The position numbers and the translations under genes are program-made. The notes beneath the pieces were generated by a model that worked only from the letters and a program-made list of their open reading frames with translations, was not told the DNA's origin and did no database searches. Shown piece by piece: positions 1 to 64,000 of a DNA stretch of 64,000 nt. Within the stretch, counting starts at the first letter, position 1; each line of letters begins with the position of its first letter. Source of the DNA: Hydra vulgaris (taxonomy: Eukaryota > Cnidaria > Hydrozoa > Anthoathecata > Hydridae); the NCBI RefSeq assembly GCF_038396675.1, contig NC_088921.1, forward strand, positions 21,371,001 through 21,435,000. Reading direction: 5' to 3'.

Positions 1-2
1 AT

Positions 3-1187
3 TGCCAAAATATTCTTGATAATATTCATGATCATTTAGAAATAGAATGTAATGAAAATAACGAATGTCGCTCAGGTTTGATTTATCCTGAATTAATACA
101 AAATACCAAAACCAAGTTTTCATATGCGCAAGCCGCAAAAGTTAATTATCCTAATCAATTCTTAAGACAACTTAATAAAACGTTATTATGTAAACTAGAA
201 TTAAATACGTCTATCAATGATGTTCTTATGGCTTTAGAAGAAAATGATCTAGACGGAGGTATTGAAGGCGTCCAAATTATACGGGCGGGAACAATGTTAG
301 AAATAACTATTAAAAATGATAAAATAAAAAACAAACTTCTAGAACGAGGGCTAGACATAAACGGCTATCACCATCGTTTTTATAATTCCACTCCAACGAG
401 AAATGTTAGTACTCGGGTAAATGTTTCTGTTTTAGGTCTGCCACTTGAGTATAAAGGCTGCATTGTCGGTAGAATTCTTGAGCAAAAAGGATATGGCAAA
501 CATATATACTCAAAATCCATTATGAAAAAAACACCAAAAAAGGGCACGGAATATTATTCTGGTATACTGGTTGCGGTAATGGACAACTTATACGAACCTA
601 TACCGAAAACAATAGAAATTGAAGGTTATACGGTTAGAATAATTCACACAGGGCAAGAAGGCAATCCAAAGATCGAAAATAAACTCACAAGTGTAACGGA
701 TAACAACAAGGGCAGAGAGACAAGCTTAAGTAAAACAGAAAAGATACCTTCAGTAAGCCCTTTAATTGATAGCAATGCCGATATAAATATAATCCAAACT
801 AAAACATTAACTAAAACTGTAGCAAATATTGAAAAGGAAAAAGAAAATGAGGAGAACCTGACTATAAATGAATTAAGTGAAATAAAAACAAATAATAACG
901 AATCAGACGTAAAAGAAAAAGATGCAGAAACTGATGAGACAATGCTTAATGAATATAACCATGATGATAACAACAGCGAACTAGAAGAGTCAAGCGATAT
1001 GGATATGATAGGGTTACGAGACAAAAATAATAAAAGGAAAATAACACCACAAACAATAAAAAATCACACAAAACGATCTAACAGAGACAATAATCTATGT
1101 GGGAAGGTCTCCTACCAAAATCAAGAAAACCAAATAAAAATACAAAACCAAAAATCAAATAAAAATATAAATTTTAAAATCAAATAA
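3..1187 (+). CDS. ORF1 protein of element A (RNA-binding, RRM-like), N-terminus cut by window
   Basis: The frame is open from base 3 to the stop at 1185-1187; the TTG at 78 is not a real start. The protein has a YAQAA motif, then two RRM-like regions. The second begins with an RNP2-like strand (VSVLGLP) and includes an RNP1-like strand (YYSGILVAVM). After about residue 210 it becomes a low-complexity hinge rich in E, N, D and K, and ends in a basic, N/K-rich tail that runs into A-rich DNA. ORF1 proteins of Tx1/L1-clade LINEs coat the element RNA and act as chaperones; that role is inferred by family. No CCHC knuckle is visible. Unlike the ORF1s at 8968, 11799, 13839, 16680 and 23768, it lacks the C-terminal 45-residue EW-ending module. 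Confidence 0.9.
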   Translation, partial: CQNILDNIHDHLEIECNENNECRSGLIYPELIQNTKTKFSYAQAAKVNYPNQFLRQLNKTLLCKLELNTSINDVLMALEENDLDGGIEGVQIIRAGTMLEITIKNDKIKNKLLERGLDINGYHHRFYNSTPTRNVSTRVNVSVLGLPLEYKGCIVGRILEQKGYGKHIYSKSIMKKTPKKGTEYYSGILVAVMDNLYEPIPKTIEIEGYTVRIIHTGQEGNPKIENKLTSVTDNNKGRETSLSKTEKIPSVSPLIDSNADINIIQTKTLTKTVANIEKEKENEENLTINELSEIKTNNNESDVKEKDAETDETMLNEYNHDDNNSELEESSDMDMIGLRDKNNKRKITPQTIKNHTKRSNRDNNLCGKVSYQNQENQIKIQNQKSNKNINFKIK

Positions 1188-1312
1188 AAATAAAAATAAT
1201 AAAAGAAAAAATCCAAATAAAAATATAAAAGTCCAAAACCAAATAAAAATATAAAATTAAGAAAAGCAAACAAAAATAAAAAAATCCAAAAAATTAAAAA
1301 AAAAACACTAAA

Positions 1313-4300
1313 ATGGCTTTCAGAATTCTTACCATAAATGTAAATGGCCTAAATGCCGATATAAAAAGAAACAACTTCATGAACTTTTTTAAGGAAATGA
1401 ACTATGATATTGTATGTGTTCAGGAGACGCACTGTACAAATGAAAAGAAGGACCTATGGAATAAAGAGTGGGAAAATAAAATCGGGGGATCTTCTATCTG
1501 GAACAACAACAGTAACAAAAGTTGTGGTGTCGCCATATTTACCAAACTTAAAACCATATTTCAGGAGGTAACTCAGGATGAAAACGGTAGAATCCTGGCA
1601 GTCACAATTAACTTTGAAAACACTGCAACCAGAATTATAAATATATACGCACCAAATAATCCACAGGAAAAAGAGAACTTTTTTAGCACTCTAAACAAAC
1701 ACACAAAATTATGTGACAGTATATACCTCGCAGGAGACTTCAATATGGTAGTTGACCCAACACTAGATAGAGAAGGAGGTGACCTCTACAACCCAAACAA
1801 TATCTTAGGAAAACAAAACTTAAATAGATTCTGTGAAAAATACAATCTTTCAGATACATTTCGAGTCCTTAATCCACATAAAAAAGAATTTACATACAAC
1901 AGTCCTGATCAAAGTTTTTGCAGTAGAATCGACAGAATTTATACGATAGTGGAAAAAACAAAAAAGCATAAGGCCACAATAGTAGAAACAGGTTTGAGTG
2001 ACCACAGAGGACTTTTGTACGAAATATTTATTGAAGCACAAAACAAAAGAGGGCCAGGCTATTGGCATTTAAATGTCACCCTTCTTTCTGACGTACGTTT
2101 TAGAGAAAGTCTAAAAACAAAATTCGAAAAACAAAAAACAAAAAAAGACGTATACGATAGCAAAAGCCAATGGTGGGACATGATCAAATACAAAATTAAA
2201 TCTACTGCCATCGACCTATCCTCAAAAATACAAAAAGAAAAAAATCTGAAAAAACTAACCTTAGAACAACAAATAAACACAGAAATGCAGTCGGGAAAGC
2301 CAAATTACGAAATTGTTAAAAATCTTGAACTGGAACTAAAAGAGCTGTTAAGAAAGAATGGAGTTTTCATTCGAACTAAACAAACTATTGTCGAGGATGA
2401 CGAATCCCCCTCAAAAACATTATTTCAAATGGAAAGAAACAATCAAGAAAAAAAAACAATAACAACGCTCAAGGATGGAGAAAGTACAATTATAGAAACA
2501 AAGAGTATACTTCCAAAAATAAGAGAATACTATAAAACCCTATACAAAAAAACAAATATAGCCAAAGAAAATCAAAGAAAGTTTTTATCCTGTATTGATA
2601 AGTCCTTGACAGACGACCAGAATGCTTCGCTTAACATCAGGTTCAGTAAAGAAGAACTTCATAATGCAACTATGTCACTTAAAAAAGGAAAGACTCCAGG
2701 TGTTGATGGAATACCTATAGAGTTCTACCAGGAGTTTTGGGATATTGTTGGTGAGGAATTCACAAACCTAGCCAACATGATCATATTTGATACCGAGGAA
2801 CAACTTTCATGGTCACAAAGAACTGCTCTCATTAGTCTTCTACCAAAGGGAGGAGACTTAACTGAGTTGAAAAATTGGCGACCTATTTCACTACTCTGTA
2901 GTGATTATAAAATAATAACAAAAGCTCTGGCTTTAAGATTATCAAATGTACTAGATTTTTTATTCGGAACATCTCAAACGTGCTCGGTCCCGGGCAGAAA
3001 CATCTATTCTAACATTTTTCTAGTTCGGGATCTCATTCAATATACCAATGAAAAAAATATCAAAAGCTTTATCCTGACAATTGATCAAGAAAAAGCTTTT
3101 GACAAGATTGATCGTAACTATCTAATTGAAGTAATGGAAAAATACAACCTCGGAAAAAACTTCGTAAATGCTATAAAGCAAACTTTGAAAAACAACCAGT
3201 CCTTAATTCTAAACAATGGATATATGAGTGAGCCCCTAAATATTGAAAGAGGAGTTAGGCAAGGGGATCCTGTATCACTGATGTTATACTGCTTAGCAGT
3301 GGAACCGCTTGCTATCTCAATTAGAAATAACCATAAAATTGACGGAATTCCACTGCCAGGTTCAAAAACAACTCTAAAAGTCATGCAATATGCAGATGAT
3401 ACATCAATTTTTATTAAAAACTCTTACTCAGTTAATGAAGTGTTTGAAACCCTTGACAGATTCGAAGAGGCGTCAGGATCAAACATTAATAGAGAGAAAA
3501 CAAAAGCGCTAGCTCTAGGTGGCTTCAACTACCTTGAATACGAAAAAACGATCATCGCACTCAAACAAAAAAATTATAATATTCAGTGGTCAAATACAAC
3601 AGGATTGAGAATTCTAGGAATACACTTTCACACTGACCTTGCATTCACAGCCAGCATCAACTGGAATAAGGCCTACGGCAACTTTGCCAAAAGGGTTGGA
3701 GGCTTTAAATTTAGGAATGTTTCGCTAAGATGCAAGGCTATGTTTATTAATACTCTTGCTCTCTCTAAAATATGGTTTGTGGCCAATGTTTTTCCGCTTA
3801 ACAAACTACAAGGAAAACAAATAAAAAAAGATATTTCCAGGTATCTGTGGAATAGTGAATATGCAGAGCCAATCAAAAGAGATATCCTCAACTTACCCGT
3901 AGACAAAGGAGGTCTTGGAATATTAGATATAGAAAAGCAAGGTATAGCTCTGAGATTGAAACATATATTTAACATGAGAGAAAGTCAAAACCCTCACGAA
4001 CTGTACTATTTACAAAACTTCTTTTTAGGATATCCTCTCAATAAATATGCCAAAAGACACTTCCAACAATGGCTATATCTCACAGAAAATAAATTTCCAA
4101 AATCACTTAATTTTCCTCCTTTTTATTATAATGATATTTTGGAGACCTTAAAAAGATCTGAAGATATATTTAAAATAAATAAAAAAACTGCAAAAAATCT
4201 TTACTGTTATATACAGAGGACACAAGAAAACACAAGCATTACGAAAATACATGCAGCCTGGGAAGCAAAACTGCAAAGAAATTTACCATGGTCATCAATT

Positions 4301-4900
4301 TGGCAAAGAAGTTTTAATTCATATGCCCAAGGTCCTTGTAAGAACACACTGTGGAGAATCTTAACAGATTCGATACCAACTCTAGAAAAAATACATGCCT
4401 GGAAAAGAAACCGTGGGAGAGGAAACGGTTTATGTAAATCATGCGAAAAAAAGGAGAATACCCTGCATCCTTTTCTCCATTGCAAAAAAGCAAGAAGAGT
4501 TTGGAATAGCATGAAACCAATCTACAAATCCCTTCTACCTAGTAGGGACTTTAATATAGTACACGTAATATTTCAAATTAACATCGAAGACCTAGTAAAA
4601 AATAATAAACTTGCAAAACTTATAACAACAATAACACATATAGTTACAACCGAGTTATGGAGGGCAAGAAATAAAAGATTAAAAGAAAACACAAATATAA
4701 CAGCTCTCGCAATATTTCAAAATATTAAAAGCGAAATAAAATATATATGGAGAGTAAAGTACAATAAAGCCCTCAGGGAGAACAACATCACAAACTTCCA
4801 CGAAACTTACTCAATAAACAATGCCATCAGTGTATTCGACCTAAACAACTTAATCTTTACATTTAAAAAAAAAAAAAACAAACTAACAAACAAAGAATAA
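1313..4900 (+). CDS. ORF2 protein of element A: AP endonuclease + reverse transcriptase + CCHC
   Basis: Intact 1195-residue polyprotein that would nick U2 and prime reverse transcription there. The exonuclease/endonuclease/phosphatase domain is at about residues 1-240, with QETH (E38), GDFN (141-144), SRIDRIY (204-210) and SDH (229-231). A linker of about 200 residues follows. The RT domain has GVDGIP (463-468), LLPK and NWRPISLL (509-528), motif A IDQEKAFD (590-597), motif B RGVRQGDP (646-653), motif C YADD (693-696) and a GSNIN.EKTKA motif after it. A C-terminal zinc knuckle is formed by C1041, C1044, H1052 and C1057, the spacing usual in L1 and Tx1 proteins. All catalytic residues are present, there is no frameshift, and the length is normal for the clade, so it may be active. 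The ATG at 1313 lies 125 bp after the ORF1 stop, so translation probably needs reinitiation or an internal start. Confidence 0.95.
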   Translation: MAFRILTINVNGLNADIKRNNFMNFFKEMNYDIVCVQETHCTNEKKDLWNKEWENKIGGSSIWNNNSNKSCGVAIFTKLKTIFQEVTQDENGRILAVTINFENTATRIINIYAPNNPQEKENFFSTLNKHTKLCDSIYLAGDFNMVVDPTLDREGGDLYNPNNILGKQNLNRFCEKYNLSDTFRVLNPHKKEFTYNSPDQSFCSRIDRIYTIVEKTKKHKATIVETGLSDHRGLLYEIFIEAQNKRGPGYWHLNVTLLSDVRFRESLKTKFEKQKTKKDVYDSKSQWWDMIKYKIKSTAIDLSSKIQKEKNLKKLTLEQQINTEMQSGKPNYEIVKNLELELKELLRKNGVFIRTKQTIVEDDESPSKTLFQMERNNQEKKTITTLKDGESTIIETKSILPKIREYYKTLYKKTNIAKENQRKFLSCIDKSLTDDQNASLNIRFSKEELHNATMSLKKGKTPGVDGIPIEFYQEFWDIVGEEFTNLANMIIFDTEEQLSWSQRTALISLLPKGGDLTELKNWRPISLLCSDYKIITKALALRLSNVLDFLFGTSQTCSVPGRNIYSNIFLVRDLIQYTNEKNIKSFILTIDQEKAFDKIDRNYLIEVMEKYNLGKNFVNAIKQTLKNNQSLILNNGYMSEPLNIERGVRQGDPVSLMLYCLAVEPLAISIRNNHKIDGIPLPGSKTTLKVMQYADDTSIFIKNSYSVNEVFETLDRFEEASGSNINREKTKALALGGFNYLEYEKTIIALKQKNYNIQWSNTTGLRILGIHFHTDLAFTASINWNKAYGNFAKRVGGFKFRNVSLRCKAMFINTLALSKIWFVANVFPLNKLQGKQIKKDISRYLWNSEYAEPIKRDILNLPVDKGGLGILDIEKQGIALRLKHIFNMRESQNPHELYYLQNFFLGYPLNKYAKRHFQQWLYLTENKFPKSLNFPPFYYNDILETLKRSEDIFKINKKTAKNLYCYIQRTQENTSITKIHAAWEAKLQRNLPWSSIWQRSFNSYAQGPCKNTLWRILTDSIPTLEKIHAWKRNRGRGNGLCKSCEKKENTLHPFLHCKKARRVWNSMKPIYKSLLPSRDFNIVHVIFQINIEDLVKNNKLAKLITTITHIVTTELWRARNKRLKENTNITALAIFQNIKSEIKYIWRVKYNKALRENNITNFHETYSINNAISVFDLNNLIFTFKKKKNKLTNKE

Positions 4901-4981
4901 ACTCCCAAACTAAAATCGCAATAAAATAATCCATACCTTAATAATAAAAATAAAAAATAAAAAAAAAAAAAAAAAAAAAAA

Positions 4982-5147
4982 GTATCTGTTCTTATCAGTT
5001 TAATATCAGTTTAAAATGGTACGCCGGCACAGTCCGGCTCATATATTAATCTGATTTTTGGCATTAGGTCATGGGATCATAGGTTTACCTTGCCCTGACC
5101 ACGGGTTGCCTCGGCTTTGCACTACTGTTGAGCGCGGCCCAGATTGG
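4982..5147 (+). pseudogene. U2: U2 snRNA 3' part (nt 36-192) after element A
   Basis: Starts exactly at U2 nt 36 after the poly(A) of element A and keeps the Sm site and stem-loops III/IV. It has no promoter and no 5' domain. It is 9 nt longer than the consensus because a piece of cagttta/atcag is duplicated just after the target site. It also has a C to T change in the loop IV region (actactgttg). Confidence 0.95.
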
Positions 5148-5321
5148 AAAAAAGAAAATATCTTCACTTTCAGAGTGTCTAACATCGCTAATGGTCTCAG
5201 CTGCTGCTGCTGATGATGCTGCTGATGATGACGACGACGAAAATGATTAGACGTTCTAATTCAAACCACAAGTACATTGTTGAAGACGGCGTCAGTCCGA
5301 CTATGTCTGCAGTGTTCAGTT
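5148..5321 (+). promoter_or_regulatory. U2 unit spacer with 3' processing region and next U2 promoter
   Basis: 174-bp spacer, repeated almost unchanged in every unit. Just after the U2 3' end is an A-rich stretch (ggaaaaaagaaaat) and actttcagagtg, where an snRNA 3' box would lie; I cannot assign its exact bases. The middle holds a run of CTG, GAT and GAC triplets. The last 65 bp are the most constant part and should carry the proximal sequence element. There is no TATA box near -30, as expected for a polymerase II snRNA gene. Confidence 0.7.
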
Positions 5322-5368
5322 ATCGCTTCTCGGCCTAATGGCTAAGATCAAGTGTAGTATCTGTTCTT
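5322..5368 (+). pseudogene. U2: U2 snRNA 5' part (nt 1-47), interrupted by elements B and C
   Basis: Normal U2 5' end with its own spacer promoter, cut after ctgttctt (nt 47), 3 nt earlier than in most other interrupted copies. The branch-point recognition sequence GTAGTA (nt 33-38) is intact in this half. Confidence 0.95.
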
Positions 5369-5967
5369 TTAACTGGAGACGATTCAAGAACTTTGATCGT
5401 CTAAATTGCAATAATGAAGACCTAATAGAATTTAAAACATATAAAAAACTTGAATGGCTACAGTTCGAAAGAGCTAACACGAAGTATAAAGCAATAGACG
5501 AAAAAGTAAATCTTAATAAAATTGTTATACCATCTGCATTTCAACAAATGGATTCCGGAGAAATGTATGCTTACAACATAAAAGAATTCCAGAACTTTGA
5601 TAAAATGACTGCTGAAAGAAGTGAAAGGTATAGATATACAGCTTGTAGAAAAGCAGAGTGGGAACAGCGAAAAAAAGAGCATTCGCAGTTTCACCCTTAC
5701 CACGAAAAGAAACAAAAAGAGCGTGATCTGAAAAAAGAAGCCTATCACTCAAAAAAGCTCAAATTAACGCCAGTAACAGAAGATCAAAAACTCACTTAAA
5801 ATCAAAATAAAAATAAAAAATATATAAATCCTAAAAAAAGTATAAACAACAATATAAACAGACTTAAACATAATCAGAATAATAAAAAAAACAAAATAAA
5901 ATAAAAATATAAAACTTCATATAAACAAATAAAAAATATAAAAACTGTAACCCGTTAAACGGTTTAG

Positions 5968-6000
<33 letters not shown>
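5369..6000 (+). mobile_element. Element B: 5'-truncated relative of the ORF1-only U2 elements
   Basis: Begins in mid-ORF1 directly at U2 nt 47 and ends in a poly(A) of about 33 nt. It is followed by gtatctgttctt (6001-6012), a 12-bp target duplication with 5357-5368. 5' truncation is the usual outcome of incomplete target-primed reverse transcription. Its 3' UTR (5800-5967) is A-rich and ends in a small hairpin (ccgt/acgg) instead of the CTAGGGCC motif. It is therefore a subfamily distinct from C, D and G. Whether the full element had ORF2 cannot be told, but the ORF1 stop is only about 170 nt from the tail, so ORF2 was absent downstream. Confidence 0.9.
5371..5799 (+). pseudogene. C-terminal fragment of ORF1 (element B), double-module region
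   Basis: About 142 codons in frame to a stop, matching the C-terminal part of the ORF1 at 16680. It keeps most of module 1 (from NWRRFKNFDRLNC to EW) and all of module 2 (IPSAFQQMDSG to RKAEW), then the basic tail with KKQKERDLKK. The open frame upstream to 5338 is U2 sequence read by chance. It has no start of its own. The fragment is a third, diverged sequence for the duplicated module, and module 2 aligns without gaps to the other copies. Confidence 0.85.
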
Positions 6001-6003
<3 letters not shown>

Positions 6004-6094
6004 TCTGTTCTTGATTCTTGATCTTAGGTATAAAACTGAGCTAGTGATCACCTTTAGTGAGGTCTACGTGCCTCATTAGTGATTGCTAAGGGTT

Positions 6095-6119
6095 TACCTT
6101 ACCCCTTCAACGGGTTGCC
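6095..6119 (+). other. U2 stem-loop III-like segment in the 5' UTR of element C
   Basis: Reads tttacctta-cccc then caacgggttgcc. U2 nt 129-155 of this species reads tttaccttg-ccct then ccacgggttgcc. This copy is closer to the host U2 than those in the D-type elements, in the same order and orientation. Confidence 0.65.
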
Positions 6120-6255
6120 GGTACGGCAATTTTAGTTTGGAGAGGTTTAAGGGAGATTGAGTTTTAGTGAATATTGAGTGTTTTATGAGTGTTAGGAGGT
6201 CTACTGGCCTTTAGAGTGACAGAGAGGTTATTTATACGTTGAGTATAAACTAATC

Positions 6256-7590
6256 ATGGCTTTAAAAAGTCCATTAACTTTAAACTTACCGGACAATAAT
6301 GTCCAAATTAAAAGCTATGCTCAAGCAACATCTTTGAAAACGAATGAGTTTACTAGCTTAAAAAACACACTGCTTAGTAACATCGAGAAAAATATAACTC
6401 AAGACGACATTCTTACAGCAATTGAAGATGTTGGACTTGATAAAGAGCTGGAAGGTTTTCAAATAATACGAAACGGGACTATGATGGAAATTGTAATGAG
6501 AACGGAAAAGGCAAAACATTTCCTTCAAGAGAAGGGACTTACTATAAATGGTCAACACCACCGTTTTTATAATTCCACTCCTACTAGGAATATTAGTAAG
6601 CGAGTGGCTGTGTCCGTGATAGGCCTTCCACTTGAAAAGAAGTTCTTTCCCGTCGGGAAAGCGTTAGAAGAGTTAGGCTATGGAAAACACATACATACTA
6701 GACCGGTGTTTAGACATACGCCTAAAAATAAGACGCCATATTATTCAGGGATAATAGTGGCTGTTATGGACAATCTTGAGCAGCCAATACCAAAGCAAAT
6801 AAAACTGAAAGGGTACAATGTGAGAGCAATCTATACTGGACAGGAGGAAGCAGGAAGTGTCCCAAGGGAAGAGAAACCTATCGAAGAAATAAATGAACAA
6901 GCAAAACCAAGTACAGAGACAATTAAAGAAGTAGAGGAGCAACCCGTAGATATGGTTATAGTACAAAGTATTAGTGAATCACCCGTAGAGTGTTTAGTTT
7001 TAAAGTGTAAGACACAAGAGTGCACAGAAAAAGTAATAAATGATATTCCTAAAGTAACAAATGAAACAGAAGAAGTATGCACACCAACAAGTACCAAGAA
7101 AGTCAAACTATCAATAAATACCGAAACCACCACACATAAACAAATCATACCAAAAACTACCATAGAAGAAGAAACAGAGCAAATCGTTAACATACCATCC
7201 GAAGAATTAAATAATGAACAAGCGATAGAAAACCATTACTATGATAATAGACACGAAAGAAAAGAAATCGATGTATCTGGTGTTCAATTACCAAAAGAAT
7301 TTGAAACCATGAGTTACCAAGATATATGGTGCTACAACGCAAATTATTTTCACGGCTTTAACAAAAATGATTGCAGCGAAGAAGATCTAAAAATTTATGT
7401 TCGGTATAGAAGAGCTGAGTATGAAAAACAAAAAATGGAACGAAGACAAGAGTATGAGGAAGAAAAACAAGCAAAACGGAAATTGTACGAAGAAGAAAAA
7501 ATAGCTAGACGAAAGGCAATAAAGGAGGCTAAGCTTCTACAAAATCAGCAACAGAAAAATTTCATAAATAACCGAGACGAGTGGTATTAG
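6256..7590 (+). CDS. ORF1 protein of element C (444 aa), single C-terminal module
   Basis: Intact ORF in an otherwise ORF2-less element. It has the SYAQA motif near residue 20, a first RRM-like region (about 38-105), and a second (about 117-196) with VSVIGLP and YYSGIIVAVM. A 140-residue hinge rich in T, E and V follows, then one copy of the 45-residue module (345-389, LPKEFETM to RRAEY) and a highly charged helix of K/R/E repeats (about 390-430), likely a coiled coil or single alpha helix. Related ORF1s have two modules ending in EW; here the terminal residue is Y. The start is ATG at 6256 (taatcATGGC, favourable context). Role inferred: RNA binding and assembly of the element ribonucleoprotein. 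Confidence 0.88.
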   Translation: MALKSPLTLNLPDNNVQIKSYAQATSLKTNEFTSLKNTLLSNIEKNITQDDILTAIEDVGLDKELEGFQIIRNGTMMEIVMRTEKAKHFLQEKGLTINGQHHRFYNSTPTRNISKRVAVSVIGLPLEKKFFPVGKALEELGYGKHIHTRPVFRHTPKNKTPYYSGIIVAVMDNLEQPIPKQIKLKGYNVRAIYTGQEEAGSVPREEKPIEEINEQAKPSTETIKEVEEQPVDMVIVQSISESPVECLVLKCKTQECTEKVINDIPKVTNETEEVCTPTSTKKVKLSINTETTTHKQIIPKTTIEEETEQIVNIPSEELNNEQAIENHYYDNRHERKEIDVSGVQLPKEFETMSYQDIWCYNANYFHGFNKNDCSEEDLKIYVRYRRAEYEKQKMERRQEYEEEKQAKRKLYEEEKIARRKAIKEAKLLQNQQQKNFINNRDEWY

Positions 7591-7895
7591 AAAAATGTCT
7601 CAAAAATAAAAAATTAAAAATAAAAAAACATTTAGAATTACAAAGAAAAATTTAAAAAAACTAAAACAAAAATTAAAAAAAAATACTAAAAAACCAAACA
7701 AATACTTTTACTTACCTTAAAAATATATACATAACTTTAATATTAAAGCTTCCTAGCTTCGGCTTTGTAGCAATATTAAATACTTTTAATTAGGCAATTA
7801 AAAATAATAACATTTCCAAACAAACAAAAAATAAACCTATCTTCTAGGACCCTGTGTAAGCCTGATATCAGCTTCAGGTATACCTAGTTGTATAG

Positions 7896-7923
<28 letters not shown>

Positions 7924-7926
<3 letters not shown>

Positions 7927-8080
7927 TCTGTTCTTATCAGTTTAATATCTGGTACGCCGGCACAGTCCGGCTCATATATTAATCTGATTTTTGGCATTAG
8001 GTCATGGGATCATAGGTTTACCTTGCCCTGACCACGGGTTGCCTCGGCTTTGCACTACTGCTGAGCGCGGCCCAGATTGG
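7924..8080 (+). pseudogene. U2: U2 snRNA 3' part (nt 36-192) after element C
   Basis: Begins at gtatctgttcttatc after the poly(A) of element C and is consensus to its 3' end. It has no promoter or 5' domain, so it should not make U2. Confidence 0.95.
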
Positions 8081-8189
8081 AAAAAAGAAAATATCTTCAC
8101 TTTCAGAGTGTCTAACATCGCTAATGGTCTCAGCTGCTGCTGCTGATGATGCTGCTGATGATGACGACGACGAAAATGATTAGACGTTC

Positions 8190-8210
8190 TAATTCAAACC
8201 ACAAGTACAT
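8190..8210 (+). promoter_or_regulatory. Putative proximal sequence element (PSE) of the U2 gene at 8255
   Basis: taattcaaaccacaagtac sits at -65 to -45 from the U2 start, the position of PSEs in animal snRNA genes, and its TAATTC...ACC core recalls insect PSEA. It is repeated unchanged in nearly every unit. The assignment is by position and resemblance only. Confidence 0.45.
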
Positions 8211-8254
8211 TGTTGAAGACGGCGTCAGTCCGACTATGTCTGCAGTGTTCAGTT

Positions 8255-8446
8255 ATCGCTTCTCGGCCTAATGGCTAAGATCAAGTGTAGTATCTGTTCT
8301 TATCAGTTTAATATCTGGTACGCCGGCACAGTCCGGCTCATATATTAATCTGATTTTTGGCATTAGGTCATGGGATCATAGGTTTACCTTGCCCTAACCA
8401 CGGGTTGCCTCGGCTTTGCACTACTGCTGAGCGCGGCCCAGATTGG
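8255..8446 (+). ncRNA. U2: U2 spliceosomal snRNA gene, intact
   Basis: U2 pairs with the intron branch point in the spliceosome. The 5' end ATCGCTTCTCGGCC and the segment GGCTAAGATCAAGTGTAGTATCTG match U2 of other animals almost base for base. GTAGTA, the branch-point recognition sequence, is at nt 33-38. Stem-loop IIb is the GCCGG/CCGGC pair near nt 69-83, the Sm site ATTTTTGG is at about nt 99-106, and stem-loop IV has CTCGGC/GCTGAG closing a loop with TTGCACTAC. The 3' end at 192 is my estimate from folding and from the human length of 188. One change from consensus is G142A. It is flanked by a normal promoter and spacer and lies between elements C and D. Confidence 0.95.
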
Positions 8447-8620
8447 AAAAAAGAAAATATCTTCACTTTCAGAGTGTCTAACATCGCTAATGGTCTCAGC
8501 TGCTGCTGCTGATGATGCTGCTGATGATGACGACGACGAAAATGATTAGACGTTCTAATTCAAACCACAAGTACATTGTTGAAGACGGCGTCAGTCCGAC
8601 TATGTCTGCAGTGTTCAGTT

Positions 8621-8670
8621 ATCGCTTCTCGGCCTAATGGCTAAGATCAAGTGTAGTATCTGTTCTTATC
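8621..8670 (+). pseudogene. U2: U2 snRNA 5' part (nt 1-50), interrupted by element D
   Basis: Consensus U2 5' half with full promoter, joined to element D after ttatc. A transcript from here would start as U2 and continue into the element leader. Confidence 0.95.
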
Positions 8671-8710
8671 TTAGTTTAATTAGGCGAGCTAGTGATCCAT
8701 ACTTGTATAA

Positions 8711-8730
8711 AGAAGGTCTACTGGCCTTCT
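8711..8730 (+). other. 5' UTR hairpin 1 of element D (AGAAGG/CCTTCT, loop tctactgg)
   Basis: Perfect 6-bp stem. The same loop recurs in hairpin 2 (8918-8933, GAGG/CCTC) and in the leaders of C, E, F, G and H, while the stem bases change in pairs. Confidence 0.55.
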
Positions 8731-8745
8731 GAGTGTATTGAGTGT

Positions 8746-8773
8746 TACCTTGCTCCCTCCACGGGTTGCAAGG
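8746..8773 (+). other. U2 stem-loop III-like segment in the 5' UTR of element D
   Basis: TACCTTGC, 5 nt of different sequence, then CCACGGGTTGC, followed by AAGG so that ACCTTGC pairs with GCAAGGT. Host U2 nt 131-154 has TACCTTGC...CCACGGGTTGC. Upstream, agtttaat at 8673-8680 equals U2 nt 51-58, so two U2 blocks occur in U2 order at nearly U2 spacing. Confidence 0.65.
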
Positions 8774-8967
8774 TTAAGTTTTTCTGAAAAAGTTTTCGGA
8801 CTTTTAGTTTATTTTTCGAGTGGTTGAGAGTTTAATAGAGATCGTAGATCTCAGTGAGTTTGTTTAGTGTGAGTGAGTTTTAGTAAGAGGTTGGTTAGAC
8901 CTCTTTTGAGGTCTACTGGCCTCTGAGTGGCTGAGAATATAATATATACAGGTAGAACTATTTTGCC

Positions 8968-10461
8968 ATGCTACTATTAGATCCAAGAAATACCATGGAA
9001 ATAGATACAGAAATAGCGGCTGCTACAGCCCAGAACAAATGCTATATGCAAGCTGCAAACAAAACCTATGCACAAGCAGCAACCAATAACGATAACGCAT
9101 ACGACTATAGCGCCCTAAATAATACTCTCTTATGTAAGGTTAACGCTAAAATTAGCGACAACGATTTCTTAGTTGCTATTGAAGAGGCCGGATATGATAA
9201 ATACCTATTCGGATACCAACAAATCCGTAACGGCTCAATAATTGAGATCGTTATGAAAAACGACAAAATTAAAAAAACGATTCTTGAAAAAGGATTAAAT
9301 ATGAATGGTGTAAACCACCGATTCTACCAATCTACTCCATCGAGAAACATTAGTAAAAAGGTAACTGTTTCCATCCTCGGGTTACCAATTGAAAAAAGTA
9401 ATTATCCTGCTGGTAAATTTCTAGAACAGCTCGGATACGGAAAACATATTAAAACTAAACCTATATTTAAAAAAACACCAAACAACAAAACGCTCTATTA
9501 CTCCGGCATCATAGTTGCGATTATGGACAAATTAGAAAAACCAATTCCAAGGTTTATAAAACTGAATGGGTATGAGGTTAGGGCAATCTACAACGGCCAG
9601 GAAGATGTGGGAAAGCCACAAAACAAAGTAAACCCGAATCAGAAAAACGAAGACAAAGTTGTTTGCGAATCAACTAGTAGCATTCACCAAGTTATACCAC
9701 CTGTAGAAACACAAAATCGGAATATTATTAAAACGACCGAGGATATGGGAATAGAAAAGGAAACGAATGAACATGAGAAGAATTTAGAAATACAAATAAC
9801 AGTAGAAAATATAGAACTTCAGGCAGCAAACGAAAACAGAATTAGTAAAAACGATGAAGATAATAGCGAAGTCGATGAAAGAAATGAAAATGATAATGAA
9901 CAGGATAGTAGTAAAGTAAGTGATATAGCTAAGAGTAAAGATGCTGATGGCCAAAGTGAAAAAGATGTCTTCAGCAAAGAAGATGACAATCTGGACAACG
10001 TGGAAATACCTACAGAATATAGACACATGTCACATATAGACAAGGTCAATTATAACTGGAAGACCTTTAAAAATTTTGACCGACTAAACTGTAGCAAGGA
10101 AGAATTACTAAAATTTAAAGCCTTTAAGAAACTCGAATGGCAACAATATAACACTGCAAAAATGAATTACTATAAATCACTCAAAGATCTGGAAAAAAAA
10201 ATAGGAAAAATTACACCACTTATTTTCGAAAAAATGGACTCCAGTGAAATATATTCATTTAATATGAAAGAATTTAAAAATTTTAACATCAAAACCGCAG
10301 ATAACACCGAAAAGACAAAATATACTGCTTGTAAAAGGGCAGAATGGAAACAACGAAAGAAGGAATTTTTCCAATATATTAAAAATCATGAAAGAAAACA
10401 AGAAGAACGTAATTTAAAAAAGCAAACGTATCTAGCCAAGAGAGCAAAAATAACACCTTAA
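8968..10461 (+). CDS. ORF1 protein of element D (497 aa), RRM-like with two C-terminal modules
   Basis: Intact ORF. Residues 1-45 hold the TYAQAA motif. A first RRM-like region spans about 52-120, and a second about 132-210 with VSILGLP (134-140) and YYSGIIVAIM (177-186). An acidic, S/D/E/N-rich hinge covers about 215-345. Then come two ungapped 45-residue repeats, 347-391 and 416-460. Each starts with P two residues in, has an M at position 8, YN or FN near 17-18, an FKNF motif at 21-24, and ends in EW. A basic tail (461-497) closes the protein. Two ATGs are possible: 8968 and 8995 (taccATGGAA, better context); both are conserved in the ORF1 at 16680. By family it binds element RNA. The modules match nothing I recognise; they could bind nucleic acid or a partner protein. 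Confidence 0.9.
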   Translation: MLLLDPRNTMEIDTEIAAATAQNKCYMQAANKTYAQAATNNDNAYDYSALNNTLLCKVNAKISDNDFLVAIEEAGYDKYLFGYQQIRNGSIIEIVMKNDKIKKTILEKGLNMNGVNHRFYQSTPSRNISKKVTVSILGLPIEKSNYPAGKFLEQLGYGKHIKTKPIFKKTPNNKTLYYSGIIVAIMDKLEKPIPRFIKLNGYEVRAIYNGQEDVGKPQNKVNPNQKNEDKVVCESTSSIHQVIPPVETQNRNIIKTTEDMGIEKETNEHEKNLEIQITVENIELQAANENRISKNDEDNSEVDERNENDNEQDSSKVSDIAKSKDADGQSEKDVFSKEDDNLDNVEIPTEYRHMSHIDKVNYNWKTFKNFDRLNCSKEELLKFKAFKKLEWQQYNTAKMNYYKSLKDLEKKIGKITPLIFEKMDSSEIYSFNMKEFKNFNIKTADNTEKTKYTACKRAEWKQRKKEFFQYIKNHERKQEERNLKKQTYLAKRAKITP

Positions 10462-10715
10462 AAAGAAAATTAAAAAGCAGCATTAAATAAAAAAATTTTA
10501 AACAAAACAATTAAAAAAGTATTAAACAAAAAATTATGATGTTATAATGTCGCATCCAAGAGCTACCTTATTAACATTATTTAACTTGAAAAAATATATC
10601 AACAAAAATAAAAATATAAAATTAACAAAACATAATAAAAATATAAAACAATTAAAACAAAAACAAAAAATATAAAATGAATAATCAACCTACTAGGGCC
10701 TTTGACTAGTAGGTA

Positions 10716-10754
<39 letters not shown>

Positions 10755-10757
<3 letters not shown>

Positions 10758-10911
10758 TCTGTTCTTATCAGTTTAATATCTGGTACGCCGGCACAGTCCG
10801 GCTCATATATTAATCTGATTTTTGGCATTAGGTCATGGGATCATAGGTTTACCTTGCCCTGACCACGGGTTGCCTCGGCTTTGCACTACTGCTGAGCGCG
10901 GCCCAGATTGG
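10755..10911 (+). pseudogene. U2: U2 snRNA 3' part (nt 36-192) after element D
   Basis: Consensus sequence beginning with the right-hand target duplication of element D. It lacks promoter and 5' domain. Confidence 0.95.
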
Positions 10912-11085
10912 AAAAAAGAAAATATCTTCACTTTCAGAGTGTCTAACATCGCTAATGGTCTCAGCTGCTGCTGCTGATGATGCTGCTGATGATGACGACG
11001 ACGAAAATGATTAGACGTTCTAATTCAAACCACAAGTACATTGTTGAAGACGGCGTCAGTCCGACTATGTCTGCAGTGTTCAGTT

Positions 11086-11277
11086 ATCGCTTCTCGGCCT
11101 AATGGCTAAGATCAAGTGTAGTATCTGTTCTTATAAGTTTAATATCTGGTACGCCGGCACAGTCCGGCTCATATATTAATCTGATTTTTGGCATTAGGTC
11201 ATGGGATCATAGGTTTACCTTGCCCTGACCACGGGTTGCCTCGGCTTTGCACTACTGCTGAGCGCGGCCCAGATTGG
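11086..11277 (+). ncRNA. U2: U2 snRNA gene, one substitution in the target site
   Basis: Full 192-nt copy with promoter. C50 is A (ttataag), at the last base of the retroelement target duplication; the rest is consensus. Confidence 0.94.
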
Positions 11278-11451
11278 AAAAAAGAAAATATCTTCACTTT
11301 CAGAGTGTCTAACATCGCTAATGGTCTCAGCTGCTGCTGCTGATGATGCTGCTGATGATGACGACGACGAAAATGATTAGACGTTCTAATTCAAACCACA
11401 AGTACATTGTTGAAGACGGCGTCAGTCCGACTATGTCTGCAGTGTTCAGTT

Positions 11452-11501
11452 ATCGCTTCTCGGCCTAATGGCTAAGATCAAGTGTAGTATCTGTTCTTAT
11501 C
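11452..11501 (+). pseudogene. U2: U2 snRNA 5' part (nt 1-50), interrupted by element E
   Basis: Consensus 5' half with full promoter, joined to element E after nt 50. Confidence 0.95.
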
Positions 11502-13546
11502 TTAGTTTAATTAGGCGAGCTAGTGATCCATACTTGTATAAAGAAGGTCTACTGGCCTTCTGAGTGTATTGAGTGTTACCTTGCTCCCTCCACGGGTTGC
11601 AAGGTTAAGTTTTTCTGAAAAAGTTTTCGGACTTTTAGTTTATTTTTCGAGTGGTTGAAGGTTTAATAGAGATCGTAGATCTCAGTGAGTTTGTTTAGTG
11701 TGAGTGAGTTTTAGTAAGAGGTTGGTTAGACCTCTTTTGAGGTCTACTGGCCTCTGAGTGGCTGAGAATATAATATATACAGGTAGAACTATTTTGCCAT
11801 GCTACTATTAGATCCAAGAAATACCATGGAAATAGATACAGAAATAGCGGCTGCTACAGCCCAGAACAAATGCTATATGCAAGCTGCAAACAAAACCTAT
11901 GCACAAGCAGCAACCAATAACGATAACGCATACGACTATAGCGCCCTAAATAATACTCTCTTATGTAAGGTTAACGCTAAAATTAGCGACAACGATTTCT
12001 TAGTTGCTATTGAAGAGGCCGGATATGATAAATACCTATTCGGATACCAACAAATCCGTAACGGCTCAATAATTGAGATCGTTATGAAAAACGACAAAAT
12101 TAAAAAAACGATTCTTGAAAAAGGATTAAATATGAATGGTGTAAACCACCGATTCTACCAATCTACTCCATCGAGAAACATTAGTAAAAAGGTAACTGTT
12201 TCCATCCTCGGGTTACCAATTGAAAAAAGTAATTATCCTGCTGGTAAATTTCTAGAACAGCTCGGATACGGAAAACATATTAAAACTAAACCTATATTTA
12301 AAAAAACACCAAACAACAAAACGCTCTATTACTCCGGCATCATAGTTGCGATTATGGACAAATTAGAAAAACCAATTCCAAGGTTTATAAAACTGAATGG
12401 GTATGAGGTTAGGGCAATCTACAACGGCCAGGAAGATGTGGGAAAGCCACAAAACAAAGTAAACCCGAATCAGAAAAACGAAGACAAAGTTGTTTGCGAA
12501 TCAACTAGTAGCATTCACCAAGTTATACCACCTGTAGAAACACAAAATCGGAATATTATTAAAACGACCGAGGATATGGGAATAGAAAAGGAAACGAATG
12601 AACATGAGAAGAATTTAGAAATACAAATAACAGTAGAAAATATAGAACTTCAGGCAGCAAACGAAAACAGAATTAGTAAAAACGATGAAGATAATAGCGA
12701 AGTCGATGAAAGAAATGAAAATGATAATGAACAGGATAGTAGTAAAGTAAGTGATATAGCTAAGAGTAAAGATGCTGATGGCCAAAGTGAAAAAGATGTC
12801 TTCAGCAAAGAAGATGACAATCTGGACAACGTGGAAATACCTACAGAATATAGACACATGTCACATATAGACAAGGTCAATTATAACTGGAAGACCTTTA
12901 AAAATTTTGACCGACTAAACTGTAGCAAGGAAGAATTACTAAAATTTAAAGCCTTTAAGAAACTCGAATGGCAACAATATAACACTGCAAAAATGAATTA
13001 CTATAAATCACTCAAAGATCTGGAAAAAAAAATAGGAAAAATTACACCACTTATTTTCGAAAAAATGGACTCCAGTGAAATATATTCATTTAATATGAAA
13101 GAATTTAAAAATTTTAACATCAAAACCGCAGATAACACCGAAAAGACAAAATATACTGCTTGTAAAAGGGCAGAATGGAAACAACGAAAGAAGGAATTTT
13201 TCCAATATATTAAAGATCATGAAAGAAAACAAGAAGAACGTAATTTAAAAAAGCAAACGTATCTAGCCAAGAGAGCAAAAATAACACCTTAAAAAGAAAA
13301 TTAAAAAGCAGCATTAAATAAAAAAATTTTAAACAAAACAATTAAAAAAGTATTAAACAAAAAATTATGATGTTATAATGTCGCATCCAAGAGCTACCTT
13401 ATTAACATTATTTAACTTGAAAAAATATATCAACAAAAATAAAAATATAAAATTAACAAAACATAATAAAAATATAAAACAATTAAAACAAAAACAAAAA
13501 ATATAAAATGAATAATCAACCTACGAGGGCCTGTGTCTAGTAGGTG
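11502..13546 (+). mobile_element. Element E: ORF1-only U2 element, near-identical to D, lacking poly(A) and right U2 flank
   Basis: Begins 2831 bp after the start of D, exactly the length of D plus the two following U2 units, and matches D almost base for base, including UTRs. It ends after ctagtaggtg with no poly(A) and no U2, and joins element F directly. Its terminal hairpin differs slightly (cctacgag and ctagtagg), and its 3' end reads gggcctgtgtctag, like the tails of C and G. It has a U2-like leader segment at 11577-11604. The E copy arose either by unequal exchange with the D unit or as a fresh insertion. Confidence 0.88.
11799..13292 (+). CDS. ORF1 protein of element E (497 aa)
   Basis: Identical to the ORF1 at 8968 except N473D, in the basic tail. 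It has the same two RRM-like regions, acidic hinge and two 45-residue modules (347-391 and 416-460). Intact frame; same choice of starts (11799 or the in-frame ATG at codon 10). So close a match over almost 500 codons means a very recent common copy and says little about selection. Confidence 0.9.
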   Translation: MLLLDPRNTMEIDTEIAAATAQNKCYMQAANKTYAQAATNNDNAYDYSALNNTLLCKVNAKISDNDFLVAIEEAGYDKYLFGYQQIRNGSIIEIVMKNDKIKKTILEKGLNMNGVNHRFYQSTPSRNISKKVTVSILGLPIEKSNYPAGKFLEQLGYGKHIKTKPIFKKTPNNKTLYYSGIIVAIMDKLEKPIPRFIKLNGYEVRAIYNGQEDVGKPQNKVNPNQKNEDKVVCESTSSIHQVIPPVETQNRNIIKTTEDMGIEKETNEHEKNLEIQITVENIELQAANENRISKNDEDNSEVDERNENDNEQDSSKVSDIAKSKDADGQSEKDVFSKEDDNLDNVEIPTEYRHMSHIDKVNYNWKTFKNFDRLNCSKEELLKFKAFKKLEWQQYNTAKMNYYKSLKDLEKKIGKITPLIFEKMDSSEIYSFNMKEFKNFNIKTADNTEKTKYTACKRAEWKQRKKEFFQYIKDHERKQEERNLKKQTYLAKRAKITP

Positions 13547-15595
13547 TTTAATTAGGCGAGCTAGTGATCCATACTGTATAAAGAAGGTCTACTGGCCTTC
13601 TGAGTGTATTGAGTGTTACCTTGCTACCTCCACGGGTTGCAAGGCCAAGATTTTCTAAAAAAGTTTTCGGACTTTTAGTTTATTTTTTGAGTGGTTGAGA
13701 GTTTTATAGAGATCGTAGATCTCAGTGAGTTTTTTGAGTGTGAGTGAGTTTTAGTAAGAGGTTGGTTAGACCTCTTTTGAGGTCTACTGGCCTCTGAGTG
13801 GCTGAGAATATAATATATACAGGTAGAACTATTTTGCCATGCTACTATTAGATCCAAGAAATACCATGGAAATAGATACAGAAATAGCGGCTGCTACAGC
13901 CCAGAACAAATGCTCTATTCAAGCTGCAAATAAAACCTATGCACAAGCAGCAACCAATAACGATAACGCATACGACTATAGCGCCCTAAATAATACTCTC
14001 TTATGTAAGGTTAACGCTAAAATTAGCGACAACGATTTCTTAGTTGCTATTGAAGAGGCCGGATATGATAAATACCTATTCGGATACCAACAAATCCGTA
14101 ACGGCTCAATAATTGAGATTGTTATGAAAAACGACAAAATTAAAAAAACGATTCTTGAAAAAGGATTAAATATTAATGGTGTAAACCACCGATTCTACCA
14201 ATCTACTCCATCGAGAAACATTAGTAAAAAGGTAACTGTTTCCATCCTCGGGTTACCAATTGAAAAAAGTAACTATCCTGCTGGTAAATTTCTAGAGCAG
14301 CTCGGATACGGAAAACATATTAGAACTAAACCTATATTTAAAAAAACACCAAACAACAAAACGCTCTATTACTCCGGTATCATAGTTGCGATTATGGACA
14401 AAATAGACAAACCAATCCCAAGGTTTATAAAACTGAATGGGTATGAGGTTAGGGCAATCTACAACGGCCAGGAAGATGTGGGAAAGCCTCAAAACAAAGT
14501 AAACCCGAATCAGAAAAACGAAGACAAATTTGTTTGCAAATCACCTAGTAGCATTCCCCAAGTTATACCACCTCTAGGAACACAAAATCAGAACATTATT
14601 AAAACGACCGAGGATAAGGGAATAGAAAAGGAAACGAATGAACATGAGAAGAATTTAGAAATACAAATAACAGTAGAAAATATAGCACTTCAGGCAGCAA
14701 ACGAAAACAAATTTAGTAAAAACGATAAAGATAATAGCGAAGTCGATGAAAGAAATGAAGATGATAATGAACAGGATAGTAGTAAAGTAAGTGATATAGC
14801 TAAGAGTAAAGATGCTGATGGCCAAAGTGAAAAAGATGTCTTCAGCAAAGAAGATGACAATCTGGACAACGTTGAAATACCTACAGAATATAGACACATG
14901 TCACATATAGACAAAGTCAATTATAACTGGAAGACCTTTAAAAATTTTGACCGACTAAACTGTAGCAAGGAAGAATTACTAAAATTCAGAGCCTTTAAGA
15001 AACTCGAATGGGAACAATATAACACTGCAAAAATGAATAAATATAAATCACTCAAAGACCTAGAAAAAAAAATAGGAAAACTTACACCACTTGGTTTCGA
15101 AAAAATGGACTCCAGTGAAATATACTCATTTAATATGAAAGAATTTAAAAATTTTAACATCAATACCGCAAATATAAATGAAAAGACAAAATATATTGCT
15201 TGTAAGAGAGCAGAATGTAAACAACGAAAAAAGGAATTTTTCCAATATATTAAAGATCATGAAAGAAAACAAGAAGAACGTAATTTAAAAAAGCAAACGT
15301 ATCAAGCCAAGAGAGCAAAAATAACACCTTAAGAAGAAAATTAAAAAGCAACATTTAATAAAAAACAATTTTAAAGAAAACAATTAAAAAAGTATTAAAC
15401 AAAAAATTATAATGTTATAATGTCGCATCCAAGAGCTACCCTATTAACATTATTTAACTTAAAAAATATATATCAACAAAAATAAAAATATAAAATTAAC
15501 AAAACATAATAAAAATATATAACAATTAAAACAAAAATAAAAAATATAAAATAAATAATCAACCTACTAGGCCCTTGGACTAGTTGGTAGATAAA

Positions 15596-15636
<41 letters not shown>
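13547..15636 (+). mobile_element. Element F: ORF1-only U2 element fused head-to-tail to element E
   Basis: Starts at tttaattaggcg, lacking the first four bases (ttag) of the D-type 5' end, directly after the 3' end of E. It ends in a poly(A) of about 38 nt followed by U2 from nt 36 (15637). The terminal hairpin is CCTACTAG/CTAGTTGG, with one mismatch shared with element H. The leader has the GGTCTACTGGCC hairpins and a U2-like segment (13617-13644, here ctacctcc in the loop). It is closer to H than to D/E in ORF1, so E and F are different lineages joined together. Confidence 0.9.
13839..15332 (+). CDS. ORF1 protein of element F (497 aa), W lost in module 2
   Basis: Intact ORF with the D-type architecture. 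Differences from D are spread through the hinge and modules (for example N-rich changes near 440-447). The conserved EW at the end of module 2 is EC here (residue 460, KRAECKQRK), the only double-module copy in the window without that tryptophan, so this copy may be impaired although open. The first module keeps FKNFDRLNC and EW. A CSIQAA sequence replaces CYMQAA near residue 25. Confidence 0.9.
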   Translation: MLLLDPRNTMEIDTEIAAATAQNKCSIQAANKTYAQAATNNDNAYDYSALNNTLLCKVNAKISDNDFLVAIEEAGYDKYLFGYQQIRNGSIIEIVMKNDKIKKTILEKGLNINGVNHRFYQSTPSRNISKKVTVSILGLPIEKSNYPAGKFLEQLGYGKHIRTKPIFKKTPNNKTLYYSGIIVAIMDKIDKPIPRFIKLNGYEVRAIYNGQEDVGKPQNKVNPNQKNEDKFVCKSPSSIPQVIPPLGTQNQNIIKTTEDKGIEKETNEHEKNLEIQITVENIALQAANENKFSKNDKDNSEVDERNEDDNEQDSSKVSDIAKSKDADGQSEKDVFSKEDDNLDNVEIPTEYRHMSHIDKVNYNWKTFKNFDRLNCSKEELLKFRAFKKLEWEQYNTAKMNKYKSLKDLEKKIGKLTPLGFEKMDSSEIYSFNMKEFKNFNINTANINEKTKYIACKRAECKQRKKEFFQYIKDHERKQEERNLKKQTYQAKRAKITP

Positions 15637-15639
<3 letters not shown>

Positions 15640-15793
15640 TCTGTTCTTATCAGTTTAATATCTGGTACGCCGGCACAGTCCGGCTCATATATTAATCTGA
15701 TTTTTGGCATTAGGTCATGGGATCATAGGTTTACCTTGCCCTGACCACGGGTTGCCTCGGCTTTGCACTACTGCTGAGCGCGGCCCAGATTGG
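15637..15793 (+). pseudogene. U2: U2 snRNA 3' part (nt 36-192) after element F
   Basis: Consensus; begins at the right-hand target duplication. The matching left copy is at 11487-11501, in front of element E, so E and F share one insertion site. Confidence 0.95.
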
Positions 15794-15967
15794 AAAAAAG
15801 AAAATATCTTCACTTTCAGAGTGTCTAACATCGCTAATGGTCTCAGCTGCTGCTGCTGATGATGCTGCTGATGATGACGACGACGAAAATGATTAGACGT
15901 TCTAATTCAAACCACAAGTACATTGTTGAAGACGGCGTCAGTCCGACTATGTCTGCAGTGTTCAGTT

Positions 15968-16159
15968 ATCGCTTCTCGGCCTAATGGCTAAGATCAAGTG
16001 TAGTATCTGTTCTTATCAGTTTAATATCTGGTACGCCGGCACAGTCCGGCTCATATATTAATCTGATTTTTGGCATTAGGTCATGGGATCATAGGTTTAC
16101 CTTGCCCTGACCACGGGTTGCCTCGGCTTTGCACTACTGCTGAGCGCGGCCCAGATTGG
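15968..16159 (+). ncRNA. U2: U2 snRNA gene, consensus
   Basis: Full 192-nt copy with intact promoter, GTAGTA, Sm site and stem-loop IV, between elements F and G. A candidate functional gene. Confidence 0.96.
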
Positions 16160-16333
16160 AAAAAAGAAAATATCTTCACTTTCAGAGTGTCTAACATCGC
16201 TAATGGTCTCAGCTGCTGCTGCTGATGATGCTGCTGATGATGACGACGACGAAAATGATTAGACGTTCTAATTCAAACCACAAGTACATTGTTGAAGACG
16301 GCGTCAGTCCGACTATGTCTGCAGTGTTCAGTT

Positions 16334-16383
16334 ATCGCTTCTCGGCCTAATGGCTAAGATCAAGTGTAGTATCTGTTCTTATC
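16334..16383 (+). pseudogene. U2: U2 snRNA 5' part (nt 1-50), interrupted by element G
   Basis: Consensus 5' half with promoter, joined to element G after ttatc. Confidence 0.95.
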
Positions 16384-16460
16384 TTAGTTTAATTAGGCGA
16401 GCTAGTGATCCTAACTAGTATATAGAAGGTCTACTGGCCTTCTGAGTGTTTAGTGAGTAT

Positions 16461-16488
16461 TACCTTGCGCCTTCCACGGGTTGCAAGG
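16461..16488 (+). other. U2 stem-loop III-like segment in the 5' UTR of element G
   Basis: TACCTTGC-gcctt-CCACGGGTTGC followed by AAGG. The flanking U2-identical blocks are kept while the 5 nt between them differ from D (tccct) and from U2. Confidence 0.65.
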
Positions 16489-16679
16489 ACGAGTGATATA
16501 AGAGTGTACTGGTTCCTTTATTTAGTGTATTGAGTGACTGAGAGATTGTAGAGATCGTAGATCTCAGTGAGTTAAAGAGAGTGTGAGTTTAAAGAGGTTG
16601 ATTAGACCTCATTAGAGGTCTACTGGCCTCAGAGCGTCCGAGTAGTTAAGAGTGTATTATATAGTTAGTACTATTTACC

Positions 16680-18488
16680 ATGTTACAAATCGACCCAAAA
16701 ACGTCCATGGAGGTAGTTACTGATATTGGTGCTGCTACAGCCCAAACTATTGTTAATGCACAGGCTGCTTGTAAAACCTATGCCCAAGTTACAACAAACA
16801 ACAACTACATTAACGACCACAAATCCCTTAAAAATACCCTTTTGTGTAAAGTCCAAACTAAAGTTAGTGACAACGATTTTCTATTAGCTATTGAAGAGGC
16901 AGGATATGACAAATATCTATTTGGTTATCAACAAATTAGAAATGGCTTAGTTATCGAAATTGTTATGAAAAATGATTTAATTAAACATACAATTCTTGAA
17001 AAAGGTATCAATATCAATGGTGTAAAACATCCTTTCTACCCCTCTACCCCAAACAGGAATATCAACAAAAGAGTGACAATATCAATACTAGGTTTGCCAA
17101 TAGAAGAAAGCAATTTTCCAGCTGGGAAGTACCTCGAGGAGCTGGGATATGGAAGGCACTTACGAACTAAGCCTTTACTAAGAAGTACACCTAAAAACAA
17201 AACGCCATATTATTCCGGTATTATAGTCGTGATTATGGACAACCTTCAAAAGCCAATCCCTAGATTCATTAACTTAAATGGTTATGAAGTTAGGGCAATT
17301 TACAACGGTCAAGAAGATGTGGGAAGACCACAAAAAAAATATACAACTAACCAACAAAAAGATCCAAACGATTATAACAAACCATCTAATAATAATCGCT
17401 TGGACACAACTTATGTAGAAATTGAAAATCCAAATCACATTATAATAAATGAAAGCACGGTAATAGAAAACGAAGTAAATAAATATAAAGAGAAAGTACA
17501 AACACAAACATTAGAAACGGCTACAGAATCCCAACTGAAAACAAATCTCGAAAGAAGAACAACGAACGATTTGGTTACAAGTAAAACCAACGAAGTCAAA
17601 AAGGTAGCAGATAAAATAAACGAACAGGATAGTGAAGAAGAGGATAGTCTCAAGGATGATAATGAAGATGATGATAATAGTAATGATGGCGATGATAGTG
17701 AAGATAGGAATGATTATAAAGATAAAGATGATAGTAAAGATGACGATGGAAAAAATGATGACGATGATAGTAAAGATGGCAATGAAAGTAAAGATAATGA
17801 TGATAGTAAGGATAACGATGAAAATAGTGATGGCGATGGTAGTAAAGATGACGATGATAGGAAAGATGGCAATCCTAGTAAGGATAAAGATAATAGTAAA
17901 GATGATAACGATAGTAAAGATAAAGATGATAGTAAAGATGATAATAATAGTAAAGTTAATGCTGATAGTCAAGACGACCATGATTGTAATGATAATAATA
18001 GCAATAATGAAAGTAGTGAGGACGAATGTGAAGTGCCTGATGAATTTTTAAAATTGTACCACTTAGACAAAGTGGATTATAATTGGAAACATTTTAAGAA
18101 ATTTGATAGACTGAACTGCAGTGAAGAAGAACTGAAAAAATTTAAAGTGTATAAAAAATATGAATGGGTACAATATGAAAGAGCTGTAGGCATGTACAAA
18201 TCATTTGAAAAAAGAACTGATCAACTTATTCCAATTGCATTTCAGCAAATGGATTCAGGTGATATGTATTCATACAACATGAAAGAATTCAAAAACGTTA
18301 ATAGAAACACTGAGGATGAAACCTTAAGAAATAGATATATAGCCTGTAGAAAAGCGGAGTGGGATCAAAGGAGAAAGGAATATTCACAGTTTCAACCTGA
18401 CCATGAAAAAAAACAAGAAGAGCGTGCAATTAAAAAACAAATCTACCAATCTAAAAAAGCAAAACTAACACCACAAGCTGAAAGTTAA
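16680..18488 (+). CDS. ORF1 protein of element G (602 aa) with expanded Asp/Lys/Ser hinge
   Basis: Intact ORF, about 105 residues longer than the D type. TYAQV lies near residue 33, RRM-like regions at about 52-120 and 132-210 (ISILGLP, YYSGIIVVIM), and module 1 at 452-496 and module 2 at 517-561, both ending in EW, followed by a basic tail. The gain in length is almost all in the hinge (316-449), a chain of short D-D-S-K-D repeats encoded by gatgatagtaaagat-like units. Such acidic repeats can mimic nucleic acid or space domains; here slippage at the DNA level explains the expansion. Start ATG at 16680 (taccATGTTA), with a second in-frame ATG at codon 10 conserved with D. Confidence 0.9.
   Translation: MLQIDPKTSMEVVTDIGAATAQTIVNAQAACKTYAQVTTNNNYINDHKSLKNTLLCKVQTKVSDNDFLLAIEEAGYDKYLFGYQQIRNGLVIEIVMKNDLIKHTILEKGININGVKHPFYPSTPNRNINKRVTISILGLPIEESNFPAGKYLEELGYGRHLRTKPLLRSTPKNKTPYYSGIIVVIMDNLQKPIPRFINLNGYEVRAIYNGQEDVGRPQKKYTTNQQKDPNDYNKPSNNNRLDTTYVEIENPNHIIINESTVIENEVNKYKEKVQTQTLETATESQLKTNLERRTTNDLVTSKTNEVKKVADKINEQDSEEEDSLKDDNEDDDNSNDGDDSEDRNDYKDKDDSKDDDGKNDDDDSKDGNESKDNDDSKDNDENSDGDGSKDDDDRKDGNPSKDKDNSKDDNDSKDKDDSKDDNNSKVNADSQDDHDCNDNNSNNESSEDECEVPDEFLKLYHLDKVDYNWKHFKKFDRLNCSEEELKKFKVYKKYEWVQYERAVGMYKSFEKRTDQLIPIAFQQMDSGDMYSYNMKEFKNVNRNTEDETLRNRYIACRKAEWDQRRKEYSQFQPDHEKKQEERAIKKQIYQSKKAKLTPQAES
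17625..18026 (+). repeat. Degenerate gatagtaaagatgat-type repeat encoding the acidic hinge
   Basis: About 400 bp of imperfect 12-21 bp units reading D/K/S/N in the ORF1 frame. Other frames give Met/Ile/Lys-rich or Ile/Thr-rich chance ORFs over the same bases. Confidence 0.8.
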
Positions 18489-18892
18489 AAATCTTTGAAC
18501 AGCACACAAAGTTATTTTACCAATCAAAAAATGTAAAAACAGAAACAAAAGTATATCAAAAAAAAAAATAAAAAAAAAAAAAAAAAAAAATACGATTAAA
18601 CCATAATAAGACATCCATTACTATTTAAAAACAAAAGTCTTATGTATTAAAGAGTCACATTAAAAAACTACTCAAATAGGACTTGAGAGACAAAAATACG
18701 AAACTTAAAAATCCAAATTAAACTAAAAATACAAAACACTAAAACAAAAAACAAAAATATAAAAAATGAAACTAGAAAACAAAATATAAAACATATAACT
18801 AAAAAAATAAATAAAAAATATAAAACAAAAACTGCCATCTAGGGCCCTGTGTAAGTCTGGTTTCAGCAACAGGTCACTCTAGCTTGTTGGTA

Positions 18893-18928
<36 letters not shown>

Positions 18929-18931
<3 letters not shown>

Positions 18932-19085
18932 TCTGTTCTTATCAGTTTAATATCTGGTACGCCGGCACAGTCCGGCTCATATATTAATCTGATTTTTGGC
19001 ATTAGGTCATGGGATCATAGGTTTACCTTGCCCTGACCACGGGTTGCCTCGGCTTTGCACTACTGCTGAGCGCGGCCCAGATTGG
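18929..19085 (+). pseudogene. U2: U2 snRNA 3' part (nt 36-192) after element G
   Basis: Consensus; starts at the right-hand target duplication of element G and has no promoter. Confidence 0.95.
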
Positions 19086-19259
19086 AAAAAAGAAAATATC
19101 TTCACTTTCAGAGTGTCTAACATCGCTAATGGTCTCAGCTGCTGCTGCTGATGATGCTGCTGATGATGACGACGACGAAAATGATTAGACGTTCTAATTC
19201 AAACCACAAGTACATTGTTGAAGACGGCGTCAGTCCGACTATGTCTGCAGTGTTCAGTT

Positions 19260-19309
19260 ATCGCTTCTCGGCCTAATGGCTAAGATCAAGTGTAGTATCT
19301 GTTCTTATC
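19260..19309 (+). pseudogene. U2: U2 snRNA 5' part (nt 1-50), interrupted by element I
   Basis: Consensus 5' half with promoter. The unit directly follows the one hit by G, so two adjacent U2 genes are interrupted. Confidence 0.95.
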
Positions 19310-20148
19310 TGTATTTATTTGCTTGTTTGTTTACATGAGATTAAAAATTTAAATGATTGTTATTCAATATTAGTTTTACTCTCTATTTTTAAAAAAAAGT
19401 ATACTTTTTCTGAAATTAAAAGAAGTTTAATTTATAATTAAGATGTTCTAGTATGAATTAGTTATTAATAATATAAATTAAGAGTAATTCCATGTCAAAA
19501 CAACCAATTTTTTTTTAAAATGCAAGCCTATGTCCATGGATTTTCTTTATATTTTTACCATAGTTTGTAAATTGTAAAATAAGATAAATCCCAGAATTTC
19601 GGGGTCTAACTCCCAACCGTTCGTGAGTGGTGGTTGCTTTGATTTTGGCTACTATTGTTGTTTTGGTCGTTTTCCGCCATTTTTGAATTTCTCCTTATAA
19701 GGCCGGGTCTTTAAACATGTGAATTCTAAAAGTGGGTGACTTGGTTAATCTCAAGGTGAGGAATTTGAATGTGTGAATAAAAAACTCATTTTATAGTTAA
19801 GGGGTGCCTAAATATCAATTATAAGTGTTGAAATAGTGGACACCTGCCCCTGTAAAATTTTTGGGTGTGCGGTGGGTTTTTTAAGCTTAAAATTTCAGAT
19901 TAGATCATTGTATGTTTGAAGAACATTGTGTGAAAAATCATTTCTGCCAAATACATAGTTTAAAAATTAAATGAAAAATATTACAAAAAAAGCAAATATA
20001 GTATATTTCGCTTAGCGTAGTATTCAAAATAAATAAAAATAATGCATACTCGAATTGATATACATTTTTTTATAATATATCCATTAAAAAATTATTGATT
20101 TACAAATATATACTTATTAATTTTGTAAAAATCTTTTTTTAAAAGTTC
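19310..20148 (+). other. Noncoding segment of unknown origin at the 5' end of element I
   Basis: AT-rich and without an open frame of note. It contains a less AT-rich patch near 19590-19880 (cccagaatttcggggtc, gaggaatttgaatgtgtg, ggacacctgcccctg). It is joined precisely to U2 nt 50 on its left and to the RT frame on its right, so it arrived with the insertion or replaced the 5' part of the element later. It could be a template-jumped cellular RNA, or an unrelated transposon plus a deletion. Confidence 0.7.
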
Positions 20149-22200
20149 AAGAGAACAGCCATAATAAGTCTACTCCCAAAAGAGGGAGATCTAAAACAAC
20201 TTAAGAACTGGAGACCAATTTCCTTGTTATGTGCTGATTACAAGATCATCACTAAGGCCCTTGCAATTCGGCTATCAAAGGTTCTTGAGAAAATACTAGA
20301 ACCATCGCAAACCTGCTCTGTTCCTAATCGTACAATCTTTTCAAATATCTTCCTAGCTAGGGATCTAATAGAGTATACCAATCAGAAGAGTAGTAAAAGT
20401 TTTATTATATCAATTGACCAAGAGAAGGCATTTGATAAACTTGATCGAAAATTTCTTTTTAAAGTAATTGAGCGTTTTAATTTTGGTTGTATGTTTACAA
20501 GAGCCTTAAAACAAACGCTCAAAAATACACAATCCCTTATTATAAACAATGGGCACCTAAGCAAACCCTTCAAAGTTAATAGAGGAGTAAGGCAAGGTGA
20601 CCCTATATCACTTATGCTTTACTGTATTGCGGCAGAGACCCTGTCTCTATCAATAAAAAAGAATCAAAATATCGATGGAATTAAAATACCTGGAAATAAT
20701 ATTCCTCTCAAAATTTTGCAATATGCAGATGACACAATGATCACTGCACAAAATATCTCATCCATCGATGAAATTTTTAAAGAAATAGCAAACTTTGAAC
20801 TTGCCACTGGGTCAAACATAAACAAGGCAAAATCAAAAGCTCTGGCACTTGGAGGCTTTGACCATCTGGCATATAAAAACTACATAAATAAAGGATTTTA
20901 TAAAGATCATGGTATAAACTGGGTCAATCATACCGGCTTAAGAATACTAGGCATAACATTTAATACTGACCTTGCTTATTCAGCAACAATAAATTGGAAA
21001 GAAACTATAGAAAAATTAAAAAAAAACACTAGAATCTTTAAATACAGAAACGTATCACTGAGATGCAAAGGAATTTTTTTAAATACCCTGGCACTTTCGA
21101 AGATATGGTACTTAGCTAACGTTTTCCCACTAAATAAAATCTTTGAAAATAAAATAAAAAAAGAAATCTCGATCTACTTGTGGCAAAGTGAATATGCCGA
21201 GCCCATCAAGCGCGACATTCTTTACCTTCCAACTATAAATGGAGGTTTAGGACTAATTGATCCAGCTAAACAAAGTATCTCACTCAGGATAAAACATCTT
21301 CTACAGATGCAACATGTCGAAAACCCTCATGAAAGCCTTTACCTCCAAAAATACTTACTTGCCACCTCGCTACTAAAACTTGCAAACCAAAGTTATAAAC
21401 AATGGAAATTTTTAACACTAAATAATTATCCTAAAACATTAAACAGTCCTCCCTTCTATTATCGTGATATTGTAGATGTCCTAAAAAAAAATGAACACCT
21501 ATTCCTACTAATAAAAAAATCATCGCGCAACATATATAAGACACTCTTAAATAATGAAAATAATACTTACATAAAAAAAGTACAAACATATTGGGAAGAT
21601 AAATTGCAAAAACAACTGCCTTGGAGAACCATATGGCTAAGATCTTTTAACTCGTATGCCCAAGGCCCAAGTCAAAATACTCAGTGGAGAATGTTACAAA
21701 ATAGTCTTCCAACAATGGAAAAACTACGGCTATGGAGGAAGAATAGAGGACGAGGTAGTTCACTCTGTAGGACTTGTGGTCTACCAGAAACAACGCTGCA
21801 TCCCTTTACATCCTGTAAGATAGCGAGGACAGTGTGGAGCAAACTAAAAGTAGTATACAAAACATTGCAACCAACGCAACCATTTAATATAGTCCATACC
21901 GTTCTATTCACTGATATCGACGAATTTAATTGGAACAACATAAAGGCAAAAATAATAACGACCATCACAAATATCACTACTACGGAGCTATGGAGAGCAC
22001 GAAATATGAAAATAAAAGAAAATAAAACCATAAAACCAAAAACCATAGTTGAAAATATAAAACGAGAACTAAAGTACATATGGGATGTAAAATATAAAAA
22101 ACATCAAAGATTGAATGACATAAAAAACTTCCATAAAAAATACTCCCTTAACAATGCAATAAGTCAGGCAAACTCTGACAAGTTAGTTTTTAATCTATAA
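20149..22200 (+). pseudogene. 5'-truncated ORF2 (RT + CCHC) of element I
   Basis: About 683 codons, open to the stop; in-frame stop TAA at 20140 just upstream. Homology to the ORF2 at 1313 begins at the RTA..SLLPK motif, so endonuclease and the first RT blocks are missing. Present are NWRPISLL, motif A IDQEKAFD, motif B RGVRQGDP, motif C YADD, SNINKAKSKA, and the C-terminal knuckle C-x2-C-x7-H-x4-C (CRTCGLPETTLHPFTSC). It has no start codon of its own, though the frame is uninterrupted, which points to recent insertion. Sequence differs from element A throughout, at perhaps half the positions in places, so two autonomous lineages use this site. Confidence 0.9.
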
Positions 22201-22364
22201 AGCAATAAGATGTGATCTCAACTTCTCGTTTTTTCGATTTCCTCGCATTTCCGCTTTTCGTTTATGTTTTGATCACCAAAAATAAAAATTAAATATAAGT
22301 TAAAAAATTAAAAATAAAAACCAAAAAAAAAAAAAAAAAAAAAAAAAATAAAAAAAAAAAAAAA

Positions 22365-22521
22365 GTATCTGTTCTTATCAGTTTAATATCTGGTACGCCG
22401 GCACAGTCCGGCTCATATATTAATCTGATTTTTGGCATTAGGTCATGGGATCATAGGTTTACCTTGCCCTGACCACGGGTTGCCTCGGCTTTGCACTACT
22501 GCTGAGCGCGGCCCAGATTGG
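22365..22521 (+). pseudogene. U2: U2 snRNA 3' part (nt 36-192) after element I
   Basis: Consensus sequence starting at the right-hand target duplication; no promoter. Confidence 0.95.
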
Positions 22522-22695
22522 AAAAAAGAAAATATCTTCACTTTCAGAGTGTCTAACATCGCTAATGGTCTCAGCTGCTGCTGCTGATGATGCTGCTGAT
22601 GATGACGACGACGAAAATGATTAGACGTTCTAATTCAAACCACAAGTACATTGTTGAAGACGGCGTCAGTCCGACTATGTCTGCAGTGTTCAGTT

Positions 22696-22887
22696 ATCGC
22701 TTCTCGGCCTAATGGCTAAGATCAAGTGTAGTATCTGTTCTTATCAGTTTAATATCTGGTACGCCGGCACAGTCCGGCTCATATATTAATCTGATTTTTG
22801 GCATTAGGTCATGGGATCATAGGTTTACCTTGCCCTGACCACGGGTTGCCTCGGCTTTGCACTACTGCTGAGCGCGGCCCAGATTGG
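22696..22887 (+). ncRNA. U2: U2 snRNA gene, consensus
   Basis: Full copy with intact promoter and all core motifs; candidate functional gene between elements I and H. Confidence 0.96.
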
Positions 22888-23061
22888 AAAAAAGAAAATA
22901 TCTTCACTTTCAGAGTGTCTAACATCGCTAATGGTCTCAGCTGCTGCTGCTGATGATGCTGCTGATGATGACGACGACGAAAATGATTAGACGTTCTAAT
23001 TCAAACCACAAGTACATTGTTGAAGACGGCGTCAGTCCGACTATGTCTGCAGTGTTCAGTT

Positions 23062-23253
23062 ATCGCTTCTCGGCCTAATGGCTAAGATCAAGTGTAGTAT
23101 CTGTTCTTATCAGTTTAATATCTGGTACGCCGGCACAGTCCGGCTCATATATTAATCTGATTTTTGGCATTAGGTCATGGGATCATAGGTTTACCTTGCC
23201 CTGACCACGGGTTGCCTCGGCTTTGCACTACTGCTGAGCGCGGCCCAGATTGG
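23062..23253 (+). ncRNA. U2: U2 snRNA gene, consensus
   Basis: Full copy exactly 366 bp after the previous one, no change from consensus seen. Confidence 0.96.
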
Positions 23254-23427
23254 AAAAAAGAAAATATCTTCACTTTCAGAGTGTCTAACATCGCTAATGG
23301 TCTCAGCTGCTGCTGCTGATGATGCTGCTGATGATGACGACGACGAAAATGATTAGACGTTCTAATTCAAACCACAAGTACATTGTTGAAGACGGCGTCA
23401 GTCCGACTATGTCTGCAGTGTTCAGTT

Positions 23428-23477
23428 ATCGCTTCTCGGCCTAATGGCTAAGATCAAGTGTAGTATCTGTTCTTATC
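23428..23477 (+). pseudogene. U2: U2 snRNA 5' part (nt 1-50), interrupted by element H
   Basis: Consensus 5' half with promoter, joined to element H after nt 50. The matching 3' half is missing on the other side of H. Confidence 0.95.
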
Positions 23478-25534
23478 TTAGTTTAATTAGGCGAGCTAGT
23501 GATCCATACTTGTATAAAGAAGGTCTACTGGCCTTCTGAGTGTATTGAGTGTTACCTTGCTCCCTCCACGGGTTGCAAGGCCAAGTTTTTCTGAAAAAGT
23601 TTTCGGACTTTAGTTTATTTTTTGAGTGGTTTTATAGAGATCGTAGATCTCAGTGAGTTTTTTTTGGTGTGAGTGAGTTTTAGTAAGAGGTTGGTTAGAC
23701 CTCTTTTGAGGTCTACTGGCCTCTGAGTGGCTGAGAATATAATATATACAGGTAGAACTATTTAGCCATGCTACTATTAGATCCAAGAAATACCATGGAA
23801 ATAGATACAGAAATAGCGGCTGCTACAGCCCAGAACAAATGCTATATGCAAGCTGCAAACAAAACCTATGCACAAGCAGCAACCAATAACGATAACGCAT
23901 ACGACTATAGCGCCCTAAATAATACTCTCTTATGTAAGGTTAACGCTAAAATTAGCGACAACGATTTCTTAGTTGCTATTGAAGAGGCCGGATATGATAA
24001 ATACCTATTCGGATACCAACAAATCCGTAACGGCTCAATAATTGAGATCGTTATGAAAAACGACAAAATTAAAAAAACGATTCTTGAAAAAGGATTAAAT
24101 ATTAATGGTGTAAACCACCGATTCTACCAATCTACTCCATCGAGAAACATTAGTAAAAAGGTAACTGTTTCCATCCTCGGGTTACCAATTGAAAAAAGTA
24201 ACTATCCTGCTGGTAAACTTCTAGAGCAGCTCGGATACGGAAAACATATTAGAACTAAACCAATATTTAAAAAAACACCAAACAACAAAACGCTCTATTA
24301 CTCCGGTATCATAGTTGCGATTATGGACAAATTAGAAAAACCAATCCCAAGGTTTATAAAACTGAATGGGTATGAGGTTAGGGCAATCTACAACGGCCAG
24401 GAAGATGTGGGAAAGCCACAAAACAAAGTAAACAAGAATCAGAAAAACGAAGACAAAGTTGTTTGCAAATCACCTAGTAGCATTCCCCAAGTTATACCAC
24501 CTCTAGGAACACAAAATCAGAACATTATTAAAACGACCGAGGAGAAGGGAATAGAAAAGGAAACGAATGAACATGAGAAGAATTTAGAAATACAAATAAC
24601 AGTAGAAAATATAGCACTTCAGGCAGCAAACGAAAACAAATTTAGTAAAAACGATGAAGATAATAGCGAAGTCGATGAAAGAAATGAAGATGATAATGAA
24701 CAGGATAGTAGTAAAGTAAGTGATATAGCTAAGAGTAAAGATGCTGATGGCCAAAGTGAAAAAGATGTCTTTAGCAAAGAAGATGACAATCTGGACAACG
24801 TGGAAATACCTACAGAATATAGACACATGTCACATATAGACAAAGTCAATTATAACTGGAAGAGCTTTAAAAATTTTGACCGACTAAACTGTAGCAAGGA
24901 GGAATTATTAAAATTCAAAGCCTTTAAGAAACTCGAATGGGAACAATATAACACTGCAAAAATGAATAAATATAAATCACTCAAAGACCTAGAAAAAAAA
25001 ATAGGAAAACTTACACCACTTGGTTTCGAAAAAATGGACTCCAGTGAAATATACTCATTTAATATGAAAGAATTTAAAAATTTTAACATCAATACCGCAA
25101 ATATAAATGAAAAGACAAAATATATTGCTTGTAAGAGAGCAGAATGGAAACAACGAAAAAAGGAATTTTTTCAATATATTAAAGATCATGAAAGAAAACA
25201 AGAAGAACGTAATTTAAAAAAGCAAACGTATCATGCCAAGAGAGCAAAAACAACACCTTAAGAAGAAAATTAAAAAGCGACATTAAATAAAAAACAAATT
25301 TAAAGAAAACAATTAAAAAAGTATTAAACAAAAAATTATGATGTTATAATGTCGCATCCAAGAGCTACCTTATTAACATTATGTTACTTAAAAAAATATA
25401 TCAACAAAAATAAAAATATAAAATTAACAAAACATAATAAAAATATATAACAATTAAAACAAAAATAAAAAATATAAAATAAATAATCAACCTACTAGGG
25501 CCTTGGACTAGTTGGTAGATAATAGAAAAAAAAA
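23478..25534 (+). mobile_element. Element H: ORF1-only U2 element whose right flank is deleted
   Basis: D-type leader (290 bp, U2-like segment at 23553-23580, both GGTCTACTGGCC hairpins), ORF1 at 23768-25261 and a 3' UTR ending CCTACTAG/CTAGTTGG, then only about 9 A. The A run passes directly into cgaaaatgattagacg, the middle of the U2 spacer, so the right target duplication, the U2 3' half and half of the spacer are gone. It closes the invaded part of the array. Confidence 0.9.
23768..25261 (+). CDS. ORF1 protein of element H (497 aa)
   Basis: Intact ORF of the D type, closest to the one at 13839 (shared IPQVIPPLGTQNQN in the hinge and IGKLTPLGFEKM at the start of module 2) but with tryptophan at the end of both modules, so it is the best-preserved member of the F/H branch. 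It has RRM-like regions, acidic hinge, two 45-residue modules and a basic tail in the same positions as in the ORF1 at 8968. The start is at 23768 or the in-frame ATG at codon 10. Confidence 0.9.
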   Translation: MLLLDPRNTMEIDTEIAAATAQNKCYMQAANKTYAQAATNNDNAYDYSALNNTLLCKVNAKISDNDFLVAIEEAGYDKYLFGYQQIRNGSIIEIVMKNDKIKKTILEKGLNINGVNHRFYQSTPSRNISKKVTVSILGLPIEKSNYPAGKLLEQLGYGKHIRTKPIFKKTPNNKTLYYSGIIVAIMDKLEKPIPRFIKLNGYEVRAIYNGQEDVGKPQNKVNKNQKNEDKVVCKSPSSIPQVIPPLGTQNQNIIKTTEEKGIEKETNEHEKNLEIQITVENIALQAANENKFSKNDEDNSEVDERNEDDNEQDSSKVSDIAKSKDADGQSEKDVFSKEDDNLDNVEIPTEYRHMSHIDKVNYNWKSFKNFDRLNCSKEELLKFKAFKKLEWEQYNTAKMNKYKSLKDLEKKIGKLTPLGFEKMDSSEIYSFNMKEFKNFNINTANINEKTKYIACKRAEWKQRKKEFFQYIKDHERKQEERNLKKQTYHAKRAKTTP

Positions 25535-25618
25535 CGAAAATGATTAGACGTTCTAATTCAAACCACAAGTACATTGTTGAAGACGGCGTCAGTCCGACTA
25601 TGTCTGCAGTGTTCAGTT
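25535..25618 (+). promoter_or_regulatory. Partial U2 spacer with promoter
   Basis: Right half of a spacer, from gaaaatgattag to cagtt, kept after the deletion that removed the flank of element H. The putative PSE is retained. Confidence 0.7.
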
Positions 25619-25808
25619 ATCGCTTCGGCCTAATGGCTAAGATCAAGTGTAGTATCTGTTCTTATCAGTTTAATATCTGGTACGCCGGCACAGTCCGGCT
25701 CATATATTAATCTGATTTTTGGCATTAGGTCATGGGATCATAGGTTTACCTTGCCCTGACCACGGGTTGCCTCGGCTTTGCACTACTGCTGAGCGCGGCC
25801 CAGATTGG
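25619..25808 (+). ncRNA. U2: U2 snRNA gene, 2-nt deletion near nt 10
   Basis: Copy 1 of the uninterrupted array. cttcggcc replaces cttctcggcc in stem-loop I; the rest is consensus. Confidence 0.85.
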
Positions 25809-25982
25809 AAAAAAGAAAATATCTTCACTTTCAGAGTGTCTAACATCGCTAATGGTCTCAGCTGCTGCTGCTGATGATGCTGCTGATGATGACGACGACG
25901 AAAATGATTAGACGTTCTAATTCAAACCACAAGTACATTGTTGAAGACGGCGTCAGTCCGACTATGTCTGCAGTGTTCAGTT

Positions 25983-26174
25983 ATCGCTTCTCGGCCTAAT
26001 GGCTAAGATCAAGTGTAGTATCTGTTCTTATCAGTTTAATATCTGGTACGCCGGCACAGTCCGGCTCATACATTATTCTGCATTTTGGCACTAGGGACTT
26101 GGATCTTAGGATTTCCTTGCCCTGACCACGGGTTGCCTCGGCTTTGCACTACTGCTGAGCGCGGCCCAGATTGG
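25983..26174 (+). pseudogene. U2: U2 snRNA copy with diverged Sm region
   Basis: Copy 2. Nt 88-130 carry many substitutions (catacattattctgc, gacttggatctt) and the Sm site reads CATTTTGG. The 5' and 3' thirds are consensus. Probably nonfunctional because Sm binding is needed for snRNP assembly. Confidence 0.8.
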
Positions 26175-26343
26175 AAGAAATATCTTCACTTTCAGAGTGT
26201 CTAACATCGCTAATGGTCTCAGCTGCTGCTGCTGATGATGCTGCTGATGATGACGACGACGAAAATGATTAGACGTTCTAATTCAAACCACAAGTACATT
26301 GTTGAAGACGGCGTCAGTCCGACTATGTCTGCAGTGTTCAGTT

Positions 26344-26535
26344 ATCGCTTCTCGGCCTAATGGCTAAGATCAAGTGTAGTATCTGTTCTTATCAGTTTAA
26401 TATCTGGTACGCCGGCACAGTCCGGCTCATATATTAATCTGATTTTTGGCATTAGGTCATGGGATCATAGGTTTACCTTGCCCTGACCACGGGTTGCCTC
26501 GGCTTTGCACTACTGCTGAGCGCGGCCCAGATTGG
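26344..26535 (+). ncRNA. U2: U2 snRNA gene, consensus
   Basis: Copy 3, full consensus with promoter. Confidence 0.96.
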
Positions 26536-26709
26536 AAAAAAGAAAATATCTTCACTTTCAGAGTGTCTAACATCGCTAATGGTCTCAGCTGCTGCTGCTG
26601 ATGATGCTGCTGATGATGACGACGACGAAAATGATTAGACGTTCTAATTCAAACCACAAGTACATTGTTGAAGACGGCGTCAGTCCGACTATGTCTGCAG
26701 TGTTCAGTT

Positions 26710-26901
26710 ATCGCTTCTCGGCCTAATGGCTAAGATCAAGTGTAGTATCTGTTCTTATCAGTTTAATAGAGTGAACGCCGGCACAGTCCGGCTCATATAT
26801 TAATCTGATTTTTGGCATTAGGTCATGGGATCATAGGTTTACCTTGCCCTGACCACGGGTTGCCTCGGCTTTGCACTACTGCTGAGCGCGGCCCAGATTG
26901 G
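26710..26901 (+). ncRNA. U2: U2 snRNA variant, block change at nt 59-66
   Basis: Copy 4. atctggta is replaced by agagtgaa just downstream of the retroelement target; length unchanged. The following spacer has a second change (aaaaccatg for aaaatgattag). Confidence 0.8.
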
Positions 26902-27074
26902 AAAAAAGAAAATATCTTCACTTTCAGAGTGTCTAACATCGCTAATGGTCTCAGCTGCTGCTGCTGATGATGCTGCTGATGATGACGACGACGAAAAACC
27001 ATGACGTTCTAATTCAAACCACAAGTACATTGTTGAAGACGGCGTCAGTCCGACTATGTCTGCAGTGTTCAGTT

Positions 27075-27266
27075 ATCGCTTCTCGGCCTAATGGCTAAGA
27101 TCAAGTGTAGTATCTGTTCTTATCAGTTTAATATCTGGTACGCCGGCACAGTCCGGCTCATATATTAATCTGATTTTTGGCATTAGGTCATGGGATCATA
27201 GGTTTACCTTGCCCTGACCACGGGTTGCCTCGGCTTTGCACTACTGCTGAGCGCGGCCCAGATTGG
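27075..27266 (+). ncRNA. U2: U2 snRNA gene, consensus
   Basis: Copy 5, full consensus. Confidence 0.95.
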
Positions 27267-27440
27267 AAAAAAGAAAATATCTTCACTTTCAGAGTGTCTA
27301 ACATCGCTAATGGTCTCAGCTGCTGCTGCTGATGATGCTGCTGATGATGACGACGACGAAAATGATTAGACGTTCTAATTCAAACCACAAGTACATTGTT
27401 GAAGACGGCGTCAGTCCGACTATGTCTGCAGTGTTCAGTT

Positions 27441-27638
27441 ATCGCTTCTCTGGCCTAATGGCTAAGATCAAGTGTAGTATCTGTTCTTATCAGTTTGAGA
27501 AATACTCCGGTATGCTGGCACAGTCCGGCTCATATATTAATCTGATTTTTGGCATTAGGTCATGGGATCATAGGTTTACCTTGCCCTGACCACGGGTTGC
27601 CTCGGCTTTGCACTACTGCTGAGCGCGGCCCAGATTGG
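27441..27638 (+). ncRNA. U2: U2 snRNA variant, inserted bases at nt 11 and nt 56-70
   Basis: Copy 6. An extra T in ctctggcc, and gagaaatactccggtatgctgg replacing part of stem-loop II; 198 nt in all. Probably impaired. Confidence 0.75.
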
Positions 27639-27812
27639 AAAAAAGAAAATATCTTCACTTTCAGTGTTTCTAACATCGCTAATGGTCTCAGCTGCTGCTG
27701 CTGATGATGCTGCTGATGATGACGACGACGAAAATGATTAGACGTTCTAATTCAAACCACAAGTACATTGTTGAAGACGGCGTCAGTCCGACTATGTCTG
27801 CAGTGTTCAGTT

Positions 27813-28003
27813 ATCGCTTCTCGGCCTAATGTCTAAGATCAACTGTAGTATAGTATCTTAACATTTTAATATCTGGTACGCCGGCACAGTCCGGCTCATA
27901 TATTAATCTGATTTTTGGCATTAGGTCTTGGGATCATAGGTTTTCCTTGCCCGACCACGGGTTGCCTCGGCTTTGCACTACTGCTGAGCGCGGCCCAGAT
28001 TGG
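27813..28003 (+). pseudogene. U2: U2 snRNA copy, target region rearranged
   Basis: Copy 7. Nt 22-52 read gtctaagatcaactgtagta then tagtatcttaac, with further changes at nt 115-142. GTAGTA is present but displaced from its usual context. Confidence 0.8.
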
Positions 28004-28177
28004 AAAAAAGAAAATATCTTCACTTTCAGAGTGTCTAACATCGCTAATGGTCTCAGCTGCTGCTGCTGATGATGCTGCTGATGATGACGACGACGAAAAT
28101 GATTAGACGTTCTAATTCAAACCACAAGTACATTGTTGAAGACGGCGTCAGTCCGACTATGTCTGCAGTGTTCAGTT

Positions 28178-28365
28178 ATCGCTTCTCGGCCTAATGGCTA
28201 AGATCAAGTGTATCGTTCTTATCAGTTTAATATCTGGTACGCCGGCACAGTCCGGCTCATATATTAATCTGATTTTTGGCATTAGGTCATGGGATCATAG
28301 GTTTACCTTGCCCTGACCACGGGTTGCCTCGGCTTTGCACTACTGCTGAGCGCGGCCCAGATTGG
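28178..28365 (+). pseudogene. U2: U2 snRNA copy lacking GTAGTA
   Basis: Copy 8. gtgtatcgttc replaces gtgtagtatctgttc, removing the branch-point recognition sequence; otherwise consensus. It cannot work as normal U2. Confidence 0.85.
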
Positions 28366-28539
28366 AAAAAAGAAAATATCTTCACTTTCAGAGTGTCTAA
28401 CATCGCTAATGGTCTCAGCTGCTGCTGCTGATGATGCTGCTGATGATGACGACGACGAAAATGATTAGACGTTCTAATTCAAACCACAAGTACATTGTTG
28501 AAGACGGCGTCAGTCCGACTATGTCTGCAGTGTTCAGTT

Positions 28540-28729
28540 ATCGCTTCTCGGCCTAATGGCTAAGATCAAGTGTAGTATTGTTCTTATCAGTTTAATATCT
28601 GGTATGCGGCACAGTCCGGCTCATATATTAATCTGATTTTTGGCATTAGGTCATGGGATCATAGGTTTACCTTGCCCTGACCACGGGTTGCCTCGGCTTT
28701 GCACTACTGCTGAGCGCGGCCCAGATTGG
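28540..28729 (+). ncRNA. U2: U2 snRNA variant, single-base deletions at nt 40 and near nt 67
   Basis: Copy 9. gtagtattgttc and ggtatgcggc; spacer just downstream also altered (gaacagatcgtcacc). Confidence 0.75.
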
Positions 28730-28903
28730 AAAAAAGAACAGATCGTCACCTTCAGAGTGTCTAACATCGCTAATGGTCTCAGCTGCTGCTGCTGATGATG
28801 CTGCTGATGATGACGACGACGAAAAGGATTAGACGTTCTAATTCAAACCACAAGTACATTGTTGAAGACGGCGTCAGTCCGACTATGTCTGCAATGTTCA
28901 GTT

Positions 28904-29095
28904 ATCGCTTCTCGGCCTAATGGCTAAGATCAAGTGTAGTATCTGTTCTTATCAGTTTAATATCTGGTACGCCGGCACAGTCCGGCTCATATATTAATCT
29001 GATTTTTGGCATTAGGTCATGGGATCATAGGTTTACCTTGCCCTGACCACGGGTTGCCTCGGCTTTGCACTACTGCTGAGCGCGGCCCAGATTGG
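28904..29095 (+). ncRNA. U2: U2 snRNA gene, consensus (one promoter change)
   Basis: Copy 10. Transcribed part is consensus; gcaatgttc for gcagtgttc at about -13, and gaaaaggattag in the spacer. Confidence 0.93.
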
Positions 29096-29269
29096 AAAAA
29101 AGAAAATATCTTCACTTTCAGAGTGTCTAACATCGCTAATGGTCTCAGCTGCTGCTGCTGATGATGCTGCTGATGATGACGACGACGAAAATGATTAGAC
29201 GTTCTAATTCAAACCACAAGTACATTGTTGAAGACGGCGTCAGTCCGACTATGTCTGCAGTGTTCAGTT

Positions 29270-29460
29270 ATCGCTTCTGGCCTAATGGCTAAGATCAAGT
29301 GTAGTATCTGTTCTTATCAGTTTAATATCTGGTACGCCGGCACAGTCCGGCTCATATATTAATCTGATTTTTGGCATTAGGTCATGGGATCATAGGTTTA
29401 CCTTGCCCTGACCACGGGTTGCCTCGGCTTTGCACTACTGCTGAGCGCGGCCCAGATTGG
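29270..29460 (+). ncRNA. U2: U2 snRNA variant, 1-nt deletion at nt 10
   Basis: Copy 11. cttctggcc for cttctcggcc; otherwise consensus. Spacer after it has gcgaacgggcctc for gctaatggtctc. Confidence 0.85.
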
Positions 29461-29635
29461 AAAAAAGAAAATATCTTCACTTTCAGAGTGTCTAACATCG
29501 CGAACGGGCCTCAGCTGCTGCTGCTGATGATGCTGCTGATGATGACGACGACGAAAATGATTAGACGTTCTAATTCAAACCACAAGTACATTGTTGAAGA
29601 CGGCGTCAGTCCGACTATGTCTGCAGTGTTCAGTT

Positions 29636-29827
29636 ATCGCTTCTCGGCCTAATGGCTAAGATCAAGTGTAGTATCTGTTCTTATCAGTTTAATATCTGGT
29701 ACGCCGGCACAGTCCGGCTCATATATTAATCTGATTTTTGGCATTAGGTCATGGGATCATAGGTTTACCTTGCCCTGACCACGGGTTGCCTCGGCTTTGC
29801 ACTACTGCTGAGCGCGGCCCAGATTGG
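29636..29827 (+). ncRNA. U2: U2 snRNA gene, consensus
   Basis: Copy 12, full consensus; one T missing in the spacer (cttcacttcag). Confidence 0.95.
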
Positions 29828-30000
29828 AAAAAAGAAAATATCTTCACTTCAGAGTGTCTAACATCGCTAATGGTCTCAGCTGCTGCTGCTGATGATGCTG
29901 CTGATGATGACGACGACGAAAATGATTAGACGTTCTAATTCAAACCACAAGTACATTGTTGAAGACGGCGTCAGTCCGACTATGTCTGCAGTGTTCAGTT

Positions 30001-30191
30001 ATCGCTTCTCGGACTAATGGCTAAGGATCAAGTGTAGTATCTGTCTATCAGTTGAACATCCTGTACGCCGGCACAGTCCGGCTCATATATTAATCTGATT
30101 TTTGGCATTAGGTCATGGGATCATAGGTTTACCTTGCCCTGACCACGGGTTGCCTCGGCTTTGCACTACTGCTGAGCGCGGCCCAGATTGG
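30001..30191 (+). pseudogene. U2: U2 snRNA copy, several changes in nt 10-65
   Basis: Copy 13. ggactaatgg, aaggatcaag, ctgtctatcagttgaacatcctg. GTAGTA itself is intact. Confidence 0.75.
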
Positions 30192-30366
30192 AAAAAAGAA
30201 AATATCTTCACTTTCAGAGTGTCTAACATCGCTAATGGTCTCAGCTGCTGCTGCTGATGATGCTGCTGATGATGACGACGACGAAAATGATTAGACGTTC
30301 TAATTCAAACCACAAGTACATTGTTGTAAGACGGCGTCAGTCCGACTATGTCTGCAGTGTTCAGTT

Positions 30367-30554
30367 ATCGCTTCGGCCTAATGGCTAAGATCAAGCGTAG
30401 ATCGTTCGTATCAGTTTAATATCTGGTACGCCGGCACAGTCCGGCTCATATATTAATCTGATTTTTGGCATTAGGTCATGGGATCATAGGTTTACCTTGC
30501 CCTGACCACGGGTTGCCTCGGCTTTGCACTACTGCTGAGCGCGGCCCAGATTGG
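30367..30554 (+). pseudogene. U2: U2 snRNA copy lacking GTAGTA
   Basis: Copy 14. cttcggcc at nt 8-14 and gcgtagatcgttcg in the target region; the following spacer start is also replaced (ggacttaagaatttttc). Confidence 0.82.
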
Positions 30555-30728
30555 ACTTAAGAATTTTTCTACACCTTCAGAGTGTCTAACATCGCTAATG
30601 GTCTCAGCTGCTGCTGCTGATGATGCTGCTGATGATGACGACGACGAAAATGATTAGACGTTCTAATTCAAACCACAAGTACATTGTTGAAGACGGCGTC
30701 AGTCCGACTATGTCTGCAGTGTTCAGTT

Positions 30729-30924
30729 ATCGCTTCTCGGCCTAATGGCTAAGATCAAGTGTAGTATCTGTTCTTATCAGTTTAATATCTGGTACGCCGG
30801 CACAGTCCGGCTCATATATTAATCTGATTTTTGGCATTAGGTCATGGGATCATAGGTTTACCTTGCCCTGACCACGGGTTGCCTCGGCTTTGCCAGCGCC
30901 ACTGCTGAGCGCGGCCCAGATTGG
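30729..30924 (+). ncRNA. U2: U2 snRNA variant, insertion in loop IV
   Basis: Copy 15. tttgccagcgccactgctg enlarges the stem-loop IV loop by 4 nt; rest consensus. The U2B''/A' binding loop would be altered. Confidence 0.8.
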
Positions 30925-31098
30925 AAAAAAGAAAATATCTTCACTTTCAGAGTGTCTAACATCGCTAATGGTCTCAGCTGCTGCTGCTGATGATGCTGCT
31001 GATGATGACGACGACGAAAATGATTAGACGTTCTAATTCAAACCACAAGTACATTGTTGAAGACGGCGTCAGTCCGACTATGTCTGCAGTGTTCAGTT

Positions 31099-31290
31099 AT
31101 CGCTTCTCGGCCTAATGGCTAAGATCAAGTGTAGTATCTGTTCTTATCAGTTTAATATCTGGTACGCCGGCACAGTCCGGCTCATATATTAATCTGATTT
31201 TTGGCATTAGGTCATGGGATCATAGGTTTACCTTGCCCTGACCACGGGTTGCCTCGGCTTTGCACTACTGCTGAGCGCGGCCCAGATTGG
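31099..31290 (+). ncRNA. U2: U2 snRNA gene, consensus
   Basis: Copy 16, full consensus; spacer after it is 3 nt short (cagaagcgtcatcgc). Confidence 0.95.
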
Positions 31291-31461
31291 AAAAAAGAAA
31301 ATATCTTCACTTTCAGAAGCGTCATCGCTAATGGTCTCAGCTGCTGCTGCTGATGATGCTGCTGATGATGACGACGACGAAAATGATTAGACGTTCTAAT
31401 TCAAACCACAAGTACATTGTTGAAGACGGCGTCAGTCCGACTATGTCTGCAGTGTTCAGTT

Positions 31462-31653
31462 ATCGCTTCTCGGCCTAATGGCTAAGATCAAGTGTAGTAT
31501 CTGTTCTTATCAGTTTAATATCTGGTACGCCGGCACAGTCCGGCTCATATATTAATCTGATTTTTGGCATTAGGTCATGGGATCAGAGGTTTACCTTGCC
31601 CTGACCACGGGTTGCCTCGGCTTTGCACTACTGCTGAGCGCGGCCCAGATTGG
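31462..31653 (+). ncRNA. U2: U2 snRNA gene, one substitution near nt 125
   Basis: Copy 17. gatcagagg for gatcatagg; otherwise consensus. Confidence 0.93.
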
Positions 31654-31827
31654 AAAAAAGAAAATATCTTCACTTTCAGAGTGTCTAACATCGCTAATGG
31701 TCTCAGCTGCTGCTGCTGATGATGCTGCTGATGATGACGACGACGAAAATGATTAGACGTTCTAATTCAAACCACAAGTACATTGTTGAAGACGGCGTCA
31801 GTCCGACTATGTCTGCAGTGTTCAGTT

Positions 31828-32019
31828 ATCGCTTCTCGGCCTAATGGCTAAGATCAAGTGTAGTATCTGTTCTTATCAGTTTAATATCTGGTACGCCGGC
31901 ACAGTCCGGCTCATATATTAATCTGATTTTTGGCATTAGGTCATGGGATCATAGGTTTACCTTGCCCTGACCACGGGTTGCCTCGGCTTTGCACTACTGC
32001 TGAGCGCGGCCCAGATTGG
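31828..32019 (+). ncRNA. U2: U2 snRNA gene, consensus
   Basis: Copy 18, full consensus. Confidence 0.96.
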
Positions 32020-32193
32020 AAAAAAGAAAATATCTTCACTTTCAGAGTGTCTAACATCGCTAATGGTCTCAGCTGCTGCTGCTGATGATGCTGCTGATGA
32101 TGACGACGACGAAAATGATTAGACGTTCTAATTCAAACCACAAGTACATTGTTGAAGACGGCGTCAGTCCGACTATGTCTGCAGTGTTCAGTT

Positions 32194-32388
32194 ATCGCTT
32201 CTCGGCCTAATGGCTAAGATCAAGTGTAGTAATCCTGTTCTTATCAGTTTAATATCTGGTACGCCGGCACAGTCCCGGCTCATATATTAATCTGATTTTT
32301 GGCATTAGGTCATGGAATTATAGGTTTACCTTGCCCTGACCACGGGTTGCCTCGGCTTTGCACTACTGCTGAGCGCGGCCCAGATTGG
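32194..32388 (+). ncRNA. U2: U2 snRNA variant, insertions at nt 39-41 and in stem-loop II
   Basis: Copy 19. gtagtaatcctgttc, cagtcccggc and catggaattata. Confidence 0.75.
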
Positions 32389-32562
32389 AAAAAAGAAAAT
32401 ATCTTCACTTTCAGAGTGTCTAACATCGCTAATGGTCTCAGCTGCTGCTGCTGATGATGCTGCTGATGATGACGACGACGAAAATGATTAGACGTTCTAA
32501 TTCAAACCACAAGTACATTGTTGAAGACGGCGTCAGTCTGATGATGTCTGCAGTGTTCAGTT

Positions 32563-32753
32563 ATCGCTTCTGGCCTAATGGCTAAGATCAAGTGTAGTAT
32601 CTGTTCTTATCAGTTTAATATCTGGTACGCCGGCACAGTCCGGATCATATATTTTTCCTATTTTTGGGAGTTGTTAATTGTTAAATTGCTTTACCTTGCC
32701 CTGACCACGGGTTGCCTCGGCTTTGCACTACTGCTGAGCGCGGCCCAGATTGG
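32563..32753 (+). pseudogene. U2: U2 snRNA copy with diverged central region
   Basis: Copy 20. 1-nt deletion at nt 10, and nt 84-130 replaced by T-rich sequence (atatttttcctatttttggg) so that only a chance Sm-like site remains; 3' third consensus. Its promoter has cagtctgatgatg. Confidence 0.8.
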
Positions 32754-32927
32754 AAAAAAGAAAATATCTTCACTTTCAGAGTGTCTAACATCGCTAATGG
32801 TCTCAGCTGCTGCTGCTGATGATGCTGCTGATGATGACGACGACGAAAATGATTAGACGTTCTAATTCAAACCACAAGTACATTGTTGAAGACGGCGTCA
32901 GTCCGACTATGTCTGCAGTGTTCAGTT

Positions 32928-33113
32928 ATCGCTTCTCTGGCCTAATGGCTAAGATCAAGTGTATCGTTATCAGTTTAATATCTGGTACGCCGGCACAGTC
33001 CGGCTCATATATTAATCTGATTTTTGGCATTAGGTCATGGGATCATAGGTTTACCTTGCCCTGACCACGGGTTGCCTCGGCTTTGCACTACTGCTGAGCG
33101 CGGCCCAGATTGG
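32928..33113 (+). pseudogene. U2: U2 snRNA copy lacking GTAGTA
   Basis: Copy 21. Extra T near nt 11 and a 7-nt net loss (gtgtatcgttatcag) that removes the branch-point recognition sequence. Confidence 0.85.
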
Positions 33114-33287
33114 AAAAAAGAAAATATCTTCACTTTCAGAGTGTCTAACATCGCTAATGGTCTCAGCTGCTGCTGCTGATGATGCTGCTGATGATGACGA
33201 CGACGAAAATGATTAGACGTTCTAATTCAAACCACAAGTACATTGTTGAAGACGGCGTCAGTCCGACTATGTCTGCAGTGTTCAGTT

Positions 33288-33477
33288 ATCGCTTCTCGGC
33301 CTAATGGCTAAGATCAAGTGTAGTATCTGTTCTTATCAGTTTAATATCTGGTACGCCGGCACAGTCCGGCTCATATATTAATCTGATTTTTGGCATTAGG
33401 TCATGGGATCATAGGTTTACCTTGCCCTGACCACGGGTTGCCTCGGCTTTGCACTACTGCTGAGCGCGGCCCAGATT
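33288..33477 (+). ncRNA. U2: U2 snRNA copy, deletion at the 3' end
   Basis: Copy 22. Consensus up to cagatt, then the final gg and the first part of the A-rich spacer are deleted (cagattaaatatc), which may affect 3' end formation. Confidence 0.8.
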
Positions 33478-33643
33478 AAATATCTTCACTTTCAGAGTGT
33501 CTAACATCGCTAATGGTCTCAGCTGCTGCTGCTGATGATGCTGCTGATGATGACGACGACGAAAATGATTAGACGTTCTAATTCAAACCACAAGTACATT
33601 GTTGAAGACGGCGTCAGTCCGACTATGTCTGCAGTGTTCAGTT

Positions 33644-33832
33644 ATCGCTTCTGGCCTAATGGCTAAGATCAAGTGTAGTATTGTTCTTATCAGTTTAATA
33701 TCTGGCACGCCGGCACAGTCCGGCTCATATATTAATCTGATTTTTGGCATTAGGTCATGGGATCATAGGTTTACCTTGCCCTGACCACGGGTTGCCTCGG
33801 CTTGCACTACTGCTGAGCGCGGCCCAGATTGG
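33644..33832 (+). ncRNA. U2: U2 snRNA variant with three single-base deletions
   Basis: Copy 23. cttctggcc, gtagtattgttc, and cggcttgcac, plus ctggcacgcc; spacer following also altered. Confidence 0.75.
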
Positions 33833-33999
33833 AAGAATATCTTCACTTTCAGAGTGTCTAACATCGCTGACGGGTCAGCTGCTGCTGCTGATGATGCTGC
33901 TGATGATGACGACGACGAAAATGATTAGACGTTCTAATTCAAACCACAAGTACATTGTTGAAGACGGCGTCAGTCCGACTATGTCTGCAGTGTTCAGTT

Positions 34000-34192
34000 A
34001 TCGCTTCTCGGCCTATGGGGTGAAGATCAAGTGTAGTATCTGTTCTTATCAGTTTAATATCTGGTACGCCGGCACAGTCCGGCTCATATATTAATCTGAT
34101 TTTTGGCATTAGGTCATGGGATCATAGGTTTACCTTGCCCTGACCACGGGTTGCCTCGGCTTTGCACTACTGCTGAGCGCGGCCCAGATTGG
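34000..34192 (+). ncRNA. U2: U2 snRNA variant, change at nt 14-21
   Basis: Copy 24. gcctatggggtgaag for gcctaatggctaag; remainder consensus including GTAGTA and Sm site. Confidence 0.8.
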
Positions 34193-34366
34193 AAAAAAGA
34201 AAATATCTTCACTTTCAGAGTGTCTAACATCGCTAATGGTCTCAGCTGCTGCTGCTGATGATGCTGCTGATGATGACGACGACGAAAATGATTAGACGTT
34301 CTAATTCAAACCACAAGTACATTGTTGAAGACGGCGTCAGTCCGACTATGTCTGCAGTGTTCAGTT

Positions 34367-34558
34367 ATCGCTTCTCGGCCTAATGGCTAAGATCAAGTGT
34401 AGTATCTGTTCTTATCAGTTTAATATCTGGTACGCCGGCACAGTCCGGCTCATATATTAATCTGATTTTTGGCATTAGGTCATGGGATCATAGGTTTACC
34501 TTGCCCTGACCACGGGTTGCCTCGGCTTTGCACTACTGCTGAGCGCGGCCCAGATTGG
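34367..34558 (+). ncRNA. U2: U2 snRNA gene, consensus, last copy of the array
   Basis: Copy 25, full consensus with promoter. The spacer behind it is normal up to the trinucleotide run, where the array ends. Confidence 0.96.
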
Positions 34559-34680
34559 AAAAAAGAAAATATCTTCACTTTCAGAGTGTCTAACATCGCT
34601 AATGGTCTCAGCTGCTGCTGCTGATGATGCTGCTGATGATGACTACTATGATGACTACTACTATATAATATGTAGCACTA
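34559..34680 (+). repeat. Right edge of the U2 array in a trinucleotide run
   Basis: Spacer sequence continues to gctgatgatgac (about 34643), then changes to tactatgatgactactac and unrelated AT-rich DNA. The break lies within the GAT/GAC triplets. Confidence 0.7.
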
Positions 34681-36350
34681 TTTTTATTCCTTTATGTTTA
34701 TGTTTTGAATCAACTCTGTGGCTTTTTTTTTTTAAATAAATTTTTTAATTTTTAATTAATTTTTTTAAATTTTAATTAAATTTTTTATTTTGAATATGAT
34801 TTATAATTTAATCTTTATATGTATTTTATTAGCACAATTTTTTTATTTTGAGGATATTTATATTAACTGTTTAATGTTTTTTATTATGTTTATATATGTT
34901 AATTAAATTGTGTTTATTATAGGTGATTGGCTTTAGGGTTTTTATTATATTTGTTCTAAATAGATGAAATTTTGGTGAAGGACTAATTAATAATATCTTG
35001 TAATATTATGTTAAGTAATTTAAATTTAATATGTAAAGTTTTTTTATACTTTTAAAAGTGTTTTTTATTTACTTTGTTATTTTCTTATGAATTTGTTACT
35101 TTTAAAATGTTTACTTATGTATTTCTGTTTTTTGTTTAATACACTCTTTTCTCTTTTAAGCAAAATGATCTTGTTTTATGTTCAACGAAGTTTATAAAAC
35201 TTGTAAAACGTCTTTCAACTATTTATGACTTTCTGAAGAGCATGGTTAGATTGCAGGCCTTGAAAATTTTGGTATCTGTATTAATTTTAATAAACATATA
35301 AATAATAGTTATGGAACAAAGATATAGATGATTAAAAGTGTTTCATATATATAATATTAACAATAGAAACAAAAGATGAGAAATCCACATGCAATACGAA
35401 ATGATTAATATTGTTTCAACTTATCATTGTCAAATCAATGTATCTGTTGCACAAGAGTTTTTTAAAGATAATTTAAAATGAAAAAAATGCACTTATTGAA
35501 TTATTTTAGCCCTGTGTATTTGGTTACGCAAACGTCTCTTTCAAATCTAATCTTGTTCGGAAGTTACGAACGAATGGTTGAATTCCGGACTACATGGATT
35601 TAAGACTAAGTGTTGTTTTCAAATACGTAAACGGTCGAGCGAAATTAGAGAAAAAATTCAAGATAAAGTTGGACGTGGAATTTTTATAGCTAAACTTACC
35701 ATCTTGATGGTCAATAGATTATGTTAATGATATTGCTTTATCAGAATATAAAATGCCTGTTATTTTTGAAAACGGGACGAGTACTGTTTTTTGATAATGA
35801 TTAAAGGTTATTCAACTATTGATAACAAAGAGTTAAAAATATGACTATACATCGAAAAAGTTATTTCAATAAAACACACAACATACGATTTCCATAAACC
35901 TTTTAAAGAAAAAAGAATATTGTTTCGAGTACAACGGTAGGTTTGTACTCAAAACAATATTCAAACATCACCAAATCGAAATAAATGGGAAAACAGTATT
36001 ATTAAATTTAACACGCAAAAAATTTAGTGCAAGCAATGAAAAACTTTTCATGTACCTAGGGAACGATGATCCGCTGTTAAACCTAAGAATAACGAAACCA
36101 AATAAAAAAGTCTTAAAAAAATCTGACAAAACGAAAAACATCGAATAAATCAATATTACACCGAAAATTGCCCTAATCCAGTTTACTACACCGACTCCTG
36201 TTGTTTATGATACTAATGATACCAGAGGTATATCTTTAATTCTAACATATTTAATCTAAATCTTTTGACAATTTAGATACAGAATGCTTATCTTTACCAA
36301 AGATATAGATGTTTACAAATCTTTACTTATCTTTACCAAAAGAAATTTAA
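34681..36350. other. AT-rich DNA, no gene recognised
   Basis: Mostly T-rich to about 35160. From about 35500 to 36150 short coding-like stretches appear on the plus strand (for example SASNEKLFMYLGNDDPLLNL near 36020), all broken by stops. They may be the start of the ORF1 relic of the LINE that follows, but this is weak. Confidence 0.5.
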
Positions 36351-36363
36351 AGTAAAATTCTTA

Positions 36364-36783
36364 TTGCTACGCAATAACGAATATCAGTCGGCTTTCGACG
36401 CTGCTCGACAACTAGAGAGTCAAAAGCATCCTGTTGGAAATCTAGTAATAGTCGAAGATCCTTTTGCCGAAAACAAAAGTGAAAAAAGCAGCAAACAAAG
36501 ACAAATAGGTGATAGTAAAAGAAGAAAGAAGATTACAATTCAGAGGTATGATATGGCGATGGTCTGAATTGATATGGCGATGGTCGGAAACGTAAGCAAT
36601 CGAAAAAGACTGCATCCTCAAATGCCAAAGACTGGCGAGCGAAGAAAAGAGAAAGTTAAAACCAAATTAGCAAGGTTAATTAAATACTTTTTTAAGCGGT
36701 ATGAGTATTTATTTTACTTTAATTATTTTACTAATCCTGACGATATACAGAGGCTTTTGATCAGAAGCTTTCACCTTATCTAG
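36364..36783 (+). pseudogene. Possible ORF1 C-terminal remnant of a Tx1/L1-clade LINE
   Basis: Two short overlapping frames encode charged, lysine-rich peptides (EDPFAENKSEKSSKQ, KRLHPQMPKTGERRKEK) followed by a stop and A-rich DNA, and then the endonuclease start of an ORF2 about 100 bp downstream. The position and basic composition suit the end of an ORF1; no domain can be recognised. Low confidence. Confidence 0.35.
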
Positions 36784-36882
36784 AGAGAAGAAGATTTTTT
36801 GTTAATGTAAGAAAACTAAGTACAAAATAACTAAACATTAGAAAATAAATAAAACATAAAAAAAAAAATAGAGCGTTTAAAG

Positions 36883-39540
36883 TGTTACACCTTAAACATT
36901 AATAGTTTAAATAACGGAAGTAAGATAAAAACAATAATTAATAATTTCAAAAACAAGCCATATGACGTTTTTCTCATTCAGGAAACGCATTTAAGTAATA
37001 AAAACATTGTTAAAGAATGTGTGGGATAGTGATGTTTTTTACCGTTTGATACATCTCTTAACTGCAATATTATTTAAACCTAATTGTAAAAAACCACTTT
37101 TATCAGCTAATGATTCGAAACGAAATTACAACTACGTGACTATAAAAAATAACGGCATTGATTATCAAATAAATAATGTTTATGCACCATCCAATCCAAA
37201 CAAAATCTAAAAAATTTATAATAATTTTGTTTAAAGAAATAATTAATGAATTAAGCAATAAAAATGTAAATAAATTTCAAGTTGCCATGGGTGGTGATTT
37301 TTACATCAGATAAAAACAGATAAAAACAGATTCCCAGCGATTTTTCAAAGTGAATGTCTCCCTTGCAAAACATTAAAAAAGCTTTTAAACCGTTTAGATT
37401 TTAGAAACGCTTTTGAACCTTTTAGAAGGATTAAAGATACTTAGCGTGTCTTTAAACCTTACAAGCAGGAGCCGACAAACGGTATTTCCCAGTCAAGAAT
37501 CGATCGTTTCTATATCAGCAAAAAATGCAGACAAAACTTTAAAATTATTTTTGAGCCAACCATATTAACTGACCACTACAATGATTAAGTAGTGATATTA
37601 AACAATTTTTCTTGAGTCAGAAATATGGATTTTAAATAACAATTATTTAGAAAACAATAATTTCAATGCGATAATTTCAAAGAGAAGTAAAACAAGCGTT
37701 AGGACAAATAAAAGTATTAAACCACCCGTTAAAAAAACCATCAAATTTTATAAACACTTTTTTAACTTAATTAAAAAGACTTGATTGAAAGTTTAAATAA
37801 TGTTTTGTATACAGGCGAAATGACAAACTCGCAAAAAAACCATAATAACATGTATTTTAAAAAAGAAAACAAAAACGATATACACATATTGTTTACGAAT
37901 GTCAATTATAAAACTTTAACGAAAGATTTGGCTAACAGGCTCAAAGATATTTTACCTAAGATAATCCATAGTAACCAAACTTAGTGTACTAAAAACAGAA
38001 TAATATGCTATAGTCTGAATTATACAAGAGACATTATTATCATCGTAAAAAAAGCAAGTTAGACGCTTGCTTTCTTTCTATTGATCAGGTGAACGCTTTT
38101 AATAGGGTCGATTTTATGTTTAGTAGTTTCTAAACTTTTTAGATTTGGAAAAGTTTGTACATCTTTTATAAAAAAAAAATTTATTATAGTATAAATGCTA
38201 AAAACAAAAGGGTTTGTTATCGGAAAAAATAGATATTTTAGGAGGAGTATGTCAAGGTTTTCTTTAGTCAATACCTTTGTACATCATAGAGACAGAACCA
38301 TATTCATCCTAGAAAAATTTTTTGTAAAGGTATACATGTTAAAGGGAGCGAAATAAAAGTACAGCAATACGCTAATGACACGAATTTTTCTATAATCGGA
38401 GATGATTACATTAGCGAAGTAGGAAAAGCCTTAGAACTCAAACAAAAAGCAACAGGCGCTAAAATAAACCTTGCTAAAACAAACCTTGCTATATGTCAAG
38501 GTATATGGCTAGGTAAAAACATTTTAAGACAAAAGCGAGTATTTGAACAATTCGAAAAAAAAAAAACTTCTTTTAGGAACTTTTTCCACCAAATAATGCA
38601 AAATTTTAATACGAAACATACTGGAAGGAGCGTTTTAACAAAATGGAAAACTCACTGCGAAAATGGGAAAATTACAACTTGTCCATAAGACAAAAAAACA
38701 ATTATAAATCTTTTAATTATCCGTCAAGCACTGCTATTTGCTTTACAGCACCCCTATTGAGCAAATGGAGTTCTAAAAAAAAAAAATTAGTAACTTTTAA
38801 TTGGTAGGTAAAATATGTACATTAAAAAAAATAACACAACGAAAAATAATAGAGGGCGGCGCAAGAGTTAACGGCTTAACTAACAAAGTTAAGGCCATAC
38901 AACTGCAATGGGTTAGCAAAATATACAACTAAAGTATATGTGGTCCGTAGAAAGAGTCTACATACTAAATCTCCATCGAAATGTAAACCAAAACAAGTAA
39001 AAATTTGAACTATTCCTACTCAAATCAAACTGTTACTTATAACCAAATTTGAAGAAATTTTAAATCAACCTCTTTTTTTTTTAACTTAATGATAAAAACG
39101 ATCCGAAATAAGTTTTTAACTTCAAGAGAAACTTTCGTTAAAAACGATATTATACTAGTGTCCAATAATACTAAAACATTCCGGCCTGAATTTTCAAATT
39201 CATACTAGCATTGGCTTGAACGAAAAAGAATTAGAATATATTACAAAAGCTTTGCCGAGAAAATGGCATAATAAAATTCTAACGGAATGTCAAAACTATG
39301 ATTTTAAAAAATCTCTGATTCATATAGCTAAAAGGAAACCAAATTACGTTTACAGCTATTCACGATAGTTTAAACGATTACAGAATTTTAAGATCTAATT
39401 TTCGGTTTTTCTTGAATAAAAATCTAACGGAAATAGATAACAAAATAATCTTTTTTTCCAATTTGGTAAATTGTTTATTTGTTAATAGAATAAAAAAAAG
39501 CAGGCTTCGCTCATTAATGTTTATTCAGAAATTTTTTTAA
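36883..39540 (+). pseudogene. ORF2 remnant of a decayed Tx1/L1-clade LINE, copy 1 (5' part)
   Basis: Fragments in shifting frames follow ORF2 order. Endonuclease: LNINSLNN, then FLIQETHLSNKN (36970-37010), NNVYAPSNPN (about 37175), MGGDF (about 37290), ISQSRIDRFYIS (about 37490) and LTDHYND. RT: FTNVNYKTLTKDLANRLKDI (37890), a CFLSIDQVNAFNRVD block (38060-38115), and a QQYANDTNF block (38360) where YADD has become YAND. Many stops and indels make it long dead. A Tc1 relic separates it from its C-terminal part at 40700. The layout is that of the U2-targeted elements, but the sequence is a different family and no U2 lies beside it. Confidence 0.8.
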
Positions 39541-39547
39541 AGGTAGG

Positions 39548-40402
39548 TACAAAATAAGGTGTCACAAAAGTTTAAACGATTTTATTTATGATTAATTGTT
39601 TGCTAATTAATTGATAAATCCGGGGCGAAAATTTTTTTTATTTTAAATAAAGTTAAAATGAGTAGTTTACAATCAAAAAATTCATTATAACATCATCAGG
39701 CAGCTTTTAATTCATTAAAAATCAACTTGAAATATTGTAAATTTCAAATTAACGTGCAAATGGGTTGAAAATGAGTTTTTAGTGAGATCAAATGGCAGGT
39801 TATTGGTTTTGCGAGGACATAAAATCACATTAACTTTCAAGTAGGCAAAAAACTTTACGTTCCTGAATATTGCGTTCAAAAAATTAGTCCTAACCCTGAC
39901 CCTAACCCTGAACCAAAAAATTAAACCTATTGCATTAAACTTGGGAACATACCAGGGAAGTTGAGACATGCTGCGTACTGGGACCATCAGCAACCGTGAC
40001 AAAAATGGTATATTCTGAGTGAGCAGAGTCAGCTACAAGATGGGGCTTCAGCTCACTCAGACGACTCAATCAAAGAATACTTTTTGAAAAAGAAGTTCAA
40101 TGTGATCCTGGTGCCCAAGTTCACCAGATCTTAACCCAATTGAAAATATTTAGTCTTGGATCGACAATCAACTGACATATCATGAAATTGAATTAACTCA
40201 GTATTTGAAGCAAATTTTGAATGAGCACTGGTTGAAGGTACCTCACGTAATGTGCATGAAATTAGTTGAATCATTGCATATACGAGTTTATCTTTGCTAT
40301 AAAAACAAAGGAGGACACTTTTGATATTAATTTTGCTTTTTTTTCATAATTTGTTTGAATGTCGCAATTCGTTTAAACTTTTGTGCTTCTTATTTTTCCG
40401 AT
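39548..40402 (+). mobile_element. Shortened Tc1/mariner element with inverted repeats
   Basis: Ends are inverted repeats sharing AAATAAG and cacaaaagtttaaacga (left about 39550-39580, right about 40368-40395); exact ends are uncertain by a few bases. At about 855 bp it is half the usual Tc1 length. It is inserted inside the decayed LINE copy 1. A short run of CCCTAA/CCCTGA repeats lies inside it at about 39893-39915. Confidence 0.75.
39940..40326 (+). pseudogene. Tc1-like transposase C-terminal remnant
   Basis: Contains SPDLNPIENI, the hallmark around the third catalytic acidic residue of Tc1 transposases (about 40115-40150), then a SWIDNQLT segment and the usual end MKLVESLH...YKNKGGH. Stops and frame changes interrupt it, and the N-terminal DNA-binding region is missing. 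Confidence 0.8.
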
Positions 40403-40699
40403 ACGATTTTTTCTAATTGTTTTTTTTAACTAAATAATAAAATTTTTATAATATATTCATGTTCATTTCAAAGCTAATTACTTTTTCTTTAATAAATAAA
40501 AAAAACTTTAAATTGAAACCTTCGATTTCAGATTACGGTTTTTTTTTATTAAACAAAAATTAAACACACTTAATTAAATTCTGCAATCGTTTAAACATTC
40601 GTAAATAGCTGTATAAAAACCAAACTGTTTTAGCACTACACAAGTTGTTAAATAAACCAAAAAAATATTTGAACTATAAATGTTAAGAATAAAAAGTTT

Positions 40700-41493
40700 C
40701 TTTTGATAGCAAAAAAAAATATATACGAAAAAGATTGGAAACGTTTCTTTATATATCTTCATAAAAGTAATACCAACAGTAAAGCCAGCGAAATTATCTT
40801 TAAAACAGCACATTTCATATTGCCCTCCAACGACAAAATGTTTGATTTTATGATTAGAAAAGACGAACTTTGTCCACTGTACAAACTTAAAAATGAAAAT
40901 ACTGCCCACATGATGTACGAAATGCGAAAATGTACAACCACTAATTTTTTATGTTCAAAATATTTTAGATCAGCTCTACCCTCCCAAATATCGTCATTGT
41001 TAACAATTTTAAAACAATTTTTTTGGATACGATAAAAAAATACAACTCAGAGGTTTTTTTTGTCTGTTCCTTATTAGAAAGTTTTATTGGTGAGATAATT
41101 TACATAATAAAAAGTCAATTTGAAAAAACACATTCACTAAGAAATGTTTGCTAGAAAAATTTGAAAAAAAAGTTAAAAGATTATTTTCAAATGAGTTGCT
41201 TATATTAAGGCACCATAACAAGAGAAACACATAAATGAAACAAGAAAGTTTTTTAAAAAACGAAAGAATAAAATTGATAGCTGATGTTTGTGACTATTTT
41301 GTATATTTTTCAAGTTTCCTTTTTCTTCTTTCGTGTTTCTAATTTTTTTGTTTTATATGATTTTGGTTTTTTTTTATAGGGGCTTAATGGACATCTTTGA
41401 AAACGTTTTTTCGTTTATTTTCGTTTTTTAAACCTTGTTCTTATTACGAGGACGTCAGTAGTGCAATTAGCTTGATGGCGTAATAAATTACAG
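40700..41493 (+). pseudogene. ORF2 C-terminal remnant of LINE copy 1
   Basis: Frame 40703-41035 encodes YEKDWKRFFIYLHKSN...ELCPLYKLKNENTAHMMYEMRKC, a decayed C-terminal zinc-knuckle region, followed by A/T-rich sequence and the 3' end caattagcttgatggcgtaataaattaca. The same 3' end recurs at 51235-51255 (copy 3), which defines the 3' terminus of this family. It runs directly into a (TA)n tract. Confidence 0.75.
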
Positions 41494-41510
41494 TATATAT
41501 ATATATACAT

Positions 41511-41604
<94 letters not shown>

Positions 41605-41630
41605 ATAAATCAAAACGGCAGGGTTTTATA

Positions 41631-41707
<77 letters not shown>

Positions 41708-41713
41708 ATATAC
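41494..41713. repeat. (TA)n microsatellite, interrupted
   Basis: Two TA tracts (41494-41600 and 41628-41713) with a 27-bp insert (aagataaatcaaaacggcag). It lies between the 3' end of LINE copy 1 and the truncated 5' end of copy 2. Confidence 0.95.
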
Positions 41714-43540
41714 TTTTCTTGTTCAGGAAATATATTTAAATAATGAAAATACTAGTTTATTAAAAATGCGTGAAAAAGGTGATGTTTACTACTCACCAGG
41801 AGAAGTTTCGACACTCGAAACTGCAATTTTATTTAAATTTAAATGCAATTTTATTTGCTATGAAAAACCAATTTATTGTAATAATTTTTTGTAACTTGAG
41901 TAGTAGTTTAACTACGTGGCATAAAATAAATGGCAAAGATTGTTTAATAATCATTATTTATGCACCTTCAGGTCGCAGAACTTAAAGTTAAGAATGAATT
42001 TTGAAAACTACCTAATTAATGAATTTAGTAATTTAGATCTTAATGATTTTCAAACTGCGACAAGTGGTTGAGATTTTAAGATGATTTGTCGGAAAAAGTC
42101 AGATACCAAGCGGTGTTTAGAAGCAAATCCCTCTAATAAAACTTTAAAAACTTTATTAAATCTTTTAGAAACTTATTCCTCACAAACATGAATATACTTT
42201 TGCCGCCTCTAACGGCGTTTCCCATTCAAGAATAGATTGCTTTTATGTCAGTAAAAAAATGTTAACAAAACATAAAAACTTTTTTTGAGCCAACCATATT
42301 AACAAACCATAATGCTCAAGTAGTGATTCTAAACGCGAATATTATTTTTCTTTCGCGTTTAGAATCAGAAATATGGGTTTAAAATAATAAGAATTTAAAA
42401 AATGAACAATTTGATAGTTTCATAAATGCGGTTTGGAACAATTGTAGGGAGCAAAAGTATATTTACGTAAATGTTAAGGACAAAAGGGTAGCGGGTAAAG
42501 AAAACAATAAAGTTATTTCAAAAAAGTTTTGCAAGAAACTAAAGCAAACAAAGAGCAAAAGAGAATTTAAAATTATGAAGTTATTTAGGAACGATCTATA
42601 AATGCAGATCAAAAAATTACACTAAAATTAAAACTTGAAGCTTTTGAAAGTGAAATCCGAAGGCACGGATAATAAGAGTGAAAATTCAGTGGAGATTAGG
42701 AGTTTGCTCCAATTTTTTTTGATCTAAAAAATAAAAACTAGCTCAGCAATATCTCTGAAAAAACGACGGTCAAAATCGAACCAAAGGAAGTTTAACTAAA
42801 ATATGAACATTTTTATAGAAATTTTTACTAGTATAAAAAAAATGATAAACCTTCTTAGAAATTTTTGTAAAGATCAAGTAAAAGCTTTTGATAGGAAAGA
42901 TTTTTTGTATGGTAGATTGAAGCATTTTGGATTTGGAAAGATTTTTACATCTTTTGTGAAAATAATTTATAATAAGATAAATGCTGAAACAAAAATAAAC
43001 GGTTTGTTATTACAACAAATGGATACTTTAAGAGAAGTATGGCAAAGTTTTTTTATTTAATATAAATTCTCATTTTTAAGGTAAAATTGGAAGAAAAAAC
43101 AAAAATATTAAAGGTATACAAATTGAAGGAAGAGAAACAAAAATATAACAATAAATTTTTTTTAAGCTGAGATAATTTCATAAAAGAAGTAAGGGATGCT
43201 TTGAAGCTCAGTCAAAATGCCACATGCGTTAAAATAGCCCTTACCAAGTGTCAAGGTTTTGTGGTTAGGTAAAAATATTTTCAAATACATAAATGAGTTT
43301 TAAAATTTCAATTGGGAGGAGATCACTTTAAAAAGTTTGGGAATATTTTTTTCAAATAACACAAACTTTCAATACAAACCTATTAGAAGAAGCGTTTTAA
43401 AAACACTGATAGCGAAGATGAGAAAACTACAAACAGTTCTTAAAAAGCAAAAAAACAATTACAAACACCTTAATCATTTTTCAAGCAAAACATTTGGCTT
43501 TTCAAGCACCTCTACTTAGCAAAGAAATTCTGAAATAAAA
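41714..43540 (+). pseudogene. Decayed Tx1/L1-clade LINE, copy 2, 5'-truncated
   Basis: Begins within the endonuclease at a [10 protein letters not shown] block matching IQETHLSNKN of copy 1, with the (TA)n directly upstream. Further blocks: IIYAPSGRRT (41955-41980), SHSRIDCFYVS (about 42220-42255), DQVKAFDRKDFLYGRLKHFG (42870-42930, motif A with one lost residue), and an NFQYKPIRRSVLKT frame (43337-43519) that parallels copy 1. All are broken by stops. It is followed by the 3' end of a minus-strand LINE. Confidence 0.75.
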
Positions 43541-43875
43541 TAAAGGCAAGGCAAAGAAATAATAGTTTTTTAAAATATGTAAAATATGTAAGATAAAATA
43601 TGTAGACTAGAGTGTTTACATTTTAACAACACATATTTCATATATACGTATATATATATTTTAAACGTCTTCGCTTCCAACAAGGCTGCAACAACCACTA
43701 ATTAAAGTTGGAAGTTGTTGGAAGAGAAAAGATGAACATTGTAGAGCAAGATAACGATTGACGGACAACTTAAAATTGCAAATTATATAAATCAGGAAAG
43801 CAAGATAAAGGAAGCGAATTCCAAAGAACCGATGTTCGAGGAAAAAAACTAGACGAATAAAATTTTTTGGAGCAC

Positions 43876-45125
43876 TTAGGAACAGTCACAGAAAAAAGGA
43901 CGAGACTTTATTGAATAACGAGTAACACAAGAATGAGTTTTATTAGATGGCACAAGAAACACTAGTTCTTTAGAGCAGTGCCCATTACAGAATTTGTAGA
44001 AAAGCGAAAGAGAAGCAACATTACGACGGTATGATAATGGTTTGAGTTTGGCTGCAAGAGCAGGTACAACTATGTTTACAATGCGTTTTTGCACCTTGTC
44101 TAAAAGAGAAAGGGCATTATTAGAAGATCCGCCCCAGATATGGCAACAGTATTCCATACAAGGCCGGATTTGAGATTATTAGAGATAGAGAATAGAATCC
44201 AAAGTAAGAAAGTGTCGAGCTTGATAAAGAGATGCAACCTTAGCAGATAATAACTTTGCAACTAATTTGATATATGATTTCCAAGAAAGATTGAAAGTAA
44301 GAGTTAATCCTGGTAGATGAAGAGTAGATGACTTATCGAGTAAATCACCGTTCATAAATATAGAAAGATCTAAAATATTGCGATAACGATTGGCTAAAAA
44401 AAATTGAGTTTTATCTGTATTGAAAGCACCAGCCACTGTGAGCCCCATGCTGAGCAGAAGCTGCCATCCTTTCAAGTTCGAATGTCCCTCCAAGCATTAA
44501 GAGAGTGGTGCTTTCTTATCACGACAAGAATAAATGGTTGCATCATCAGCAAACAATGCCATCTTAAATGTGAGAATATCTAGAAGATCGTTATAGTAAA
44601 TTAAAAAGAGTATAGGGCCAAGGATAGAATCTTGGGGAACCCCTGAAGTTACAAAATAAGAAAAAGAGTGCTGTACATTGAGGACAACTTTTATGCAACG
44701 ATTGGAAAGGAAAGATTCAATAATCTTAAAGATGTTGCCAGATACACCATTTGAAGAAAGCTTATGGAGAAGACCAGCATGCCAAGCTTATTGAAAAGCT
44801 TTTGAAATGTCAAGAGCGATGGTCTTACATCTCCACCTTTACCTAATGCATGGTAAAACCTATTGGTTATTACTGTTAGCAAATCAGCTGTTAAACGAGA
44901 AAATTGAAATCCATATTAATGGTCATAAAGCAAGTTATTACATTCAAGATGAGAATTTAGGTGTTTCCTAATTAAAGATTCAAAAACCTTGGTTATGATA
45001 GGAAAATGGCTAATGGGACGCTAGTTAGTCAAATCAGATCGCTCTCCAGAATTTTTGAAGAGAGGGATAACAGATGCCGCTTTCCAGCAAGCTGGAAAAC
45101 AAGACTCTGATAAGCACTTGTTAAA
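43876..45125 (-). pseudogene. RT and C-terminal part of the minus-strand LINE
   Basis: RT fragments from the LFNKCLSESCF region down to LAKMALFADDATIYSCRDKKA-like sequence (about 44560-44510, read in a shifted frame), then FNTDKTQFFLANRYRNI, LPGLTLTFNLSWKSYIK and the conserved C-terminus with VQKRIVN and SLSLFYKFCNGHC. Frameshifts and stops separate these blocks. Confidence 0.8.
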
Positions 45126-45127
45126 TA

Positions 45128-46803
45128 CAGTGTCTCAAAAAATTATCCGACTAAACACTTTTTTAAATATTTTTCCTAAAAAAAGTGCTGTATTTTCGTA
45201 AATTTAGACTTTTTTGGTAAACTCAAGATTAATAAAAATAAAAGAACATGTTTTTAAATATATTTTTTTTATTTCAATGTAAAATATGAATCACAAAGTT
45301 TTCAGTCTTTAAATAAATGAACTTAGGTCGTTTTTTTATTGTCAAAAAAATATTCGACCAAACGCATTATTTGTTCCATAATAAATTATTATATAACAAA
45401 ACAATTATTTTAATACTTTGTTGGGCCTCCCTTTGCTTGGATTGTGGATTACAGCTTCTTGACGTCTTGGCATTGATTCAACTAAAGATTTTGTTTCTTC
45501 TGATTCAATCTTTTCCCAGGCTTCTTCAATTGCCACTTTGAGGTTTTCTTTTTTGGAAAACGACCGATCTCCAATTTTTTGGTCTTCAATTTCCCACAAA
45601 TGTTCAATGGGATTAAGGACCGGTGATTGTGCAGGCCATTATTTTCGAGCAGCTACTCCTTTGTTTTAGTGGCACAATGCTTGGGATCGTTATCTTGCTG
45701 AAATGTAAAATCAGATCCTAGCCGAAGTTTTCGAGCAGATGACTACAAATTTTGCTTTAATATGTTTCTGTATTGCACCTGATCCATTATAGTATCAATA
45801 AATTGGAGTTTTCCAACACCCTTCCAAGCCATTGAACCCCATACCATCACGTTACCGCCACCATAATTACAGTTCCTCTCACGCAGCTTAATTCGTAGGC
45901 TTCTCCAAACTTTTTGGGCTCCGTCAGATGACTTTAAGTTGAATTTCGATTCGTCGCTCCACAGGATCTTTTTCCAAAAACTTAACGGCATGTTTTTGAA
46001 CTTCTTACAAACTCCAATCTTCTTTTCATGTGTTTCTTGTTCAAATATGGTTTATTACGCACAAGTCGTCCTTGAAATCCCTGGTCTCGGATACGATTTC
46101 TGATTGTCTGATGGGATTATTTGATTCCATAATTCTCTTCAGCTTGCTCAGCCAGTTTTCAAGCAGAAATGAAGCGATTTTTCTTGACTTGTATAATTAA
46201 GTTTCTATCAAAACTCTTAGAAGTCTTTTTTTTGCGACCCTGGCCTTCTGTTGTGGCTGTCGTTCCGATCAAATTATACTTCTTCATTATGTCGGATACT
46301 GTATTATGAGGAATTCCAGTCTCTTGCTGCACCTGACGATAGGTTTTACCCTGATTGACTAGATCGACAGCTAAATTTCTCTGAGAAACATTCTAGTGAC
46401 GTTTACCTCCAACCAATTTACTTAAAAAAACATTAAACCTTTTTTTTATACAAAACTTTTTTTTTACTACAAAAAAACAGTTTTTTGTTATCAATTTCAT
46501 TAATTGTATAAAAATTTGCTAAAATATTTCAATTTCACATAAAATTAATTAAACTTACATAAATATGGCTTGGTCAGATAATTTTTTTACAAGCTTATTC
46601 AGTACTAAGTTTCTTTTAGGTCAAATAATAAACCAACTGAAGCATGAATCAAATATAATGAACGCTTAATAACATAAATTCCCAATAGAATTAAAATGAC
46701 AGACAAAATAAGTATCGCTATTCATTGTTTTTAGTATAATTTAGAGCGTAAACATTTTTTATTGGGAAAAACTTTTTTGGTCGGATAATTTTTTGAGACA
46801 CTG
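45128..46803 (-). mobile_element. Tc1-like DNA transposon (1676 bp) with perfect ends and TA duplication
   Basis: Starts cagtgtctcaaaaaattatc (45128) and ends with its inverted complement gataattttttgagacactg (46803), flanked by TA at 45126-45127 and 46804-46805. Length is typical for Tc1. It interrupts the RT of the minus-strand LINE; joining the flanks restores a continuous LINE sequence, so the LINE is older. Confidence 0.95.
45405..46440 (-). pseudogene. Tc1-like transposase, frameshifted
   Basis: Minus strand, in order: helix-turn-helix region NLAVDLVNQGKTYRQVQQ and GIPHNTVSDIMKKY (about 46395-46285), second HTH around SHQTIRNRIRDQGFQGR (about 46115-46065), DDE region ILWSDESKFNL (about 45970-45935) and VMVWGSMAWKGVGKL (about 45855-45810), and the end ESMPRRQEAVI (about 45480-45440). 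Several frameshifts and stops are present, so it is not autonomous. Confidence 0.85.
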
Positions 46804-46805
46804 TA

Positions 46806-48239
46806 GTTATAAAAGTTTACTAGCTCCGGAGAACGCTTCTGCAAGACAATAACAGGTATGTTGTCCGGACCAAAAGCTGTAGAATAGACTAGGCAAGATC
46901 AACCAGTTTGTTGGCAATATCAGGTAGAACGCAACAAGTGGAACGCAACAAGAGATGATTTTGATGAAAAGTTTTTAGCAAACAATTCAGCTTTGTCTTT
47001 AGGTTAGGTGACAAACTCTGAACCATACAAGAGAGGTGAACTAAGATTTGCCCTTAATATTAATACTATTAATTTTGCCCTTAATATTAATACTATTTAA
47101 TATTATTATTATCCAGAAGTCAAGAACTAGTTTTCTAGATGAAGCACGAGGGTTCGTGACCTGAAAATAGCGGGCTTTGGCGTTAGACAAACCATTTTAC
47201 AACGGTTCTAGTAGTAACAAACGTTGGTTTTCTAGAGAAATTCTTTGTGCATAGATATGGAAGTAACGGTTTCGATTGGCAATCGCAGCAGCACAGTGTG
47301 AGGAAAGCCATAGAGGAGAGTGAGGCTCTGACCTGGAATTGTCGAGAATCCAGCATAGAATTCTATGCCAGCCTGATTCCACGAAGTTATGAAGAAGCAC
47401 ATTTGTCAACAGGAAGAAAAAAGATTTCTACCCAAGGGCCATCACGAAAAAAATCACGGAAAGAATCCCAGTCAGCTTAAAGGTAGCTGTAAGAGGTACG
47501 ATAATAGTGTGATTTCAGGTGATTATGGAGAATGAAGTATTAGTTTTAGAGAGATCAAACTATGATCATAAGCATTTAATGGTGAATGTGGAGAAACTGA
47601 GCACTGACTAGGATCAGAAACAAGACATCAGTTAAGTCGAGAAGGTAAATAATTCGGGTTGTCTGGAAAGCGAGTTAAAAAGTTGACTATTTGAGTTAGA
47701 AATTGAGAAAAGGAAAAACTTGTGGGCTTTAATGTCTGCAGAATGACTGACACTAGAGCTAAGCCATTCGGAGTGGTGAACATTAAATTGACTGACAACT
47801 ATATTAGCTGATGGATGAAGAGAGAGGGTCAATTTGATCAGAAATAACATCAAAAAGAGTGCAGTCTTGAGATGAAGAAGAGCAATATAGAACAAAGAGA
47901 AAAGCGAAAAGTGAAGTGATGCTAAACGAAAGCACATGAAAGAATAGTCTGTGGGTTCAAACCTTGTTTCATGACAAACGGCGAGTTCTTACGGTTGTAA
48001 ATGCCCAGGCTAAGCATCTGACTATTGGAGTCTTTATGAATTAAAGAAAGATAATCATCAACACTAAGATCGCAAGATGAAAAAGCCGAACTCAAATTAG
48101 TCTCACATACAGCAAGTAGGTATGGTAAACTTTGCAAAAGATAAGACTCAACAAAAGAAAAATTACTTCGAAGACCACGAATATTAGTGAATGATAGGTT
48201 TAGAGAACTAGGTGATGATGATGGTTTTTTGTGTTTCAT
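46806..48239 (-). pseudogene. Endonuclease part of the minus-strand LINE
   Basis: The best frame is 47922-48239, with SFTNIRGLRSN, LLAVCETNL and a DLSVDDYLSLIHKDSNS block, the usual N-terminus of a CR1/Jockey endonuclease. The next frame, 47632-47937, carries on with HPSANIVVSQFNVHHSEWL, where a GDFN motif has become SQFN. The rest down to 46806 is linker and RT start in mixed frames. Confidence 0.78.
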
Positions 48240-48240
48240 A

Positions 48241-49815
<1,575 letters not shown>

Positions 49816-49989
49816 TATACCCACCCAATATAACGTATCAATTTGCTCAAATAGCCTAACATTAATGTATGATTGATGTGGTTTTTTATTAATTAAATCA
49901 ATTAACAATATATTCAATTAATATACATAAACACTTATTCACTTACGCTATATTGTTTCAAAAGTTTTATAAAAAGTATTAAAAGTCAA

Positions 49990-51275
49990 CACCAAAATGT
50001 CGTTACTTGAAAAAAAATCAACACCAAATTGTCGTTACAAAAACACAACAAAAAATTCAGAGTTTAACAAACAAGCCAAGGGCTATCCAATTCATAATGT
50101 AAGCAAAGTTTCCAAGGAAAATATATATAAACCTTGGAAAGATGCCTTTTTTTTACATAATAAATCTCCAAAGAAATGAAAATCAAACCAAACACACTTT
50201 TGAAACTATCCCTACGCAGATCAAACTACAACCCCCTTTTTACTCTCAGCTATTAGTTATTTGGTATAGTTTAAAACAGAAGTATAGTGTAACTATAACC
50301 AAATATTAAAGAAATTTTGAATCAACATCTTTTTTTTAATCTAATAATTAAAAAGATTCCAATTAAGTTTTTAACATTTCTACATCATAAAAGCAAAATC
50401 TCCTTTTTGTATAGACAAAATGAAAACAAAATATGTATATAAGAAGCTAATTGTTAAAACTCTTTATAAATTGTTAAATGAACCACTAAAAACACTGAAT
50501 TAAAAATTTCATGAATGGGAGGCATCTTTTAAAAACATGGAATATATAAATGAAGAAGATTGGAAACAATTCTTTTTAAATCTTTATAATAGAAACACAA
50601 TATATCCTAGAAAAGACAAATTTGTCCACAGCGCAAACTTAAAAATGAAATACTGCCCACATGATGTATGTGTATAAATGCAGCCACTAATATTGCATGT
50701 TTTAGATATCTTAGACCAGCTCTACCCTTCTGAATACCCTCATATCAACAATTTTAAATTCATTTTATATAGATAGGACAAAAATGCAGCTCCGGGTTTT
50801 TTTGGCTGTTTGTTGTGAGAAAGTTTTATAAATGATAAATATTTTAACAGATTGAATTATTATTTTGAAAATAAAATACTTACTAAAAAATTTCTATTCG
50901 AAAAATCTGATAAAAAGTTAAAAAATTGTTTACAATTAAGTTACTTATGTTGACACAAAAAAATGAAGAAGACAAACTTAAAAATGAAATTAGAAATATT
51001 ATTAACAAAGGAAGATTAAATTTGATAGAAGATGGTTGTGACAACTTCGTAAATTTTTTAATTTTTCTTACTTCTATTTTTTATTTTTTTTGTTCTTTTT
51101 TTATATTTTTATGGAGTTTGTATAATCATATACTGGTCCAATGAACATCTTTATAAAAGTACCTTTTTTTTCGTTTATTGTTTTTTTTGACGATTTAACT
51201 TTGTATATGTTTTGACGATATCAGTATGGCAACTAGCCTGACGGAATAAATTACATTACAAAAAAAAATAAAAGA
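49990..51275 (+). pseudogene. Decayed Tx1/L1-clade LINE, copy 3 (3' part)
   Basis: Parallels copy 1 from 38930 to 41493 without the Tc1 insertion: a GYPIHNVSKVSKENIYKPW frame (49997-50179), the noncoding match around aaattttgaatcaacatc (50310), NEEDWKQFFLNLYNRN (about 50550-50590), a zinc-knuckle relic DKFVHSANLKMKYCPHD (about 50615-50665), and the same 3' end ggcaactagcctgacggaataaattaca followed by an A-rich tail (51255-51290). Long dead. Confidence 0.75.
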
Positions 51276-51689
51276 AAGAAAGAATAAATAAAATCTTCTA
51301 TAACGTTAAATTTAGCATTTTTGAAAAACATTGCACTTTCTAACATTTAGTAATATATCTGCCCGCTTTCTCTTTGCTCATCATCTAACTTACTCTTGTT
51401 CTAAACTTGTCTATGCGGGCCTTGATAATGAGGCCTCGCAACTAAATTGATGAGGATAAACCACAATACCAAAGAATAAATAAAATACAAAATAATAAGC
51501 TGTCATGACCGTAAAATACAGGTCTATTTCTATATTTAAACCTTACTTCAATATTTTTTAGTAAAAGGTACAAAAATAACTATAAACATATAGAAAAACT
51601 ATACTTATTATTTACTTTTAAAAGCTATAAATCTCCTATTATAAACCATTACTTTAAAAAACTTTAAAACTTTTGGTATACGTTGCTAG

Positions 51690-53640
51690 TTAACAAAGGA
51701 GCGAATATTAGTACTATTCGCACGAAGCAAAAACTAATCGAAGAAGGAGAAAAAGCCTCAAAATTTTTCTATAATTTGGAAAAAGTTCAACAGCGAAACA
51801 AGTCAATTACCGAAATTCGCAAGAATGACGGCACATTGACGAGTGAACCTGGTGAAATATGAAACTTCCTAGTTTCATATTATAAAAACATTTACACCAA
51901 AACTAGTTTATGCAAAGACAGCCAAAACTATATCTTCTCACACATCACTAAACGTGATGATGAAAAACAATTTTTAAACAACCGCCTAACCGTCGCCAAA
52001 CTAAAAGAAGCCCTTTTTAAATTTGAAAACAGAAAATCTCCAGGCTATGACGGACTTCCAGCTAAATTTTATAAAAACTTTTAACACATTCTAGAAAAAG
52101 ATTTTGAAGAACTTGCCTACGAAATACTTTTCGTAGAAAAAAACACTAGCCACTCTATGAAAAAATCTATTATTTCACTAATCCCCAAACAAGGAGAACT
52201 TACTGAATGCAAAAACTGGAGTCCCATATCCTTTAATCGGCGCTGATTACAGAATAACCACGAAAGCGCTGGCCCTACGACTTGCAAAAGTAATGGGGAA
52301 AATTATAGAACCAAATCAAACTTGCGGAATCCCAGGTAGAACAATATTCTCAAATTTACATTTAGTCCGTGATTTTATAGATTACGCGCAATTTAAAAAT
52401 TTACCTAGTTTCATTTTGTCAATAGATCAAGAAAAGGCGTTTGATAAAGTCGATCGTGCGTTTCTGCTTCAGATTCTCCGAAAATTTTGTGTCTTTTGTT
52501 AACACCTTATATTCAGAAGTTTCGGCATCTGTTCTTAATTGCGGTTTCCTGTCAGCCTCCTTTCCTACGGAAAGCGGAGTTAGGGTAACCCCCTCTTTCC
52601 TACGGAAAGCGGAGTCAGGGTAACCCCCTCTCTCTTGCAGTACGTTTTTGTAGCCGAAGCTCTCGCTTTCGGTCATCAGAGCGGACAGCAGAATAGAGGG
52701 TTTCCCGTTACCAGGTACACATAAACTCCTCAAAATACAGCATAACGCAGATGATTCGAACTTTTTTGCCAGGGACGTAAAATCAGTCCGCTTTTTTTTT
52801 CGAAAAAACAAAACTGTTTGAAAAAGCAAGTGTTTCAATGATCAACCCCTCAAAACGGAAGGGTCTCGCCCTTGGGGGTTTTGGTCTTAAAATATACCCG
52901 GAATTGGACGACATAGAGTGGAACAACAGCACCGGTTAGTTACTACTAAATACTAGGTGTTAATTTTTACACCAGACTGAGCGATACTACCAATTTCAAC
53001 TGGTTAGTAACTCTAAACAACATAGAGAACGTCTGCACAAAGCCATTTTCGAAAACCTGTGGCAAAAGACCAATTACAATCTGGTCAAGAGAGAGACACT
53101 TTTTTTACCCGTCAAAAGCGGGGTTCTCTGAATTTTATCACCGAAGAAGCAAAGTCTTCGCCTCAAAACACTCTTTTAACTGAAAGAATGCGAAGAGGAC
53201 AAAACTCACGATTATTACTACTTTTCAAAGTATTGGCTGGCGAGTTCACTCATAAAATTTACGAACCAAAACCAAAGCTGGAACTTTTTAAAACAGAACA
53301 ATTTTCCAAAACACTGGGACAACAAAACGTCTCAGTACTACAAAACAACAATAGAAATATTAGAAAAAAACGGGTCTCTTTTTATAATCCACCTAAAAAC
53401 AACAAAAAATTTTAATAACTCCTTGACATCTCGAAACAATTTTTCTCCGATAAATTCGATTTTCTCGATTGAAACGGCGGAAAATCCCACTCCGCAGCTG
53501 CTGTTTACATCTACTCAAACCAACATGAGTGCAATATGGAACAGTAGATGCCACCACAAAAAAATTGACCCAATGGCAGTGATCAGGGTAAAAATCAGGA
53601 ATATCAGGAATATTATTGCTTTAAAAATATAATTATCATG
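51690..53640 (+). pseudogene. ORF2 relic related to the U2-targeted Tx1 elements
   Basis: EEGEKASKFFYNLEK (51745-51785), an RKSPGYDGLPAKFYKNF block (52030-52080), SIISLIPKQGELTECKNW (about 52165-52220), then the frame 52293-52502 with NQTCGIPGRTIFSNLHLVRD and motif A ILSIDQEKAFDKVDRAFL. This matches the ORF2 at 1313 (QTCSVPGRNIYSNIFLVRD, ILTIDQEKAFDKID) much better than the other relics do. Motif B is broken by a 35-bp tandem duplication (52561-52630), and motif C reads HNADD for YADD (about 52742-52755). C-terminal pieces extend to about 53640 (MSAIWNSRCHHKK). No poly(A) or U2 sequence adjoins it. Confidence 0.8.
52561..52630 (+). repeat. 35-bp tandem duplication inside RT motif B
   Basis: Two copies of tttcctacggaaagcggagt plus 15 bp, differing at one base. 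The period is not a multiple of three, so it shifts the frame of the relic. Confidence 0.9.
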
Positions 53641-54239
53641 TCCGTAGAAACACCGCGGACATTTACTGTGAGTTTTTTTGTATTAAAAATGTTTTTTGTC
53701 AAATAAAGAATGGAAATCTAAAACTAAACATATAAGCTAAAATAAAACTACGGCCCATTGTATGTTTAGTTATCTCCTTCCCTCTTGCAATTTTTCCTAA
53801 TTTAAACATCAAAAATTATTATTATATATGATTAGCAAATCACTGCCAGCCCTTATTTAATAAAATATAATTTTAACACATTAGTGTTTATTTATATATT
53901 ATAATTTCTTTTGATCTAAATCTTTTTTACCTTATGAATCTTCTTTCAACCTATTTTAGAATTTCTCTTTTTTTTAACCTTATCTAAACTCTCATTTTCT
54001 TTCCGCACAACGGCAAAAAAATTAAAAAATAAAAAATACAAAAAATATCAAACCAAAAAACACACAAAAAAAAAATACAAAAATATATATTATAAAGTAA
54101 ATACAAAATAGAAAATGTACATATTTACGAACACTTGTAAAATCTATATATTTTAAAATTTTAAAAAACCTGAGTTAATGTTGTTATAAGAAAAATTGTA
54201 TATATTTATTATTTCTAATTGTATATTATTAGAAAAAAA
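53641..54239. other. AT-rich DNA, nothing recognised
   Basis: Contains tgtccg...cggaca near 53640-53665, a short inverted repeat, and otherwise only A/T-rich sequence. Confidence 0.5.
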
Positions 54240-54587
<348 letters not shown>

Positions 54588-57004
54588 TTTTTTTATATAT
54601 TCAGTAATTAATTTCATGAATTACAAAATCATTATTTACATAATTTAAAAATACATATAAACTTAAAGTTTATATGTTAAATATTAGCATAGACTTTTGT
54701 TCAAATAAATAAAATACGAACCATTGTGGATTGTGGTTTTAAAAAAATAGTCTAAAAAAGCTTTGAAAAAAAAAAAATTAATTTTAAATCACACATTTGT
54801 TAAGAAATTAACAAAACAATACAATTTTCAACTGTTTTCAATTCTATTTAAGTCTATATTGAACAAACAAGTCATCTGATGTATTCGAATTAAATGAAGG
54901 AAAAAATACACTACATGTTATACCTGGAAATCAATTTATACATAACAGCCCAAAAAAAAAATTCAAAAAGATTTATCTACAAAAAAAATTTATTTACGTT
55001 TGCATCATCAATTAATAATTGGTAGGTTAACAACATTAAAAAATCTTAAAAGAATAATTACAGATATAACCCCTCCTGCTTTCTCCTCATATAGTAAATT
55101 CAATAGGATCTAAACTCCTTATAAAAAAGGAGGGAGTTGACCTTTCGCCCTAAATTTGGGCTCACACCTTATGTGTCTTTTGAGATCTGAGCCATAAAAA
55201 AACATAAAAAAAATGTGGTATCCGAACCACGGTTTTATTGATTACAAACTCTTCGGGTTATACTCTCGGTCACGCTGGCATATTGCTTAATGAAAAATTT
55301 ATAATAATTTTTTTCTACAAAAATAAATGCTCTGGACCAAAACTAGGCAGAGATTGCCAAAATACAGTTTTAAAACAAAAGTAAAACTGTAAAAATTGAT
55401 ACACGTTTTAATATATTTTAAGAATACATTATTTTAACTTTACATAAGTAACATATTTGCATACACTTTTGCTCACGTTTTCATATAACAAATGTACAGC
55501 AACTCATTTTTAACACTACCTCGTTGCAATGACTGCCAAGGGTTCCTTGTCAAACACGTTTGAAGGGGCGCTTCTACTACTAACAGGATTAAGTTCGGCA
55601 ATAATATATATTGACTAACTGATCGGACCCGTAATAATACGGGTCTTTGTAAACCTAATACAAACCGAACTTTTCTAAACTTTTTCTTTTTATATATCCT
55701 AGCCACCATTTCAATACATGTCTGTTCCACAACAATTATTTCTATACCTGTCCCTTAACTTTGCGTATTGACGTCATTTTGTGGCAAAATAAAATTTATT
55801 CGTTAAGTTTCCTTTTGCAATTATTTTACATTTTTTCGATTAATTTTAATTATGTATATACATAAAGTCGCACAGAAAAATATATTACTGGTACCGATAC
55901 ATCATTTTATGGATAAGAGTTCATATTTATTACAATAGTAACAAATAAATAGCTTTGTCTTTATTGGAATATAACCTATAAAAATATATTCCATATTCTG
56001 TTAATAAAATAAATTTTCCTTAAAAATTTAAATAAAACCTTTTTTCTAGTTTAATTATCTAGCTTTTTTTCCCGCAAAAATTGTGGTTATAACGATTTAC
56101 GTAAACGCCGCGTCTAATTTTTTAATGGTCTAAGAATTAGAAGGCGTAATTTTAGCAATCAGAAATTATCTAAAGAGGAGCAAATTGAAGTTTCAAATTT
56201 TCCACTTGGATAAGACAACATGTTTTGTGTTTTTTCAATCTTGTCAAGTTTTTTATTTACAAAAACATAAACTAATACGACCCTGAATTATTCGTTACAT
56301 AGAAAGTATAATTAAAATTTATATAATTATATATACTGAAAAACTAATAATATAAATAAATACATATAAATATTATTTATATATACATAAAATATATACA
56401 AAAAATATCATTTCAATTACCAACCACCTTAATAACCACAAGTTTTTTAACCAACATAACTTATCCGAGACATAAACCTCAAGTCCAACATCAGTTGTCT
56501 AATTAACATTTCAAAATATCCGCCTACTAATTGTACGAAACATTGTCCATTTCACCTTTTTCAAAATGTTTATAATAAAATTTTATTTTCAGTACTACAA
56601 CATATAAAGATTTTAATTTTTGGAAATAATGATAAAAATCCAAATATCTTTCGAAACGAAACTCTTTGCACCACAAATGCTCGCCAACAGTTCCTAACGG
56701 AAAAAAAACTTACGAACCGAGGCATAATAAATACATTTAATTACGTTTTATGAATTAAATAGGTATAATTAACTAAGTACTTAGAACACTAATTTTTATA
56801 TGATATTGATAAGTTTCAGTTTTAAACTTTTATAAAAAAATCAAGACTTTCATAAAGTATACTTTTTAAAATGTCATTTAATGAATAAGAATTAAATAAT
56901 GAAGATAACTTGAACAAAGTAAACATACGAATGCAACTGCGTTATCGGGAAACAATTTGTTGAAATCAAAAAAAGATCTAATTTAAGTGAAAAATGCTAA
57001 AACC
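54588..57004. other. AT-rich DNA, no gene recognised
   Basis: No frame with recognisable domains and no tRNA or rRNA features. A GC-richer patch at 55060-55290 and 55500-55640 gave no match to anything I know. Confidence 0.5.
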
Positions 57005-57074
<70 letters not shown>

Positions 57075-57100
57075 TATATATATATTTAAATATATATAGT
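57005..57100. repeat. (TA)n microsatellite
   Basis: TA tract with a few A interruptions near its right end. Confidence 0.95.
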
Positions 57101-57829
57101 GTGCAACGGAAAAGCAGAGAATGTCAGTTTTTAAAAATATTGAGAATTTTTTAATAACATGTTATGCAAACCATAAACTACTTTCAGTGTTAAATTTGAA
57201 GCAAATAAATAATAATTATTGGTCTAATTTATGAGAAGGAAAGGAAACACAAATGTACTCCATATATATATGTATAAACTTTTGAAAACCATTTAACAAC
57301 ACTTTTTATCATTTAACAACATTTTGTATAACAGTTAGATGAATGCTTTCGCAAGTATTCTTTCGAAATGGTTTTTTCTATTTTTTATTTTGTCATTAAA
57401 AAAAGAATACATGGGTGTTTTATATAAATAAAATTTACATGACCGTGATTAAAAGAAGACAATATTTGCCTTATCACTACGCCCCGACGTGCTTTTATCA
57501 GAAAGCGTGAACAACCATTAAATTGTAAACATAAAATTACTTTGTATGGTTTAAACAATAAATACAAATTTTGCAAGTATGTAAAGATCAGAAACTAATC
57601 TATAATCCAACAGAAAAAAAAATCGTAAATAAAAGATAAAAAAAAAAATAATAATAAATATAACAATTACACAAGAAAAATTAAAAAAAAGTTAGTAGGA
57701 GAATTGAAGGAAAATTTAAAATAAAGAGCAGTTAATAAGATGGTTGTTAAAAAAGAAAAAAAAAAATTAAAATCAAAAAAAAAAAAAAAAACGAAAAAAA
57801 GGAGACAAAATAAAGAATCATAAAAAAAA
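57101..57829. other. AT-rich DNA, nothing recognised
   Basis: A-rich from about 57600 to 57840, which may be the A-rich 3' tail region of the minus-strand LINE relic that follows, read backwards. Confidence 0.4.
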
Positions 57830-59465
57830 ATTAATTCGTTTAAATCGTTAAAAAGTTTTTGTTTAATTAGCGAAAATGGAATAGAATTTTTCAGCTGGTT
57901 ATTTAATAAAGTGTTCTATAATTTAGGACCTCTGATGGCAATAGAAAATTTAGTAATCAAATAGTGCATTTTAGGTTGCTCATAATTGTAACTTGAAAAT
58001 CTTGAAGGGTACTCCTGTTTAATTTTATTAAAAAGTTTATTAAATATTATAGGCGTTACTTTATTATGAAACTTATAGAAATATAAGAATTTGATAAAGG
58101 TTCAACTGAAAAAACATTAAGTATGTGATGATTTTTAAATAGTTCTTTAGAATGTGTAAAACCTGCACCTTAAAATAATTCTGACAGCGTGTTTTTGTCT
58201 ACTAAGCAATTTTTTAACTTTACTTACATTAGAGCTGCACCATGTAATATTAGCATAGTTTATATAACAATGTATGAGGGAGAAATATAAGTTTTTAAAC
58301 AGTTTTGGTTTAATAACTGGTTAGCTTTGTATAAAATGCCAATATTTTTTTGAAATTTCATCTTCTTGACGTTAAGTGTTCTCTCCATGTCAAGTTTTTG
58401 TCAAGTATCATACCTAAAAACTTTAATGATGACTCTCTAACTATTTTAGAGTTACCAAGATAAAAATCAGGAAGTATTAATAGAATATTTTCTTTATCGT
58501 GAATTCTATGAAAAAAGTAAACTTAGTATTGTTTAAATTCAAGGACAATTTGTTTCCTTAAACCATTCCGCAAGATTTCTAAAAATTCCTTGTTTACTAT
58601 TTTAAATAAAAAGTTGACATCTCCATTAGAATAAAATAAGTTCGTGTCATCTGCAAATAAAACTGAATTAAAAATGTTTGAAAACTTATGAAAGTCGCTT
58701 ACATAAATAAGGAATAACAGTGGACCCAGAATTGGGGAATACCGCAAGTTATAGTCAAGTAATCAGTTTTTCCTTTTTCGTGTGCTCTATGTATTGCTTT
58801 CTATTGCTTTGATAAATTTTTAACCATTCTAAATATGTGCTTTTAATTCCATAACTTTCAATTTTTTGTATAAGAATTTTATTTGATTCAAAAGTTAATT
58901 TCTTATAAAAATTCAATTTTTTTAACTAGAATTTGATTTAAAAGATATTAGCTTTGCTAAGATCTTTAAAAACCATGAGGGTAAACTTACTTTCGTTAAA
59001 TGCTTTAAATATATTGTGAATAATAATAATAATAGCATGGCCAGTTGAGTACCCTGGCTAAAATCCAAATCGTTTATTATGTAGAATATTATTTATATTA
59101 GGAAAAATTAAAATTCGGTTATTCATAAAACTCGCTCTAAGTTTTTTAAGAAGCAAGGAAGATTCGAAATTGGTCTGAAATTTTTAGGATTAGAAATGTC
59201 TCCTGATTTGAAATAGGCTTATGAACCTCGCAATTTTAAGTTTCTCCGGATAAATACCTAGTTTTATCGATTTTTTAATTACGTTACTACTAATATTATC
59301 ATACCCCAGAATTTTGTTTAGTATTAAAAGATATACTGCAGCTTAGAGTTCTTTTTCAGTAACTTCTTAATTATCCATCTCAGAGGTCTTATTAGGAGTA
59401 AAATATGACTCAAAGTTTACTTCAGTAGTTTCTATTTTATGCTAAAGCGGAACTTACACTGACAA
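57830..59465 (-). pseudogene. CR1/L2-like RT relic, minus strand
   Basis: On the minus strand: FESYFTPNKTSEMDN (about 59415-59365), ILGYDNISSNVIKKS (about 59315-59265), an RPIS-type region lost to indels, DLSKAN for the usual DLSKAFDT (about 58960), then frame 58747-58523 with GPLLFLIYVSDFHKF, VLFADDTNLFYSNGD (motif C, FADD), a SLKFLGMILDKNLTWREH block (about 58425-58375), and the C-terminal RGPKL..TLLNN region (about 57945-57900). Several frameshifts and stops. Confidence 0.8.
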
Positions 59466-59734
59466 AATATTGATTATGTGTTTCTGCAAATAAAGATTCA
59501 TTTGTACTTTGTAATAGTTTTATTTTCAATGTTTAGATTTATAGGATGGCTATTTCCGTCAGTTTGTTTCGTGCCAGTTACTTCTAAAACTATGTTCCAA
59601 GTATTTTTTGGATCATTTTTATGTTTTATTAAATGCTCGGCATTTTTTCAGTCTATTAATTTGTGGAATATAGTTTTTTTGACATAAGACGTTAAAGTAA
59701 TTATTTATATATATTATACGTTAAAGTAATTATT

Positions 59735-59760
59735 TATATATATATATTATATAATATATA

Positions 59761-59840
<80 letters not shown>
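59735..59840. repeat. (TA)n microsatellite
   Basis: About 100 bp of TA, preceded by a short direct repeat of acgttaaagtaattatttat (59689-59740). Confidence 0.95.
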
Positions 59841-59843
<3 letters not shown>

Positions 59844-60465
59844 ACAACAATCATTATTATATATTTCAAGAGCAAATAATATTTACATGTCTCCAGTTTA
59901 TATAAATGTCCACCACAAATAATTACAATATCTAAAGAGCGTTAACAATGCTGTTTTACGCATGCGCGTTTGACATTTTAACCCATGCGAGTTAAAATAA
60001 TAAACTTAAAAATTCGTGGTTTATAATATAAAATGCTGGGTATTAACCCATGCATTTAAAAAATATACGCAAGTCCGTCGCAACAAAGGGCTACTAGGGA
60101 CTTGCTGTTGTTGTCGTTGAAAATAAATGTCAATTGTTTCTTAAATATATTTTAATATATATTAGTAGTACTATGTAGTTGTAAGGAATCTTGCAGAAGA
60201 CTAAGAAAATCTTTTATCGAGAACCTTTAAAATACAAAATAGAGTAACTAAAAATTTTAAGAGTAAAGACCCACATTAATTTTTTGAAGTCTACTGTTCA
60301 GTAATATTTTACTATGTGTAGTTGTTAACGATTTTTATTTATTTATTTATATTTTATGTTTTATTTCTTTTTTAAATATTTTTATAGCTTAATTTGGTTT
60401 TTTTTACATTTTATTATATTAATTGTTCTTTTATATTTAATAGATATCGATAAAATTGGTTTTGT
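59841..60465. other. AT-rich DNA, nothing recognised
   Basis: A short stretch with aacccatgc repeated (59980 and 60045) and otherwise AT-rich noncoding sequence. Confidence 0.4.
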
Positions 60466-60468
60466 TAA

Positions 60469-60789
60469 TTATGAGTCTTTTAGTTTTTTCTTCAGGGCAA
60501 TAAGATTATTCAATTTAGTAAGTTCTATATTTTGAGGTATTGTTTTGTGGTATAAATAGAGGCCACGGTATGCAATCGAAAATCTCGAAAATTTGGTTTT
60601 TTTTATGGGCAATGTAAAGTTTCCGGTTCCTCGTGAGATATATCTGTTGGCGTTGGTTTGAAAAAAGTTATTAGTATAATGAGTTGGGACAAGTCCGAGC
60701 TTATATTTGGGCATAAATAAAACATTTTGGTAGATGTTAATTTGATAGGTATTTAAAGCATTCAAGTTTTTAAAGTAAAGGATCGGCAT
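60469..60789 (-). pseudogene. C-terminal end of a CR1/L2-like ORF2
   Basis: Open for 106 codons: NALNTYQINIYQNVLFMPKY, PTHYTNNFF, RFSIAYRGLYLYHKTIP and a final NLIALKKKLKD. This is the usual C-terminus of LINE proteins of this type. No start of its own; the ATG is internal. Confidence 0.75.
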
Positions 60790-60889
60790 GAGTGAATTTA
60801 TTTTTATTATAAACCAATCTTGATGCGTGTTTTTTCGTGTTTTTTTATAAAAATTTGTTTTAAATGATTGGAAAATTTAAATAAATCAC

Positions 60890-61085
60890 CTTCAGGTGGA
60901 CGGTAACATGTGGAGACCAGTATGTTTTTTCATTTGTTGCTTGTTATTTCAATTGTAAAAACCTCACTATCGGCATCTGAGATCGAAAGGTCATCTCTTA
61001 TTTTCGTAACTTGATCATTCTTAATATAAGTTATAATTCCACCTCCCCTTTTGTTGTTCTTCTTTCAGATGATAATAATTTGTCG
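60890..61085 (-). pseudogene. Endonuclease fragment of the same CR1/L2-like element
   Basis: Encodes KRGGGIITYIKNDQ, DDLSISDADSEVFTIEI and STCYRPPEGD in order, the GG..YI and YRPP blocks of CR1/L2 endonucleases. The GDFN and SDH motifs are absent because of the deletion. Confidence 0.72.
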
Positions 61086-61550
61086 TTAGGAATTTTTAAA
61101 CTTGAATTTATTCTGCATGATTCGTTAGAACACCACGTTTCTGTTAGATATATCACACTGAATAGATAACTGCATTCGTTAAGAAAATGTTTTAGCTTAT
61201 CCATGTTGGTATTTATACTTCTTATGTTAATGCGTATTACAGTAAAGTTACTCTTTAAGGTTTTTAGTTCAATTTTAAAAGTTTTTATTTCAAAAAAGGA
61301 TGAAATAAAATTGTTTTCGTTAAAAAATGCAAATCAGCGTCAGAAATATCATTAAAACATTTGCTGGATTAAAAACATTAAAGTGTAATTTTTCAAAATC
61401 TATTGTTAAGTTAGTCATTATTTAAAATCGGTAAAATAGCGCTTCGCTTAACGAAACTTTGCGCGTTTACTTTCTAAAATCTCTACAATAAAATTTATCA
61501 AATTTAATAATTGCAAATTTACCTTCGTTACGTACCCGTTTAATTTCTTC

Positions 61551-62205
61551 CTAAAGCTTCTTTCTTTCTAACATCGTTTCTTTTGCACAATCTTCATTAA
61601 TATAAATGCCGGTTCCTTTAAGTTTATTTACTGAGCTTAATATTTTATTTTTATCATGATAATTCAAAAGCTTTAAAACGATTGATCTTGGTGTTTTCTT
61701 ATTTTTAATTGCACCGACTCGGTGCGCTCGTTCCACAACTACTTCACTTAATATATTTAGTTTTGTTTTAAAGATGTCTTTTACAGCCTTCTCACAATCA
61801 CTATAGTTTTCTTCAGGTTTTTCTTTTATGTCATCGATTATTACGTCTTGAGCAATTTTCTAAGTCAATAGATTTTTTTTTCAACATCAAAATTTCATTA
61901 TCGTATTTTGTTCTTATATAAATAAATTCATCCCTAGCTTTTTCCTCTTTGAAATTTATGCTGACTTTTATTTCGTCAACTTTATTTTCAACTCTTCTAC
62001 TATTTAACTTGTTATTGTTTATTTCAACGTCCATTTTGTCTAACCTTGCTGTTTATATTTTGAAGTTCGAACTTAATATTGTAGTGAAGTTTTTTTCATG
62101 ATCTTTGAGTTTCTCCGTTTCTGCTAGTATACTTTTTTTTTGTTCATCTAGTTTGCTTGTGATAATATTTTCTATACTTTTAATATTTATTTCAATTTTT
62201 ATTGG
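61551..62205 (-). pseudogene. ORF1 relic of the CR1/L2-like element (coiled coil + RRM-like)
   Basis: Frame 62034-61831 encodes a heptad-like, charged segment (ENKVDEIKVSINFKEEKARD, LENCSRRNN), and frame 61736-61551 encodes ERAHRVGAIK, RSIVLKLLNYHDKNKIL and GTGIYINEDCAKET. That order, coiled coil, an ENCSRRNN turn and an ERAHRVG..KF domain, is typical of L1-like (transposase_22-type) ORF1 proteins. A frameshift separates the two halves. Confidence 0.78.
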
Positions 62206-62297
62206 AAATAAAGTTATGCTCAAAAAAAAGAATACGTCTTACTCGTCTTGTGCCGCAAACGCAAACTAGAAGCAAAAAAAAAAAGCAAAAAAAAGAC

Positions 62298-62571
<274 letters not shown>

Positions 62572-62929
62572 TTTTTTTTCTAATTTAAGGAAGTGATTTT
62601 TAACATTTACTTCCGTTAAAATATTATTATATAGTTTTAAAGTTTACTAAAAGTTTAGCACGCAGAGCAGCTGAAAAAAAACGTCATACTTCAAGTGCTA
62701 CCACACTAGAATTGTTCGCCGTAAACCAAAACTTAGAAATATTTTGCATTTTTGTCTTCTGTATTTCAAGTTGCTATTGCGGAAGATGCACATGCCCAAA
62801 TTTACCTTCAGTAGAGCATTATACGCTAAAAACTAATTAATAATAATTCCGTATCACCCTTTGCGAAAAGAAACTTGAGAAACAAATGGTGCACTAATAA
62901 ATATACCAAGACAAATACAAATTTTCAGC
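62572..62929. other. AT-rich DNA, nothing recognised
   Basis: No coding or RNA signal seen. Confidence 0.4.
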
Positions 62930-64000
62930 TAACAAATTATAAAGTGATTCATCAATTTAAAGGATCTGGGAAGAAAGGAGAGGGTTTGTGTGTATTTATA
63001 CGTAAATCTTTATCAACAAGCTAAAAAAAAGATTTATGTTCAACCAATAACGATTGTGAATCACTATGTGTGGAAATAATAAATAATGTGAATCATTGTG
63101 TGCGGAAATAAATAATAATAACCACAAAAAACAAAATCATTTACCTTTTATACTCACCACCCAATGATTCATTAAAACAATTTGAAAATCATATTAAAAA
63201 CATAATTAAAAATAAATTTAGCAAACATAAAAACATTTAATTTGTAGGTAATTTTAACCTTGACCTGAATATGAGTCAGATAAATACAAATATAAAAAAA
63301 TTCTTTTACGTCATATACCAGAAGAGCCGATATTCGACTAATTAATAAACCCACAAGAACAACTAGAGAGAGCGCAACAGTTATAGATCAAATAATCACT
63401 ACTGAGTTTAAATCAAAAATCAAAAACAGGAATATTTAAATGCCACGTTTCACATCACTTCCCTCTATTTCTTATCTCACAAAAATATGATAACATCTAT
63501 GCACAACAAGTTAAAAAGAAATAAGCGAAATATAAGTAAAAAATCATTGAAAAATTTTAATACTCTTTTATGAGATTTGAAATGGGATGACCTCCTTGAT
63601 GTTAAAAACACAGATGAGGCATACGATAAGTTTATTGATAAATTACAACAACTTTACAATATGGCTTTTTGTTTAGTTACAAAATGTGTGAAGAAAAAAC
63701 AACATTATTAAGTCCATGGATAACGTCTGGAATTATAATGTCGTCAAAAAAAAAGCAACCGATTATGTAATAAGTTTCTCAAAAAAATCTTTCAAGAATG
63801 AAACTATTACAAAAATTATAAACGAAACTATTACAAAAATTATAAACGTGTTTTTGAGATGGTTATTAAAAAGTCAAAGAAGTATTATTATACCGAGCAT
63901 TTAATAAAACATAAAAATGATCAAGTACTTGGAACATAATTTGGGAAGTAATTGGCACGAAACAAACTGACGGAAATAGTCTTCCTATAAATCTAAGCTA
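62930..64000 (+). pseudogene. CR1/L2-like endonuclease relic, continuing past the window
   Basis: Plus-strand blocks in mixed frames: EERRGFVCIY, YSPPNDSLKQFENHIKN (63150-63200), FVGNFNLDLNMSQI (63240-63285, the GDFN motif changed to GNFN), INPQEQLERAQQL*I (a NKPTR..ESATVIDHI relic near 63345-63395), KTGIFKCHVSHHFPLFLIS (63425-63475, the SDH motif changed to SHH) and SPWITSGIIMSSKKK (63710-63760), leading towards the RT. Decayed. Confidence 0.75.

Follow-up and report, generated by a model that had tools for sequence, protein, structure and literature searches.

LINE derivatives that retain only ORF1 are usually regarded as short-lived by-products; the mammalian HAL1 elements among them are not known to be site-specific, and the Drosophila HeT-A belongs to the jockey group, a different clade from the elements treated here. 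HAL1 has been described as non-autonomous, encoding ORF1p only and having several independent origins (PMC5753468). TRE5-A.2 of Dictyostelium is reported to lack ORF2, to target tRNA genes and to be mobilised in trans (PMC5391098). HeT-A is described as telomeric, devoid of pol and arranged in head-to-tail arrays, and is proposed to use the Pol of a different element (PMC4467039). For U2 snRNA genes, elements on record that share one insertion site are Keno of the Tx1 group, which has an APE-type endonuclease and has been reported from hydra, and Utopia, which carries a restriction-like endonuclease (PMC4640811).

The window, meaning the whole 64,000-nt stretch of Hydra vulgaris DNA analysed here, contains six ORF1-only elements (C to H, Table 1), all inside an array of 366-bp U2 units. 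D, E, G and H share one identical start junction, U2 ...GTATCTGTTCTTATC followed by TTAGTTTAATTAGG. In C, D, F and G the 3' poly(A) leads into U2 nt 35-36 (AGTATCTG...). This poly(A)-to-U2 joint lies at nt 35-37 in 30 of 32 ORF1-only and in all six autonomous array copies, in agreement to within a few nucleotides with the Keno/Utopia site, for which the downstream U2 sequence has been published as starting at nt 39 (Phytophthora numbering; PMC4640811). The ORF2 of the neighbouring autonomous element A (1313-4900) bears an APE endonuclease, a reverse transcriptase and a zinc-binding domain (PF03372, E 1.4e-15; PF00078, E 7.4e-33; human L1 ORF2p, E 8.6e-72), so that A has the APE endonuclease and L1-type reverse transcriptase of Keno and differs in its endonuclease from Utopia. 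Both domains are absent from the ORF1-only elements, which are Keno-type members by ORF1 relationship and target rather than by gene content, their placement in Tx1 being putative.

Table 1. Features of the window; positions are those of the whole 64,000-nt stretch.
Feature	Position	Strand	Remark
Element A, autonomous type, 3' part inside window	1-4980	+	ORF1 without C-terminal domain
Element B, 5'-truncated ORF1-only copy, subfamily J	5369-6000	+	C-terminal domain, tail, poly(A)
Element C, ORF1-only, C subfamily	6013-7922	+	leader, ORF1, 3' tail, poly(A)
U2-like leader segment, C	6091-6119	+	
ORF1 of C, 444 aa	6256-7590	+	open frame
N-terminal conserved ORF1 domain, C	6358-6843	+	
C-terminal ORF1 domain, C	7282-7587	+	one repeat
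Left U2 flank of D, nt 1 to about 50	8621-8671	+	carried-along 5' head in off-array copies
Element D, ORF1-only, D subfamily	8672-10753	+	
U2 nt 130-154-like segment, D leader	8745-8769	+	
ORF1 of D, 497 aa	8968-10461	+	open frame
N-terminal conserved ORF1 domain, D	9115-9600	+	common to autonomous ORF1s
C-terminal ORF1 domain, D	10000-10458	+	two repeats of about 50 aa; only in ORF1-only elements
Hairpin-like 3' sequence before poly(A), D	10689-10713	+	by eye; others in other subfamilies
Element E, ORF1-only, D subfamily	11503-13546	+	3' end without poly(A) or target site
ORF1 of E, 497 aa	11799-13292	+	open frame
Element F, ORF1-only, D subfamily	13547-15635	+	without U2 left flank
ORF1 of F, 497 aa	13839-15332	+	open frame
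Element G, ORF1-only, G subfamily	16385-18927	+	acidic linker
U2-like leader segment, G	16460-16484	+	
ORF1 of G, 602 aa	16680-18488	+	open frame
N-terminal conserved ORF1 domain, G	16827-17312	+	
C-terminal ORF1 domain, G	18027-18485	+	
Element I, 5'-truncated ORF2 element in U2	19310-22363	+	
Element H, ORF1-only, D subfamily	23479-25533	+	right flank U2 spacer, not target site
ORF1 of H, 497 aa	23768-25261	+	open frame

An earlier note on this DNA had credited all six elements with a complete leader, a long intact ORF1 and a 3' tail without any ORF2 remnant. The open ORF1s (444, 497 and 602 codons, lengths that at 33% GC we judge not to be due to chance) and the absence of ORF2 hold throughout, but poly(A) joined to the target site is present only in C, D, F and G. 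E is fused directly to F at 13546/13547, which leaves E without a right and F without a left U2 flank, and the A-rich 3' end of H runs into mid-spacer sequence (ACGAAAATG...), a rearranged right flank. C stands in tandem behind B, whose subfamily has ORF1s of 530-531 aa (for example at C2:21278251). Because D and E are 99.7% identical and may represent an array duplication, they are not independent copies.

The same layout prevails beyond the window. In 191 readable kb of U2 array, 32 ORF1-only copies (19 with intact ORF1) were read against six with ORF1 and ORF2, and tblastn with uncapped output detected no ORF2 of their own downstream of any of the 32. In 30 of these only 204-442 nt separate ORF1 from the next U2 target half, leaving no room for ORF2; E and H are the exceptions. 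A weaker genome-wide check with the U2 head and G leader as query likewise found no listed ORF2 start within 2.6 kb of any of 40 scored leader matches, where the ORF2 list comprised the best 39 of 15,627 first-look candidates, the 40 were the full-leader cases among 84 matches (the others consisting of U2 sequence alone), and the first 67 of 127 entries of another match list were also drawn upon. The possibility raised earlier, that most genomic copies with these ends carry ORF2, is thus contradicted in the read array and among the scored matches.

HAL1, TRE5-A.2 and HeT-A can serve as working parallels for what is, as such, a known mode of life. With HAL1 the U2 family shares an intact ORF1, missing ORF2 and poly(A); however, HAL1 arose several times whereas the U2 family looks single in origin, and no relationship to HAL1/L1 ORF1p is seen at the sequence level, so that the family appears to work like HAL1 but is not classed as HAL1. 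TRE5-A.2 is likewise site-specific and ORF1-only, but it derives from TRE5-A.1, whereas the U2 elements form a diversified clade with a domain of their own, and an autonomous parent sharing ORF1 and ends was not found among the loci read. HeT-A is similar in lacking pol and in its restricted target, yet the U2 family inserts internally in U2 units rather than at telomeres. The earlier note knew of no U2-specific counterpart to HAL1: none was found here either, although TRE5-A.2 and HeT-A show that site-specific ORF1-only elements as such exist. No report of an ORF1-only Keno or of a U2-headed Keno RNA appeared in the titles and abstract openings searched, among which subscription journals were thinly represented.

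The ORF1-only proteins read combine an N-terminal domain common to the autonomous elements with a C-terminal domain of their own. A profile of the latter matched all nine ORF1-only proteins or pieces tested, including three from outside the set that built it (J, L050 and L063), and gave no match in the ORF1s directly 5' of ORF2 at 19 fetched autonomous loci with ORF1 or in A0, K1, K2 and K3. Between subfamilies, pairs with finite dS gave omega values of 0.05-0.18 for the N-terminal domain and 0.16-0.31 for the two-repeat C-terminal domain, against 0.35-2.0 in the same pairs for the far less constrained linker that served as control. Comparisons with the one-repeat C type were higher (0.33-0.63), as were pairs within types (whole gene 0.36-0.50; C-terminal domain 0.43 for L049a-L051c), and dS in many pairs exceeded 1 or was saturated. 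These ratios indicate that purifying selection acts on both conserved domains and not on the linker, in line with the earlier suggestion that the protein is kept because it is used; the ratio near 1 between subfamilies that would have told against it was seen in neither domain. Pfam and PDB profile searches with either domain returned nothing convincing and no Pfam family above its cut-off; the only PDB match of the N-terminal domain was an unrelated protein (E 1), and DUF7307 was rejected as a domain identity since this best Pfam match (E 0.0017) lay below its cut-off and concerned one of seven members only. A likeness of the C-terminal domain to an HMG box was considered by eye only.

The private conserved domain and the excess of 32 ORF1-only over six ORF1+ORF2 copies would also fit an ORF1 kept for a role outside transposition, such as inhibiting autonomous elements or serving the host, with passive movement of the element; we regard this as improbable, because the dispersed copies, recent and complete at the 5' end (see below), show that the RNAs are good substrates.

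In an ORF1 tree built on a block without the C-terminal domain, 11 ORF1-only sequences part from 14 ORF2-bearing ones with support of 97/94 and in 96% of bootstrap trees; five of the autonomous sequences form long branches. The 14 were taken from 26 ORF2-bearing loci read (20 fetched plus A, A0 and K1-K4), the tree leaving aside near-duplicates judged by eye (L031, L034, L035, L047, A and K4), loci with broken (L038, L045) or no ORF1 (L041) and distant ones without U2 flanks (L039, L040, L048), as well as E as a copy of D. No ORF2-bearing locus with a C-terminal-domain ORF1 occurred among the loci read, and the 3' hairpins are absent from all six autonomous 3' ends read. The single clade and the private domain together bear out the earlier proposal that the layout common to C, D-type and G elements was inherited and did not arise by separate deletions. 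ORF2 would have been lost and the C-terminal domain gained once, before the split into the C, D, G, J, L049 and L050 types.

A repeated, HAL1-style origin, in which each subfamily lost ORF2 from its own autonomous parent and was short-lived, has the several origins of mammalian HAL1 as precedent (PMC5753468). It could further draw on the mosaic of 3' ends (one common to C and G, another to D and L049) and on the N-terminal domain of A being about as near to D (56% identity) as is that of the L049 type (57%). Nevertheless, the clade holds even without the C-terminal domain in the block, this domain is present in every subfamily read, and the divergence inside the clade is deep (57-62% N-terminal identity between D and the C and L049 types), which makes such an origin unlikely, slightly more so than a role outside transposition. 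That priming inside the A-rich stretch between ORF1 and ORF2 gave rise to the ORF1-only form is an attractive idea, as the A-rich tails of the ORF1-only elements resemble the linker of A. The private domain and the 3' hairpins show, however, that the present elements are not fresh products of this kind; such priming could have been the original event.

How these elements are transcribed is suggested by copies outside the array. Since all 40 scored matches of a genome search with spacer and promoter lay in the array, off-array flanks were read directly. Nine of 12 off-array loci read 5' of ORF1 (seven ORF1-only, two autonomous) begin at U2 nt 1-4, the other three being distant relatives without U2 sequence. 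The 29-30 nt preceding the nine agree with the U2 promoter in no more than 2-10 positions. The seven ORF1-only copies lie in unrelated upstream DNA on C1, C3 (two), C5, C7, C8 (58 Mb) and C12; four of them were picked by a match to U2 head and leader, making this a biased sample, and further off-array matches lie, for example, on C4, C6, C11, C13 and C15. In one of the nine, L031, nt 1 is reached only after a stuttering series of incomplete 5' ends of U2. The head joins the leader at the array junction, at nt 47-50 in the ORF1-only and L046 types and at nt 28 in the L030/L031 type. The right flanks read on C1, C5 and C12 consist of poly(A) and then non-U2 DNA; C1 shows an 11-bp and C12 a 10-bp target duplication, C5 no convincing one. 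Over 343 nt of head and leader, the copy at C8:58.31 is 100% and that at C1:22.24 is 99% identical to G, identities which indicate that the family is recently active. U2 starts without promoter in nine off-array copies strongly support a mobile RNA that begins at the U2 start site, with U2 nt 1-28/47 as its head.

The head might instead stem from a reverse transcriptase jumping from its template onto U2 snRNA, as R2-type enzymes are known to do, and the fusion between E and F, like the U2 5' ends repeated at C13:4.87, resembles such a jump. We consider this quite unlikely, given that the head is continuous with the leader at the same junction as in the array and that free U2 RNA as template would give no reason to expect a halt at the target site. 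Least probable of all is spread mainly by unequal exchange or gene conversion of the array: duplicated blocks (A, C, G and I proteins at 21.18-21.21 Mb, 99.8-100% identical to those of the window) and the near-identity of D and E show that exchange surely multiplies copies, but as sole mechanism it is already refuted by copies dispersed to other chromosomes, which in the three with right flanks read have poly(A) and in two of these a target duplication, and by the 5' truncation of B.

Taken together, the elements are best explained as a monophyletic, non-autonomous lineage of Keno-like, U2 snRNA gene-specific APE-type non-LTR retrotransposons with U2-started RNA and ORF2 borrowed in trans, an explanation we hold with high confidence. 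An element inside a U2 gene would be transcribed from the U2 promoter at U2 +1 into a polyadenylated mRNA bearing the U2 head, from which the two-domain ORF1 protein would be made. The resulting RNP would take up ORF2 protein from a co-resident ORF1+ORF2 element; borrowing in trans is probable and A-like donors are plausible. Among the loci read, no ORF1 of this type was found in an autonomous element. Judging from the observed 3' junctions, the ORF2 enzyme would nick U2 after nt 34-35 and reverse-transcribe from the poly(A), and the cDNA, through its complement of the U2 head, might anneal to the intact upstream target half, which would account for the uniform 5' junctions.

This would constitute an ORF1-only lineage that is deep, diversified and recently active, has a selected domain of its own and lives in one gene array with its candidate helpers, so that the role of ORF1 protein for an RNA without ORF2 becomes testable in a single locus. 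The off-array copies further point to the expression route of an snRNA-gene-specific element, namely the start site of the snRNA gene, with the snRNA 5' end carried along.

Local alignment against shuffled sequences also revealed a near-copy of U2 nt 124-156 in the ORF1-only leaders; Rfam, run on the leader of D by itself, made no U2 call. Tentatively, the RNA may act as a U2 snRNA mimic, combining U2-promoter origin, a U2 nt 1-47 head and this internal copy, with the first leader bases complementary to the head. U2 snRNP factors may be used in its processing, its return to the nucleus or its targeting. The private C-terminal domain, for its part, may help the lineage to capture the ORF2 protein of others.

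Elements A to I are all inserted at one place in the 366-bp units of a tandem U2 snRNA gene array. Their right junction is poly(A) followed by U2 nt 35-36; at the left, U2 runs to nt ~47-50 in the ORF1-only elements, in autonomous (ORF1- plus ORF2-bearing) K1 and in some other autonomous types, and to nt ~28-38 in the remaining autonomous types. The layout claimed for C to H in the earlier note held as regards an open ORF1 and no ORF2 in each, but E runs directly into F in a head-to-tail fusion that lacks both poly(A) and a target site, and the right side of H is rearranged. The fusion might be a remnant of a reverse-transcriptase template jump. B is truncated at its 5′ end and belongs to J, another ORF1-only subfamily. 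Element I holds ~830 bp between the U2 left flank and its 5′-truncated ORF2 that match no other window element, and the U2 gene right of autonomous element A is damaged by a small duplication within it (AGTTTAATATCAGTTTAAAATGG). Near-identical A, B, C, G and I upstream of the window, together with a switch in U2 unit strand, point to large array rearrangements.

Coordinates of features in the window, in locus L031 and on genome contigs (C1 to C13)
Feature	Sequence	Position
U2 gene right of A, duplication	window	4981-5147
Leader start complementary to U2 nt 1-31 (example)	window	6017-6048
U2 nt 124-156-like segment, element C	window	6091-6119
U2 nt 124-156-like segment, D	window	8745-8769
U2 nt 124-156-like segment, G	window	16460-16484
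E/F junction	window	13520-13570
G ORF1 linker	window	17655-17993
Unmatched segment of I	window	19312-20140
Near-identical A, B, C, G, I	C2	21.18-21.21 Mb
U2 strand switch	C2	near 21.34 Mb
L063	C1	60603760-60604240
Weak C-terminal-domain match	C1	49.03 Mb
Off-array ORF1-only copies, picked by ORF1	C1; C12; C5	22.24; 28.35; 35.24 Mb
Off-array ORF1-only copies, picked by head and leader	C8; C7; C3; C3	58.31; 36.33; 34.77; 22.73 Mb
Off-array autonomous copies with U2 start (L046; L031)	C3; C13	24.0; 4.87 Mb
Off-array leader matches	C9; C3; C1	42.94; 7.10; 60.86 Mb
Partial U2 5′-end repeats	L031	600-717

An array sample, in which C2:21.18-21.38 Mb was joined to the window (C2:21371001-21435000; 255 kb span, 191 kb of sequence read), contained 42 ORF1 clusters: 32 full-size with the C-terminal domain of the ORF1-only elements, three truncated, six followed by ORF2 (A0, A and K1-K4, some with broken frames) and one incomplete in the sequence read. 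No ORF2 of its own followed any of the 32 full-size copies in this sample; in 30 of them the ORF1 match is followed within 204-442 nt by poly(A) joined to U2 nt 35 or 37, E and H being the exceptions. ORF1 is intact in 19 of the 32 (D type, 12/25; C, 3/3; G, 2/2; J, 2/2). Genome-wide searches covered 911.5 Mb in 15 contigs. There, none of 40 full matches to the U2 head (the 5′ U2 sequence) plus G leader had a listed ORF2 start within 2.6 kb, which is weaker evidence because only the best 39 of 15,627 ORF2 candidates were scored. Likewise, no listed ORF2 start lay within 600 nt of the first 67 of 127 C-terminal-domain matches. Nine of these 67 had one 1.7-2.4 kb downstream; five such gaps (A0, A, L043, L047, L038) were read and enclose the next element's own ORF1, three hold an intervening ORF1 listed by the ORF1 search, and the last, judged by spacing, resembles the L047 case. 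Both counts, in the array and behind the leader matches, agree with the earlier suggestion of a family without ORF2.

A candidate source of ORF2 protein lies in the same array. Both frames are open in A and in A0, and the 1195-aa ORF2 of A comprises APE, RT and zinc-binding domains, with human L1 ORF2p as its best PDB match (E 8.6e-72). The 3′ hairpins of the ORF1-only elements occur in none of the six autonomous 3′ ends read, the features common to both being poly(A) and the target, which makes poly(A)-based recognition probable.

ORF1-only and autonomous ORF1s have in common a conserved N-terminal domain of ~162 aa, and their linker is variable and often acidic; that of G includes an 18-bp tandem repeat encoding an acidic Asp/Ser-rich stretch. 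The C-terminal domain of the ORF1-only elements consists of two ~50-aa repeats (one in C and L050), instead of which most autonomous rows show, by eye, a KKRK...KR-type tail. A profile of this domain matched 9/9 ORF1-only proteins or pieces tested, including J, L050 and L063, which had been left out of profile building; among 20 autonomous loci it matched only in L038 and L041, in both cases within the preceding element. In a tree built on the N-terminal block, excluding the private C-terminal domain and with no root inferred, 11 ORF1-only rows were set apart from the others by a branch supported at 97/94 and recovered in 96% of bootstrap trees. The tree and the private domain together uphold the view that the shared layout was inherited. 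A single gain of this domain and loss of ORF2 would be the most parsimonious reading, though not the sole one, since the tree is unrooted and five autonomous rows form long branches. The ORF1 of L063 is diverged and its C-terminal domain has a single repeat; poly(A) lies nearby, with no U2 after it. Judging from this locus, the ORF1-only lineage may include elements that use a different target. A weak match to the domain was also found elsewhere on C1.

Selection was estimated by the Nei-Gojobori method for each ORF1 region. Between subfamilies, pairs with finite dS gave omega values of 0.05-0.18 (N-terminal), 0.35-2.0 (linker) and, for two-repeat pairs, 0.16-0.31 (C-terminal). Across the comparisons, many dS values were >1 or saturated. 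For the C-terminal domain, setting the C type, with its one repeat, against two-repeat types yielded 0.33-0.63; within-type pairs gave whole-gene values of 0.36-0.50, and 0.43 for the C-terminal domain of L049a-L051c. Both domains thus lie below 1, as expected had the protein been retained for use. As the C-terminal domain is absent from every ORF2-bearing element read, its constraint must have operated in the ORF1-only state.

Omega by ORF1 region for selected pairs
Pair	N-terminal	Linker	C-terminal
G-J	0.12	0.66	0.21
L049a-L049b	0.11	1.17	0.31
L051d-J	0.07	0.84	0.17
C-L050	saturated	0.60	0.17
D-H	0.15	1.50	0.23

Related cases appear in the literature, as far as the cited accounts go: Keno has been reported from hydra (PMC4640811), TRE5-A.2 is ORF1-only, site-specific and trans-mobilised (PMC5391098), telomeric HeT-A is without pol (PMC4467039), and HAL1 represents the mammalian ORF1-only case, with several origins (PMC5753468). 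Within the reach of our literature searches, an ORF1-only clade of single origin that has diversified and bears a private domain under selection appears to be new, as does evidence for U2-specific elements moving as U2-headed RNAs.

That evidence comes from nine off-array copies, all of which start at U2 nt 1-4 and pass into the leader after U2 nt 28 or 47-50. The DNA upstream of them is unrelated: over 29-30 nt it agrees with the U2 promoter at 2-10 positions, where ~7.5 would be expected by chance. Such starts strongly support a mobile RNA that begins at the U2 start site and has U2 sequence as its head. The four copies picked by head and leader are not an independent sample of 5′ starts. 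Both flanks were read for the three picked by ORF1, revealing target duplications after poly(A) of 11 bp (C1) and 10 bp (C12) and only 5 A/T bases in the C5 copy; insertion of these three into U2 pseudogenes was rejected because their right flanks are not U2. Three further leader matches, with flanks unread, also start at U2 nt 1-4. Upstream of ORF1 in the off-array ORF2-bearing L039, L040 and L048, which are distant relatives, no U2 sequence was found (~90 nt upstream only for L048). In L031, several partial U2 5′-end repeats precede U2 nt 1-28, a pattern such as stuttering of the reverse transcriptase might leave. The C8 copy is 100% identical to G over 343 nt, which indicates recent movement. 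The right flanks of the off-array insertions L054 and L058 resemble TAC(G/T)GAAAAAAACAC..., and similar sequence lies upstream of ORF1 in the non-U2 elements L039/L040 on C1; this is possibly a second preferred insertion site.

The leaders themselves resemble U2. All 9/9 ORF1-only leaders tested contain a segment similar to U2 within nt 124-156, the stem-loop III region of human U2, with scores equalled by at most 1/500 dinucleotide shuffles each. The same match was detected in autonomous K1, L030 and L042 (0/500) and weakly in K3 (21/500), and none was significant against dinucleotide shuffles in the other 10 autonomous leaders; L044 (5/500) and L032 (24/500) match U2 elsewhere, at nt 82-110. 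Nearly all of these segments share the core (C/A)ACGGGTTGC, with differing flanking stems. The first ~35 nt of the leaders are also complementary to U2 nt 1-31, which precede them in the same RNA; in 15 of the 23 leaders the duplex energy is at or below the 5% level of shuffles, a level missed by D, G, K1, K2, K3, L029, L030 and L043. On these sequence resemblances, the leader may mimic U2 for processing or protein binding.
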